Part shown: positions 1-44,911 of the stretch, piece after piece
How the letters are laid out: the number at the start of each line of letters is the position of its first letter
Position numbering within the stretch: position 1 is the first letter of the stretch
Origin: a virus
Direction: 5' to 3' (one strand)
IMG/VR virus record: IMGVR_UViG_3300008113_000094
Location: 1 to 44,911 of that record
DNA length: 44,911 nucleotides
The notes under the pieces: model-generated
The model's database searches: none
What the model was told of the DNA's origin: nothing
What the model saw: only the letters and a program-made list of their open reading frames with translations
Made by a program: the position numbers and the translations under genes

Positions 1-1
1 G

Positions 2-1345
2 GTAAGCCCCGACACACCAAAGAAGCGCGGCCGTCCTGCCAAAGGAACAGCAAAGAAAGTTGCTCCTACTGATGCAGAAAAACGAGGCCGTGGTCGTCCT
101 AAGAAAGACGCCACTGGTGACATGTCTGCTCCAAAGGGAGATATCTTTGGCCGAACAACTGGTGCAGTTCCCAAAGGTAAAAAGGGCTCAGTGCATAAAC
201 TTCAAGATAACGTTAATGAAGTAACACCACCTGGCATGGAAAAATGGATCAATGATCGAAAACCTGATTTTAAAAAGCGTTACGGAGATCGTTGGCAGCA
301 AGCATTATATGCTACAGCATGGAAACAGAAAAAGAACGAAAGTGTAGCCGAAGGAGTTAATTACTCTAAGTTGTTACAAGACACACATACTGACCTAGAT
401 GAGTGCATGTCTCAAATTAACAACGATATCATGTCGTTTAAAGAGTCAGGTGTACTTAGCGAAAAGTTAAAAGATTTATTAATGATCCACAAGCATCTTA
501 AACAAGAAGAAACGGAATCATTTAATCCAATGCTAGATATAGCAGTAACAGATGATGTTTCAATGGAGCAACATTATGGCCCAATGACACCATTGACGGA
601 TGATTTAGATACGTTGGCTCAATTGGCTGGCCTAACTAGAGAATCAACTGATACAAAAAAGTTTGCAGCCTTGGCGCCTCCAAAGGATAAAATTACCTAT
701 GCAGATAAAATTGCAGGTGCTAAACAAAAAGCCAATGAAGCTGATGTTGATGAAGGTAACGACTTTTCAGAAAAAGTCGTTACATTAAAAGCGCAAGGTG
801 CTAAACCAGGTACAAAATTTAAAACCAGTGATGGTAAAGAGCATGTATTAGAAAGCGTACAAAATTCTGATGCTAAAATTGACGAGTGCGGAATGGCTCC
901 AGTGTCTGGTTATGGATACGAAGGTACTCAAAGCCGCATGAATGTTAGCACAAATATCAGCAGTGATGGCACAAAGAATATCACAGTCAGCGCCGATGGC
1001 GAACAAGCCGAAGCCCTGATGCAAATATTACAATTGGCTGGATTGGGTACCGGAAAACTTTCTGCCGCAACTCAACAGGCTCCTGCACAAGAATCTGAAG
1101 TAGAAGAAGCTGAAGTAGACGAAGCCGAAGGTTCTTACGCTAATGCGCCAGATGAAAAAATGGCCAGCACTAGCGATATTTTAGACCAAGGCAACGATTT
1201 GAATAAATCTAAAATGCAAGATCCAGAAACTGCCAATCGTGCGGCAAATCCTTTAACAAAAAAAACGTTTGAGGAAAACGAAGCAATTACCAAATTGGGA
1301 GCAGATTTAATGTCTGCTTATGAAAGCATTAAGGTAAAAAAATGA
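2..1345 (+). CDS. AT-hook-bearing probable virion/packaging protein, 5' end outside window
   Basis: The frame is open from base 2, so the gene starts upstream of the window; the first in-window ATG is at 122 and is probably internal. Before that ATG the frame encodes two basic GRP-type motifs, KKRGRPAKG and KRGRGRPKK, which resemble AT-hook DNA-binding motifs. Next comes a conserved-looking W-rich stretch (WINDRKPDFKKRYGDRW, counting from 122 at about residue 42) and then low-complexity acidic sequence. Two short LAGL segments (LDTLAQLAGL and LMQILQLAGL) recur in neighbouring proteins. The stop overlaps the next gene by 4 nt. Placement just before the terminase suggests a late structural or DNA-packaging role. 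I do not recognise the family; the DNA-binding idea rests only on the GRP motifs. Confidence 0.7.
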   Translation, partial: VSPDTPKKRGRPAKGTAKKVAPTDAEKRGRGRPKKDATGDMSAPKGDIFGRTTGAVPKGKKGSVHKLQDNVNEVTPPGMEKWINDRKPDFKKRYGDRWQQALYATAWKQKKNESVAEGVNYSKLLQDTHTDLDECMSQINNDIMSFKESGVLSEKLKDLLMIHKHLKQEETESFNPMLDIAVTDDVSMEQHYGPMTPLTDDLDTLAQLAGLTRESTDTKKFAALAPPKDKITYADKIAGAKQKANEADVDEGNDFSEKVVTLKAQGAKPGTKFKTSDGKEHVLESVQNSDAKIDECGMAPVSGYGYEGTQSRMNVSTNISSDGTKNITVSADGEQAEALMQILQLAGLGTGKLSAATQQAPAQESEVEEAEVDEAEGSYANAPDEKMASTSDILDQGNDLNKSKMQDPETANRAANPLTKKTFEENEAITKLGADLMSAYESIKVKK

Positions 1346-1770
1346 AAACGTTTAAAGATTATCTAACCGAAGAAGAAACATCAGAGCAGTCCCCTAGCGT
1401 TGGGGATGTGCTTGAAATTGAATTAACGGATCAAATAGTTGAAGCAGTGGTAGTCGACATCACTGACGAAGGATACATTTGCGAAACAGATAATCTTACC
1501 GGTTATACATTGCTTGAGGAAACATTAACAGAAGCCAAATACCAAGGCAGAGAAGTGCCATTGGGTAAGAAAATGAAAGGTGATGTTAAAAAATCTAAAG
1601 TATATGTCAAAGGGCCCAAAGGCAACGTAGTTAAAGTAAACTTTGGTGATCCCAACATGCGTATTAAAAAATCCAGTCCTGCCCGCCGTAAAAGTTTTAG
1701 AGCTAGACACAATTGTGCCAATCCGGGCCCACGTTGGAAGGCACGTTATTGGTCATGCAGGGCCTGGTAA
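1342..1770 (+). CDS. Conserved small T4-like phage protein with R/K-rich C-terminus
   Basis: 142 residues, starting with an ATGA overlap on the preceding gene, so translation is probably coupled. The N-terminal half is acidic (MKTFKDYLTEEE...). The C-terminal half is basic and ends in RKSFRARHNC...ARYWSCRAW, a tail I recall from several T4-like phage proteins of unknown function. Two Cys and one His in that tail could bind a metal, but this is only a suggestion. The N-terminal MKTFKDYLTEE resembles the MKIKEIIRED start of the next gene, a pattern seen in virion-associated proteins of this genome. No enzyme motif is visible. Confidence 0.75.
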   Translation: MKTFKDYLTEEETSEQSPSVGDVLEIELTDQIVEAVVVDITDEGYICETDNLTGYTLLEETLTEAKYQGREVPLGKKMKGDVKKSKVYVKGPKGNVVKVNFGDPNMRIKKSSPARRKSFRARHNCANPGPRWKARYWSCRAW

Positions 1771-2285
1771 TGAAAATTAAAGAAATTATTCGCGAAGATG
1801 CGGCCCACAAACCAAATTCAAAAGGTGGCGAACTTCGCGCACCTGGCGAACAAGTAATACACGGCGGCGAAATGTCCGGACATAAAGTATTACATGCTCA
1901 CGTTGCACCAGGCGCACTAGCGCAAGGTGATCAAGGACAAGTTGGCGTTGAAGGCGGTATGCATTATTTTGCTCGTGCCAACATGCCTGGATTCAGAGCG
2001 TTTAAAAACATGGACCAATTCTACGAGCTGTATAGATTTGGTCTAGCAATGGCCAGATATGGTGCAGACAAAGAAGGAACTGCCACAGATGCATATGGCA
2101 GTTATGGCGGAATCCCCTCTACTATTGCTTACTCCGCTGTCGACGATGCGATCATTCATGCGGCATTGAAAAAGGTGGGCAAAGAGCAAGTAGAACTAAC
2201 CACACCTGGCAGCAGTGAAACCTGGGACACTAATGTTACTAGTCCCATGAAGCCTAGAGGCCCAATTGTAAGAAAAGCAAAGTAA
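1770..2285 (+). CDS. Hypothetical protein, MKIKEIIRED start
   Basis: 171 residues. The start is taken at the ATG that overlaps the previous stop (TAATG), rather than at an in-frame ATG 57 nt upstream that would lie inside the previous gene. The protein is rich in Gly, Ala and His with no signal peptide or membrane segment. It contains HGGEMSGHKVLHAHV near residues 32-46, but I cannot assign a family. It overlaps the following gene again by TAATG, so genes 1-4 of the window form one translationally coupled late operon running towards the terminase. Confidence 0.75.
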   Translation: MKIKEIIREDAAHKPNSKGGELRAPGEQVIHGGEMSGHKVLHAHVAPGALAQGDQGQVGVEGGMHYFARANMPGFRAFKNMDQFYELYRFGLAMARYGADKEGTATDAYGSYGGIPSTIAYSAVDDAIIHAALKKVGKEQVELTTPGSSETWDTNVTSPMKPRGPIVRKAK

Positions 2286-2494
2286 TGGACGATCTTGAAA
2301 GTTTAAAAGTTTTAGCTGGCATCAAGAATCGGCCCAACATGCAAGAGTACAAAGGGTATGCAGGCAGTAACATCAGTGTAACCGGTAACGAAAAAGCCCA
2401 GTTGATGAAGAAACACAACATCAAACCGGGCACAGATGAATGGTTTAAACTTTGGTTCAGCAAGCCTTACTTGACAGGCGAACAGCCAGTCTAA
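2285..2494 (+). CDS. Small hypothetical protein with LAGI motif
   Basis: 69 residues, coupled to the previous gene by TAATG. It begins MDDLESLKVLAGI, a variant of the LxxLAGL motif found in the first gene and at the C-terminus of the gene after the terminase. The remainder is basic and polar with EWFKLWFSKPYL near the end. Its stop codon (2492-2494) overlaps the stop of the convergent HNH gene (2491-2493). Function unknown. Confidence 0.65.
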   Translation: MDDLESLKVLAGIKNRPNMQEYKGYAGSNISVTGNEKAQLMKKHNIKPGTDEWFKLWFSKPYLTGEQPV

Positions 2495-3021
2495 GCAGTT
2501 TTTTGTCGATCAATACCTAAATACTGATACCAAGATTCGTTTCTAACATGAACTCTTTGGTTTTTCCATTTGTTTACTAGATTATAATAATCAGGCTTAA
2601 ACGGCATGCGAGCAGGCTTCCAAAGTTTAGTACCTTTTTTATGGTTGCAAGGTTTGCAAGCAGTTACAGTATTTTCCCAATTGGTTTTGCCACCCGATGC
2701 ACGAGGAATCACGTGGTCAATGGTTAAATCTTTTGGAATAAATGTGTCTTTGCAATACTGGCATTGGTATAAATCACGCAAATACAAATTCTGTCTGCTA
2801 AACTTCACACCTTTTTTAAAATTGAAATACTCTTTAGTCACACAGATGCTAGGCACATTGATTGCCAGGTGCTCGCTTCGAATAATCCAATCTGGGTATT
2901 CTTCGATTACTTCAACTCTATCCAAAAACATTAATTTAATAGCATGTTGCCAGCTAATTACACTTAGTGGTAAAATTGAAATTGGTTCAAAATTTGAATT
3001 AAGTAACAGTGTGTCAGACAT
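2491..3021 (-). CDS. HNH endonuclease
   Basis: 176 residues on the opposite strand to its neighbours. A ββα-metal HNH core is visible: CQYC at about residue 87-90, then DHVIPRASGG, NTVTACKPCNHKKG, giving two CxxC zinc-type pairs around the catalytic His of DHV and the Asn/His residues of the second motif. HNH nucleases are frequent beside phage terminases and can be packaging partners or free-standing homing enzymes. The terminase here is intact, so this is not an intron-borne copy. Only 15 nt separate the divergent start codons of this gene and terL, so their promoters must overlap. Confidence 0.85.
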   Translation of the reverse strand: MSDTLLLNSNFEPISILPLSVISWQHAIKLMFLDRVEVIEEYPDWIIRSEHLAINVPSICVTKEYFNFKKGVKFSRQNLYLRDLYQCQYCKDTFIPKDLTIDHVIPRASGGKTNWENTVTACKPCNHKKGTKLWKPARMPFKPDYYNLVNKWKNQRVHVRNESWYQYLGIDRQKTA

Positions 3022-3028
3022 ATAAGTA
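3021..3028 (+). promoter_or_regulatory. Possible late-type promoter of terL (TATAAGTA)
   Basis: TATAAGTA differs by one base from the T4 late consensus TATAAATA and ends 8 nt before the terL start codon. No Shine-Dalgarno sequence lies in between, so a transcript from here would be nearly leaderless. Confidence 0.35.
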
Positions 3029-3036
3029 TATTTACT

Positions 3037-4599
<1,563 letters not shown>

Positions 4600-4601
4600 C
4601 A

Positions 4602-4609
4602 GATAAATA
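4602..4609 (+). promoter_or_regulatory. Possible late-type promoter (GATAAATA)
   Basis: GATAAATA differs from the T4 late box by one base and ends 5 nt before the ATG at 4615. As at terL, no ribosome-binding site separates box and start codon. Confidence 0.3.
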
Positions 4610-4614
4610 ACTTT

Positions 4615-5775
4615 ATGAGAGAAATTACTAAAATAGCAGACGCATTGTTTGAAAAACTTCGCACAAGATTCGAAGAAGTTCGCCTGGGCGACGAAAACGC
4701 CAAAGAAACTGCCGACCCATCGTCTGCTAGATTTTTTAATTTTGATTACATTAGTAAAGATGGCTCTAATATCGGGCAGGTAACTATCAGTCTAATAGAT
4801 GATAGCAGTTTGAAAATTTATTTTAGCCAAGACATAGCCGCTGGGTTAGAAGATACAGTAAAACAAGAATGGTATTCTTTTTTAAAAGGAATCAGAGATT
4901 TTGCCAAACGAAATCTGCTAAGTTTCGACACTAGAGATATATTGAAACAATCTTTAGAATTACGAGATATTAAAAATATCAGTAAGTCTGAACCTTTATC
5001 CAAAGACGATATTAAAGTAACTGAATCTAAGCTATCCGGTACTAGTCGTAGCAGTTACCAGGCCATAGGCCCAAGCAAATTAATTGTTAGGCACACTGGC
5101 GCAGTGGATGAAACCAAATTTGGTTCTAGAACTAGAAACATTGAAAGCATATTTGTCGAAACAGCACGTGGCGAAAGATTTCTATTAGACCATAAAAATT
5201 TGCATGGCGCTCGCGCATTGGCTATACACCTAAGCGAAGGCGGCAAGATTACAGACGAGCGGTCAGAGCATATCAACAGCTTGGTTAAAGAAATGGGCGA
5301 CATGAGTTATTTTGTTCGTTCAATGAAACATCGCACATTTGAAGATGTAGAAACTTCGGGCATGGTTGAAGCCGCGTCCCAAAGGTATTACGAAACCAAA
5401 AAGTCATTGAAGGCCATGCGAAATCGCCGAGGCTACAACAATTACTTTGGCATGTGGATACCAACTGCCAATAACTCAGACGATTCAGGCGCAATCAGCG
5501 AAATCAAAGATCGATTTGTTAAACGTATTTTTGACGAGCGTTTAGAATCGGCCATGCCTTACGTGTATAAAGCCTATGTTGAGCATCAAAAAACTCTTGA
5601 GAACAAATATCTAAACGAATTTGATCAATGGATCGAAGAACAAAAAACCGTTGAAGATTTAGAAATGCCCGAATCCAATGACAATGATTTGGACGAAGAA
5701 GAACTTACCGAAGTGCATGACTCAGACAATCAAGAGCTTGCAACAATCAGATCCCTTGCCGGTCTGGTAAAATAA
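4615..5775 (+). CDS. Conserved T4-like phage protein of unknown function
   Basis: 386 residues. The central part contains a segment around residues 160-210 (RTRNIESIFVETARGERFLL, then HKNLHGARALAIHLSEGG) that I recall as conserved in large T4-like phages, function unknown. The C-terminus is very acidic (about residues 345-375) and ends ELATIRSLAGL, the same LAGL motif seen in genes at the left edge of the window. No catalytic signature or membrane segment is evident. The position between terL and gp32 and the shared motif suggest a virion or prohead role; this is inference. Confidence 0.75.
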   Translation: MREITKIADALFEKLRTRFEEVRLGDENAKETADPSSARFFNFDYISKDGSNIGQVTISLIDDSSLKIYFSQDIAAGLEDTVKQEWYSFLKGIRDFAKRNLLSFDTRDILKQSLELRDIKNISKSEPLSKDDIKVTESKLSGTSRSSYQAIGPSKLIVRHTGAVDETKFGSRTRNIESIFVETARGERFLLDHKNLHGARALAIHLSEGGKITDERSEHINSLVKEMGDMSYFVRSMKHRTFEDVETSGMVEAASQRYYETKKSLKAMRNRRGYNNYFGMWIPTANNSDDSGAISEIKDRFVKRIFDERLESAMPYVYKAYVEHQKTLENKYLNEFDQWIEEQKTVEDLEMPESNDNDLDEEELTEVHDSDNQELATIRSLAGLVK

Positions 5776-5789
5776 ATCTAAAAAACCTC

Positions 5790-5819
5790 TTGTAATCATA
5801 AATACTATTGTTATATACT
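5790..5819 (+). promoter_or_regulatory. Sigma-70-like promoter of gp32
   Basis: TTGTAA at 5790-5795 and TATACT at 5814-5819, spacer 18 nt. Start of transcription is expected near 5826, giving a leader of about 60 nt before gp32. Confidence 0.55.
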
Positions 5820-5833
5820 AGCAAGGTGCTAGT
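5817..5833 (+). promoter_or_regulatory. Hairpin at promoter/5' end of gp32 leader
   Basis: ACTAGCA-AGG-TGCTAGT is a perfect 7-bp inverted repeat with a 3-nt loop, overlapping the end of the -10 box and the expected start point. It could be an operator or part of the gp32 messenger leader. T4 gp32 represses its own translation by binding a structured leader, so an analogous role is possible. Confidence 0.4.
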
Positions 5834-5884
5834 GTGTATCTAGGCACATAAAGACCATCTTAATTTTTATAAAGGACATTTATC

Positions 5885-6886
5885 ATGGCAACTACGTTAG
5901 CAGAAATTCGCGCAAAGCTTCAATCAAACGACACCCGCAGAGGTGGCGACAGCGCAGGTGGCGATAACGCCATTTATCCACACTGGAACATTCCCGAGAA
6001 CACTACATCACGTATTCGTTTTCTTCCAGACGCAAATCCTAAAAACAGTTTTTTCTGGGTTGAACGAGCAATGATTCGTTTGCCGTTTGCTGGCATCAAA
6101 GGCCAAGCAGACAGTAAGCCTACTTTTGTTCAAGTACCTTGTGTTGAGATGTGGGGAGAAGCATGCCCAGTCTTGGCAGAAGTTCGTCCTTGGTTTAAAG
6201 ACCCAGGTCTAGAAGAAATGGGTCGTAAATACTGGAAAAAGAAATCTTATCTATTCCAAGGTTTTGTACGTGACAATCCATTGAGCGATGACAAGACTCC
6301 GGACAATCCAATCCGTCGATTCGTTATTAGTCCTCAAATTTTTAATCTGATTAAAAATGCACTAATGGATCCTGAAATGGAAAACCTTCCTACAGACTAC
6401 GAAGCTGGACTTGACTTTAACGTTAAGAAAACTAGCAAAGGTGGTTATGCTGATTACAATACCAGTACTTGGTCTCGTAAAGAGTCTGCACTAACTTCCG
6501 GCGAAGCAGAAGCAATTGAAAAATTTGGTTTATATAACTTGGCAGACTTCTTGCCCAAGAAGCCCGGTGAAGTTGAGCTCAAAATCATTAAAGAAATGTT
6601 TGAAGCATCTGTAAATGGTGAAGCATACGATTCTGACCGGTGGAGCCAGTACTACAAGCCGGCTGGACTTCAAACTTCAGCAGGAGCTTCTTCGCCTGCT
6701 CCTACTGCACCAAAACCAGTGGCACAATCAGCACCTGCTGAGCAAAGCCAGGATGATTCCCCATTTGACACAGATGAGCCTCAGGCACCATCGGCCACTG
6801 CACCAGTGCAAGCGGCAGCGGCAAAACCATCTAGTCAACGTGCAGAAGACATTTTGGCAATGATTAGAAACCGACAGTCTAAATAA
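5885..6886 (+). CDS. 32: Single-stranded DNA-binding protein gp32
   Basis: 333 residues, close to T4 gp32 (301). The basic N-terminus (MATTLAEIRAKLQSNDTRRG) fits the cooperative self-association domain. The core contains RIRFLPDA and PCVEMWGEACPV. The C-terminus is a long Ala/Pro/Gln-rich linker followed by an acidic stretch (DDSPFDTDEP), the usual protein-interaction tail. Only two cysteines are present (C86 and C94), so the His-Cys3 zinc site of T4 gp32 is not conserved. A good Shine-Dalgarno AAGGA lies about 10 nt upstream of the ATG. It is followed directly by UvsX, the partner in recombination. Confidence 0.9.
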   Translation: MATTLAEIRAKLQSNDTRRGGDSAGGDNAIYPHWNIPENTTSRIRFLPDANPKNSFFWVERAMIRLPFAGIKGQADSKPTFVQVPCVEMWGEACPVLAEVRPWFKDPGLEEMGRKYWKKKSYLFQGFVRDNPLSDDKTPDNPIRRFVISPQIFNLIKNALMDPEMENLPTDYEAGLDFNVKKTSKGGYADYNTSTWSRKESALTSGEAEAIEKFGLYNLADFLPKKPGEVELKIIKEMFEASVNGEAYDSDRWSQYYKPAGLQTSAGASSPAPTAPKPVAQSAPAEQSQDDSPFDTDEPQAPSATAPVQAAAAKPSSQRAEDILAMIRNRQSK

Positions 6887-6902
6887 TAAAAGGTATGGTT
6901 GG

Positions 6903-6945
6903 GTATAATATTGAATTCTGTTAACAGCAGGATTGAATTTATACC
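6903..6945 (+). promoter_or_regulatory. Inverted repeat with TATAAT box upstream of uvsX
   Basis: GGTATAA (6903-6909) pairs with TTATACC (6939-6945), and the palindrome CTGTTAACAG sits between them. TATAAT at 6904-6909 could be a -10 box, but no good -35 is seen 17 nt upstream. Either a weak promoter with an operator or an RNA hairpin in the gp32-uvsX messenger. Confidence 0.35.
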
Positions 6946-6973
6946 TGACCTCTTCTCAATTCAAGGAACAATT

Positions 6974-8041
6974 ATGGCTAAACCATTTGACGTAAGTAAA
7001 TTTAGAAAAAACATCACCAAGAGCATTGAAGGTCTTAGTGTTGGATTTAACGATCCAACAGACTGGATCTCTACCAACAACTACGCACTCAATTATCTTA
7101 TCAGTGGCGACTTTAACAAAGGTATTCCGCTAGGTAAAGTAACTGTATTTGCGGGCGAATCCGGTGCAGGCAAATCATTTATTTGTTCTGGCAACCTTAT
7201 TAAGAACGCACAAGCACAGGGCATCTACCCTATCCTTATTGACACAGAAAACGCATTAGATGAAGCATGGTTGCATGCCCTAGGTGTTGACACTAGTGAA
7301 GATAAATTACTCAAGCTAAACATGGCCATGATTGATGATGTGGCCAAGATGATTTCAGAGTTTGTTAAAGAATACAGGACTCTGCCCGAAGACAGTCGTC
7401 CCAAGGTGCTGTTTGTGTTAGACAGTTTGGGTATGTTGCTAACACCCACAGACGTTAATCAATTTGAAGCAGGTGACATGAAAGGTGACATGGGTCGTAA
7501 ACCCAAAGCACTTACAGCTCTGGTTCGTAATTGTGTTAACATGTTTGGTAACCTAAACTTAGGGTTAGTTGCTACTAACCACACATACGCAAGTCAAGAC
7601 ATGTTTGATCCTGACGACAAGATCTCAGGAGGACAAGGCTTTATTTACGCCAGCAGTATTGTGGTTGCCATGCGTAAGTTGAAGTTGAAAGAAGACGAAG
7701 ACGGTAACAAAATTTCAGAAGTCAAAGGTATTCGTGCCGCATGCAAGATCATGAAAACACGCTATGCAAAACCATTTGAAAGTGTACAAGTCAAGATTCC
7801 TTATGAAACAGGCATGAATCCTTACTCAGGATTGGTTGATATGTTTGAAGGAAAAGGTTTATTGCAGAAGGAAGGCAATAGTCTTAAATACACGCTAGCA
7901 GACGGCACAGTTATCAAGCAATTCCGTAAAGCATGGGAGCGCAATGATGATGGTAGTCTTGACAAGGTTATGGCTGACTTTGTGGCCAATCCACATAGAC
8001 AAGACACTGCCGCTGTAATCGAAGAGGAAACAACAGAATGA
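6974..8041 (+). CDS. uvsX: UvsX recombinase (RecA family)
   Basis: 355 residues when started at the ATG preceded by AAGGA (6963-6967); an in-frame ATG at 6899 has no such site and would add 25 unlikely residues. The strand-exchange ATPase shows Walker A GESGAGKS (residues 61-68), LIDTENALDE, Walker B VLFVLDSLGML and the loop region SGGQGFIYASS. T4 UvsX has 391 residues. Role: forms filaments on gp32-coated single strands and drives recombination-dependent replication. The stop overlaps the next start (ATGA). Confidence 0.92.
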   Translation: MAKPFDVSKFRKNITKSIEGLSVGFNDPTDWISTNNYALNYLISGDFNKGIPLGKVTVFAGESGAGKSFICSGNLIKNAQAQGIYPILIDTENALDEAWLHALGVDTSEDKLLKLNMAMIDDVAKMISEFVKEYRTLPEDSRPKVLFVLDSLGMLLTPTDVNQFEAGDMKGDMGRKPKALTALVRNCVNMFGNLNLGLVATNHTYASQDMFDPDDKISGGQGFIYASSIVVAMRKLKLKEDEDGNKISEVKGIRAACKIMKTRYAKPFESVQVKIPYETGMNPYSGLVDMFEGKGLLQKEGNSLKYTLADGTVIKQFRKAWERNDDGSLDKVMADFVANPHRQDTAAVIEEETTE

Positions 8042-8256
8042 GTCTTGACATTGAAGTTTTAAGCGAAGCATACACTATTCTTAAAGAATATATTCCTGCA
8101 AAAGATCGGCAAGCCGCCGCCGATAATTTGCTAAGTGTCATGGTCGACGTATTAAATGACAAAGAACTAAGGGAATTTGGCGCTACAGATTCTTACACTA
8201 AACGTGGGTTAGAAGAATTCTTACCCGAAGACGACGAATCTGAATACGACGAGTAA
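8038..8256 (+). CDS. Small acidic protein coupled to uvsX
   Basis: 72 residues, coupled to uvsX by ATGA and to the next gene by a 1-nt TAATG overlap. Mostly helical-looking sequence (LDIEVLSEAYTILKEYI...) with an acidic end (PEDDESEYDE). I recall similar short proteins next to uvsX in T4-like phages. No function known. The tight coupling on both sides argues for a role in the recombination module. Confidence 0.7.
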   Translation: MSLDIEVLSEAYTILKEYIPAKDRQAAADNLLSVMVDVLNDKELREFGATDSYTKRGLEEFLPEDDESEYDE

Positions 8257-8708
8257 TGTGGTACAATAAAATTGTTTCAGACCTAGGGTCATTGCCCGGC
8301 TTTATAAACTATTATGAAGCCGAACTAGCCTCGGCCAAATCTGAATGTAAAATACACGGCGTGGTTGAAAAAAATATTACCGTTCTTCCGGGCATTGTAG
8401 AACACAGATTTAATCAGTTACAGGAGATTGAAGCAGTTTTAGAATATTTAAATATTCAGTTACGTAAAATCAGAAGGCGACACTTTCAGAAATACCTAGA
8501 AACATACGCTAGAGCACTTACTAGTCGAGACGCAGAAAAATACGTTGATGGCGAAGATGAAGTAATTGATTTTGAAACATTAATCAATGAAGTGGCCTTG
8601 CTAAGAAATAAATGGCTAGGTATGATGAAAGGGCTTGAAAACAAACAGTGGATGCTAGGGCATATAGTAAAACTTCGTACTGCTGGCATGGAAGACGTTA
8701 CAGTATGA
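8256..8708 (+). CDS. uvsY: Probable UvsY-like recombination mediator
   Basis: 150 residues, largely helical and highly charged. The second half (LEYLNIQLRKIRRRHFQKYL... and the end KGLENKQWMLGHIVKLRTAGMED) resembles, from memory, UvsY-family proteins of T4-like phages; T4 UvsY has 137 residues. UvsY loads UvsX onto gp32-covered DNA, and the placement two genes after uvsX fits. There are no catalytic motifs, as expected for a mediator. The family assignment is moderate; a profile search would settle it. Confidence 0.5.
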   Translation: MWYNKIVSDLGSLPGFINYYEAELASAKSECKIHGVVEKNITVLPGIVEHRFNQLQEIEAVLEYLNIQLRKIRRRHFQKYLETYARALTSRDAEKYVDGEDEVIDFETLINEVALLRNKWLGMMKGLENKQWMLGHIVKLRTAGMEDVTV

Positions 8709-8959
8709 GCAACTGGCGCGATATTGCCGAAGAACTTATTGATGAATATAATCTTTGCTGTCGCGCCAGACCCAAGCAAAATGCAGTAGATATCCAGTTA
8801 TTAAAAGATGAATGTGGAAAGTTTGCTAGTCATTTGAATTATCAAATTGCTTGGGGCAACGATACTGAAATTTCGGAAGCATGTCGCCAATTGGTGCCAC
8901 GTTTAAAAAAATTAAAAGAACAAGTTGTTATAGAGATATTACAAAATGGCACAATTTAA
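8705..8959 (+). CDS. Small hypothetical protein
   Basis: 84 residues when started at the ATG that overlaps the previous stop (ATGA). A longer in-frame reading from 8648 would run inside the UvsY-like gene and is less likely. The protein is helical and charged, with three cysteines (two in NLCCRARP and one in EACRQL) and the basic segment RLKKLKEQVV. Unknown function; probably co-translated with the recombination genes. Confidence 0.65.
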   Translation: MSNWRDIAEELIDEYNLCCRARPKQNAVDIQLLKDECGKFASHLNYQIAWGNDTEISEACRQLVPRLKKLKEQVVIEILQNGTI

Positions 8960-9698
8960 CGGCGATAAAAGTTACGAGCACAGTCAACAGGTATTAGAGT
9001 TAGTATACCAGTATGATTCATTTCTTGACAGTGTGACTTATGTAGCAGACATGGGATGCGGCAATGGCACTGATGCCGAGTGGTGGGCAACATTAACCAC
9101 TAGAGAAAATCCACCTGAGCCTAGAAATTACATTACCTATGCAGTGGACAAGGATGTATCTAAAATTTCAGACGATATCAAAAAATTGCCTAACTTAAAA
9201 GTTTATGAAGGTGATTTTGAAAAAACAATACTACCGAGGCCAGTTGATATTATTTGGTGTCACAATGCATTTCAATACGCACTAGATCCAATTAAAACAT
9301 TATCATTGTGGAATTCGTTTATGCACGAAAATGGAATGTTGTTGATATCGATGCCTTATACAAACGGCTTTGAATATAATAGATATTTTAATCATTCTTA
9401 CAGCAATGTTTATTATAATCACAGCATGATCAGCATGATGTACATGTTGGCATTGAATGGATTTGATTGTAGAGATGCATATTTTTATAAAAATAAAAAT
9501 AATCCCTGGATGAACTTTGCAGTATATAAAACAAAGATAGCTCCAATGGATCCGGCCACCACAACTTGGTTTGATCTAGCAGACAAAAATCTAGTCAATG
9601 ACAGCGTTAAAGAAAGTTTAAATCGTCGAGGCTATGTAAACCAAGATGATGTTTTGGTAACCTGGCTTGATAAAGATTATCATTATTTAAAGGACTGA
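8946..9698 (+). CDS. SAM-dependent methyltransferase
   Basis: 250 residues. A class I methyltransferase fold is indicated by motif I VADMGCGNGTD (about residues 32-42), an acidic end of strand 2 (AVDKD) and motif IV DIIWCHNAFQYALDP (about 99-113), followed by LLISMPY. The substrate is not evident. The start overlaps the previous gene by 14 nt. The next gene is a cytidylyltransferase-cupin fusion, so a small-molecule or sugar substrate is more likely than DNA; this is inference from context. Confidence 0.8.
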   Translation: MAQFNGDKSYEHSQQVLELVYQYDSFLDSVTYVADMGCGNGTDAEWWATLTTRENPPEPRNYITYAVDKDVSKISDDIKKLPNLKVYEGDFEKTILPRPVDIIWCHNAFQYALDPIKTLSLWNSFMHENGMLLISMPYTNGFEYNRYFNHSYSNVYYNHSMISMMYMLALNGFDCRDAYFYKNKNNPWMNFAVYKTKIAPMDPATTTWFDLADKNLVNDSVKESLNRRGYVNQDDVLVTWLDKDYHYLKD

Positions 9699-9700
9699 CA

Positions 9701-10468
9701 GTGAAAATAGTTTTAGTCACCGGTGGTTTTGACCCATTGCATTCGGGGCATATTGAATATTTTGAAGCAGCCAAGAAATTAGGAGATATACTCGTCGTTG
9801 GTTTAAATTCGGATGAGTGGCTAGAACGCAAGAAAGGCCGATCATTTATGCATATCTACGAAAGAGAAAAGATTGTAAGTTCTCTTAAGGTAGTTGATCG
9901 AGTTGTATGCTACCCGGATGCAGACGGTAGCAGTAAAAATGCCATCACTGGTGTCAGGGCAATGTATCCTGATGCAACAATTATATTTGCCAATGGCGGT
10001 GATCGTACCAAAGAAAATATACCAGAGATGGACCTGTTAGATGATAACTTAGAGTTTGTGTTTGGAGTCGGCGGCGAAAACAAAATGAATTCTAGTTCAT
10101 GGCTACTTGACAATTGGAAACATCCCAAGACCGATCGTGCCTGGGGGTATTATCGAATATTGCACGAAGTGCCAGGTGCCAAAGTCAAAGAGCTTACCAT
10201 CAATCCTGGTCAACGTTTGAGCATGCAAAAGCATAACAAACGTAGTGAGTTTTGGTTAGTTACTAACGGCATGTGTGATGTATGCAGTAAGTTACCCAAT
10301 GATTACATGTTGCCAGTTACGGTGTTAAAAGAACATTCAACATACAAAGTGCCGCAAGGTGATTGGCACCAGCTGACTAATCCTTACGATGTGCCTTGTA
10401 AACTGGTTGAAATTCAGTACGGCCAGGAATGTGTTGAAGAAGATATTGTGCGGCAAAACCAGCCGTGA
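9701..10468 (+). CDS. Cytidylyltransferase-like domain fused to mannose-isomerase-type cupin
   Basis: 255 residues with GTG start preceded by AAGGA. Residues 1-140 form an HxGH nucleotidyltransferase (TGGFDPLHSGH, His14 and His17), as in TagD, RfaE-C and related enzymes that make CDP- or ADP-linked precursors. Residues 141-255 resemble the cupin of type II mannose-6-phosphate isomerase/ManC (RAWGYYRILHEV, NPGQRLSMQKHNKRSEFW, VPQGDWHQL). In ManC that cupin is normally fused to a different, Rossmann-type nucleotidyltransferase, so this combination is unusual. Likely role: making an activated sugar or polyol, with the cupin isomerising or binding the sugar. The stop abuts the stop of a convergent small gene. 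Confidence 0.8.
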   Translation: MKIVLVTGGFDPLHSGHIEYFEAAKKLGDILVVGLNSDEWLERKKGRSFMHIYEREKIVSSLKVVDRVVCYPDADGSSKNAITGVRAMYPDATIIFANGGDRTKENIPEMDLLDDNLEFVFGVGGENKMNSSSWLLDNWKHPKTDRAWGYYRILHEVPGAKVKELTINPGQRLSMQKHNKRSEFWLVTNGMCDVCSKLPNDYMLPVTVLKEHSTYKVPQGDWHQLTNPYDVPCKLVEIQYGQECVEEDIVRQNQP

Positions 10469-10570
10469 TCACTTCCAATAATGATATTTGCTGGCTGAGC
10501 TCTGACGATAGTCGCGGATCATTTCTGCCCAAGCAATTAAACCTTGGTAAATTGTTGTGATAATTTTCAT
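10469..10570 (-). CDS. 33-residue protein resembling DUF1127-type bacterial small proteins
   Basis: Reads MKIITTIYQGLIAWAEMIRD then YRQSSASKYHYWK, starting with ATG that overlaps the stop of the upstream - strand gene (ATGA). Short, one amphipathic helix, basic/aromatic C-terminus. It resembles the small DUF1127-like proteins of Proteobacteria by size and layout, but the similarity is by eye. It is transcribed towards the cytidylyltransferase-cupin gene, with the two stop codons directly adjacent. Confidence 0.5.
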   Translation of the reverse strand: MKIITTIYQGLIAWAEMIRDYRQSSASKYHYWK

Positions 10571-10743
10571 AGGTATAATTCCTTTTGAGTATTGAACTTC
10601 TGCACATAGTGTTCTAATTGTGCGGCATCGGTGATGCCTTTGGTGCGTAGATAGCTGTCTAAGCGGCTTTGATATGAACTGTCTGGAAACATTTCCGCTA
10701 ACCGTTCCATAATTCCTAGCATAAAAGCTGATAAAGTTTTCAT
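10567..10743 (-). CDS. 58-residue protein resembling DUF3563-type small proteins
   Basis: Begins MKTLSAFMLGIMERLAEMF and ends with QKFNTQKELYL. A strong ribosome-binding site (AAAGGA) lies 10 nt upstream of the ATG, and a possible 11-codon leader reading frame ends in an ATGA overlap with the start. The middle (YQSRLDSYLRTKGITDAAQL) looks like the DUF3563 pattern found beside DUF1127 genes in Proteobacteria. Together with the next gene it forms a two-gene - strand unit that looks bacterial. A longer reading frame in another phase on this strand is a shadow. Confidence 0.5.
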   Translation of the reverse strand: MKTLSAFMLGIMERLAEMFPDSSYQSRLDSYLRTKGITDAAQLEHYVQKFNTQKELYL

Positions 10744-10854
10744 TGTGTGTATTCCTTTGCGTTGTAGTCACTCATGGTTTCTACTGAGTATTTATGTTGC
10801 AGTGCAAAAAAAAATAACAAAATGTTGTTTGTAAGTCCTGAGAAATATTAACAA

Positions 10855-10862
10855 TATAAATA
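10855..10862 (+). promoter_or_regulatory. T4-late-type promoter box TATAAATA
   Basis: Exact TATAAATA one nucleotide before the ATG at 10864. Transcription from such a box would begin at or within the start codon, implying a leaderless messenger or a chance match. The rest of 10744-10863 holds the - strand promoter region and nothing else recognisable. Confidence 0.4.
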
Positions 10863-10863
10863 C

Positions 10864-12351
10864 ATGATGGATATTAGAAATTTAATTGATCTTGTTAGTA
10901 ACAGCACCACTGTTAACGAAAGCCGCGGCCTTGGTGCCAGAAAAGCCGGCGAGGAATTTGTTAGCACCACAAATCCAGAGGATAAAATCTACATAGACAC
11001 GGTAGTATTTTACCCGCAAGGAGGAACTGGCTATCCCACATATCAAGACACTGTTACCAATTTAGAACAGATGGTTAAGGGCATGCGTGGCGCCTACGTT
11101 GATCTGATAGGTAAATTTAAGCAAACTGACCGTGCGTTTGGTATTGCTACGTTTAAAAAACCCACCGGCGAAGTATTGGCTTGGGTTAAACCCTACAAAG
11201 AAGTCAAACCGGACCCAACACAAAATCTATGGGATAACCAAACTGGTATTCCTGGTTATAGATATAACAGTAAATCTGCAGTCAAAACTCAAGCAGGACT
11301 AACTCCACAAGATATTTTGGCAGATAAAAATAATCTAAACGCTGGTAAAATAATTCAACAAATTGCAGGCAAACTTGGAGAGAATAGCATTTACACTCAA
11401 GCGGCCAAAGCAGTAGCCAGTGGCCAAAAATTTCCAATCAGTCTGCCAGCACCCCAGGGCGGAAGTTTTACAGCATTTAGAGATTATTTTTGTGAATTGT
11501 TGCACCCTATTGCACTACAGGCTGGCTTATATACTGGTAACGCTGGGCAAGCCGCCGAGCGTTTCCTAGGCAATCAAGGCTTTGCAAAATGTACTATCAA
11601 TTTTGGCACTGATAAAACCGAAGGATTAAGCGACAGTATTCTAATTGCGGCCGATGGGCGTAAAATTAAAGTCAGCAGTAAAGGCAGTGCTGGTGCCGAA
11701 GCCAGCAGTCGTAATTTACTCGACGCGGCAAATGAATTGTCATCGTCGGATCCTGCGTTGGCAAAGAAACATGCCGATGTTATTGCCTTGATACAAGATA
11801 TTGTCAAAGGTGGGCAGGCCGGTGCACCTTTGATATTGGGCATACGTTTTGGATTTATTACCAAAGAAGATGCCGACGATATACAAAATTTTAAAAAGTT
11901 GCCACCAACCAACATGGCCGCAGTTGATGCAATGGGCATTAGTGAAAACTTAAAAAAATTAATTAAAGCAAGAAACACTGATAACCCAAATAATCTTAAT
12001 TTGTATTTTCATAGCATAGCCTCTGTTGCACATCCAGTGGCCGAGTATATCAATAACAATACAAAGTTCAGTGCGGCAGCGTCTGAAATATTAAACAATG
12101 GAGCACTGATTCAAGTCTACACAACAGCAACCGAATCAGACGGCAATTGGGTATTGCAAGGTTTTAATACTGTTTGGCCTAGTAGTACTGTCAGCGAAGT
12201 AAAATTCAGTGCCAGTAAAACTTATTACAGCACCGGCATCAAAGGCAACTTTACCTTTAAGATCAAACGTGGCGCACCTCAGGCCAATGAATCTGTTGAA
12301 ATAACTCGATTACGAATACCCGAAGATGTATTCGGTAGGCCTCGTCGATAA
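10864..12351 (+). CDS. Large hypothetical phage protein
   Basis: 495 residues, begins MMDIRNLIDLVSNSTTVNESRGLG, an N-terminal style like other probable late proteins here. No ribosome-binding site precedes it, only a TATAAATA box. The central region (about 255-290) contains GLSDSILIAADGRKIKVSSK, an Asp-x(n)-Lys-x-Ser-Ser-Lys arrangement reminiscent of PD-(D/E)xK nucleases, but a complete motif is not demonstrable. No membrane segment. The gene stands alone ahead of the first tRNA promoter. I do not recognise the family; nuclease or virion protein are both possible. Confidence 0.65.
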   Translation: MMDIRNLIDLVSNSTTVNESRGLGARKAGEEFVSTTNPEDKIYIDTVVFYPQGGTGYPTYQDTVTNLEQMVKGMRGAYVDLIGKFKQTDRAFGIATFKKPTGEVLAWVKPYKEVKPDPTQNLWDNQTGIPGYRYNSKSAVKTQAGLTPQDILADKNNLNAGKIIQQIAGKLGENSIYTQAAKAVASGQKFPISLPAPQGGSFTAFRDYFCELLHPIALQAGLYTGNAGQAAERFLGNQGFAKCTINFGTDKTEGLSDSILIAADGRKIKVSSKGSAGAEASSRNLLDAANELSSSDPALAKKHADVIALIQDIVKGGQAGAPLILGIRFGFITKEDADDIQNFKKLPPTNMAAVDAMGISENLKKLIKARNTDNPNNLNLYFHSIASVAHPVAEYINNNTKFSAAASEILNNGALIQVYTTATESDGNWVLQGFNTVWPSSTVSEVKFSASKTYYSTGIKGNFTFKIKRGAPQANESVEITRLRIPEDVFGRPRR

Positions 12352-12357
12352 TAGTAT

Positions 12358-12386
12358 TTGACAACAAATACTCTTTAATATATACT
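12358..12386 (+). promoter_or_regulatory. Strong promoter for first tRNA pair
   Basis: TTGACA (12358-12363), 17-nt spacer, TATACT (12381-12386), just after the stop of the 495-residue gene and 13 nt before the first tRNA. Confidence 0.8.
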
Positions 12387-12399
12387 AGATACTTAGTTA

Positions 12400-12477
12400 G
12401 GGCCGTTAGCTCATGTTGGTTAGAGCAGTGGACTCATAATCCATTGGTGGTGTGTTCGACTCACACACGGCCCACCA
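12400..12477 (+). tRNA. tRNA with CAT anticodon, probably Ile2 (lysidine-type)
   Basis: Seven-bp acceptor GGGCCGT/ACGGCCC, loop CTCATAA, T-loop TTCGACT, encoded CCA. The anticodon stem context GGACTCATAATCC is like Ile2 tRNAs, whose C34 is converted to lysidine to read AUA. It is one of three CAT tRNAs; the others look like initiator and elongator Met. Confidence 0.85.
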
Positions 12478-12484
12478 AGAATTT

Positions 12485-12571
12485 GCGAGTGTGGTGAAAT
12501 AGGTAGACACAAGAGACTTAAAATCTCTCGCCCTAACAGGCGTGCCGGTTCGATTCCGGCCACTCGTACCA
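12485..12571 (+). tRNA. tRNA-Leu(TAA)
   Basis: Acceptor GCGAGTG/CACTCGT, anticodon arm AGAGA-CTTAAAA-TCTCT, long variable arm typical of class II tRNAs, A73 and encoded CCA. Confidence 0.93.
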
Positions 12572-12577
12572 ATTACA

Positions 12578-13087
12578 ATGGACGCAATTTTAAAAACCTT
12601 AGAAGAAAACTGGCAAACAGTTCTAGAAGAAAGTTTGTCTAACATACACAGACGCAGGGATTTCCCTCAAGCCGACGATGTGTATTTTTCTGGTTGGAAA
12701 TTTATTCCATTTAGGCAAGAAGATAGAGAATTTGAAAGTTCTAAACGTAAGTTGCCACACACATGGAACATGTTGAAAGATTTAAAACATGTGACCAGAT
12801 GTGCTATATTGTCGTTGGAACCCGGTGGTGTGCTGGACATACACAAAGGACCGCACGGCGACGAAGGATTGGTATGGAGAGGGCACCTAGCACTGCAAAC
12901 CAATCCAGATGCATACATGATCATTGGCAACGAACGTAAGAATTGGGTGCCTGGGCAATGGTTGTTTTTTGACGACGAGGTTGAGCATGGTGCTTATAAC
13001 TATGGCAAAGAATTAAGAATTATTTTAGGTTTAAGTTTTTTGAAAAGTCATTGGAAATTAACAGATCAAGGAATTGAGTATAAATAA
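12578..13087 (+). CDS. Aspartyl/asparaginyl beta-hydroxylase-like 2OG-Fe(II) oxygenase
   Basis: 169 residues from the ATG 7 nt after the tRNA-Leu; an in-frame ATG at 12542 lies within the tRNA and is rejected. The fold signature is LEPGGVLDIHKGPHG (His89/His93), GHLALQTN, then PGQWLFFDDEVEHGAYN (His137) and a later Arg147 that would hold 2-oxoglutarate, as in the Asp/Asn hydroxylase family. Catalyses O2- and 2-oxoglutarate-dependent hydroxylation, substrate unknown. It is read from the tRNA promoter, as no other promoter lies between. First of six related oxygenases in the window. Confidence 0.82.
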   Translation: MDAILKTLEENWQTVLEESLSNIHRRRDFPQADDVYFSGWKFIPFRQEDREFESSKRKLPHTWNMLKDLKHVTRCAILSLEPGGVLDIHKGPHGDEGLVWRGHLALQTNPDAYMIIGNERKNWVPGQWLFFDDEVEHGAYNYGKELRIILGLSFLKSHWKLTDQGIEYK

Positions 13088-13228
13088 TTTTGTGCAACGC
13101 CGTTAACAACGACGTCGGAATCAAACTAGACCTCTATGTCTTAAATGCGTGGGCCTATCCGTATGTGATTAATCGCTAGCCTTAAGCTGGTTGACTTAGG
13201 TCAACTGTTAAAGTAAAATGTAGTATAT
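13079..13228 (+). other. Gap with TATAAATA box and palindromic promoter
   Basis: TATAAATA occurs at 13079-13086, overlapping the stop of the oxygenase gene. The following 100 nt hold no reading frame or clear stem-loop except CGACGTCG near 13110. The right end carries the promoter listed separately. Confidence 0.35.
13191..13219 (+). promoter_or_regulatory. Promoter with dyad over the -35 box
   Basis: TTGACT (13191-13196), 17 nt, TAAAAT (13214-13219). The -35 lies inside GTTGAC-TTAG-GTCAAC (13190-13205), a 6-bp inverted repeat that could be an operator. It would drive tRNA-Leu(TAG) and the four metabolic genes that follow. Confidence 0.65.
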
Positions 13229-13311
13229 GCCCCTTTGGTGGAATTGGTAGACACGCTGGTCTTAGAAGCCAGTGCGCGAGCGTCCGAGTTCGAGTCTCGG
13301 AGGGGGCACCA
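13229..13311 (+). tRNA. tRNA-Leu(TAG)
   Basis: Acceptor GCCCCTT/AGGGGGC, anticodon arm CTGGT-CTTAGAA-GCCAG, long variable arm GCGCGAGCG, encoded CCA. Confidence 0.93.
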
Positions 13312-13339
13312 AATTTTAAAAGTTTAAGGAAAACTAATC

Positions 13340-13789
13340 ATGATCGTAAAAGAAACCCACCCACGAACTCTGAGTAAAACTGTTGCCTATAGAGTTCTTT
13401 GTACCATTGCAATTCTATTAATTACCTATTTTTACAGTGGATCACTGACTACCAGTGCATCAGTTGGTTTAATCTCGGTAATTGTTGGATCTACTTTGTA
13501 TTATTTGCACGATCGTGCTTGGCTGTTTGTGGCCTGGCACCGCAATGACACCGGCAACGATACAAAAATCAGAAGTCTGGTAAAAACTGTTGTATATCGA
13601 ATCATAGTAATGATCGCGGCATTTATTACTTTTAAGTTTGTGGCCACCGGCGGCAGCAACAGCGATGCGGCGTTTTTAACTATTGCACAAATGGTAGTTA
13701 ATTTAATTAATTATTATATTGTTGAACGATTCTTTGACAGTATTACCTGGGGTAAAAAAATTCCGCAGGAGCAAGAGGTTCAGTCATGA
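13340..13789 (+). CDS. DUF2061-type membrane protein, internally duplicated
   Basis: 149 residues, four hydrophobic segments arranged as two repeats. Repeat 1 is about residues 8-68 (KTVAYRVLCTIAILLITYF ... LYYLHDRAWLF) and repeat 2 about 80-135 (KTVVYRIIVMIAAFITFKF ... INYYIVERFFDSI). Each has the KT-x-x-YR start and the YYxxxRxx end that I associate with DUF2061, whose single units occur in bacterial inner-membrane proteins of unknown function. It sits at the head of an operon with an adenylating enzyme, a NeuD-like acyltransferase and an oxygenase, and overlaps the next start by ATGA. Ribosome-binding site AAGGA precedes the ATG. Confidence 0.75.
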   Translation: MIVKETHPRTLSKTVAYRVLCTIAILLITYFYSGSLTTSASVGLISVIVGSTLYYLHDRAWLFVAWHRNDTGNDTKIRSLVKTVVYRIIVMIAAFITFKFVATGGSNSDAAFLTIAQMVVNLINYYIVERFFDSITWGKKIPQEQEVQS

Positions 13790-14931
13790 ATCAATACCTA
13801 GAACAAATTTTTTATAATGGCGCTGTTATTGTAAGAGAAGATGGAACAGAATTAACTGGCCCTCATTTACAGGCTGCTCTGTTCCAACGCCAAAATGCAG
13901 ACCCGTTGTGCCGCAGTGATCAACCCAGTGAATTGCTACTACAGCAATTGAGTGCTTGGTTGTTTGGTAGAAAATTTCTAGGATATGGAGCCAGGCCTGG
14001 CAATCCACATCAGCCCGACAATATACAAGACTGGGACTGGGTTTGCTATACGTCTGGTACAACCGGTTACTACAAAGCCGTTGGACACAAATGGTCTACT
14101 GCACAACAATATATTGAATCTAGTACCCCTTATTGGGGGCTAGACGATTCAAGTGTTATGCTTATGCAAGCCCCGTACAGTAGCATGGGCATTTATAGTC
14201 CTGCTTGGCCAACGCTTATTGCTGGCGGCCGAGTGGTATATAAACCATTCAATCCTTACACCTGGTGCGATGATGTTGCACACATAAGACCCACACACGG
14301 TTTTATGATTCCTAGAATGATGCAATTGGTCAGCATGACCAAAGCATTTGAAAATGCAGACTTTAGCCATTACAAGTTAAATTGTTTAGGCGGAAACTTT
14401 TTTAATCAACGCATAGTCGAACAGTTTGGCGATAGAGGAATGAAATGGCGCTATTGTTATGGTAGCACAGAGCTGACACCGCCAGTGTGTTTCAGTGATA
14501 CCACTAGCGTGTTTAAAAATTGGTTGCCAGGATTTGAATACAAGTTGGAAGACGATGGCGAAATGCTGGCACGTTGGAGTAGTCAGGAAAACTGGCACCG
14601 AACAGGTGATTTGTTTATACAAAAAGATTCTGGTGTACTAAGCATGGTTGGTCGTAAAAGTTTTATGATCAAACACAGAGATTTTCGTGTGCAACCTGAA
14701 CAAGTAGAAACAGTGGCCAAGTATTTAAACACAGTCAACGAGTGTTTGCTAACGCTCGAAGACGAAAAGCTAACCTTAAAATACGAAGGCGATGTTGATC
14801 TAAGTCAGCTGAAAGATATACTACACGAACATTTAGAAAAACATCTTGTACCATCTCGATATGTTCGTGTTGATGAACTGCCTAAAAATTTAATGGGTAA
14901 GTTAATTCGTCCATACATACCTGTGGCATGA
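13786..14931 (+). CDS. Standalone ANL-family adenylating enzyme (AMP-dependent ligase)
   Basis: 381 residues, about 100-150 shorter than typical acyl-CoA synthetases because the N-terminal lobe is reduced. Core motifs are complete: phosphate loop YTSGTTGYYKA (88-98), A5-like YCYGSTELTP (223-232), WHRTGDLF (270-277), hinge GRKSFMIKHRDFRV (289-302) and the C-terminal catalytic Lys in NLMGKLIRP (Lys372). It should activate a carboxylic acid as acyl-adenylate and pass it to CoA, a carrier or an amine. No carrier domain is present. Coupled by ATGA to both neighbours, a DUF2061 membrane protein and a hexapeptide acyltransferase, so it may supply the acyl group used by the latter. Confidence 0.88.
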   Translation: MNQYLEQIFYNGAVIVREDGTELTGPHLQAALFQRQNADPLCRSDQPSELLLQQLSAWLFGRKFLGYGARPGNPHQPDNIQDWDWVCYTSGTTGYYKAVGHKWSTAQQYIESSTPYWGLDDSSVMLMQAPYSSMGIYSPAWPTLIAGGRVVYKPFNPYTWCDDVAHIRPTHGFMIPRMMQLVSMTKAFENADFSHYKLNCLGGNFFNQRIVEQFGDRGMKWRYCYGSTELTPPVCFSDTTSVFKNWLPGFEYKLEDDGEMLARWSSQENWHRTGDLFIQKDSGVLSMVGRKSFMIKHRDFRVQPEQVETVAKYLNTVNECLLTLEDEKLTLKYEGDVDLSQLKDILHEHLEKHLVPSRYVRVDELPKNLMGKLIRPYIPVA

Positions 14932-15635
14932 AACCAGTAATTTTTGTAGGACACAGATCCGATATGACCTTTTACACAGACATCTGTGAATTGGAAGGTC
15001 GCGAAGTATTAGGCATATTGGATCAATATTACTACGGACGAGTTGAAGCTACTACCGACGGAATACCAATCATTGGTGACGAACGTTGGTTACTTGAAGA
15101 ACGAGGCCAACATTGGTTAAACAGTTGCGAATTTTTTATTGGGAACTTTTTTAACGGAGTTCCTAATAGAGAAAACAAATCAATGAGTGGAAATCATTTA
15201 CGTAATGAACGAATTCAGTTGTTACATAATACCAAGGCTAACCTGGCAAATTTTATTCATCCGGGATCTCTGGTTCATAAAACTGCACAAATTGGTCGCG
15301 GAGTGTTTGTTGGATGGGGCACTAACATTCAAGCTCACGCAGTAGTTGGCAATCATTGTCATATTGGCGTGGCTGGTTGTGTTGTGGGCAACAATACAAA
15401 AGTAGGCAATAATGTAACAATCATGGGTCCTGGCAGTATTGGCAGTGGAATAACTATCGAGGATAATGTTGTGGTAGGTCCCTTGCATGGAATTTATTTA
15501 CGTGCCAAAGAAGGTCAGCTGGTAGTAGGAAAAAATTCTATTATTCATCCCAATAGTGTTTTATATTCTAGCTTGCCGGAAAATTCTATATGGACCAGAG
15601 ATAACCGCCGAGTGCATAACCACCATGTTGATTGA
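14928..15635 (+). CDS. NeuD/PglD-like sugar O- or N-acyltransferase
   Basis: 235 residues. The N-terminal part (about 1-90; MKPVIFVGHRSDMTFYTDI...) looks like the Rossmann-like PglD_N domain; residues 105-225 form a left-handed beta helix of hexapeptide repeats (IHPGSLVHKTAQIGRG, VVGNHCHIGVAGCVVGNNT, VTIMGPGSIG). Family members transfer acetyl or related groups from CoA to UDP-amino sugars or sialic acids. Next to an adenylating enzyme, the donor may be an unusual acyl group; this is inference. The last 11 nt overlap the next gene. Confidence 0.8.
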   Translation: MKPVIFVGHRSDMTFYTDICELEGREVLGILDQYYYGRVEATTDGIPIIGDERWLLEERGQHWLNSCEFFIGNFFNGVPNRENKSMSGNHLRNERIQLLHNTKANLANFIHPGSLVHKTAQIGRGVFVGWGTNIQAHAVVGNHCHIGVAGCVVGNNTKVGNNVTIMGPGSIGSGITIEDNVVVGPLHGIYLRAKEGQLVVGKNSIIHPNSVLYSSLPENSIWTRDNRRVHNHHVD

Positions 15636-16263
15636 CACAGCAGTAAAGTCGTTGGGTACAGTACCGCAAAAGTTAATTGATGAGTTTGCCAACGTCTGTC
15701 AGCAAGTTGATTGGTCACACGAAGATTTTGGCCGTGGTAATAACCTTACCATTGGATCCAAGGTTGTGCGAATTCCGTATGGCGTTAGACAAGACCCTTA
15801 TCAGCCCGACACACCACAGGTATTAATGGTGCGAGATGCATTTAAAAAAATTGATCAGTGGGCACACACCCAGCTGTCAGACAAGATTTTTGTCAAAGGT
15901 GAAATCAATTATATGTTTCCAAACAGCATACTTGATTTCCATTATGACCCTTGCTGGTTCCATGAGCACGGATCTAGAATTCATATTCCAATTTTTACCA
16001 ATCCCCAATGTCATTGGCTTCAAGGAAAAGAAAAAACTTTCATGCCAGTTGGACATTTGTATGAGGTAAATAATAGAGTACTACACAGTTTTTGGAACAA
16101 TGGAACTACTGGAAGAGTGCATGTGGTGCTTGACATACTAGACAAAAATCTATACAATCAAGCTATAGAACAAAACATTGTAATTGACTCATTTACAATA
16201 GATCCAACCATAACAGACCCAAAAAATATTTTAGATGAACTGCTTGACCAAGGAAAAATTTAG
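15625..16263 (+). CDS. 2OG-Fe(II) oxygenase, Asp/Asn hydroxylase-like
   Basis: 212 residues from the ATG at 15625; an earlier in-frame start lies deep inside the acyltransferase gene. Iron ligands are suggested by DFHYDPCW (His106, Asp108) and RVLHSFWN (His154), with Arg164 for 2-oxoglutarate. IHIPIFTNPQCHWLQ between them matches the family layout. Substrate unknown. It ends the operon that begins at the 13191 promoter; it could hydroxylate the product of the adenylating enzyme/acyltransferase pair. Confidence 0.78.
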   Translation: MLIDTAVKSLGTVPQKLIDEFANVCQQVDWSHEDFGRGNNLTIGSKVVRIPYGVRQDPYQPDTPQVLMVRDAFKKIDQWAHTQLSDKIFVKGEINYMFPNSILDFHYDPCWFHEHGSRIHIPIFTNPQCHWLQGKEKTFMPVGHLYEVNNRVLHSFWNNGTTGRVHVVLDILDKNLYNQAIEQNIVIDSFTIDPTITDPKNILDELLDQGKI

Positions 16264-16304
16264 AATGTTTCGAATACGGAACACCGCTCTTGACTGAATA
16301 GTTT

Positions 16305-16405
16305 AGGAGTGTTGCTAATATTGGCCTAAGGGCGAGATTTATATCCTCGTAAGCACTGTCTAGATAAGGCAGTTAATGTGGGTTCGATTCCCACCGCTCC
16401 TACCA
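16305..16405 (+). tRNA. Atypical tRNA-Ile(GAT)-like gene with D-loop insertion
   Basis: 101 nt. Acceptor AGGAGTG/CGCTCCT, T arm GTGGG-TTCGATT-CCCAC, 5-nt variable loop TTAAT and encoded CCA are normal. The anticodon arm CTGTC-TAGATAA-GGCAG carries GAT but has A instead of the invariant T33. The D region is 44 nt rather than about 19: a short stem GCT/AGC encloses an extra hairpin GCGAG-loop-CTCGT (16331-16350). A class II reading with anticodon TAT in that hairpin is possible but needs an A-C mismatch. It may be a decaying copy, since a normal tRNA-Ile(GAT) lies at 22079. Confidence 0.6.
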
Positions 16406-16441
16406 AATTTTTATAAATGGTAAATAAATTACAAAAAGTAA

Positions 16442-16470
16442 TTGACACAAGAGATAAATAAGTATACAAT
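16442..16470 (+). promoter_or_regulatory. Consensus promoter ahead of an attenuator-like leader
   Basis: TTGACA (16442-16447), 17 nt, TACAAT (16465-16470). Transcription should start near 16477, a few nt before the ATG of a 40-codon reading frame. Confidence 0.75.
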
Positions 16471-16480
16471 AGAGACTAAG

Positions 16481-16603
16481 ATGAACAAAACCGCATTAAA
16501 TTATTGCAGAATGTTTGGGGGTAAACAGCCCGTGCCAGCCTTTTGGCATGAGTCAACCTCTACAAGTATTCGCGATAATTCTACAGGGGTTCTGAGAACG
16601 TAA
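16481..16603 (+). CDS. Possible 40-residue leader peptide
   Basis: Begins MNKTALNYCRMFGGKQPVPA and ends with GVLRT. It would be nearly leaderless (start point about 4 nt upstream), and there is no ribosome-binding site, so translation is uncertain. Its last codons form the left arm of the first of two mutually exclusive hairpins (see the regulatory entry). That placement is what one expects of a leader peptide whose translation controls a downstream hairpin. Confidence 0.3.
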   Translation: MNKTALNYCRMFGGKQPVPAFWHESTSTSIRDNSTGVLRT

Positions 16604-16657
16604 TAGTCTAATTACAAGATTCACAGAACCCCAGGACTAAACACCCTGGGGTTTCTT
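16586..16657 (+). promoter_or_regulatory. Two mutually exclusive hairpins (attenuator-like)
   Basis: GGGGTTCTG (16586-16594) is complementary to CAGAACCCC (16624-16632). The overlapping segment AACCCCAGG (16627-16635) is complementary to CCTGGGGTT (16645-16653), which is followed by the T-rich TTCTTATTT. Only one stem can form at a time. A ribosome finishing the 40-codon frame would cover the first arm and favour the second, terminator-like stem. The gene controlled would be the 56-residue protein starting at 16676. Confidence 0.5.
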
Positions 16658-16675
16658 ATTTGAAAACAGGAAAAG

Positions 16676-16846
16676 ATGAAAGAAATTAAAGTTAAGACAA
16701 AATCTATTAAAGAGCTTGAGTTTATGCGACAGCACACTCTAACACAAGAAGATACTAACAAGTTGATTCGAGAAAAGTTAGAACGTGCTCGTGCATATTC
16801 TGAAGCTTGGAGAAAGCGAGATACACTATTGGCCGAACGCCGATAA
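16676..16846 (+). CDS. Small basic coiled-coil-like protein
   Basis: 56 residues starting MKEIKVKTKSIKELEFMRQH and ending LLAERR, with ribosome-binding sequence AGGAA about 6 nt upstream. Highly charged, predicted helical, no Cys. It lies in a tRNA region between an attenuator-like leader and another promoter. The family is unknown. Confidence 0.55.
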   Translation: MKEIKVKTKSIKELEFMRQHTLTQEDTNKLIREKLERARAYSEAWRKRDTLLAERR

Positions 16847-16859
16847 TATCTCAAAGTGG

Positions 16860-16889
16860 TTGACAGGAAACGAGGTCCTGCTATACACT
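16860..16889 (+). promoter_or_regulatory. Promoter of structured RNA and tRNA-Asn
   Basis: TTGACA (16860-16865), with TATACA 16 nt or TACACT 18 nt downstream (16882-16889). Start expected near 16895. Confidence 0.7.
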
Positions 16890-16894
16890 ATAAA

Positions 16895-17040
16895 AAATAG
16901 CAAACGGGCGGCCTGTAGGATGAAGTCTCTTTTGTGAGATGAAAAATTACAGCGTATTAAAGCATTCTCTATCCGCAAGGAGACACGTGGGTTCATCCAT
17001 GAAGAGTGCTTTAATACACACACTCGATAAGAGTGTGTAA
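16895..17040 (+). ncRNA. Structured RNA upstream of tRNA-Asn
   Basis: About 145 nt without a convincing reading frame. A long stem pairs 16954-16968 with 17003-17017 (core GTATTAAAGCA/TGCTTTAATAC, 15 bp with wobble pairs). GGATGAA (16919-16925) can pair with TTCATCC (16992-16998). It ends in ACACACTC-GATAA-GAGTGTGT (17018-17038). The promoter just upstream supports transcription. T4 also encodes small stable RNAs among its tRNAs, a precedent by position only. Confidence 0.5.
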
Positions 17041-17049
17041 ATAGTTTAT

Positions 17050-17124
17050 TCCAGTGTAGCACAGCGGTAGTGCAGTTGACTGTTAATCAATTGGTCGTAG
17101 GTTCGATCCCTGCCACTGGAGCCA
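17050..17124 (+). tRNA. tRNA-Asn(GTT)
   Basis: Acceptor TCCAGTG/CACTGGA, anticodon arm GTTGA-CTGTTAA-TCAAT, T-loop TTCGATC, G73 and encoded CCA. Confidence 0.93.
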
Positions 17125-17134
17125 AATACAAAAT

Positions 17135-17809
17135 ATGTTAAAATTTATACCGATACCAATAGACCAACATGAGTTGATACTAGGAAAAAACTTCAGCAGT
17201 AATTTTGCTCAAGAAATGCAAAATTATTATGTACCTTTTATTGTCAAGCAACGGCAAATTCAAATTGCTAAAGAAACTTGGGAATATGGAGTTGCTGATA
17301 GTATACCAGGATCAAGTTGGGTGGGTGCAGGTAAAAATGTTGTTGATGTCATAACACCAACTGTGGAGTTAGATGTCAAAGGCATTAGTGTTGATCGTTT
17401 GACCAGCACGTTAACAACCGAAGCAAGTTTTTTGCAAAATAACAAAGGTAAAAACGATCATTTTGCCACACTGTTTAAAAATGCAGATTATGCGGCACTC
17501 AATGATATGTTTGTAAGTCCATGGTTAGACAAAGTAAAAAATACCAAGAACCTGCACCTATTGGCCATTATCAGAGAAAAATCAACTCATGCAGTTTACT
17601 ATTGTCTACTAAAGATAGTAGACGACAATGTTGATACTGATGAGTTTATAGCACAAATGTCAATGGATGGTAGTCGTAGTGTTGAAGTGCCGCTTATTGA
17701 ATCAACATACGGAAAAACTTATATCTATATGCCTAAACGGCGTTTAGAAATTAGACTTAATTGTCAAGGTTTGAAAGATTATTTGGTGTATTCTCATCAT
17801 TGTCAATGA
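17135..17809 (+). CDS. Hypothetical protein with possible PD-(D/E)xK nuclease core
   Basis: 224 residues, starting 10 nt after the tRNA-Asn. The segment at 57-83 (IPGSSWVGAGKNVVDVITPT then VELDVKG) has the arrangement Asp71 ... Asp80-x-Lys82 preceded by a Gly-rich turn, as in PD-(D/E)xK restriction-type nucleases. The rest is unassigned. No methyltransferase partner is adjacent, so a restriction system is not indicated. It overlaps the 3' end of a convergent gene by 53 nt (17757-17809). Nuclease function is a hypothesis from motif shape only. Confidence 0.6.
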   Translation: MLKFIPIPIDQHELILGKNFSSNFAQEMQNYYVPFIVKQRQIQIAKETWEYGVADSIPGSSWVGAGKNVVDVITPTVELDVKGISVDRLTSTLTTEASFLQNNKGKNDHFATLFKNADYAALNDMFVSPWLDKVKNTKNLHLLAIIREKSTHAVYYCLLKIVDDNVDTDEFIAQMSMDGSRSVEVPLIESTYGKTYIYMPKRRLEIRLNCQGLKDYLVYSHHCQ

Positions 17810-18605
17810 AATAACTCAGTGGACGATCGCTGACCATACATTGGCTGTGATATTTAGAAACGCTACGATTAAATAACTTTTCGTATTTGTTCCAGTCTAT
17901 GGTATTATCATAGTCGTAGTAAATCATAATTTTAAATTCATTTTCTCGCTTGACTGATCCGTGTTCAACACGTAGATTATTCCAGGCAAATGTATTAGTG
18001 TCTGGCAACTGTGGAATTAAAAATGAATTTTTTGGAACGCCATTAACAGTCTCCAGTTGTTTAAAATTGATCTTTGGAGTCTCGGCATTTTTTATATTTG
18101 AATAATTGTTGTTTTCAAGCAGGTAAAAATGACTTTGGGTGTTAGTATCAGTTATAAAAGATCTAAAAGATTTTGGAACATCAACAAAACCGTTGGACGG
18201 ATCCCGGTGTGGTACAACCTGTTCTACACTAGACCACAACCAAAATCCAAAAGGTTGTGAAAAATCAAACGGCAAGTATTCATGAATTTGTTCTTGGATT
18301 TCCGGAAACAATTTTAAGAATTCTGGTCTATTATTTCTTTTTATTTTTGATTTAGAATGGCCATGGTTGAAAACATTGATACATTTCCAACCTGAGTTGT
18401 ATCCTTCTTGATGGTCTTTACTAAAGACAGTTGAATTTTTATTAAACCATAAAGATAAAAATTCTTGATTGTTGGCCTGTATGTTAGGAACGTCCAACGG
18501 AACATAACAGTACTTTCCAAATTTTTGTTCAAGGTCTAGTACTTGCTCTGTTGGATAAGAAGCAAGTTCATGATTTCTTAATTGTTTAATATTGAAGTTG
18601 ATCAT
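17757..18605 (-). CDS. 2OG-Fe(II) oxygenase-like protein, paralogue A
   Basis: 282 residues. Iron-ligand pattern VPHRDPSNGFVDVPKSFRSF (His133, Asp135) and TFAWNNLRVEHGS (His215), followed by a basic segment. The same two blocks occur in the adjacent gene at 18586-19356, so the two arose by tandem duplication. The start overlaps that gene's stop region by 20 nt; both are transcribed leftward, possibly as one unit. The N-terminal LEQKFGKYCYVPLDVP is also shared. Substrate unknown. Asp-hydroxylase-like fold is my best reading. Confidence 0.7.
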   Translation of the reverse strand: MINFNIKQLRNHELASYPTEQVLDLEQKFGKYCYVPLDVPNIQANNQEFLSLWFNKNSTVFSKDHQEGYNSGWKCINVFNHGHSKSKIKRNNRPEFLKLFPEIQEQIHEYLPFDFSQPFGFWLWSSVEQVVPHRDPSNGFVDVPKSFRSFITDTNTQSHFYLLENNNYSNIKNAETPKINFKQLETVNGVPKNSFLIPQLPDTNTFAWNNLRVEHGSVKRENEFKIMIYYDYDNTIDWNKYEKLFNRSVSKYHSQCMVSDRPLSYFIDNDENTPNNLSNLDN

Positions 18606-19356
18606 TTATAAAGTAATCTAAAGATTTGTCGCTAACAAAACACTGATCGTAATATTTTTTAATACTACGTTCAATTAGTTGATCGAATCTTTTCCAGTCC
18701 ATTGTATTTAAATTGGTGTAGTAACATAAAATCTTTTTATGTGATCCAATTTTGATCGAGCCGTGTTCTGCTCTAAGATTGTTCCAGGAAAAAGTATTTG
18801 TTGTTTCTAATCTTGGAATAGCAAATCCTTTTAAAGGAATTCCGTCACAGTTAAACTCACCACGGTCTTTATTTTTACGATTTTCTATTAGATAAAGATT
18901 ACTAATTGGATTGTCGTCGTAGGCAAAGCTTCTAATAGATCCTGGTATGTCTATAAAATAATTGCTGTGATCTCTGTGACTAGGAACAGGATAGTTGTTG
19001 GTCATAAATGCCAAATCAATTTTATTGTTTTCGGTGTAAGGTAAGTGTTCCTGCATTAGATCAATAATTTCTGGAAATGCTTCTTTCAATTTGAAGTAAT
19101 TTTCATTTTGATAGTGTACCGTTATGCTGGACCAATCAGGATTAGACGATTTATGTAATCCTTGCGGTCCGGTGGTATGCAGGCAATTTTCTAAATACCA
19201 GTTAGAAAAGTCATTGATGTTTTTTGCCCTGATTGGTGGTATATCAAATGGAACAAAAATGTATTTTCCGTACTTTTGTTCTAAGATTTCAAATTCTAAA
19301 CGATAGTCTCTGAGTCGCAATGCTCGAAGATTAATTGGAAAACTGTTAGTTGACAT
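18586..19356 (-). CDS. 2OG-Fe(II) oxygenase-like protein, paralogue B
   Basis: 256 residues. Key blocks are VPSHRDHSNYFIDIPGSIRS (His127, Asp129) and TFSWNNLRAEHGS (His198), aligned with paralogue A over most of the length, including LEQKYGKYIFVPFDIP near the N-terminus. Gives a classic H-x-D...H facial triad. The ATG lies inside the -35 box of a + strand promoter that drives tRNA-Thr, so the two transcription units diverge from overlapping signals. Substrate unknown. Confidence 0.7.
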   Translation of the reverse strand: MSTNSFPINLRALRLRDYRLEFEILEQKYGKYIFVPFDIPPIRAKNINDFSNWYLENCLHTTGPQGLHKSSNPDWSSITVHYQNENYFKLKEAFPEIIDLMQEHLPYTENNKIDLAFMTNNYPVPSHRDHSNYFIDIPGSIRSFAYDDNPISNLYLIENRKNKDRGEFNCDGIPLKGFAIPRLETTNTFSWNNLRAEHGSIKIGSHKKILCYYTNLNTMDWKRFDQLIERSIKKYYDQCFVSDKSLDYFINDQLQY

Positions 19357-19378
19357 ATAGATGCAAAAAATATATTAT
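19350..19378 (+). promoter_or_regulatory. Promoter of tRNA-Thr
   Basis: TTGACA (19350-19355), 17 nt, TATTAT (19373-19378). It overlaps the start codon of the divergent oxygenase gene. Confidence 0.65.
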
Positions 19379-19387
19379 TAAGAATAC

Positions 19388-19462
19388 GCCGGATTAGCAC
19401 AGTGGTAGTGCAATCGCCTTGTAAGCGATAGGTCGTCTGTTCGAACCAGACATCCGGCACCA
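19388..19462 (+). tRNA. tRNA-Thr(TGT)
   Basis: Acceptor GCCGGAT/ATCCGGC, anticodon arm ATCGC-CTTGTAA-GCGAT, encoded CCA. Confidence 0.93.
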
Positions 19463-19684
19463 TAGTATATATCCCGTCTACACTTCTACGTTAACGAAGT
19501 GGGTAATTGCCAAATCCATAAGAGCACTGTGCGTAGGATCTACAGCAAGGCCCGCTATTCATGGGCGACTTGAGAATATCCTAGGTTGATGTCAGCTGGA
19601 CCAAACGACAGTAACGTGGACAGAGTAACTGCTCAGTTCTGGGCTCTTGTGGTGAGAGTGGCAGAACACTAATTTTAAAATGTG
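19463..19684 (+). ncRNA. Probable structured RNA between tRNA-Thr and initiator tRNA
   Basis: No reading frame. Stems seen: CACTTC/GAAGTG (19481-19486 with 19496-19501); TAGGAT with ATCCTA enclosing GCCC/GGGC; and GTTCTG (19636-19641) with CAGAAC (19662-19667) continued by CTCT/AGAG. Probably processed from the tRNA-Thr transcript, as no separate promoter is visible. Confidence 0.4.
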
Positions 19685-19713
19685 TTGACAAATAATTTTA
19701 ATTAATTTACAAT
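19685..19713 (+). promoter_or_regulatory. Consensus promoter of initiator tRNA and tRNA-Val
   Basis: TTGACA (19685-19690), 17 nt, TACAAT (19708-19713). Confidence 0.8.
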
Positions 19714-19740
19714 CAACACAGTTAGTGCAATAAATATTGA

Positions 19741-19816
19741 CGCAGAGTGTTAGAAGTGGCATCTGGCTAGGCTCATAACCTAGAGGTCGGTGGTTCGAAT
19801 CCACCCTCTGCAACCA
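19741..19816 (+). tRNA. Initiator-type tRNA-fMet(CAT)
   Basis: 76 nt. The first base C1 faces A72 (CGCAGAG against CTCTGCA), the unpaired 1-72 end used by bacterial formyltransferase; the other six acceptor pairs are perfect. The D-stem TAGA/TCTG gives A11-T24, the purine-pyrimidine pair typical of initiators. The anticodon arm is CTAGG-CTCATAA-CCTAG, with two of the three usual G-C pairs. T-loop TTCGAAT, A73, CCA. Confidence 0.88.
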
Positions 19817-19820
19817 ACAT

Positions 19821-19896
19821 AGGACTTTAGCTCAGTTGGTAGAGCGTCTGCCTTACACGCAGAATGTCGTCAGTTCGAACCTGGCAAGTCCTACCA
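19821..19896 (+). tRNA. tRNA-Val(TAC)
   Basis: Acceptor AGGACTT/AAGTCCT, anticodon arm TCTGC-CTTACAC-GCAGA, encoded CCA. It begins 4 nt after the initiator tRNA. The 112 nt following it form small hairpins such as GTGG/CCAC but no gene. Confidence 0.93.
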
Positions 19897-20008
19897 TATT
19901 TTTTGACTGTACCAGCAGTAAACTGGGATGTACTCCAGATGAAAATTAAAAGTACTGTAGTATGTCTGACACGGACTTGAGTGGAAAGCCCACAGTGTAA
20001 GAATTCAT

Positions 20009-20085
20009 CGGAGTGTAGCGCAGTCTGGTAGCGCACCTGGTTTGGGACCAGGGGGTCCAAGGTTCGAATCCTTGTACTCCGACCA
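20009..20085 (+). tRNA. tRNA-Pro(TGG)
   Basis: Acceptor CGGAGTG/TACTCCG, anticodon arm CCTGG-TTTGGGA-CCAGG, encoded CCA. Confidence 0.93.
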
Positions 20086-20097
20086 AAGGATATTATT

Positions 20098-20250
20098 ATG
20101 CCAATGTATGAAACAACTGTAAGAACACCACAAGGTGAAGAAAAGAAGCGCATCTATGCGGACACACCGCAAGAGGCCAAAAAACTTTTTGAATCACTGT
20201 ATGGTGGACCCAGGGCAGTTCCATACATTCCTAAAGTAGTACCAAGTTAA
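20098..20250 (+). CDS. 50-residue hypothetical protein
   Basis: Begins MPMYETTVRTPQGEEKKRIY and ends with VPYIPKVVPS. A ribosome-binding site AAAGGA starts at the first base after the tRNA-Pro CCA, 8 nt before the ATG. N-terminal beta-like pattern then a short helix (DTPQEAKKLFESLYG). It looks like the short phage proteins with a QEAKKL-type helix but is not identifiable. Encoded between tRNA-Pro and tRNA-Ala, probably on the same transcript. Confidence 0.6.
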   Translation: MPMYETTVRTPQGEEKKRIYADTPQEAKKLFESLYGGPRAVPYIPKVVPS

Positions 20251-20258
20251 GTTTGTTA

Positions 20259-20334
20259 GGGGCCATAGCTCATCTGGGAGAGCGCCTGTTTTGCAAGCAG
20301 GAGGCGGTCGGTTCGAGTCCGACTGGTTCCACCA
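20259..20334 (+). tRNA. tRNA-Ala(TGC)
   Basis: Acceptor GGGGCCA/TGGTTCC with two G-T pairs, anticodon arm CCTGT-TTTGCAA-GCAGG, encoded CCA. Confidence 0.92.
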
Positions 20335-20340
20335 ATTTAT

Positions 20341-20416
20341 GCGGGTGAAGTGTTTACGGTTACACGTCAGTCTTCCAAACTGAAATAGACGAGTTCGAAT
20401 CTCGCCTCCCGCTCCA
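20341..20416 (+). tRNA. tRNA-Gly(TCC)
   Basis: Acceptor GCGGGTG/CTCCCGC with one mismatch, anticodon arm TCAGT-CTTCCAA-ACTGA, T73 as usual for Gly, encoded CCA. Confidence 0.9.
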
Positions 20417-20421
20417 ATCAT

Positions 20422-20495
20422 GTATCCCTGATGTAATGGCAGCATAGCGGTCTCCAAAACCGTTCGTCGGAGTTCGAGTCTCTGGGGGTATGCCA
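20422..20495 (+). tRNA. tRNA-Trp(CCA)
   Basis: Acceptor GTATCCC/GGGGTAT with two wobble pairs, anticodon arm GCGGT-CTCCAAA-ACCGT, G73 as in bacterial Trp tRNA, encoded CCA. Confidence 0.9.
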
Positions 20496-20501
20496 ATCAA
20501 T

Positions 20502-20593
20502 GGAAGTGTGGCAGAGCCCGGTTTATTGCTACAGTCTTGAAAACTGTCGAGTCAGAAATGGCTCCGTGAGTTCGAATCTCACCGCTTCCACCA
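20502..20593 (+). tRNA. tRNA-Ser(TGA)
   Basis: Acceptor GGAAGTG/CGCTTCC, anticodon arm ACAGT-CTTGAAA-ACTGT, long variable arm, encoded CCA. Confidence 0.93.
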
Positions 20594-20632
20594 AATATGT
20601 TTATTTGTTGTAAAAATACAACAACACGCTGG

Positions 20633-20662
20633 TAGACCAAAAAATTGAATTAAATGTATACT
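20633..20662 (+). promoter_or_regulatory. Promoter in repeat copy 1
   Basis: TAGACC (20633-20638), 18 nt, TATACT (20657-20662). Confidence 0.55.
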
Positions 20663-20734
20663 AGAGACTAGTTAGGAAATTAACTAAGTTTGTGATCGAG
20701 CAAACAACGTTGTAAAAATACAACAAAAAACTAG

Positions 20735-20763
20735 TAGACACTTAATTCGATTAAATGTATACT
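20735..20763 (+). promoter_or_regulatory. Promoter in repeat copy 2
   Basis: TAGACA (20735-20740), 17 nt, TATACT (20758-20763). Start expected near 20770, directly upstream of the structured RNA. Confidence 0.6.
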
Positions 20764-20769
20764 AGAGAC

Positions 20770-21051
20770 TAGTTAGGAAATTAACTAGACGTTCTTTAAG
20801 AAGTTGTTGTTTTAGGTAACCCGCAAGGGTTGCTATTTTAAAACGTATTAAAGGTTACCTACACCGTTAGGGATCTAAGGCGAGGACAGTGGGGCCGCCC
20901 ACGCTCAAGCTAGGTCTATGAAGCCGAGCAGTAATGCTCAGAAAAGCGGCGGATCATGTGGGCAGTAATGACCGTGCAGGCTTATAGGAGACGGTCCTAT
21001 AAGTAGACATAGATGCACAATGGTTCCTTTAGTACTTTTTAAAATAGTTTT
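20770..21051 (+). ncRNA. Structured RNA with GNRA tetraloops, upstream of tRNA-Asp
   Basis: Base composition is GC-rich against AT-rich surroundings and there is no reading frame. Stems: AGGTAACC (20814-20821) with GGTTACCT (20853-20860), which competes with AACCC-GCAA-GGGTT (20819-20832); GAGCA-GTAA-TGCTC (20926-20939); CTTATAGGA-GACGG-TCCTATAAG (20981-21003, 9 bp); and GTGGG/CCCAC. GCAA and GTAA are GNRA tetraloops, common in folded RNAs with tertiary contacts. Two tandem promoters precede it. It could be a GOLLD-like or unnamed phage RNA. Confidence 0.6.
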
Positions 21052-21128
21052 GGTCCCATAGTATAGCCTGGTCAGTACAGCGGCTTGTCACGCCGTCGGC
21101 AGGGGTTCGAATCCCCTTGGGACCGCCA
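21052..21128 (+). tRNA. tRNA-Asp(GTC)
   Basis: Acceptor GGTCCCA/TGGGACC, anticodon arm GCGGC-TTGTCAC-GCCGT, G73, encoded CCA. Confidence 0.94.
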
Positions 21129-21431
21129 AGTTTTGTTAGAGTGTCAGCAAGTGAAGTCACGCTGTTCAGTATTCTTCGAAGGTACTGCTCAGTAGAAGGT
21201 TTTGGGTTCAACTCCCACCCGCGGGGAACTGCGGAGGCCTGTAACGGAGGCAGACTGGATGAATCCCAAGTGACGTACCGAGTCCCGCTCGAGCTTGTTA
21301 CACGGGTGAATGGTGCTAATAACGATGGTAGCACTACTTTAACAAATTCATTTTTGAGAGCCACATCGCCTGGATACTTCCCTCGGTAACGAGGCACTAG
21401 GTCTTGCAACCGTGGCTCTCCACTTTTAACA
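21129..21431 (+). ncRNA. Structured RNA between tRNA-Asp and tRNA-Glu
   Basis: About 300 nt without a supported gene; reading frames on both strands here are chance. Stems: CAGTA/TACTG with an apical TTCG region near 21170; CCGC/GCGG (about 21220-21236); GTGCTA/TAGCAC (21313-21318 with 21329-21334); GAGAGCCAC (21356-21364) with GTGGCTCTC (21412-21420), perfect 9 bp, enclosing CCTGG/CTAGG and CCTCG-GTAA-CGAGG (21381-21394), again a GNRA loop. It is followed by a Rho-independent terminator. Confidence 0.6.
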
Positions 21432-21434
21432 CGG

Positions 21435-21479
21435 CCCTGTTCGGTTGCTTAACTGGACTGCTACAGGGTTTTTCTTTTT
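21435..21479 (+). terminator. Rho-independent terminator
   Basis: CCCTGT (21435-21440) pairs with ACAGGG (21463-21468), with an inner hairpin GGTT/AACT, followed by TTTTTCTTTTT. It ends the structured RNA transcript 2 nt before tRNA-Glu begins. Confidence 0.7.
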
Positions 21480-21481
21480 AC

Positions 21482-21556
21482 GGAGCATTCGTCTATCGGT
21501 TAGGACATCAGGTTTTCATCCTGAGAAGAGGGGTTCGACTCCCCTATGCTCTTCCA
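21482..21556 (+). tRNA. tRNA-Glu(TTC)
   Basis: Acceptor GGAGCAT/ATGCTCT, anticodon arm TCAGG-TTTTCAT-CCTGA, encoded CCA. It starts directly after a terminator, so its promoter must be upstream read-through. Confidence 0.92.
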
Positions 21557-21820
21557 AGTTTTGAGGTGACGCTACAGTCGTAACTGCCCGGGCAGGAGAA
21601 GACAAAAAGCCTAAGCATGCAGATGAGCTCGCATGGCCTCAGATCGTTTTTATAGGAGAGTCGCAGTCGAGTCCATGCGTACTCTTAAATGAAGGGCCTA
21701 CGGAGCCGCGTCCTGTAGTTAGTTTTAGCAGTTGTTGCAACCTAGTTGCCTTGAATCGTGGTTTACTCCGCCAGGCCGATACGTCTAGAGCGTGTCGAAG
21801 CAAGATTCCAACTGCTTTTT
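21557..21820 (+). ncRNA. Possible structured RNA between tRNA-Glu and tRNA-Tyr
   Basis: 264 nt without a supported gene. Visible elements are the palindrome CTGCCCGGGCAG (21584-21595), CATGC/GCATG (near 21616), and CTACGGA with TCCTGTAG (near 21698). Less compellingly folded than its two neighbours to the left. Confidence 0.35.
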
Positions 21821-21907
21821 GGAGATGTAGGAAAATTGGTAACCCCAGTGGACTGTAAATCCGCCGCCCGAAAGGCACTACTGGTTCGACTCCAGTCGTC
21901 TCCACCA
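21821..21907 (+). tRNA. tRNA-Tyr(GTA)
   Basis: Acceptor GGAGATG/CGTCTCC, anticodon arm GTGGA-CTGTAAA-TCCGC, long variable arm as in bacterial Tyr, encoded CCA. Confidence 0.93.
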
Positions 21908-21913
21908 ATTATT

Positions 21914-21988
21914 GCGGGTATAGCTCAGAGGTAGAGCAGTAGACTTTTAATCTATTGGTCGAAGGTTCGATCCCTTCTGCCCGTACCA
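21914..21988 (+). tRNA. tRNA-Lys(TTT)
   Basis: Acceptor GCGGGTA/TGCCCGT, anticodon arm GTAGA-CTTTTAA-TCTAT, encoded CCA. Confidence 0.93.
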
Positions 21989-21995
21989 ATTACAT

Positions 21996-22073
21996 GCACC
22001 GATGGCAGAGTGGCCCAATGCACGGGATTGCAAATCCTGAAAACCGCAGGTTCAAATCCTGCTCGGTGTTCCA
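21996..22073 (+). tRNA. tRNA-Cys(GCA)
   Basis: Acceptor GCACCGA/TCGGTGT, anticodon arm CGGGA-TTGCAAA-TCCTG, T73 as in bacterial Cys, encoded CCA. Confidence 0.92.
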
Positions 22074-22078
22074 TACAT

Positions 22079-22153
22079 AGCCGTGTAGCTCAGAGGAAGA
22101 GCATTGTCTTGATAAGGCAAGGGTCGACATTTCGAAATTGTCCATGGCTACCA
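22079..22153 (+). tRNA. tRNA-Ile(GAT)
   Basis: Acceptor AGCCGTG/CATGGCT, anticodon arm TTGTC-TTGATAA-GGCAA with normal T33, encoded CCA. The T stem GACAT/TTGTC has one mismatch. Confidence 0.9.
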
Positions 22154-22176
22154 CATCCTAAAAAAGAAAGTGATAT

Positions 22177-22371
22177 ATGAATATTTCTAAAATACAACAA
22201 CATCAGATTCAACAATACAACTTAGAACAACTCAATCTTCAAAAGAAGAGAGAAGATGATTATCGCAAGGTTGTTGAAAAACGTAACTTTGATCAAATTG
22301 TAGCAGAACGAGTGGCAAGAAATATTCGTTTAGATTTGGACAAGGGTAAGAATATAGACTTAGAATGTTAA
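22177..22371 (+). CDS. Small charged helical protein
   Basis: 64 residues, Gln-rich N-terminus (KIQQHQIQQYNLEQLNLQKK) and a basic-acidic helix thereafter. AAGAAAG upstream may serve as ribosome-binding site. No motif recognised. The next gene starts 10 nt downstream with its own AAGGAGG-like site, so the two are probably co-transcribed with the preceding tRNAs. Confidence 0.65.
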   Translation: MNISKIQQHQIQQYNLEQLNLQKKREDDYRKVVEKRNFDQIVAERVARNIRLDLDKGKNIDLEC

Positions 22372-22381
22372 GGAGGCAATT

Positions 22382-22999
22382 ATGCCAGCAGTATTTTTAG
22401 TTAGTGATACACATTTCGGACACGCTGGCGTATGTCGCTTTACTGAGTCAGACGGAGTCACAAAGATCCGTCCCTGGACAGATCCCAACGAAATGGATGA
22501 AGAAATGATCCGTAGGTGGAACGACCGTGTACGTCCCAACGACAAGGTGTACCATTTGGGCGATGTGGTTATTAACCGTCGAGCATTAAAAACTGTAGGT
22601 AGGTTGAACGGGGACAAGGTATTGATCCGCGGCAACCATGATATTTTCCGTGACGACGAGTATCGTGAATACTTTCGTGAGTTGCGAGCATACCATGTGA
22701 TGAATGGAATGATCTTGAGTCACATACCGATCCACCCTGAATCTTTGGGACGTTTTGGTGTTAACATTCACGGACACTTGCACACAAATCGGGTAATGAA
22801 AACTATAAAAGTTGATAGAGTCGGACCTTACGATCCTAGGCCTTTTACAGTAGAAGAACCCGTGATAGATGTTCGATATCATTGTGTTTGTGTTGAACAA
22901 ACAGACTTTGCTCCTATCTTGTTTGAAGATGCTATCAAACGCATCGAAGCCGAAGGTGGTAGTATAGGTTTTAAAAACGGCAATGGTCCTACAATGTAA
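22382..22999 (+). CDS. Calcineurin-like metallophosphoesterase
   Basis: 205 residues. All blocks of the dimetal phosphoesterase fold are present: SDTHFGH (Asp9, His11), HLGDVV (Asp61), RGNHD (84-87 with Asn85, His86), SHIPIH (His114) and IHGHLH (131-134). Strong ribosome-binding site AAGGAGG precedes the ATG. Family members cleave phosphodiesters or phosphomonoesters; T4-like phages often carry one of unknown substrate. Its position in the middle of the tRNA cluster makes RNA 2',3'-phosphate or nucleotide metabolism conceivable, without direct evidence. Confidence 0.88.
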   Translation: MPAVFLVSDTHFGHAGVCRFTESDGVTKIRPWTDPNEMDEEMIRRWNDRVRPNDKVYHLGDVVINRRALKTVGRLNGDKVLIRGNHDIFRDDEYREYFRELRAYHVMNGMILSHIPIHPESLGRFGVNIHGHLHTNRVMKTIKVDRVGPYDPRPFTVEEPVIDVRYHCVCVEQTDFAPILFEDAIKRIEAEGGSIGFKNGNGPTM

Positions 23000-23017
23000 G
23001 GCTCCACAGTCGTGTGT

Positions 23018-23091
23018 TGGGGGTTAGTGTAGCGGTAACACTACAGACTTTGACTCTGTCATCACTGGTTCGATCCCAGTACCCTCTGCCA
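23018..23091 (+). tRNA. tRNA-Gln(TTG)
   Basis: Acceptor TGGGGGT/ACCCTCT with a weak T-T first pair (a weak 1-72 pair is typical of Gln), anticodon arm ACAGA-CTTTGAC-TCTGT, G73, encoded CCA. Confidence 0.9.
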
Positions 23092-23096
23092 AACAT

Positions 23097-23171
23097 ATCG
23101 CTGTAGTATAATGGATAATACACTAGGCTACGAACCTGGGAATTGTGGTTCGATTCCATACAGCGATACCA
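23097..23171 (+). tRNA. tRNA-Arg(ACG)
   Basis: Acceptor ATCGCTG/CAGCGAT, anticodon arm CTAGG-CTACGAA-CCTGG, encoded CCA. A34 would need deamination to inosine to read CGC and CGA. Confidence 0.92.
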
Positions 23172-23178
23172 ATATTAT

Positions 23179-23253
23179 CTCGCTTTCGTATAATGGATAA
23201 TACAGTAGGCTTCTACCCTACGAATGTGGGTTCGATTCCTGCAGGCGAGGCCA
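23179..23253 (+). tRNA. tRNA-Arg(TCT)
   Basis: Acceptor CTCGCTT/AGGCGAG, anticodon arm GTAGG-CTTCTAC-CCTAC, G73, encoded CCA. Confidence 0.92.
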
Positions 23254-23259
23254 TTTAAT

Positions 23260-23335
23260 GGTGACATTAGTGTAGTGGCCTGCACACTAGTCTGTGAAAC
23301 TGGTAGTACCGGATCGATACCGGTATGTCACCCCA
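23260..23335 (+). tRNA. tRNA-His(GTG)
   Basis: Extra 5' G (G-1 at 23260) opposite C73, the His identity feature; acceptor GTGACAT/ATGTCAC; anticodon arm CTAGT-CTGTGAA-ACTGG; encoded CCA. Confidence 0.93.
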
Positions 23336-23339
23336 ATTT

Positions 23340-23416
23340 GGGACATTAACTCAGTTCGGAAGAGTCTTGGTCTTCGAAACCAATGGTCGGGGGTTCAAAT
23401 CCCTCATGTCCCTCCA
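23340..23416 (+). tRNA. tRNA-Arg(TCG)
   Basis: Acceptor GGGACAT/ATGTCCC, anticodon arm TTGGT-CTTCGAA-ACCAA, T-loop TTCAAAT, encoded CCA. Third Arg isoacceptor of the cluster. Confidence 0.9.
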
Positions 23417-23426
23417 TAAATAATTT

Positions 23427-23624
23427 ATGGACTATAGAAAAAAAGAGTTTATCGAACTATTAGACGAATTGGTGTCACACCACGCTCGTCAATACAAAGA
23501 TCCACACTTGGCCCTGATATATACCAAAGGGTTTTTTATGTCAATGCTAGCAGATCTTGCGCTCGATGACACTTATGTTGCATCAAGAATTAAACAAAAA
23601 TACAAAAAACTGTTTGACAAATAA
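23427..23624 (+). CDS. Small hypothetical protein
   Basis: 65 residues, helical, starting MDYRKKEFIELLDELVSHHA. No ribosome-binding site; CATAAATA (23415-23422) sits 4 nt before the ATG and overlaps the CCA of tRNA-Arg, another possible late-type box with a leaderless start. The C-terminal codons contain the consensus promoter for tRNA-Ser(GCT). Unknown function. Confidence 0.6.
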   Translation: MDYRKKEFIELLDELVSHHARQYKDPHLALIYTKGFFMSMLADLALDDTYVASRIKQKYKKLFDK

Positions 23625-23642
23625 CAAGTTTTAATCTATAAT
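23614..23642 (+). promoter_or_regulatory. Perfect consensus promoter of tRNA-Ser(GCT)
   Basis: TTGACA (23614-23619), 17 nt, TATAAT (23637-23642). The -35 box lies in the last codons of the preceding gene. Confidence 0.88.
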
Positions 23643-23651
23643 ACAGTTATT

Positions 23652-23739
23652 GGAGTATTGGCCGAGCGGTTAAGGCAACAGATTGCTAATCTGTCACTGG
23701 GCAACCGGTGGGTAGGTTCGATTCCTACATACTCCGCCA
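23652..23739 (+). tRNA. tRNA-Ser(GCT)
   Basis: Acceptor GGAGTAT/ATACTCC, anticodon arm ACAGA-TTGCTAA-TCTGT, long variable arm, G73, encoded CCA. Confidence 0.93.
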
Positions 23740-24067
23740 GAACGTTCCAGCGTCACTGGATACTCTGACCCAGAGGATGAGAAGTAGTGTGACAACTACG
23801 GGTGGTAGTCTTTGAACCAAAAAGGCCGCTAGCAATGCGATAACGGTCCCTGTCGGGAAGCGGGTGGAGGGTGTAAGTGATGGAAGACTAGTTTGGGAGT
23901 GAATAACTTTTGAATGAAACGCCTGATACACTATAATTACCGCCGGGGGATGCAGAGCATACATAAACACACCCATCGTGGACTCTGTGAAACCCGGATA
24001 GTCTATAAGTCGGTTCCTGCAAGGCTTGCACTGAAAATGCCGGGTAAGGTGTGTTTATATATGTTTT
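23740..24067 (+). ncRNA. Structured RNA region with internal promoter, upstream of tRNA-Phe
   Basis: 328 nt without a supported gene. The right half has nested stems: ATAAACACACC (23963-23973) with GGTGTGTTTAT (24048-24058), ACCCGG (23992-23997) with CCGGGT (24040-24045), and TGCAA-GGC-TTGCA (24018-24030). A promoter at 23910-23937 would start transcription about 20 nt before the outer stem. The left half (23740-23900) contains smaller inverted repeats such as CCAG/CTGG. Confidence 0.55.
23910..23937 (+). promoter_or_regulatory. Promoter of structured RNA and tRNA-Phe
   Basis: TTGAAT (23910-23915), 16 nt, TATAAT (23932-23937). Confidence 0.6.
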
Positions 24068-24143
24068 GGCGACATAGCTCAGTCGGTAGAGCAGTAGACT
24101 GAAAATCTATGTGTCGGTGGTTCAATTCCACCTGTCGCTACCA
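24068..24143 (+). tRNA. tRNA-Phe(GAA)
   Basis: Acceptor GGCGACA/TGTCGCT, anticodon arm GTAGA-CTGAAAA-TCTAT, encoded CCA. Confidence 0.93.
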
Positions 24144-24199
24144 CTACACTCACTTTAATTCAACGTACAGAATATTATACAAAATTTTACAAAAGTATT

Positions 24200-24275
24200 G
24201 GTAGAGTAGCATAGTGGCTAATGCACCAGCTTCATACGCTGTTTATCGTGGGTTCGAGTCCCACCTCTACTACCA
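24200..24275 (+). tRNA. tRNA-Met(CAT), elongator type
   Basis: Acceptor GGTAGAG/CTCTACT, anticodon loop TTCATAC with a 4-5 bp stem CAGC/GCTG, encoded CCA. The GCTTCATACGC context resembles elongator Met tRNAs of organelles and some bacteria. Confidence 0.85.
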
Positions 24276-24291
24276 AAATTTGGAGATTATT

Positions 24292-24468
24292 ATGACTACT
24301 TTTAAAAAATTTCAGCCAATGACCTTGAACGCCGGCAAGCTAGTACAAGATTTGATTACCCGAGGTGGTACCATTGTAGTTGATAAAAAAGAATTTGTCT
24401 TGGTCAAACGTATGCAAAGTGTAGCAAAGGTTGATCAATACGGACGAGTTGAATGGCGCCCGGAGTAA
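24292..24468 (+). CDS. 58-residue hypothetical protein
   Basis: Begins MTTFKKFQPMTLNAGKLVQD and ends RVEWRPE. The ATG at 24292 is preceded by TGGAG at 24281-24285; an upstream in-frame start lies within tRNA-Met and is rejected. Beta-rich, basic. Possibly a small nucleic-acid-binding protein, but no family is recognisable. Probably shares the tRNA-Met transcript. Confidence 0.6.
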   Translation: MTTFKKFQPMTLNAGKLVQDLITRGGTIVVDKKEFVLVKRMQSVAKVDQYGRVEWRPE

Positions 24469-24486
24469 ACTGGGCTATATATAGAT

Positions 24487-25053
24487 ATGACCTGGCTACT
24501 AGACTATCATAGAAGTAACACATTTTGGTCCTGGCGGGCCGAGATGTTTACCAACGAGCAGTTGTCAAATATTATTAAACTTGGTAAGCAATTAGAATCA
24601 AAAGATGGCGAAGCCGTGGGCGCACCTACAGCAAGATCAAGTCGTGTTTCCTGGTTGCACCCGGGTCCCGAAACCAATTGGATCTATGAAACATTGACCT
24701 GGAACATTAACGCAGTTAACAAAGACAAATTCAATTATGCACTTTCGCATATAGAACCTCTTCAATTTACCGAGTACGATAGTAATTATCAAGGTTTTTA
24801 TTCCAAGCACTTAGATATGGGCAATGGTGCTGGTGGTTCGAGAAAGCTGTCATTTGTTTTGCAGTTGAGCGACCCCAACGAGTACCAAGGTGGCGAACTT
24901 AAATTACACTGCTCCAATGAGCCAACAATACTGCCCAAAGACAAAGGAAAATTATTATTTTTCCCCAGTTGGGTACTACACGAAGTTACACCAGTTACCC
25001 AAGGCACAAGGCATAGTCTAGTTGGGTGGATAGCTGGGCCAGCATTCAAATGA
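24487..25053 (+). CDS. 2OG-Fe(II) oxygenase, prolyl-4-hydroxylase type
   Basis: 188 residues. YSKHLDMG (His108, Asp110), SFVLQLSDPNEYQGGELKL, KLLFFPSWVLHEVTPV (His165) and TRHSLVGW (Arg175) give the complete jelly-roll active site of P4H-like dioxygenases, a family frequent in T4-like aquatic phages. The substrate could be protein or nucleotide; not inferable. Coupled by ATGA to the radical SAM gene that follows, suggesting sequential chemistry on one substrate. Confidence 0.88.
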   Translation: MTWLLDYHRSNTFWSWRAEMFTNEQLSNIIKLGKQLESKDGEAVGAPTARSSRVSWLHPGPETNWIYETLTWNINAVNKDKFNYALSHIEPLQFTEYDSNYQGFYSKHLDMGNGAGGSRKLSFVLQLSDPNEYQGGELKLHCSNEPTILPKDKGKLLFFPSWVLHEVTPVTQGTRHSLVGWIAGPAFK

Positions 25054-26504
25054 AAAGTATATTATTTGTAACTGCTCCTTGGACTGATACTCAAATGCCC
25101 TTGATGGCGCCTGCAATTTTAAAAAGCGTGGCCGAACAAGCAGGCTACGTGGCCACAGTTTACGAACTTAATGCAGAAATAGCAGAGTTAATCAGAGGAC
25201 ATAAAAATAAAAATTCAATCATTGAATTTTTCTTCAATGGTTTAATCAAGCCTGAAGTTGAACAAGAAGTATTTGACCTAATAGAATCAAAAGCACAGCA
25301 GATAGTCAACCGCAAGTGTGACATTGTGGCATTTAGTGTTTTTACATATTCGAGTCAAATTAGCACCAAGTGGCTTTGCTATCTAATCAAAAAACTTAAC
25401 CCAACAATAAAAATTTTAATCGGTGGTGCCGGCATATTAGATAATCTAACTGGCAGTGGCCATTATGCAGAAGACTTGTTAAGCACTGGTCTAATAGATC
25501 ATTACATTCGTGGCGACGGCGAACATGCACTGATAAATTATCTTAGAGGTGATGCAGAATACCCTGGGGTTAACTCTAATCATTGGAAAGAATTATCTAA
25601 CAACGAGTTGGAATCATTGCCAATGCCCAACTATGATGATTATGATTGGTCTAAATACGATTTAAAAGCATTGCCAATATTGGGCAGTCGCGGGTGTGTC
25701 CGCCAGTGTACTTTTTGTGATATACATGCACACTGGAATAAATTTACCTGGCGCTCGGGTAAAAACATATTTGACGAAATGATACTGTTAAGTAAAAAAT
25801 ACAATATCTATCACTTTAAATTTCAAGACAGTTTAATTAACGGCAACATGAAAGAGTATAGAGAGCTAGTTACTCTATTGGCAGAACATAACTCTACAGC
25901 AAAAAATCCAATCAGCTGGAATAGTTTTTTCATATTCAGACCAGCTACACATTTTAAAGAACGTGATTGGGAGTTAACTGCACGTAGCGGTGCTAAACAA
26001 CTATTAGTCGGAGTAGAAAGCCTTAGCGAACATGTACGCAACCATATGGGCAAAAAATTTAGCAATGACGACATTGAGTATGGTTTAGAACAAGCTCACC
26101 GGTTGGGAATAAAACTGGGACTTTTAATGATTGTTGGCTATGTAACAGAAACAGAAACTGATATTCAATTTGCCGAACAATGGTGGAAAGACCATCAACA
26201 CTATGCCAACAACACCATTGATTTTGTCAATCTTGGTGGCACACTGGGTATTTTAAAAAATACTCCTTTGGAAAAGAATTTTATACCACTAAATTTAATA
26301 CGCACAGGACCCGGCGATCAAGACTGGGCCAATCCTGCTATCAGCAGTACTCCACAACAACGAGCTGAATGGAGTATGCGTATAAGGCGTGTGTTACAAG
26401 ATTGTGGCTACAAAGAATACCAAAGTGTCAGTGACGCTCATTTGGTTATGGAACAGTTAATGAAAAGAGACAGTCAATGGATCAACTCAATAAATCAAAT
26501 TTAA
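25050..26504 (+). CDS. Radical SAM enzyme with B12-binding-like N-terminal domain
   Basis: 484 residues from the ATG overlapping the previous stop. The N-terminal 1-200 is organised like cobalamin-binding/B12-type Rossmann domains of this class (ILFVTAPW..., IVAFSVFTYSSQ, ILIGGAG, YIRGDGEHALI), although the DxHxxG cobalamin motif is absent. The cluster-binding motif CVRQCTFC gives Cys216, Cys220, Cys223, followed by KFQDSLINGN and GVESLSEHVRNHMGK as in the TIM-barrel of these enzymes. Such proteins perform radical methylations or rearrangements on lipids, antibiotics or cofactors. Substrate unknown. It overlaps the next gene by 28 nt. Confidence 0.85.
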   Translation: MKSILFVTAPWTDTQMPLMAPAILKSVAEQAGYVATVYELNAEIAELIRGHKNKNSIIEFFFNGLIKPEVEQEVFDLIESKAQQIVNRKCDIVAFSVFTYSSQISTKWLCYLIKKLNPTIKILIGGAGILDNLTGSGHYAEDLLSTGLIDHYIRGDGEHALINYLRGDAEYPGVNSNHWKELSNNELESLPMPNYDDYDWSKYDLKALPILGSRGCVRQCTFCDIHAHWNKFTWRSGKNIFDEMILLSKKYNIYHFKFQDSLINGNMKEYRELVTLLAEHNSTAKNPISWNSFFIFRPATHFKERDWELTARSGAKQLLVGVESLSEHVRNHMGKKFSNDDIEYGLEQAHRLGIKLGLLMIVGYVTETETDIQFAEQWWKDHQHYANNTIDFVNLGGTLGILKNTPLEKNFIPLNLIRTGPGDQDWANPAISSTPQQRAEWSMRIRRVLQDCGYKEYQSVSDAHLVMEQLMKRDSQWINSINQI

Positions 26505-26905
26505 CATTGGAGTTTGAAATTGGATTTCTCAATGATCATAATATGTCTTTGATCATTGATGGCAAACTATTTGACTCTTTTAGTAGTCCAGATTTTGTTT
26601 ATACAAAACAAATAGAATTGCCAACTGCGGTGTGCATTGAAGTACGAGGTAAAGGAAAAAATGATACTCTAGTAGACGACAATGGGCTGATAGTCAAAGA
26701 CAAATATATTTTATTAAAAAATATTCGTTTAGACGGAGTCAGTTGTGATCCTGTTTATTGTCATAAAGCAATAACTCTAAACACTGGCACTGACAAAATA
26801 AAAAGCCCCTACTGGGGCTTTAATGGATTTGTGCAAATTGATTTCAATGAGCCAAATGGCTTTAGGTGGCTTATAAAGACTCGGAATCTGGCAACGGTAC
26901 AGTAG
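26477..26905 (+). CDS. Beta-rich hypothetical protein
   Basis: 142 residues. Starts within the end of the radical SAM gene. Alternating hydrophobic pattern (LTLEFEIGFLNDHNMSLIID) suggests a beta-sandwich. Its 3' part contains a hairpin that works as a terminator on the opposite strand (26793-26821), and its end overlaps the convergent gene by 35 nt. No family recognised; it might be an accessory subunit of the upstream enzymes. Confidence 0.6.
   Translation: MDQLNKSNLTLEFEIGFLNDHNMSLIIDGKLFDSFSSPDFVYTKQIELPTAVCIEVRGKGKNDTLVDDNGLIVKDKYILLKNIRLDGVSCDPVYCHKAITLNTGTDKIKSPYWGFNGFVQIDFNEPNGFRWLIKTRNLATVQ
26793..26821 (-). terminator. Rho-independent terminator for - strand gene, inside a + strand coding region
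   Basis: AAAGCCCC (26802-26809), loop, GGGGCTTT (26814-26821). Read on the - strand the stem is followed by TTTTTATTTTG, a good T-tract. It lies about 50 nt beyond the stop of the leftward malonyl-CoA-decarboxylase-like gene. Confidence 0.7.
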
Positions 26906-27479
26906 TATAGTCGTAACTTACCATCCATCCCATGCTTTCAGATTGTCTTAGTTGACTACGGTCTGCATTGGGCCACAGATGCCAAGGCATAGCACCATTG
27001 CTAATATGAAAACGGGCCACAGGGTCTTTTTTATCACTGATAAATTGCCATATGGCATCTTGTTCGGGTAGAATTTGACTTTTGGTCAAACTGGGAATAG
27101 GACTTAGAGTAATAAATTTATTAATCTCGGGATACTGTCTTTTGATATCTTTAACAGCACCAAATAAAAGTTTTTGTGTAGCACCTTTGCTACCAACTGC
27201 TTCTGGTAGTCTAAAAATACTATAAAATACAGCAAACTCATATGGGCCATTGCTAACTTCATCGTCCCAAAGTTGATCTGCACTAGTTGGGGCCTGTTTG
27301 CACAGTGCAACCTGTAAGAATACTTCGGGCTGGTCACCATTCAGCATGGTGTAGACTATACGATCATTTTTTACTCTACGTTCGATAGTTTTTATCTCGT
27401 CGGCAGGGTGTACCGGGTCCTGGTGTAGGACGTCTAGCCATGATGGTTTAAATGTTGTGCTTCGATTTGAAATGATCAT
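26871..27479 (-). CDS. Malonyl-CoA decarboxylase-like protein (catalytic domain only)
   Basis: 202 residues, against more than 400 in cellular enzymes. It follows the catalytic C-terminal domain of malonyl-CoA decarboxylase block by block: VHPADEIKTIERRV near 23, EVFLQVALC near 52, FAVFYSIFRLP near 82, KFITLSPIPS (catalytic Ser in TLSPIP, 124-129) and KDPVARFHISNGAM (catalytic His158). That domain has a GNAT-like fold and decarboxylates malonyl-CoA to acetyl-CoA. The helical N-terminal domain is missing. It has its own promoter and terminator on the - strand. An altered acyl-CoA substrate is possible. Confidence 0.78.
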   Translation of the reverse strand: MIISNRSTTFKPSWLDVLHQDPVHPADEIKTIERRVKNDRIVYTMLNGDQPEVFLQVALCKQAPTSADQLWDDEVSNGPYEFAVFYSIFRLPEAVGSKGATQKLLFGAVKDIKRQYPEINKFITLSPIPSLTKSQILPEQDAIWQFISDKKDPVARFHISNGAMPWHLWPNADRSQLRQSESMGWMVSYDYTTVPLPDSESL

Positions 27480-27489
27480 ATAAAATCTC

Positions 27490-27517
27490 TTGAATTTTTA
27501 TCTATTTATATTATAAT
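27490..27517 (+). promoter_or_regulatory. Promoter of tRNA-Gly(GCC)
   Basis: TTGAAT (27490-27495), 16 nt, TATAAT (27512-27517). It shares its -10 region with a - strand promoter. Confidence 0.55.
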
Positions 27518-27538
27518 TGTAAATACACTAACAATCAA
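27510..27538 (-). promoter_or_regulatory. Divergent promoter of malonyl-CoA-decarboxylase-like gene
   Basis: On the - strand: TTGATT (27538-27533), 17 nt, TATAAT (27515-27510). TATAAATA (27510-27503) follows directly, so both early-type and late-type signals may control this gene. Confidence 0.6.
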
Positions 27539-27546
27539 GTTCTTTT

Positions 27547-27622
27547 GCGGGATTAGCTCAGTTGGTAGAGCGCAACCTTGCCAAGGTTGAGGTCGCGAGT
27601 TCGAGCCTCGTTTCCCGCTCCA
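27547..27622 (+). tRNA. tRNA-Gly(GCC)
   Basis: Acceptor GCGGGAT/TTCCCGC, anticodon arm CAACC-TTGCCAA-GGTTG, T73, encoded CCA. It lies 3.3 kb to the right of the main cluster. Confidence 0.92.
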
Positions 27623-27637
27623 AACATTAAGGCGTCA

Positions 27638-28147
27638 ATGAAACAAAAATTTATTAATGCGTACATGGACACAGCAGAAGTATTTGCTGAACTAAGCCAT
27701 GCCCGTCGCCTACATGTAGGTGCTATCGTTGTAAAAGACGATCGCATCATCTCGATTGGCTATAACGGTATGCCTGCCGGTTGGGATAACAACTGCGAAG
27801 ACAAGACATGGGATTCGGGAGCAGGCGGTTGGCTTGATCCAGACGAATTTGATGCCAAGTACCCTTACGAAGAATGGCACGAAGAAGCAGGGCGCAATGT
27901 TCGATACGGGTTAAAAACTAAACCAGAGGTGCTTCACGCAGAAACCAATGCCATTGCGAAACTTGCACGTAGTAGCGAGTCCGGTGAAGGTGCAACTATG
28001 TTTATTACCCATGCACCATGTATGGACTGTGCAAAGCTAATATATCAAAGCGGAATAAACAGTGTATATTATAGACATCAGTACAGGGATCAATCTGGTG
28101 TTACATTTTTAGAAAAAGCCGGTGTGGAAGTTACACATTTGGTATAA
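27638..28147 (+). CDS. Deoxycytidylate (dCMP) deaminase
   Basis: 169 residues from the ATG at 27638; an in-frame start at 27578 is inside tRNA-Gly. Zinc-site motifs HAETNAI (His100, Glu102) and PCMDC (Cys128, Cys131) define the cytidine-deaminase fold, and SIGYNGMP is typical of dCMP deaminases of phages and bacteria. Converts dCMP to dUMP for thymidylate synthesis. The insert of acidic and Trp residues around 50-90 is longer than in minimal enzymes. Probably co-transcribed with tRNA-Gly. Confidence 0.9.
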   Translation: MKQKFINAYMDTAEVFAELSHARRLHVGAIVVKDDRIISIGYNGMPAGWDNNCEDKTWDSGAGGWLDPDEFDAKYPYEEWHEEAGRNVRYGLKTKPEVLHAETNAIAKLARSSESGEGATMFITHAPCMDCAKLIYQSGINSVYYRHQYRDQSGVTFLEKAGVEVTHLV

Positions 28148-28150
28148 ATA
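28143..28150 (+). promoter_or_regulatory. T4-late-type promoter TATAAATA
   Basis: Exact TATAAATA, overlapping the stop codon of the dCMP deaminase. A ribosome-binding site AGGAGA follows at 28159-28164, then ATG at 28173, an ordinary leader layout. Confidence 0.6.
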
Positions 28151-28172
28151 CTAGTATCAGGAGAACCATACA

Positions 28173-28880
28173 ATGGCTTTTACAATAACAGATCTACTCA
28201 AGAATGACAACATTTACCGTGTTACGGTCAATACCGCAGTGCTTGACAATTTGGGATCAGGAGAAATAACAGTAGCGTTAAACAACAATTCTTCATCGAC
28301 TTTAGGTGATATTGACTGCGTACGAACTGTTGATAGCGACGGCGTTACCAACTTTAGTAAAAATACAAACAGTTTAGCAATAGTAGCAGGAATTGACAAA
28401 ACGCAGTCGAACAAATTGACCATTACTAATACCAGTGATGTTTGTGTTGTAGTACAAAACATCGAACTGAGCAATCATAAAAAAATTGTTCCCGACAGCG
28501 ACAAGTCCTGGTACGGTAGTTATGCTTCGTTGTTAGATGGTGGTTTTGTATCCAGTTTGAATTCTGCTCTTGCCTTGTCTGACATTGCTGATCTAAAGGC
28601 ATTTGTTGCAGGCGCTTTTAAAGAGTATTATTCAGCAAACAGTCAACTGTTCGAAACGGATTCCGAATTTGCAACTTCTAAATGGAATTCTATTTTAAGA
28701 AATGGCGCAACAGAATCGTCCACTGGTTCGGGATTTGACGCAATCATCATGACCCCAGGCGACATAATTGAAGTTGATTTAGGCGATATGTTCTCAACTG
28801 CCCAGGCTGAGTTTAGCACCGGTGCTGGTATAGTCAAATATCCTTACAGTCAAGAATACATCAATTCGAAAAAAGTTTAA
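28173..28880 (+). CDS. Probable virion structural protein
   Basis: 235 residues. Starts MAFTITDLLKNDNIYRVTVN, Ser/Thr/Asn-rich and beta-type throughout, no catalytic motif or membrane segment. A perfect late-type TATAAATA box and strong ribosome-binding site in front suggest high late expression. It is the only gene so controlled between metabolic genes. Could be a head decoration or tail protein; no family is recognised. Confidence 0.65.
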   Translation: MAFTITDLLKNDNIYRVTVNTAVLDNLGSGEITVALNNNSSSTLGDIDCVRTVDSDGVTNFSKNTNSLAIVAGIDKTQSNKLTITNTSDVCVVVQNIELSNHKKIVPDSDKSWYGSYASLLDGGFVSSLNSALALSDIADLKAFVAGAFKEYYSANSQLFETDSEFATSKWNSILRNGATESSTGSGFDAIIMTPGDIIEVDLGDMFSTAQAEFSTGAGIVKYPYSQEYINSKKV

Positions 28881-28881
28881 T

Positions 28882-28910
28882 TTGACATTGACATAATTTT
28901 TAGTTATAAT
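28882..28910 (+). promoter_or_regulatory. Perfect consensus promoter
   Basis: TTGACA (28882-28887), 17 nt, TATAAT (28905-28910), directly after the stop of the structural gene. It should drive the 50-residue gene and the glycan cluster beyond. Confidence 0.88.
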
Positions 28911-28939
28911 ATACTTCTTAACCCCCTAAGGAGTATATT

Positions 28940-29092
28940 ATGTTTGAATCACTTGAAGTTCGAAAAGCCGCAAACGGTTTCATTTTAGTTATACATTTTG
29001 AAGACGATTCTAAAGAATTTGTCTATGATACTGAAAGAAAATTATTGCGTGTTATAAAACAATACCTTGGTGAAAAGGTAACAGCTGAGTAA
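28940..29092 (+). CDS. 50-residue hypothetical protein
   Basis: Begins MFESLEVRKAANGFILVIHF and ends GEKVTAE. Strong ribosome-binding site TAAGGAG 7 nt upstream. Looks like a single small alpha/beta domain of the kind found in T4-like phages (short strand pair, then helix ERKLLRVIKQYL). First gene behind a consensus promoter, so likely expressed early and strongly. Function unknown. Confidence 0.65.
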   Translation: MFESLEVRKAANGFILVIHFEDDSKEFVYDTERKLLRVIKQYLGEKVTAE

Positions 29093-29102
29093 CTGTAATC
29101 AA

Positions 29103-29705
29103 ATGCAAGACTACTTAAATACCCATAGTGTAAAAAAATTACAATTAGGGGCCGGCGGCAATGTTTTGTCGGGCTGGCTTAATACTGACATTGAACCACA
29201 CAAGCCCGAAGTGTATCGTTTGGATGCAACTTCGGGCTTTCCTTTTGCGGACAATACGTTTGACTATGTTTTTTCAGAGCACATGATTGAGCATATGACC
29301 TACCAAGAAGGTCAGAAAATGTTACAGGAATGTTTTCGCGTTCTTAAACCCGGTGGAAGAATCAGAATTACTTGTCCTGATATAGAATTTTTAATTAAGT
29401 TACACAAGTCGCCTGGTGCAATGGAAACTAGTTATGTAAATTGGGCCAGCTCACAACTGGACTGGGCTCCTTATGCAGATGCTGTGTTTGTAATCAATAA
29501 CTATGTTAGAGATTGGGGTCATAAGTTTATCTATAGCCGAGGAGTGTTGGCCAAGACGTTAGATTCCGTTGGCTTTAACCAGCTGGAAGCATTTAAGATT
29601 ACAGAAAGCAAGGATGAAAATTTAAAAAATTTAGAAATCCCTCAGCGCATGCCTCCGCACTTTCTGCAATTGGAATCAATGACAATTGAAGGTGTTAAAC
29701 CATAA
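29103..29705 (+). CDS. SAM-dependent methyltransferase (type 11-like)
   Basis: 200 residues. Motifs: QLGAGGNVLSGWLNTDIEP (motif I plus acidic end of strand 2), FPFADNTFDYVFSEHMIEH (motif IV) and VLKPGGRIRITCPD. This pattern is typical of methyltransferases in surface-polysaccharide gene clusters. It precedes a run of glycosyltransferases, so a sugar is the likely substrate; inference. It ends one nucleotide before the next start codon. Confidence 0.85.
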   Translation: MQDYLNTHSVKKLQLGAGGNVLSGWLNTDIEPHKPEVYRLDATSGFPFADNTFDYVFSEHMIEHMTYQEGQKMLQECFRVLKPGGRIRITCPDIEFLIKLHKSPGAMETSYVNWASSQLDWAPYADAVFVINNYVRDWGHKFIYSRGVLAKTLDSVGFNQLEAFKITESKDENLKNLEIPQRMPPHFLQLESMTIEGVKP

Positions 29706-29706
29706 C

Positions 29707-30561
29707 ATGAAAATCTATGATTGTTTTACATTTTATAATGAATTGGAACTATTAGATATACGTTTCGCAGAGATGTACGACCATGTGGATTTTTTTGTAA
29801 TTGTAGAAGCTACCACTACCTTTCAAAACAACATAAAGCCTTTATTCTTTGAAGAAAACAAAGACAGATATAAAAAATATCTGGACAAGGTGATACATGT
29901 TGTAACAACGCTACCACAAGATCACAATCCTTGGATCAATGAAACTGCACAAAGAAATGATATTTTAAAAGGTTTAATTGGGGCTGACCCAAACGATTTA
30001 ATATTAATCAGTGACGTAGACGAAATCATACGTGGCTCGGTTCTAGATTACATTAGGCAAGATCCAGTTGATTATTATCTGTTTCGCATGCCCTACTTCA
30101 ATTTAAGGTTCAACTATCTTTTGATAAACGAACCAGAATCTTATTTCATATGGGCCACTGGCTGTAGGCGTCAGTTTCTAAATAGTCCCGAGGAGTTGAG
30201 ATTATTACGCAAACAAAGCATGGACTACGGCTATGCATTACGCACCAACCGACTTGAAGTAATCGAACACAGTGGCTGGCATTTTACCTATCTTGGGTCG
30301 GCAGACTTTATTAAAAACAAAATTGTCAATTTTAGTCACATGGAATTAAACAAAAATGAAGTGTTAGACAACATCAATGTTGAAAAAAGTATTCAACTAG
30401 GACGAGGTTGGAACACTGTTGAACACAAGCAATTTGTTCCAGTTACATTTGATAGCTATTTTCCAACCAGTGCGTCTGTATATAAAGATCTAACTCTACA
30501 AGGCGAATTTCCTACAGTATATAATTATTTGCCAACACCTAAACCTCAGTGGCAGAACTAA
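29707..30561 (+). CDS. Glycosyltransferase family 17-like
   Basis: 284 residues from the ATG at 29707; a TTG start upstream would overlap the methyltransferase. MKIYDCFTFYNELELLDIR, FFVIVEATTTFQN and NDLILISDVDEIIRG (DxD-type metal-binding motif) match the GT17 layout, and GWHFTYLGSADFIKNKI in the C-terminal half is also characteristic. Eukaryotic members add bisecting GlcNAc; bacterial and phage members are uncharacterised sugar transferases. Likely role: adding a sugar to a phage or host surface glycan. Confidence 0.85.
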   Translation: MKIYDCFTFYNELELLDIRFAEMYDHVDFFVIVEATTTFQNNIKPLFFEENKDRYKKYLDKVIHVVTTLPQDHNPWINETAQRNDILKGLIGADPNDLILISDVDEIIRGSVLDYIRQDPVDYYLFRMPYFNLRFNYLLINEPESYFIWATGCRRQFLNSPEELRLLRKQSMDYGYALRTNRLEVIEHSGWHFTYLGSADFIKNKIVNFSHMELNKNEVLDNINVEKSIQLGRGWNTVEHKQFVPVTFDSYFPTSASVYKDLTLQGEFPTVYNYLPTPKPQWQN

Positions 30562-30563
30562 CT

Positions 30564-31280
30564 ATGAAAAAACATGCATTTATTATAACCAGTGCGCTAA
30601 ACACAAAGTTTGGTGTTTTTAACACTGAACAACGTTTACAACAAACAGTTGCAACCATTGACAGCATACTTGAGCGTGTGCCGGACGCTGTTATTTTTCT
30701 CATGGAGATGGCCGGCGAGCCACTTACTGACGAACAAAAAGCAGTATTCAATGATCGTGTTGACTTCTTGTTTGATTTTACCAACAACGACAAAGTTAAA
30801 AAAATCTACGAAAACCCAAGTTGGGATGTGGTCAAAAGCAGTACAGAAATGATGTGCTTCGCGGCCGCGCTGAAACAACTCAAAGACAACAACTTACTAG
30901 AAGGCATCGACCGAGTATTTAAAATCTCGGGTCGATATCAGCTGAATGATAATTTCAAAATAGATTATTATGAACAAGTTGGGCTTTCTAATAGAATTGT
31001 TATTAAACATAGACAAAAAAGTCAATTTGATTTTGCTGTTACGCAAGTGGCCGAACAGTACATGAGCAGACTCTGGAGTTTTCCAGCACATGAAATTGAT
31101 GAAATAATCAAGACCTATTATGAAATGTTAAAATTTATGGGCGAACGAGTTGCCGCTGGCGGCTATGTGGATATTGAACATTGCTTGTTTAAATATTTGG
31201 ATCCTAATAAAATATTAGAATTAGACACAGTTGGGGTACAGGGCAACCTTGGACCTAACGCTAGATTTATCAACGATTAA
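30564..31280 (+). CDS. Probable glycosyltransferase-like protein
   Basis: 238 residues. FIITSALNTKFGVFN at the N-terminus and DRVFKISGRYQLNDNF near residue 117 resemble the strand and acidic motif region of uncharacterised nucleotide-sugar transferases, with SFPAHEID and AAGGYVDIEHC later. I cannot assign a numbered family. Start is the ATG at 30564; a GTG at 30549 is also in frame. The position inside the glycosyltransferase run supports the reading. Confidence 0.55.
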   Translation: MKKHAFIITSALNTKFGVFNTEQRLQQTVATIDSILERVPDAVIFLMEMAGEPLTDEQKAVFNDRVDFLFDFTNNDKVKKIYENPSWDVVKSSTEMMCFAAALKQLKDNNLLEGIDRVFKISGRYQLNDNFKIDYYEQVGLSNRIVIKHRQKSQFDFAVTQVAEQYMSRLWSFPAHEIDEIIKTYYEMLKFMGERVAAGGYVDIEHCLFKYLDPNKILELDTVGVQGNLGPNARFIND

Positions 31281-31281
31281 A

Positions 31282-32184
31282 ATGAAAATAGAAAAAAGAA
31301 TCAACATACTTTTGCACAGAGCATCAGCTTTGGGCGATGTAATCATGACCACCCCGATTGTGCGCCAATTACATCAACAATATAATGGACTAGCTGATGT
31401 ATATGTTAGTACCAGGGTACCCGAAGTATTCAGAAACAATCCTTATGTAAAACAGGCCTTCATGGTTGGGGAAGTTCCTACTCATATCAAATTTGATGTA
31501 ATGATCAATTTGGATACCACATACGAAAGTAACCCAGAAAATTATTTTGTAGACTCGTATGCCTGCTATGCACTCGGGCATGCCAACATTGATAAAACAT
31601 TAGAAATTTTTGCATCCGACCAAGACGAGCAAGAAGCCAAATCCAAGATAAAAACTCTTGTGGGCGACAGCCCTTATATTGTTGTACATTTGAGAAACTG
31701 GGCTTGGTTAAACAAGAACATTGATATCAATACCTGGATTGAGCTATGTGAAAAGATTGTAGAGCGATGGCCCGATCTTAAAATTGTACAAGTTGGTACA
31801 GGTGTTGACCAATGGCTAGATGGCCACCCAAACTTGGTCATTGCCTTGAGTCAGTTTAGTTTGGCCGGTACCAAAGTATTGCTTGAAGGAGCCAAGGCAT
31901 TTATTGGCACAGACAGCGCACCATTCCACATTGCTGGGGCCACAGATACCAACATCATTGGACTGCTGACTCATTTAAAGCAGGAAAATATTGCTCCTCA
32001 CAGATACAATACACAAACTTATAAAACAGTGATAATTCATCCAGACATCGATTGCGTGGGCTGTTATACAGCTCTGCCTCGACCAATTGCAGAGATGTCA
32101 TGCAAACACGGAGATTTTAGATGCAACAAACTGTTTGACGTGTCGGCAATTTTAACAGAACTGGAGAAATGCATTGATTCCTAA
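31282..32184 (+). CDS. Glycosyltransferase family 9 (heptosyltransferase-like)
   Basis: 300 residues. ILLHRASALGDVIMTTPIV at the start, KAFIGTDSAPFHIAGATDTN (about 209-228) and NIIGLLTH are the donor-binding features of ADP-heptose transferases (GT-B fold). CVGCYTALPRPIAEMSCKHG near the end has four Cys, also seen in bacterial GT9 proteins. Cellular members build lipopolysaccharide core; here it may modify the phage or host surface. The end overlaps the following gene by 11 nt. Confidence 0.88.
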   Translation: MKIEKRINILLHRASALGDVIMTTPIVRQLHQQYNGLADVYVSTRVPEVFRNNPYVKQAFMVGEVPTHIKFDVMINLDTTYESNPENYFVDSYACYALGHANIDKTLEIFASDQDEQEAKSKIKTLVGDSPYIVVHLRNWAWLNKNIDINTWIELCEKIVERWPDLKIVQVGTGVDQWLDGHPNLVIALSQFSLAGTKVLLEGAKAFIGTDSAPFHIAGATDTNIIGLLTHLKQENIAPHRYNTQTYKTVIIHPDIDCVGCYTALPRPIAEMSCKHGDFRCNKLFDVSAILTELEKCIDS

Positions 32185-33043
32185 AAAAAATATTACGTTA
32201 GTCTGCGTAGAAAATAGAAACTATGAATTGGCCCAGGAAGCAATTCAACAATGTCTTAATCACATGGAGTTTGCAGACGTATTAGTTTTCAGTGACCGGG
32301 ATGATTTGGTGTCAGGCGCACGTCATGAAAAAATTGATAAAGAATTCAAAATGCCCGACTACAATAACATTGTGGCCAAAACCCTTGCACCGCATATCAA
32401 CACCGATCATGTGTTAATAATGCAATGGGACAGCATGATTTATAACCCAAAACGCTGGACAGATGCTTTTTTATTCTATGATTACATTGGTGCATTTTGG
32501 CCTTGGCATCCGCAAGGTTATCAAGTTGGCAATGGTGGCTTTAGTCTGCGTAGTCGTCGATTATTAGATGCATTGCACTCAGAAGATCTAATAGATCCCA
32601 AAGCCGCATACTACGATAACACCCCAGACGGCACACAAGAAGATAATCTAATGTGCATCAGGTACAAAGATCTACTGGCATCTAAGTATAAATGTCGATG
32701 GCCAGATCCGTCCTTGGCCAAGGAATTTAGTTATGAGCTAGGACAATGGGAACCAGACGCCTGGGGTTTCCATGGACCATGGAATGTGATTAGACTTGCA
32801 CCAAAAAGTACAGTAGAAAAATTTATTGAATATATGCCTTGGGCAAGCCTAAACAAAGACAAAGCACACCATGTTATATTTGAAGCATCCTATAGAATGC
32901 AAAATTTGGATTGGACTGAACGTTGTTGTCAAGGAATTCGGGCAAATAAAGATACAGAATTTTGCACTGTATTAGTAGAATGGTTTCGAAATGAAAATAA
33001 CCCGTTTTTATCCACAATTGAAACAGTCTTATTAAGATTTTGA
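32174..33043 (+). CDS. DUF5672-like glycosyltransferase
   Basis: 289 residues with TTG start preceded by GGAG 7 nt upstream; an ATG 5 nt upstream is out of frame. HINTDHVLIMQWDSMIYNP (near residues 73-91), YDYIGAFWPWHPQGYQVGNG and NGGFSLRSRRLLDAL match the DUF5672 family, which is found in polysaccharide clusters and regarded as glycosyltransferase-like. It closes the sugar operon; a new promoter follows at once. Confidence 0.8.
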   Translation: MIPKKNITLVCVENRNYELAQEAIQQCLNHMEFADVLVFSDRDDLVSGARHEKIDKEFKMPDYNNIVAKTLAPHINTDHVLIMQWDSMIYNPKRWTDAFLFYDYIGAFWPWHPQGYQVGNGGFSLRSRRLLDALHSEDLIDPKAAYYDNTPDGTQEDNLMCIRYKDLLASKYKCRWPDPSLAKEFSYELGQWEPDAWGFHGPWNVIRLAPKSTVEKFIEYMPWASLNKDKAHHVIFEASYRMQNLDWTERCCQGIRANKDTEFCTVLVEWFRNENNPFLSTIETVLLRF

Positions 33044-33068
33044 CAATAAATAGGAAAAGTATTATAGT
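33040..33068 (+). promoter_or_regulatory. Promoter upstream of small gene and nitroreductase
   Basis: TTGACA (33040-33045), 17 nt, TATAGT (33063-33068), overlapping the stop codon of the DUF5672 gene. Confidence 0.75.
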
Positions 33069-33095
33069 ATGAACTTTTATATCGGAGAAATCTAA

Positions 33096-33353
33096 ATGTC
33101 AACAATGCTTAGTCTCAAAAGCAGGCCTGTGGTCAGGTTCGATGTTTCTAAACCTGAACATAGACAAATCTTTTTTACTTTTCTAAAAACAAATTCTTGG
33201 ACCCATAGTCCTTATCGTTTTTATTTAGAAGATGGTTACCTTGACCTGCCATCACAAATGTATCAATGGATTGCCACATATTACCTAGGCAACGAGTTTG
33301 ATCCAGTCAAGGCCAAAAAGAAAACAGTCAAACGCACCAAAGCACACGAATGA
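33096..33353 (+). CDS. Small hypothetical protein with basic C-terminus
   Basis: 85 residues. Ribosome-binding site GGAGA upstream. Central aromatic-rich segment (FLKTNSWTHSPYRFYLEDGY) and a lysine-rich tail (KAKKKTVKRTKAHE). Similar small proteins with that central pattern are common in T4-like phages but uncharacterised. Overlaps the nitroreductase by ATGA. Confidence 0.7.
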   Translation: MSTMLSLKSRPVVRFDVSKPEHRQIFFTFLKTNSWTHSPYRFYLEDGYLDLPSQMYQWIATYYLGNEFDPVKAKKKTVKRTKAHE

Positions 33354-34015
33354 ATGTAGTTGACGCAGTGACGTCTAGACAGAGCATACGAGCATTTCTA
33401 GACCTGGCACCTGATTTAAAAACAGTATCAAACATATTAGAAAGTGCCGCACGAGCACCCAGCCAAGGTAATACACAACCTTGGCAAGTTAGAGTATTAA
33501 CTGGTAACGCCAAACAACAACTAAGTCAGTCAATTGTAGGCGAACTTACACTAAACCCAAAAGCCAAACGTACAGGGGCATATGAATACTATCCGTTGGA
33601 AAGATTTAGTCCTTGGGTTGATCGTAGGGACTGGGTTGGGCAACAGTTGTACGACAGTTTAGGTATTGCTCGCCGAGATGTTGATGGTCGACGTCAACAA
33701 ATGAATAAAAATTATGATTTTTTTGGTGCACCTGTTGGATTAATTTTTTCTATAGATCGTAGAATGCAACAAGGCAGTTGGCTAGACTATGGCATGTATT
33801 TGCAATCGGTCATGTTGTTGGCCAAGGAATATAATTTAGATACTTGCCCAATTGGCGCTTTTATTTTGTTTGAAGATCTTGTAGCCCGGCATTGCAAATT
33901 TGAACCTACAGAAACTATTGTCTGTGGAATGGCATTGGGATATAAAGATGCAGAAAAAGCTGAAAATCAATTTTTAACTGAACGAGACACTCAATTTATT
34001 AAATTCTTAGACTGA
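33350..34015 (+). CDS. Nitroreductase-family flavoprotein
   Basis: 221 residues. TSRQSIRAFL near the N-terminus and ARAPSQGNTQPWQV (34-47) are the FMN-binding features of nitroreductases; YLQSVMLLAKEYNLDTCPIG corresponds to the second FMN-contact helix. Reduces nitro groups, quinones or related compounds using NAD(P)H. Gene order with an oxygenase immediately downstream (TGATG overlap) suggests joint redox chemistry. Substrate unknown. Confidence 0.88.
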   Translation: MNVVDAVTSRQSIRAFLDLAPDLKTVSNILESAARAPSQGNTQPWQVRVLTGNAKQQLSQSIVGELTLNPKAKRTGAYEYYPLERFSPWVDRRDWVGQQLYDSLGIARRDVDGRRQQMNKNYDFFGAPVGLIFSIDRRMQQGSWLDYGMYLQSVMLLAKEYNLDTCPIGAFILFEDLVARHCKFEPTETIVCGMALGYKDAEKAENQFLTERDTQFIKFLD

Positions 34016-34488
34016 TGCTGTTATACAAAACAATAAAACTTGACATAGACGAACAGGCAATAATAAAAGTTTTGTCAAACGAATTGCGTGGCTGGGTTGG
34101 GTTTAGTCTCGATACAGAAAACAGCAGTTTGCAAATTGGGCGTGTCAGCGAAGGCGGGTATTATGCAAAACGCTGGACACAGGTAGAAGAAAAATTAAAG
34201 CCTTACATAGATCTAAGCCAAGTTGACTTTGACCCAGAAAAAAGTCTTGTTAGTAAAACTGGCCCAGGGGGCTTTGCTAAACCTCATTATGATTTAGGTC
34301 GTTCCGTAGCTTTATTAATTCCGCTAGGTGATAACAAAGGTAAACTTACCTTTCATATGCCATACCGGCATTTGCCAATTTGGCAACATCAATACACTGG
34401 TCCAACGCTGATTAGAAGCACCGTGCTCCATAGCATGTTGAATACCAGCAAAAAAGAGCGTTATTGTATACAGTTACACATTCGTTAA
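34015..34488 (+). CDS. Small 2OG-Fe(II) oxygenase-like protein
   Basis: 157 residues. KPHYDLGRS (His91, Asp93), LIPLGDNKGKLTFHM, STVLHSMLN (His139) and KERYCIQLHI (Arg149) provide a full H-x-D...H...R set in the order expected for the Asp-hydroxylase-like jelly roll. The shortest of the six oxygenases. Coupled to nitroreductase. Substrate unknown. Confidence 0.7.
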   Translation: MLLYKTIKLDIDEQAIIKVLSNELRGWVGFSLDTENSSLQIGRVSEGGYYAKRWTQVEEKLKPYIDLSQVDFDPEKSLVSKTGPGGFAKPHYDLGRSVALLIPLGDNKGKLTFHMPYRHLPIWQHQYTGPTLIRSTVLHSMLNTSKKERYCIQLHIR

Positions 34489-34490
34489 AC

Positions 34491-34519
34491 TTGACAATAA
34501 TTCCCATTTAATTTACACT
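34491..34519 (+). promoter_or_regulatory. First of three tandem promoters before the AAA ATPase
   Basis: TTGACA (34491-34496), 17 nt, TACACT (34514-34519). Confidence 0.75.
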
Positions 34520-34521
34520 AT

Positions 34522-34548
34522 AGGCACTGTAGAAATTGCCTGTTTTTT
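34522..34548 (+). terminator. Short terminator-like hairpin
   Basis: AGGCA (34522-34526) pairs with TGCCT (34537-34541), followed by GTTTTTTG. It may stop read-through from the nitroreductase operon. It overlaps the start point of the first tandem promoter. Between here and the next promoter there is also GTGTTGC-AAAAAA-GTAACAC near 34563. Confidence 0.4.
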
Positions 34549-34594
34549 GTGCATTTTTTACGGTGTTGCAAAAAAGTAACACTTTAGTACATGG

Positions 34595-34623
34595 TTGCCC
34601 AAAAACCCCATTAAATGTATAAT
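34595..34623 (+). promoter_or_regulatory. Second tandem promoter
   Basis: TTGCCC (34595-34600), 17 nt, TATAAT (34618-34623). Confidence 0.6.
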
Positions 34624-34685
34624 AGAGTTATTGTTAGTTAGAAGAGCACTAAAAAAAGCCGCTAACTAGATGTGCAATAAAACGG

Positions 34686-34714
34686 TTGACGCAAAAATCC
34701 GAATAATTTACAAT
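34686..34714 (+). promoter_or_regulatory. Third tandem promoter
   Basis: TTGACG (34686-34691), 17 nt, TACAAT (34709-34714); start near 34721, giving a 28-nt leader with AGGAG before the ATPase. Confidence 0.75.
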
Positions 34715-34748
34715 AGAGTTGTTCGGTTAACAAATAGGAGCTAGATAA

Positions 34749-35768
34749 ATGTCACAAGCATTCGTTCGTATTAAAAACGGTAACTATCGCAACAAAGATG
34801 TTTCCGGTATGGTTTTTGAACTGGTTCAGCAGTACCAATCTACTGCCAAAAGTCAGTTTGTAACAGTTAAAAATGGTGGACAGTTTCCAGGCTTCCCTGA
34901 TACTATCCGTGTCAACGTCGACAGCGTGTCGGCTTATGAATTTGTAAATGGAGAGGCACCTGTGATTGAAGATACAGTTGAACAAACAATTGAAACTGAC
35001 GAAGAAGCAATGACTCGTATTCGTGAGCGTTTTGAAATCTTGCATGAGATGACCAAAGCGGCCACTTCCGGTGACATCCGTGCTATGATTGTGAGCGGCC
35101 CACCTGGCGTAGGCAAGAGCTTTGGTGTAGAACAAGAAGTTGAGAAGGCCACACTGTTTGATCAGATTGCTGGACGCAAACTTCGTGCCGAAGTTGTCAA
35201 AGGCAGTGCCACGCCAATTGGCCTGTACCAAGCCTTGTACAAATACAGTGACCCTAACTGTGTACTGGTGTTTGACGACTGCGATTCGATCTTGTTGGAC
35301 GATGTCTGCTTGAACTTGCTGAAAGGTGCTCTTGACAGCGGCAAGAAGCGTAAGATTTCATGGTTGTCGGAGTCAAGTGCTCTGCGCCGTGAAGGTATCC
35401 CAGACAGCTTCGAGTTCAAGGGTAGTGTTATCTTTATCACCAACTTGAAGTTCGACACAATGAAGAGCCAGAAGTTGCGTGACCACTTGGATGCCTTGCA
35501 AAGTCGTTGCCACTACTTGGACTTGACCTTGGACACCATGCGTGACAAGATCCTGCGTATCAAGCAAATTGCCAAGGACGGCGTTTTGTTTGCAGACTAC
35601 GACTTCGACGAGTGTGTGCAAGACGAGATTATTGGGTTTATGGACACCAACAAGAACAAGTTGCGTGAAATGAGCTTGCGTATGGCGCTCAAGATTGCAG
35701 ACTTGCGTAAGAGCTTTCCGTTAAACTGGAAGCGTATGGCTGAGACAACTTGCATGCGGAGTGCCTGA
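34749..35768 (+). CDS. AAA-family ATPase
   Basis: 339 residues. The N-terminal 70 residues form a small beta domain (FVRIKNGNYRNKDVSGM, NGGQFPGFPDTIRV). The ATPase core has Walker A SGPPGVGKS (116-124), Walker B VLVFDDCDS (172-180), sensor region VIFITNLKFD and an arginine-rich lid. Similar AAA proteins are common in large T4-like phages, function unclear. Base composition in the second half is visibly richer in G and C than the flanks, with repeated use of codons such as CGT, CTG, AAG and GAC, consistent with strong expression. Three tandem promoters support this. Confidence 0.85.
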   Translation: MSQAFVRIKNGNYRNKDVSGMVFELVQQYQSTAKSQFVTVKNGGQFPGFPDTIRVNVDSVSAYEFVNGEAPVIEDTVEQTIETDEEAMTRIRERFEILHEMTKAATSGDIRAMIVSGPPGVGKSFGVEQEVEKATLFDQIAGRKLRAEVVKGSATPIGLYQALYKYSDPNCVLVFDDCDSILLDDVCLNLLKGALDSGKKRKISWLSESSALRREGIPDSFEFKGSVIFITNLKFDTMKSQKLRDHLDALQSRCHYLDLTLDTMRDKILRIKQIAKDGVLFADYDFDECVQDEIIGFMDTNKNKLREMSLRMALKIADLRKSFPLNWKRMAETTCMRSA

Positions 35769-35769
35769 T

Positions 35770-35859
35770 ATGGCTTGGTTGGGTGTCATACTGTTGATTC
35801 TAGTAGGACACCCAATCCTGGCAGTGTTATTGGCATTTTTTATCTTGATGTTAGATTAA
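35770..35859 (+). CDS. 29-residue membrane peptide
   Basis: Reads MAWLGVILLILVGHPILAVL then LAFFILMLD, almost entirely hydrophobic, one transmembrane helix. The ATG follows the ATPase stop (TGA at 35766-35768) by one base, without its own ribosome-binding site, so translation would be coupled. Too short to classify; single-helix phage peptides often act on the host membrane. Confidence 0.5.
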   Translation: MAWLGVILLILVGHPILAVLLAFFILMLD

Positions 35860-35873
35860 CCGGAGTGCTTAAA

Positions 35874-36077
35874 ATGAATAAACTTGTTTTGGTAGGTGCT
35901 GGTATTGGGTTTTTTGTACTGCTGAGCTTTTTGTTTTCTTTGCCTGTTTACTTGTTGTGGAACGGGTGTTTGGTTGATGCAGTTACAGTGGTCAAAGAAA
36001 TCACTTGGTTGCAGGCCTGGGGCATCTCTTTCCTGACCAGTTTGTTGTTTAAACCCAATATAGTTAACAAGGATTGA
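35874..36077 (+). CDS. 67-residue membrane protein
   Basis: Start at ATG 35874 with GGAG upstream; an earlier in-frame start gives an unlikely extension. Two hydrophobic segments (LVLVGAGIGFFVLLSFLF and about 45-60, AWGISFLTSLLF) separated by a short polar stretch. Likely an inner-membrane protein. It follows the hydrophobic 29-residue peptide and may act with it; holin-like or lysis-control function is conceivable but unsupported by any lysin nearby. Confidence 0.6.
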   Translation: MNKLVLVGAGIGFFVLLSFLFSLPVYLLWNGCLVDAVTVVKEITWLQAWGISFLTSLLFKPNIVNKD

Positions 36078-36078
36078 C

Positions 36079-36189
36079 ATGTACAAGATTTATGATGGTG
36101 ATTTGTTTTTGTTTACTGTGGATACCGCAGACGAAGCAGATGAACAGAGACAGCAAGGTTTTACCGTTGAGGAAATGGTCGTAAGTTAA
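36079..36189 (+). CDS. 36-residue acidic peptide
   Basis: Begins MYKIYDGDLFLFTVDTADEA and ends EEMVVS. AAGGA lies 5-10 nt upstream of the ATG. It resembles the small acidic proteins of about this size in T4-like phages with a TVDTADEADE core. Last gene before the terminator. Confidence 0.55.
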   Translation: MYKIYDGDLFLFTVDTADEADEQRQQGFTVEEMVVS

Positions 36190-36245
36190 CCCCTGCAGTG
36201 TGCGTAAGAGGCAATGTCAATAAGTCCTCTTCCGATAAGATACAA

Positions 36246-36282
36246 TTTGATTGCTTTTTTTCTAGCTCCTAAAGCAATCAAA
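36246..36282 (+). repeat. 12-bp inverted repeat
   Basis: TTTGATTGCTTT (36246-36257) with AAAGCAATCAAA (36271-36282), 13-nt loop. A long perfect stem just in front of the terminator; probably an RNA 3'-end stabiliser or first terminator stem. Confidence 0.7.
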
Positions 36283-36287
36283 TTTTT

Positions 36288-36312
36288 AGCCCTCTTTGGA
36301 GGGCTTTTTTTT
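36288..36312 (+). terminator. Rho-independent terminator
   Basis: AGCCCTC-TTTG-GAGGGCT followed by seven T. Ends the ATPase operon and overlaps the -35 region of the next promoter. Confidence 0.9.
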
Positions 36313-36340
36313 GACTATGCAATCTACATTGTGTTAAAAT
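36311..36340 (+). promoter_or_regulatory. Promoter of the HARP-like gene/uvsW operon
   Basis: TTGACT (36311-36316), 18 nt, TAAAAT (36335-36340). Predicted start falls on the ATG at 36347, giving a leaderless message. Confidence 0.6.
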
Positions 36341-36348
36341 AACACAAT
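36328..36348 (+). promoter_or_regulatory. Palindromic operator-like sequence over -10 and start codon
   Basis: ATTGTGTTA-AAA-TAACACAAT, perfect 9-bp inverted repeat. It covers the -10 box and the first two bases of the start codon, an ideal repressor site. Confidence 0.65.
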
Positions 36349-37489
36349 GAAACAATTTCCAACAGTTGAAGACTACCTTGAGATCATTGCCGGGTACAAA
36401 GACTTCAATGGGCAGGCTAAACAATATCTTTTTATGCCAGACCCTTCGATAAACTTGGCCAGGTATGATGTCAGTGTAGTTGGCAAAATGGCCGAAACCA
36501 CGGCAACCGGACACCCACTTAGTGATGGGCAAGGGCCATTGGCTTGCAAAATAATTATTAAATATAAAAAGCAATTGGCGCAACACGGAGTGGACATTGC
36601 CCCAATAGAAACCAATCCATCTTTTAGACGCTCGTTGCGTAAAATTGATAGAGAAGAAAAAGTCTGGGTAGAAGGCAATTATCTTTACATGAAGTTTCCC
36701 TACAATGCAGAGCGTATCACTCAATTGCGTGGTTGGGTCAACGAAGGACAAGGTCATGTTGAGTTCAACCGAGATTTGAGACTATGGGTGTTTAATTTAA
36801 CTGAGGCCAATGTTAACTGGGCTTATACCTTTGCAGAAACGCAGAAATTTCAAATTGATCCAAGTGTGCAAATTCTCATGGACAAGATACTTGAAGCAGA
36901 AAAAAATAATTTTGAAATCAAGTTGACAAAAGAAAACGATACCTACACTATAATTAATGCTGAAAAAAATCTAATAGAATATGTCGACACTCACGTTGGG
37001 TTCAACGATGGCATTGCACTAGTGGATGCCAGTGTCAATTTATGCTACACAGTTGACGATTCTTTGTTAGATCAATTGGTCACAGACAGCAGTATTAAAA
37101 AGTTTTTTCAAGTAAAAGAAATAAAAATAGGTACAGACTTAGAAGAATTGAGTCCAGTATTTGAGTATGCACGTACTACAAATAGATATCCTATCTACAT
37201 CTATCAACCAAATTTGGTTGATATAAAACATTCCAAGATTGAAGAACTGGTGAGTAAGTACTTTACAGCGTCAGAAATATTCAAATTGGGAAACAACAAA
37301 CTAGTAGACAATGTCCCAGACGATGTAAAAGTAATTTTTACTCACAAGCTGACCAAGCAGACTCCTAAACAAATACCCATGTTAATTACATTTGCTGGAT
37401 TAATTTATGGCGGAGATAAAAGTCTATGGTTGCAAAAGGCCGAGAGAATAGTGTATAGTTGTCACGAAGTGTATAGCAAAAAGAAATAA
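36347..37489 (+). CDS. HARP-like domain protein linked to UvsW
   Basis: 380 residues. Residues 103-158 (VWVEGNYLYMKFPYNAERIT, LRGWVNEGQGHVEFNRDLRL, WVFNL) follow the pattern of HARP-type modules of SMARCAL1-like annealing helicases: FPYN, then a Gly-containing turn and a K/R-x-W-x-F strand. The rest looks alpha/beta without known motifs. It directly precedes the uvsW helicase, separated by one base, so it may be a DNA-junction-recognition partner for that helicase. The similarity is by eye. Confidence 0.5.
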   Translation: MKQFPTVEDYLEIIAGYKDFNGQAKQYLFMPDPSINLARYDVSVVGKMAETTATGHPLSDGQGPLACKIIIKYKKQLAQHGVDIAPIETNPSFRRSLRKIDREEKVWVEGNYLYMKFPYNAERITQLRGWVNEGQGHVEFNRDLRLWVFNLTEANVNWAYTFAETQKFQIDPSVQILMDKILEAEKNNFEIKLTKENDTYTIINAEKNLIEYVDTHVGFNDGIALVDASVNLCYTVDDSLLDQLVTDSSIKKFFQVKEIKIGTDLEELSPVFEYARTTNRYPIYIYQPNLVDIKHSKIEELVSKYFTASEIFKLGNNKLVDNVPDDVKVIFTHKLTKQTPKQIPMLITFAGLIYGGDKSLWLQKAERIVYSCHEVYSKKK

Positions 37490-37490
37490 C

Positions 37491-38975
37491 ATGTTATGTA
37501 AATTAATTATTAAAGACGAAGTAAACGTCAAGTGTGAAGGTTTGGATTTGGCAACTAGAAAAAAGCTAGTTGATAAATTTAAATACGAAATCCCTGGCGC
37601 ACGGTATTTGCCAGCAGTCAGACTAGGAAGGTGGGATGGAAAAGTATCCTTCTTCCAACTTGGCGGCAGTACCTACATCAATCTACTGCCAGAGATTATT
37701 CCTTTTTTAGACAGCGAAGGGTATGATGTTGAGGTTGCTGACCTCAGAGACTATTCTAATAAATTTGAATGGGAACCAATTACAGAAGATACCTTTGCAG
37801 ACCGTACCTGGCCAGTTGGGCATCCCAAAGCCGGTGAACCTATCATGTTGCGCGACTACCAAGTTGAAATAGTTAATGGCTTTTTGCAAAATCCGCAAAG
37901 TGTGCAAGAAGTGGCTACCGGTGCTGGCAAAACAATTATGACCGCGGCACTGAGTACAATGGCTGAAAGATATGGACGTAGCATTGTTATTGTTCCAAAC
38001 AAAGATCTTGTCAAGCAAACAGAAGCAGACTATCGTAATTTGGGATTAAACGTGGGTGTGTACTTTGGAGACCGCAAGGAGTGGGGAAAGACACATACTA
38101 TTTGTACCTGGCAAAGTTTGAACGTGCTATTAAAAAACACACAAAATGGCACAGCAGAATGTACCATTGGTGAGTTTATTGAAGGTGTGGTGTTGGTAAT
38201 GGTGGACGAAGTTCATATGGCCAAGGCCGATGCACTTAAATCTTTATTGACTGGAGCATTTGCTCAGATTCCTATACGCTGGGGATTGACTGGAACCATA
38301 CCCAAAGAAGATTATGCACAGGTCAGTATTTTTTCTAGCCTTGGTCCAATTGTTGGAAAACTAGCGGCCAGTGATCTACAGGATGCAGGACATCTTGCAC
38401 AATGCCATGTAAATGTAGTACAATTGCAAGACTATGTTGAATACAAAGATTACCAAAGTGAACTAAAATATTTGGTCACAGCATCAGAGCGTGTGGCATA
38501 TTTGGCTCGTCTGATAGAAAAAATCAAAGAAGGCGGAAACACATTGGTATTGGTAGACAGGATTGAAACAGGCAAGATGCTACAAATAGAATTGAGTAAT
38601 CTTTTTAGCTTACTAAAAGATAAACCAGACGTGGCATTTATTTCAGGAAACATGAAGGCTAACGAACGCAAGGAAGAATATGACGATGTTGCAACATCTA
38701 GTAAAAAGATTATTGTGGCGACTTATGGTGTGGCCGCTGTGGGTATTAATATCCCTAGGATTTTTAATCTGGTTCTTCTGGAACCCGGAAAGAGCTTTAC
38801 AAGGGTTATACAAAGTATTGGGCGAGGCATTAGAAAAGCAGAAGACAAAGACTTCGTACAAATCTGGGACATCACATCGACGTGTAAGTTTGCAAAGCGT
38901 CACCTTACTAAACGTAAAGCCTTTTACAAGGAAGCGAATTATCCCTTTACAGTGGAAAAAATTGAATGGAAGTAA
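37491..38975 (+). CDS. uvsW: UvsW-type helicase
   Basis: 494 residues (T4 UvsW 587). Superfamily 2 motifs: Q-motif region MLRDYQ, motif I EVATGAGKT (140-148), motif II VDEVH (238-242), motif III LTGTIP, motif IV region TLVLVDRIETGKML, motif V VATYGVAAVGIN and motif VI VIQSIGRGIRK. UvsW unwinds branched DNA and R-loops, shifting replication from origin- to recombination-dependent mode. N-terminal residues 1-110 form the DNA-binding domain typical of the family. Confidence 0.92.
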   Translation: MLCKLIIKDEVNVKCEGLDLATRKKLVDKFKYEIPGARYLPAVRLGRWDGKVSFFQLGGSTYINLLPEIIPFLDSEGYDVEVADLRDYSNKFEWEPITEDTFADRTWPVGHPKAGEPIMLRDYQVEIVNGFLQNPQSVQEVATGAGKTIMTAALSTMAERYGRSIVIVPNKDLVKQTEADYRNLGLNVGVYFGDRKEWGKTHTICTWQSLNVLLKNTQNGTAECTIGEFIEGVVLVMVDEVHMAKADALKSLLTGAFAQIPIRWGLTGTIPKEDYAQVSIFSSLGPIVGKLAASDLQDAGHLAQCHVNVVQLQDYVEYKDYQSELKYLVTASERVAYLARLIEKIKEGGNTLVLVDRIETGKMLQIELSNLFSLLKDKPDVAFISGNMKANERKEEYDDVATSSKKIIVATYGVAAVGINIPRIFNLVLLEPGKSFTRVIQSIGRGIRKAEDKDFVQIWDITSTCKFAKRHLTKRKAFYKEANYPFTVEKIEWK

Positions 38976-39238
38976 CAATAGACTTAGAAGATGAGATCTT
39001 AAATACTCATGCCAAACAGATGTGTTCAGAAATTGACGCTTATATATTGTTTGACATGTTGACTCAAATAGGTTGGCACAAAGTAGTATTAAGTCAATTC
39101 AGTGATCGACCCAAGCGGCTGGTTGATATCATGCATTGGTGCGAACAAAATATTAAAAGACCATATGAACACAATAGGTGTACATTTGTGTTTGAACATG
39201 CAGAAGATGCCACATTCTTTAGTTTAAAATGGTTATAA
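38966..39238 (+). CDS. Small conserved protein after uvsW
   Basis: 90 residues, starting 10 nt inside the end of uvsW. MEVTIDLEDEILNTHAKQM and WCEQNIKRPYEHNRCTFVFE are distinctive; I recall short proteins of this kind beside uvsW in T4-like phages. Function unknown. The 81-nt gap that follows contains no gene. Confidence 0.7.
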   Translation: MEVTIDLEDEILNTHAKQMCSEIDAYILFDMLTQIGWHKVVLSQFSDRPKRLVDIMHWCEQNIKRPYEHNRCTFVFEHAEDATFFSLKWL

Positions 39239-39319
39239 AGAGTGTGGTATCACAAGTATAGACACATGGCAATGTTGCTTGCGTGTTAAAAGATATGAAT
39301 AAAGAATGGATAAACTAAA

Positions 39320-39823
39320 ATGAGAATATTGACAGTAGAAAACAAAGCATACGAAATGAATGAGATACCAGACGAAGTCGACGACTTACGATTTTGTGTA
39401 TTAGACAACAGCGATCCCAAGAACCCAGATTATTTTTTTATTCCTTTAATCTTTTTAGAAAGTTTTAACAGCCCTGCACTTGTATTAAAGATCGGTAATC
39501 AAATAATTAAGATGCCTGTGGATTGGCATGTTTTAATTGGTGAGAAGGACATGGGCGACTTGGAAATGGTACCGCTAACCAGTATCAATGATCGTGGGTT
39601 CAGTGTGTTTGCTTTTAATCCCATTGGCTCTTTTAGGCCAGAGTTTTTTCCAATTGAAATAGTTGACATTTATCAAGATGTTAAATGGTATTTTCCCAAA
39701 CTCAAACCTGGACAGTTTTTGGCAGTGCCGCTTGAAAAAGGAATTGACAAACCACTGTGTGCATTTTTTGTCAATGATGTTAACAGGCAAAGCGAAGTAG
39801 TCGATTACAGTAAAGTATGGTAA
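39320..39823 (+). CDS. Conserved T4-like phage protein of unknown function
   Basis: 167 residues, beta-rich. DYFFIPLIFLESFNSPALVL and GNQIIKMPVDWHVLIGEKDMG are strongly patterned segments that I associate with uncharacterised proteins of large T4-like phages. No catalytic motif. It overlaps the FkbM methyltransferase start by 7 nt. The role cannot be inferred from sequence. Confidence 0.7.
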   Translation: MRILTVENKAYEMNEIPDEVDDLRFCVLDNSDPKNPDYFFIPLIFLESFNSPALVLKIGNQIIKMPVDWHVLIGEKDMGDLEMVPLTSINDRGFSVFAFNPIGSFRPEFFPIEIVDIYQDVKWYFPKLKPGQFLAVPLEKGIDKPLCAFFVNDVNRQSEVVDYSKVW

Positions 39824-40563
39824 CATGGATGAACAAGGAACAACGCAACCAAAGAGATTTTAATCTTTGGTTCGTGGAGTTTTGTCAGTGGGTAAAACAA
39901 GTTTACCCTGGCCAATCCAATTGGATTGATATAGGCACCAGCAAAGGCGATACCGTTGCCACAATGAGTTTGGCAAATCAATCAGGATTTGTTTTTGGAT
40001 TTGAACCAGACCTGCATGCATTTGAAATTTGTCAACGCAGATTCTCTGACGCAAAAAATGTTTTAATACACAATGTTGCCTGTTATAAAAATACAGAATC
40101 ACAAAAATATTACAGCGGCGAACATTTGCCCGGATATGGATTTATTGGACTAAGTCCTTTGCTATCTGATAAACAGCAAGCGGCCAGTTTGACTGGCATG
40201 CAATCATCAATGATAAAACCAATTGTGCTTGACAATGAATTTGAATCTAACTCATTGCCTGTTAAGTTAATCAAAGTTGATGCAGAAAGCAGTGACTTCC
40301 CAATATTGCAAGGCGCCCGGCAGATTTTAAAACAGGATAGGCCAATTGTTATTTTTGAATTTTGTGGCGACATTGGTACAAAGGCACATGGGTACACAGC
40401 AGAAGAATTTTTTAACTTCTTTGACCAATTAAATTATAAATTGTTTACAGCAATTGGTGGATTAGATAAATCATTTATACAATCTCATTGGTCGCAGTAC
40501 ACTGAACAGCTAAAAGATATAATAGCAATACCGGTAGAGATTTTTAATGAACAAAATATTTGA
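39817..40563 (+). CDS. FkbM-family methyltransferase
   Basis: 248 residues. WIDIGTSKGDTVATMSL (motif I), VFGFEPDLHAFEICQRRF and LIKVDAESSDFPILQGARQI are the hallmark blocks of FkbM methyltransferases, followed by IVIFEFCG. These usually methylate sugar hydroxyls of polysaccharides or glycosylated products. It is separate from the glycosyltransferase cluster, embedded between replication genes. Overlaps the next gene by 17 nt. Confidence 0.85.
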   Translation: MVTWMNKEQRNQRDFNLWFVEFCQWVKQVYPGQSNWIDIGTSKGDTVATMSLANQSGFVFGFEPDLHAFEICQRRFSDAKNVLIHNVACYKNTESQKYYSGEHLPGYGFIGLSPLLSDKQQAASLTGMQSSMIKPIVLDNEFESNSLPVKLIKVDAESSDFPILQGARQILKQDRPIVIFEFCGDIGTKAHGYTAEEFFNFFDQLNYKLFTAIGGLDKSFIQSHWSQYTEQLKDIIAIPVEIFNEQNI

Positions 40564-40801
40564 AAGTCCCGACGGAGGGAACACAGTATATTCCAGAAAC
40601 ATAGGACAAGATCCTAGAGAAAGAGAACTAGTAGGACATAGCAAGCCAGACCCAAGGACCGAAGACGGTCGCCCGTTGCACGTACACATTGCAGAAAATA
40701 AACTATGGGGAAACATACGCCGTGCGGCCAGGACCGATCCTGCTTTACAAGCAGAGCTAGATCGTGTTATAATGTTTTATTATTTGAGTGTTAAAAAATG
40801 A
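40547..40801 (+). CDS. Small conserved protein
   Basis: 84 residues. FESPDGGNTVYSRNIGQDPR is a motif I recall from short T4-like phage proteins between uvsW and replication genes. The C-terminal half is helical (NIRRAARTDPALQAELDRVI). Overlaps the preceding gene by 17 nt and the following gene by ATGA. Unknown function. Confidence 0.7.
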   Translation: MNKIFESPDGGNTVYSRNIGQDPRERELVGHSKPDPRTEDGRPLHVHIAENKLWGNIRRAARTDPALQAELDRVIMFYYLSVKK

Positions 40802-41271
40802 CAGTAGATAAATTAAGTATTGCCAATGAAATGTTGGCCTTTGATCGAAAGGAAAGAGACTTCTATGACAGTCTTACCAACGAAGAAAAGAAAAAGTTTA
40901 GCCCATTCTTAATGATACGTTGGGGCAGTAGTGTACAAGGTAGTCCGGAATTGGAAAGCTACTATCTAATCAGCGCCAATGAAAGACTAAACAGGGATTT
41001 TTTTGAAATCAGCACAAAAGAACATAAAAAGTTACAGTGGTTGCTGGCAACTACTGTAAGCCCTGGAATGGGTAAACAGTATCACAAGTGGATTTCATTA
41101 AAGAAAAAAGAATCATCGGAAAGTAAAAGTGCAAAGTTTCTTAGAGAGATGTATCCGCATTTTAGAGATGACGAAATTAATTTAATGTTATCAATTAATA
41201 CAAAAGACGACTTAAAACAACTGGCCAAGAAATATGGATGGGACGACAAGCGAATTAAAGCAGAGCTATAA
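40798..41271 (+). CDS. 62: Candidate clamp-loader small subunit (gp62-like)
   Basis: 157 residues, fully helical pattern. Order of features resembles gp62 by eye: an early KFSPFLMIRWGSS block, ISANERLNRDFFE, LQWLLATTVSPG, a basic linker KWISLKKKESSES, then FLREMYPHFRDDEINLMLSI and a final Lys-rich helix. T4 gp62 (187 residues) forms the sliding-clamp loader with gp44, which is not seen in this window. Confirmation would need a profile search. Overlaps the next gene by 38 nt. Confidence 0.5.
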   Translation: MTVDKLSIANEMLAFDRKERDFYDSLTNEEKKKFSPFLMIRWGSSVQGSPELESYYLISANERLNRDFFEISTKEHKKLQWLLATTVSPGMGKQYHKWISLKKKESSESKSAKFLREMYPHFRDDEINLMLSINTKDDLKQLAKKYGWDDKRIKAEL

Positions 41272-41944
41272 ATGTCGCTATTGCGAAAAAGAGTTTCGCA
41301 AGGAATCTACTCTCACGGCACATTTGTGTGAAAACAAACGCCGCTGGCAGCAAGAAAAAGACACAGGAGTGCAGTTAGGGCTCAAATCCTATCTGCGATT
41401 TTATGAATTTTCACAAGGCAGTGCCAAATTAAAATCTTACGCAGACTTTGCAAGCAGTCCTTACTATAGTGCCTTTGTCAAGTTTGGAAGATATGCTCAG
41501 GATGTCAGAGTAGTAAATTTTTCCAGTTATCTTGATTGGCTTTTAAAGAATAATAAAAAATTAGACTTTTGGTGCAAAGACAGTTTGTATGAACAATGGT
41601 TATTGGAATATCTTAAAAAAGAAGCTGTCCAAGATGCCCTGGAGCGAGGCCTAAATGAGATGCAACTATACGCAGATGCACACCCCGAACTCAACAATGG
41701 CTTTAAAGATTACTTTAAATACGGCAACAACAATAGGATATGTCATCACATTGTGACCGGGCGTGTAAGCCCATGGATTGTGTTTAACTGTGATACCGGA
41801 GTTGAGTTCTTGGATGGACTGGATGATGGACAGATAACCATGATACTGCCATGGATTGAGCCAGACCATTGGCAACGTAAGTTTAAAGATTATTTGGCCG
41901 ATACCGAATGGGTCAAAGATATATTAACAAAGGCCGGCTTGTGA
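41234..41944 (+). CDS. Zinc-finger protein conserved in T4-like phages
   Basis: 236 residues. Residues 12-35 carry a C2H2-like finger (YKCRYCEKEFRKESTLTAHL then C), with Cys14, Cys17, His30 and Cys32. The rest (GLKSYLRFYEFSQGSAKLKS, ASSPYYSAFVKFGRYAQDVR, DTEWVKDILTKAGL) matches, from memory, an uncharacterised family of aquatic T4-like phages. The finger suggests nucleic-acid binding. The start lies inside the gp62-like gene; no better start is in frame. Ends with a GTGA overlap. Confidence 0.75.
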   Translation: MDGTTSELKQSYKCRYCEKEFRKESTLTAHLCENKRRWQQEKDTGVQLGLKSYLRFYEFSQGSAKLKSYADFASSPYYSAFVKFGRYAQDVRVVNFSSYLDWLLKNNKKLDFWCKDSLYEQWLLEYLKKEAVQDALERGLNEMQLYADAHPELNNGFKDYFKYGNNNRICHHIVTGRVSPWIVFNCDTGVEFLDGLDDGQITMILPWIEPDHWQRKFKDYLADTEWVKDILTKAGL

Positions 41945-42165
41945 TCGAAGTAAATATCATGTATAAACAGCCGACTGAAGTTTTAGAAATAGTACAAGAA
42001 TTAAGATCCATTGGTCTCAAACAAGGTCAAGACTTTGATTTTGCATATCACAAAGAAGTGTGGGATGGGTTTAGATCCGAGCCTATTAGAGAACGTCAGA
42101 CAGTTTTTATTTTTTACCGAGAAGAACTAGCCACTTGGTTCACTTTAAAGTACCAGACAACATGA
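41941..42165 (+). CDS. Small conserved protein
   Basis: 74 residues if begun at the GTG overlapping the previous stop, or 68 from the ATG at 41959. QELRSIGLKQGQDFDFAYHK and TVFIFYREELATWFTLKY are distinctive and familiar from T4-like phages. Function unknown. Coupled by ATGA to the DnaE-like gene. Confidence 0.7.
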   Translation: MIEVNIMYKQPTEVLEIVQELRSIGLKQGQDFDFAYHKEVWDGFRSEPIRERQTVFIFYREELATWFTLKYQTT

Positions 42166-42755
42166 ATTTTAACAGCGACATTGACATTGATTTTGGTGAC
42201 CGACAACAAATATTAAATTTGTTACAGCATCATCCTGCAGGCATTATACGTGATGGTAAATTGATCAAACATAATACTGGCGTGTATTTTACAGACATAC
42301 CAACAGATCCAATGACTGGTATAGCCAGCTTGGACCACGATCAAGCAACTGATAGAGGATATGTTAAACTAGATTTTCTTAACGTTGGGGTGTACAATCA
42401 AGTAAGGTCAAACGAACATTTGGATCAACTGCTGTCACACGAGCCCTTGTGGGATTTGTTGTATCAAAGAGAATTTTGTGCTCAGTTAACTCACATAAGC
42501 AACCACTACGATACGCTGATAAAGATGCCCGAGCCGGTGGATAGTATTCCCCGCTTGGCCATGCTGTTAAGCATAATCAGGCCAGCCAAACGTCATTTGA
42601 TTGGTAAAACTTGGAAAGAAGTAGCAGAGTCTGTTTGGGAAAGACCCACAGACGACAGCTATTATTTTAAGAAAAGCCATGCAATTGCTTATGCACATCT
42701 TGTGGTAGTTCACATGAATTTAATTTGTGAACAAGTCAGCTACGGGTTCAGCTGA
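42162..42755 (+). CDS. Miniature DnaE-like protein (DNA polymerase III alpha fragment family)
   Basis: 197 residues. It carries, in the right order but much closer together, sequence landmarks of family C polymerases: SDIDIDFGDR (Asp6, Asp8), like PDxDxDF with the first two catalytic Asp; KHNTGVYF, like KHAGGVVI; GYVKLDFLNV (Asp71), like VKxDFLGL with the third catalytic Asp; IIRPAKR, like FRPGPL; and YYFKKSHAIAYAHLV (167-181), like GFNKSHSAAYALV. About 900 residues of a normal DnaE are missing, including PHP, most of the fingers and the DNA-binding domains. Processive polymerisation is unlikely. A regulatory, mimic or primer-end role is possible. Start overlaps the previous stop. Confidence 0.6.
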   Translation: MNFNSDIDIDFGDRQQILNLLQHHPAGIIRDGKLIKHNTGVYFTDIPTDPMTGIASLDHDQATDRGYVKLDFLNVGVYNQVRSNEHLDQLLSHEPLWDLLYQREFCAQLTHISNHYDTLIKMPEPVDSIPRLAMLLSIIRPAKRHLIGKTWKEVAESVWERPTDDSYYFKKSHAIAYAHLVVVHMNLICEQVSYGFS

Positions 42756-43134
42756 TAACTTTTCTGACCAGTGTAATACTGCGTCTTTTACTGCGTTTTT
42801 GAGCAATTTCACGCAGACTAACATAAGGGCCGAATTTAATTTCCACGTCCTTGGTGTTCATGGTTTTGATACAAAATTTAAATTCTGTCCAACTGTCTTT
42901 TAAAAAAACATTGATTGGGATCAATCTGTTGCTTTCCCACCACCAAAGATCCCCTTGCTCTAAAAATTTTAACTTTTGATCAGCTGTTTTTAGTGCGCCA
43001 TAATCATAAATGGTGGTTATGAAGTTATCTACGTTTTGAATAATACCAATGTAATCATTTCCACCATAGGTTATATAGCTTATGAAAGGGTATTTGTTTA
43101 GTAATTGCTTGTAATGTTCTTCCACAGTTTCCAC
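42748..43134 (-). CDS. Conserved small T4-like phage protein
   Basis: 128 residues. LEQGDLWWWESNRLIPINVF and FGPYVSLREIAQKRSKRRSI are strongly conserved-looking blocks I recall from many T4-like phages, where this - strand gene sits between replication and structural genes. Basic C-terminus (KRSKRRS) may bind nucleic acid. It overlaps the mini-DnaE gene end by 8 nt. Confidence 0.75.
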   Translation of the reverse strand: METVEEHYKQLLNKYPFISYITYGGNDYIGIIQNVDNFITTIYDYGALKTADQKLKFLEQGDLWWWESNRLIPINVFLKDSWTEFKFCIKTMNTKDVEIKFGPYVSLREIAQKRSKRRSITLVRKVIS

Positions 43135-43161
43135 TAAATATGTTATTAAGACAATCCAAAA

Positions 43162-43680
43162 ATGATAACTGTCAAAGCATATTTATATCCAAATTCTGTC
43201 CAGGTCCAAGTTTTTGATCCTGACATTTTTACTGTGAGGAATAGAATCGTGTATAGCCGCCCCATAAAAGTTTACCAAGGGATTGATAATCCTGTCCAAG
43301 TACTGCTACGTAATCAAGAGCAGAAAAAAGTTGATATCAGCAATGGAGTTAGCCCGCAAACTCCATCTTACTATGTTGAAGCGGCCATACAGGACCCAGT
43401 CAATCACCTGACCATTGTAAAATATGATGTAAATTTTACAGATTATACAACAGGCAATGGAACATTTACAATTGAAAAAGCAGTAATTGATGATCTAGAA
43501 CAAAGACTATATCAATTGACATTTAGTATTGAAAATATTGACACAGGTGCTAAAAAACCTTTGTACATTGACGATAATTACGGCGCCCCATTGGATCTGG
43601 TAGTGTTACCAGGCTATTGGTCTGATCAAGCACCTGCTCCTGACATTAGTCAAAGCGTTGTTGATGGCGGAGTAATCTAA
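43162..43680 (+). CDS. Probable virion protein preceding the tail fibre
   Basis: 172 residues, beta-rich: MITVKAYLYPNSVQVQVFDP at the start, IKVYQGIDNPVQVLLRNQEQ, and a Pro/Asp-rich end. The pattern of a short N-terminal strand and YQGIDNP is shared with baseplate-proximal proteins of T4-like aquatic phages, in my recollection. TAATG coupling to the collagen-like fibre gene supports joint expression as structural proteins. Confidence 0.65.
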   Translation: MITVKAYLYPNSVQVQVFDPDIFTVRNRIVYSRPIKVYQGIDNPVQVLLRNQEQKKVDISNGVSPQTPSYYVEAAIQDPVNHLTIVKYDVNFTDYTTGNGTFTIEKAVIDDLEQRLYQLTFSIENIDTGAKKPLYIDDNYGAPLDLVVLPGYWSDQAPAPDISQSVVDGGVI

Positions 43681-44911
43681 TGACTGTAGCAAACACAAGA
43701 GTCACGCAAATATTACTAAAACGTGGCAATACCACAATTAGTAGCACTTATACCGGAACAAGAAGCGAATTAACCCACGACACTGGCTTGATTGGACTTG
43801 GTCCGCACAGTGTCAGAATACACGATGGCATTAATGCCGGCGGTACTGTGATTGCCAGCCAAGATTGGGTTACAGATACTATAGCAAATGCCGCGTTGGG
43901 CAACGTAGATTTGAGCTCGTATGCCACAATTACCTATGTTAATAATTCTATTGCTAACATTAGTATCCCCAGCACTTACAGCAACAGTAACGTAGCAAGT
44001 TATCTTGTTAATCTTAACAGCAACATAACCCCATCGGCAAATGCAGTTTATTCTCTAGGTAGTGAAACACACCAATGGAAAGACCTATGGGTCAGCAATG
44101 CAACTATCTATCTTAACACTGTTCCGCTCGGTCTTGACGCCACCGGAAATCTTACATTTGATGGTAACCCATTGGTAAGTTACGTCAATGGTAATTTAAA
44201 TGTTGGTGGCGATGTTGTAAATGTCTCCGGTATAACATCTGCAGATGCGACTACAGGTAATTTGCTAATAACATTTAGTGATGCCACCGTGATTGATGCT
44301 GGCTATGTTGTTGGACCACAAGGCAATCCTGGGCAAGACGGAGCACCGGGCGCAGATGGCGCACCTGGACAAGACGGAGCACCGGGCGCAGATGGCGCAC
44401 CTGGGCGCGATGGTATAGACGGAGCACCGGGCCAAAATGGTATTAATGGCACTAACGGTACTAATGGGTCCAAAGGCGACAAAGGCGATACTGGAGCACA
44501 AGGTGTTAGTGTAACACTACAGGGTACTAAGGCATTAATAGCAGATTTACCGCTAACAGGAAGTGCCGGGCACGGTTGGATTGTTACAGAAGGTGGCGGC
44601 AACTTATGGTTCTGGAACCTGACAGAAGGTGCGTGGAACAACATTGGACCTATTGTTGGACCGCAAGGTAGCAAGGGCGATAGTGGTGACAAAGGTGACA
44701 CAGGTGACACAGGCGAAAACGGCCTAGATGGTCGTAGTGCTTACGAACTTGCTGTATTAGGTGGGTTTGTAGGTACACAAGCAGAATGGCTACAGTCGTT
44801 AATTGGAGCACCTGGCGCACCTGGACAAGATGGAGCACCTGGACAAGATGGCGCACCTGGACAAGATGGAGCACCTGGACAAGATGGAGCACCTGGACAA
44901 GATGGAGCACC
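43680..44911 (+). CDS. Collagen-like tail fibre, 3' end outside window
   Basis: At least 410 residues, open to the window edge. N-terminal 1-210 begins with TRVTQILLKRGNT and has HQWKDLWVSNATIYLN, both typical of T4-like tail proteins. A first Gly-x-y block spans about residues 212-276. A globular insert with HGWIVTEGGGNLWFW follows, then a second Gly-x-y block, the well-known SAYELAVLGGF ... TQAEWLQSLIG linker, and a final (GAPGQD)n block that runs off the edge. Collagen blocks trimerise into rods. Long antisense reading frames here are artefacts of the repeats. Confidence 0.85.
   Translation, partial: MTVANTRVTQILLKRGNTTISSTYTGTRSELTHDTGLIGLGPHSVRIHDGINAGGTVIASQDWVTDTIANAALGNVDLSSYATITYVNNSIANISIPSTYSNSNVASYLVNLNSNITPSANAVYSLGSETHQWKDLWVSNATIYLNTVPLGLDATGNLTFDGNPLVSYVNGNLNVGGDVVNVSGITSADATTGNLLITFSDATVIDAGYVVGPQGNPGQDGAPGADGAPGQDGAPGADGAPGRDGIDGAPGQNGINGTNGTNGSKGDKGDTGAQGVSVTLQGTKALIADLPLTGSAGHGWIVTEGGGNLWFWNLTEGAWNNIGPIVGPQGSKGDSGDKGDTGDTGENGLDGRSAYELAVLGGFVGTQAEWLQSLIGAPGAPGQDGAPGQDGAPGQDGAPGQDGAPGQDGA
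44814..44911 (+). repeat. 18-bp tandem repeat coding for GAPGQD
   Basis: Five full units and a partial sixth of G-G-(A/C)-G-C-A-C-C-T-G-G-A-C-A-A-G-A-T, nearly identical at DNA level, continuing past the window. Such DNA-level identity suggests recent expansion by slippage, so copy number probably varies. Confidence 0.9.

Follow-up and report, generated by a model that had tools for sequence, protein, structure and literature searches.

The DNA analysed here is a viral stretch of 44,911 nucleotides (the window), and a large set of tRNA genes occupies positions 12400-27622 within it (Table 1). In this interval ARAGORN predicted 27 tRNA genes and Rfam RF00005 recognized 28 tRNAs at or above its gathering score (39-73 bits), the sole one absent from the ARAGORN calls being 16305-16405. 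The initial annotation had proposed 28 tRNA genes with an encoded CCA serving every amino acid, and these scans bear it out: all 28 genes lie on the + strand, all 28 encode CCA at the 3' end, and all 20 isotypes are represented, each passing a tRNA model. The genes are scattered among protein genes across 15 kb and do not form a single packed array. Regarding the three CAU tRNAs, the first is Ile2 (G1-C72, C4-G69), with near full-length E. coli matches annotated as tRNA-Ile in 4 of the 5 listed genomes and as tRNA-Lys in the fifth, and the second is the initiator, as judged from its C1.A72 mismatch; the third must be elongator Met, because the other two are Ile2 and the initiator. Two isoleucine tRNAs plus a probable Ile2 had also been proposed, which stands as tRNA-Ile(GAU) at 22079, tRNA-Ile(UAU) at 16305 and Ile2 at 12400, but the two-armed nature of the gene at 16305 had been overlooked.

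Table 1. Transfer RNA genes of the window and elements of the two-armed tRNA-Ile(UAU).
Feature	Coordinates	Strand	Support
tRNA-Ile2 (CAU, presumably lysidine-modified)	12400..12477	+	ARAGORN, Rfam, E. coli matches
tRNA-Leu (UAA)	12485..12571	+	ARAGORN, Rfam
tRNA-Leu (UAG)	13229..13311	+	ARAGORN, Rfam
Two-armed tRNA-Ile (UAU), A1 to CCA	16305..16405	+	Rfam, homologues, covariation
D-arm region (two-armed tRNA), with GCU 16314-16316 able to pair with AGC 16352-16354	16314..16332	+	
Hairpin 1, arm with the UAU anticodon (16340-16342) in the loop UUUAUAU	16333..16349	+	
AGC, invariant in 65/65; 3' side of the alternative D stem in fold B	16352..16354	+	
Hairpin 2, arm resembling the GAU anticodon arm, with loop UAGAUAA (A replaces U33)	16356..16372	+	
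tRNA-Asn (GUU)	17050..17124	+	ARAGORN, Rfam
tRNA-Thr (UGU)	19388..19462	+	ARAGORN, Rfam
tRNA-fMet (CAU), C1.A72 mismatch	19741..19816	+	ARAGORN, Rfam
tRNA-Val (UAC)	19821..19896	+	ARAGORN, Rfam
tRNA-Pro (UGG)	20009..20085	+	ARAGORN, Rfam
tRNA-Ala (UGC)	20259..20334	+	ARAGORN, Rfam
tRNA-Gly (UCC)	20341..20416	+	ARAGORN, Rfam
tRNA-Trp (CCA)	20422..20495	+	ARAGORN, Rfam
tRNA-Ser (UGA)	20502..20593	+	ARAGORN, Rfam
tRNA-Asp (GUC)	21052..21128	+	ARAGORN, Rfam
tRNA-Glu (UUC)	21482..21556	+	ARAGORN, Rfam
tRNA-Tyr (GUA)	21821..21907	+	ARAGORN, Rfam
tRNA-Lys (UUU)	21914..21988	+	ARAGORN, Rfam
tRNA-Cys (GCA)	21996..22073	+	ARAGORN, Rfam
tRNA-Ile (GAU)	22079..22153	+	ARAGORN, Rfam
tRNA-Gln (UUG)	23018..23091	+	ARAGORN, Rfam
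tRNA-Arg (ACG)	23097..23171	+	ARAGORN, Rfam
tRNA-Arg (UCU)	23179..23253	+	ARAGORN, Rfam
tRNA-His (GUG)	23261..23335	+	ARAGORN, Rfam
tRNA-Arg (UCG)	23340..23416	+	ARAGORN, Rfam
tRNA-Ser (GCU)	23652..23739	+	ARAGORN, Rfam
tRNA-Phe (GAA)	24068..24143	+	ARAGORN, Rfam
tRNA-Met elongator (CAU), by elimination	24200..24275	+	ARAGORN, Rfam
tRNA-Gly (GCC)	27547..27622	+	ARAGORN, Rfam

Sets for all 20 amino acids are rare in phages, yet already known. The initial remark that very few phages achieve this was fair, as a survey of 228 viral tRNA clusters found all 20 isotypes in 8 (PMC6409571); XacN1 has them (PMC5852040), and we found them in Vibrio phage Pylo. XacN1, Pylo and those clusters have in common with the window many tRNA genes, coverage of all amino acids and a large phage, while the window set is distinguished from the 20-isotype clusters by its reach of 61 codons under superwobble, its two-armed tRNA-Ile(UAU) and its dispersed genes. 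The 25-tRNA minimal set of the P. falciparum apicoplast is similarly near-minimal for the whole code and has three CAU tRNAs (PMC12069591), whereas the window set comprises 27 ordinary genes (among them an additional Arg UCG and one more Gly) and serves no ribosome of its own.

The 27 ordinary tRNAs can read 61/61 sense codons if U34 superwobbles across four-codon boxes and 49/61 under strict wobble. Given superwobble, the carrier, a large T4-related phage, would in principle possess a complete and self-sufficient decoding set without host tRNAs. These tRNAs would supply codons that the host reads poorly, and would sustain phage translation after cleavage of the host tRNAs. As initially suggested, the phage might plausibly evade depletion of host tRNAs, by analogy with other phages, whose tRNAs allow escape from tRNA-depleting defences (PMC10264068; PMC11555353), as when T5 tRNA-Tyr counters retron-Eco7 (PMC11555353); codon supply can also account for the set. 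Codon compensation could even be the whole explanation, with all 20 amino acids covered incidentally as tRNA genes accumulated in a large genome, and defence escape irrelevant. The enrichment of AUA (28% of Ile codons in the window phage versus 4% in 16 genes of E. coli, a comparator that may not be the host) agrees with this, as do the near-complete sets of the relatives of the window phage, whose gaps vary (Phe, Val, Gln, Lys); however, some tRNAs of the complete set (Trp, Phe, Asp, Glu) serve codons that pose no difficulty to any host, and T5 and other phages have been shown to use tRNAs against tRNA-cutting defence (PMC11555353), so we regard compensation alone as rather unlikely.

The tRNA-Ile(UAU) gene contains two anticodon-like hairpins. 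Hairpin 1 bears the UAU anticodon and has U33, and hairpin 2 reproduces the anticodon arm of tRNA-Ile(GAU), apart from an A substituted for U33. In the window, hairpin 2 differs from the arm of the phage's own tRNA-Ile(GAU) at 3 of 17 positions; in one homologue (L192) its stem equals that of the phage's own tRNA-Ile(GAU) arm at 10/10 bases and the loops differ at position 33 only. With hairpin 1 as the anticodon arm, about 28 nt including a 5-bp hairpin follow it, in place of the 4-5 nt variable loop of a canonical class I tRNA-Ile(UAU), which makes a long variable arm; a class II tRNA would combine a stem-bearing variable region of at least 10 nt with a normal D arm. The acceptor and T stems have 7 and 5 pairs, all of them formed in 18 aligned rows. 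Our literature search, which barely reached subscription papers and bioRxiv preprints, found no published account of such a tRNA.

The homologues recovered comprise 65 distinct sequences from phages that are unrelated to one another, whereas among 84,980 prokaryotic genomes only 2 carried the two-armed tRNA; the family is virus-specific. All 65 sequences have A73, a hairpin-1 loop YUUAUAN and a hairpin-2 loop YAGAUAA, and thus A instead of U33 in hairpin 2; position 38 is variable in hairpin 1 and constant in hairpin 2, and the Levitt pair 15-48 is A-U in 40 and G-C in 24. Covariation demonstrates the structure: in 18 diverse rows 97.6% of cells were paired versus 66.5% after shuffling (0/500 shuffles as high), changes on both sides affected 21 of 26 pairs, and covariation was seen at every pair of both hairpins. 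Searches that omitted hairpin 2 still recovered YAGAUAA in 34/34 tRNAs, and those that omitted hairpin 1 recovered UAU in every true tRNA. This covariation and conservation rule out a chance or pseudogene origin; A73 and the Ile loop, with no fitting anticodon, rule out a tRNA-Leu, Ser or Sec gene. A pattern search located the two-armed tRNA in 7 of 21 relatives, and Pylo likewise has it. In small coliphages the sole other tRNA is a tRNA-Arg (UCU in ESCO41), and in PhiM1 the two-armed tRNA is the only one.

The same sequence admits a second fold (fold B), in which a GCU-AGC D stem yields a tRNA-Ile(GAU) with an insert of about 32 nt in the D loop, beyond normal D-loop length; neither a group I intron nor a bacterial tRNA intron was found by Rfam in this insert. 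The stronger D stem of fold B displaces hairpin 1 from the decoding position. If fold B alone were real, the UAU hairpin would be a decoy, binding site or relic. The Rfam alignment of 16305-16405 follows fold B, and so does the ARAGORN reading of one homologue (L206); the GCU-AGC stem is intact in 65/65 sequences, versus U12-A23 of the alternative in 58/65 (89%), and fold B has the lower energy in 65/65 and a normal variable loop of 5 nt in 51/65. The hairpin-1 stem itself has a mismatch in 42/65, nearly always at 31-39. We nevertheless consider it improbable that fold B is the only one, because hairpin 1 resembles an anticodon loop in all 65 sequences (Y32 U33 UAU A37), hairpin 2 lacks U33, and in a second architecture the anticodon position is taken by the UAU arm. 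This architecture combines an extra variable arm, in which YAGAU is kept, with canonical, covarying D arms (GUUU-AAAC, GGUU-AACC, GCUC-GAGC), where the D arm of the window's type is weak.

A38 is among the determinants of isoleucine identity. Reported determinants include A73, G34 A35 U36 and A37 (PMC9976931), and the full set, with U12-A23, is present when hairpin 2 serves as the anticodon arm, as in fold B, and not with hairpin 1, which has U34. No IleRS-type synthetase (PF00133) was detected in the 19 phage records searched; therefore, a host enzyme would have to charge the two-armed tRNA. A phage TilS is likewise rejected as an explanation of charging, as the TilS-type domain PF01171 exceeded its cut-off in one relative only (G005), where the two-armed tRNA was not found.

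On these sequence features we propose, with a chance only just short of even, that within the complete set the host IleRS would recognize the GAU-like arm in order to charge this tRNA, and AUA would be read on the ribosome by the UAU arm. Hairpin 2, presented to the synthetase, would permit isoleucine charging without lysidine, even though G34 or lysidine-34 is what host enzymes usually look for, and hairpin 1, with its U33, would decode. More tentatively, this would be a virus-specific tRNA class that separates charging, by a GAU mimic arm that A33 bars from decoding, from AUA reading; in the window's type the D stem may swap between two partners, so that the hairpins alternate in the anticodon position. 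Charging through one arm, decoding through the other, refolding between them and a benefit in infection are thus what we infer. Strict synthetase mimicry is weakened by two divergent type II relatives, L277 (CAGAUUA) and L279 (UAGAUGG), because they retain YAGAU but have lost A37 A38. Moreover, U33 in hairpin 2 would merely bring isoleucine to isoleucine codons, and therefore a decoding block does not fully explain the invariant A33.

The same relatives bear on whether hairpin 2 is instead an internal pseudo-codon or structural lock, with AUA of GAUAA pairing with the UAU loop. Loop-1 UUAU is indeed complementary to loop-2 AUAA, but the divergent members lose AUAA (AUUA, AUGG) and keep YAGAU, which makes GAU the better conserved portion; as pairing also leaves the stem identity with tRNA-Ile(GAU) arms unexplained, we find this extremely unlikely. 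Charging by LeuRS or another long-arm synthetase is a further alternative, and one compatible with the long extra arm and A73. AUA would then encode a different amino acid, in part or in full, as has been proposed for the nematode nev-tRNA-Ile(UAU). That tRNA, which shares UAU and a long extra arm, is charged with Leu in vitro; it differs in being eukaryotic and in that no GAU-like loop is mentioned (PMC4300185). Yet at AUA sites of the window TerL, homologues with other codons mostly have Ile, with I/(I+L) of 0.87 versus 0.90 for AUU; the Ile GAU loop on the extra arm is not needed for Leu recognition, and AUA would be ambiguous with Ile2 also present. This makes a leucine-type identity very unlikely.

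Other known tRNAs resemble the two-armed tRNA in part. The tRNA-Ile(UAU) of Mycoplasma mobile and Lactobacillus plantarum is an ordinary class I tRNA, accepted with UAU by the organism's own IleRS. It shares UAU for AUA reading with no need of lysidine (cited in PMC9976931 and PMC11938285); the phage tRNA differs in its added GAU-like arm and in the absence of PF00133 noted above. Bacterial allo-tRNAs of the 8/4 type, for which UAU is a common anticodon, share UAU and the long arm, but their acceptor/T stems are 8/4 or 9/3 and their identity is that of serine, for which G73 is an element (PMC7609411); the 7/5 stems and invariant A73 are at odds with an allo-tRNA. Bacterial tRNA-Ile(GAU), whose arm hairpin 2 copies, shares A73 and possibly U12-A23, and differs in U33 and in lacking a UAU arm.

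As to its purpose, the occurrence of the two-armed tRNA alone or beside tRNA-Arg in small coliphages, together with raised AUA use in carriers (14.5% of Ile codons in ESCO41), speaks for AUA supply, although in the window phage it is redundant because tRNA-Ile2 also reads AUA there. The full set provides a clear test case of whether phage tRNAs serve to supply codons or to outlast the cutting of host tRNAs, as it could in principle dispense with host tRNAs altogether. Sets of this kind are already known from other phages; the two-armed tRNA is the apparently new part and matters more. For bacteria and phages alike, UAU has been described as 'prohibited' or missing among anticodons (PMC8007984), and here unrelated phages hold in common a UAU tRNA bearing a copy of the Ile(GAU) arm. 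Should charging proceed through this arm, the synthetase would recognize one part of the tRNA while another part reads the codon, which would make it a natural model for codon reassignment and perhaps a tool for it, and the family may give viruses the use of an anticodon that bacteria almost never employ.

The window, a 44.9-kb IMG/VR fragment, comes from a T4-related phage, with genes for a large terminase (TerL) with T4-like domains, a gp32-like SSB, a UvsX-like RecA, UvsY, a UvsW-like helicase and a DNA polymerase. IMG/VR holds at least 597 TerL relatives; the best 80 of these show 69-77% identity and some lie on contigs of 180-354 kb, so the complete genome is probably much larger than the window. 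ARAGORN identified 27 tRNA genes and Rfam 28 at or above the curated score, all on the + strand within 12400-27622, each with a terminal CCA. The initial annotation had listed 28 tRNA genes with encoded CCA, covering every amino acid, and considered such coverage very rare in phages. These claims were borne out, since all 20 isotypes are present, ARAGORN only missed the gene at 16305-16405, and a survey found complete sets in 8 of 228 viral tRNA clusters (PMC6409571). Excluding this unusual gene, the remaining 27 tRNAs read 49 codons by strict wobble, or 61 of 61 if U34 reads four-codon boxes, and by anticodon count they contain the kind of 25-type set found in the P. falciparum apicoplast (PMC12069591). 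The set is rare, yet of a kind already known, because Vibrio phage Pylo is also complete (20 isotypes, 23 ARAGORN genes) and relatives of the window carry similar but incomplete sets (G005, 27 genes without Phe; G010, 24 without Phe and Val; G002, 22 without Phe), in addition to the surveyed clusters.

The gene at 16305-16405 scored 39.3 bits with Rfam, whose alignment placed an insertion of about 32 nt in the D loop. It encodes a tRNA-Ile(UAU) with two anticodon-like hairpins, and the loop of the second is that of a tRNA-Ile(GAU) anticodon loop with U33 changed to A as the sole difference. In the related locus L192, all 10 stem bases of hairpin 2 are identical to those of the same phage's tRNA-Ile(GAU) arm. 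This stem, CCGUC/GGCGG, is the hairpin-2 stem seen most often in the family (20 of 65). In the window, hairpin 2 differs from the corresponding arm at 3 of 17 positions. Judged by sequence likeness, hairpin 2 looks like a copied anticodon arm.

Parts of the two-armed tRNA, the three CAU tRNAs and other elements near the tRNAs
Feature	Window position	Strand	Details
tRNA-Ile2 (CAU)	12400	+	full-length E. coli matches mostly annotated tRNA-Ile; G1-C72, C4-G69
Initiator tRNA (CAU)	19741	+	C1.A72 mismatch
Elongator tRNA-Met (CAU)	24200	+	remaining one of the three CAU tRNAs
Two-armed tRNA, acceptor	within 16305-16405	+	AGGAGTG/CGCTCCT, then TT
D region	between TT and hairpin 1	+	19 nt
Hairpin 1		+	CGAGA-UUUAUAU-CCUCG; anticodon UAU, U33 present
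Linker between hairpins 1 and 2		+	UAAGCA
Hairpin 2		+	CUGUC-UAGAUAA-GGCAG
3' part		+	UUAAU, T arm, A73, CCA (5' to 3')
Two Asp/Asn beta-hydroxylase-like proteins and one 2OG-Fe(II) oxygenase	12542-13087, 15556-16263, 24487-25053		among the tRNAs
Candidate new structured RNA	16410-17045		non-coding, immediately 3' of the two-armed tRNA; much stronger folding than in shuffled sequence (z ~ -7.3); parts match several relatives (L171, L087, L012, L246); no Rfam match
Non-coding region	20600-21045		z ~ -7.5; no Rfam match; 80-nt direct repeat, 87.5% identity (20607-20686 / 20709-20787)
Non-coding regions between tRNAs	21135-21478, 23742-24064		excess folding weak or none; parts 74-81% conserved in relatives (L084, L174, L166, L157; L087, L085, L192)
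B12-binding radical SAM protein	25026-26504		single viral relative by pattern search (L083, 65% identity)
202-aa protein, on the strand opposite to the tRNAs	26871-27479	-	matches malonyl-CoA decarboxylase C-terminal domain; odd for a phage

Two-armed relatives of this tRNA were detected by BLAST and pattern scans among isolates of Autographiviridae, Drexlerviridae, Ounavirinae, Stephanstirmvirinae and Schitoviridae, as well as in Vibrio phages Pylo and River4 and numerous metagenomic phages. The family has at least this many members, because the pattern scans accept exact matches only and some counts were taken among the matches listed. The 65 distinct sequences all share A73, loop 1 (YUUAUAN) and loop 2 (YAGAUAA). 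Hairpin 2 pairs completely in 63 of them, and their Levitt pair 15-48 is A-U in 40 cases and G-C in 24. These counts depend in part on the search patterns, and two less biased scans were added. With hairpin 2 unspecified, all 34 true tRNAs recovered carried YAGAUAA; with hairpin 1 unspecified and loop-2 positions 32-33 free, UAU and YAGAUAA were each present in 62 of 62 tRNAs, the UAU loop being read by eye in 8 for which the script chose another helix. Sequences failing the stem test in the latter scan were non-members, except L092, which has one extra base. When 84,980 prokaryote genomes were scanned with the same pattern, 2 true members emerged, one in a Sulfurovum MAG and one in Actinobacillus vicugnae (the latter copy identical to one IMG/VR entry), so the family is essentially viral. 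Three members in GenBank phage records (KY619305.1 7367-7487; OL539453.1 47140-47241; MN158208.1 ~46309-46410) lack annotation or, in the case of BEK6, share part of their length with a predicted ORF.

When scored on 18 diverse rows, the structure set out above paired 97.6% of cells versus 66.5% after shuffling, with 147 versus 41 cells changed on both sides, and no slid version came near its score. A second architecture occurs in Vibrio phages Thalassa, Brizo, henriette 12B8 and others and in loci L034 and L017. Its D arm is canonical and covaries (GUUU-AAAC, GGUU-AACC, GCUC-GAGC), its UAU arm takes the anticodon position, and it has an additional variable arm whose loop is CAGAUAA. Divergent type II tRNA-Ile(UAU) genes from window relatives (L277 39-130 and L279 29-121, reverse strand of the stored locus) carry the extra-arm loops CAGAUUA and UAGAUGG, respectively, keeping YAGAU and losing A37 and A38. 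In the window group the D region is also of canonical length, and its GCU could pair with a nearby AG (C11-G24 in 65/65, U12-A23 in 89%) or with the invariant AGC that follows hairpin 1. With the GCU-AGC pairing, hairpin 2 occupies the anticodon position of a class I tRNA, and the variable loop is 5 nt long in 51 of 65. This pairing has the lower predicted energy in all 65; covariation is silent on this choice because the D-stem strands do not vary. Compared with known classes, the two-armed tRNA departs from ordinary tRNA-Ile(GAU) in U33 and the D loop, from class I tRNA-Ile(UAU) in the variable loop, and from allo-tRNAs in the stems and base 73, and it resembles the nematode nev-tRNA-Ile(UAU) in outline only.

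The detailed determinants of E. coli IleRS are G34, A35, U36 and A38. IleRS requires A73, the anticodon and t6A37 (PMC9976931), and unmodified C34 is not charged (PMC11938285). Given these requirements, and the published description of UAU as an anticodon missing from, or prohibited in, bacteria and phages (PMC8007984), charging of a UAU tRNA would probably be difficult in ordinary hosts. We propose that hairpin 2 would overcome this problem by presenting a GAU arm and that hairpin 1 would read AUA, because hairpin 2 bears the Ile determinants, position 38 is constant there but not in hairpin 1, and no IleRS-type synthetase was found in any of 19 searched phage records. Against this proposal stand the invariant A33, which has no clear reason, the loss of A37 and A38 in two members, and the 31-39 mismatch in many UAU stems.

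Judging by TerL alignments, AUA acts as an Ile codon in the window. AUA and AGA/AGG are scarce in sampled E. coli genes. Small coliphages with just a tRNA-Arg (UCU in ESCO41) besides the two-armed tRNA support a role of the latter in AUA supply, as does PhiM1, where it is the sole tRNA. For the set as a whole, survival of host tRNA cutting, published for the tRNAs of other phages (PMC10264068, PMC11555353), would be a plausible role by analogy, and codon supply accounts for a large part of the tRNAs.
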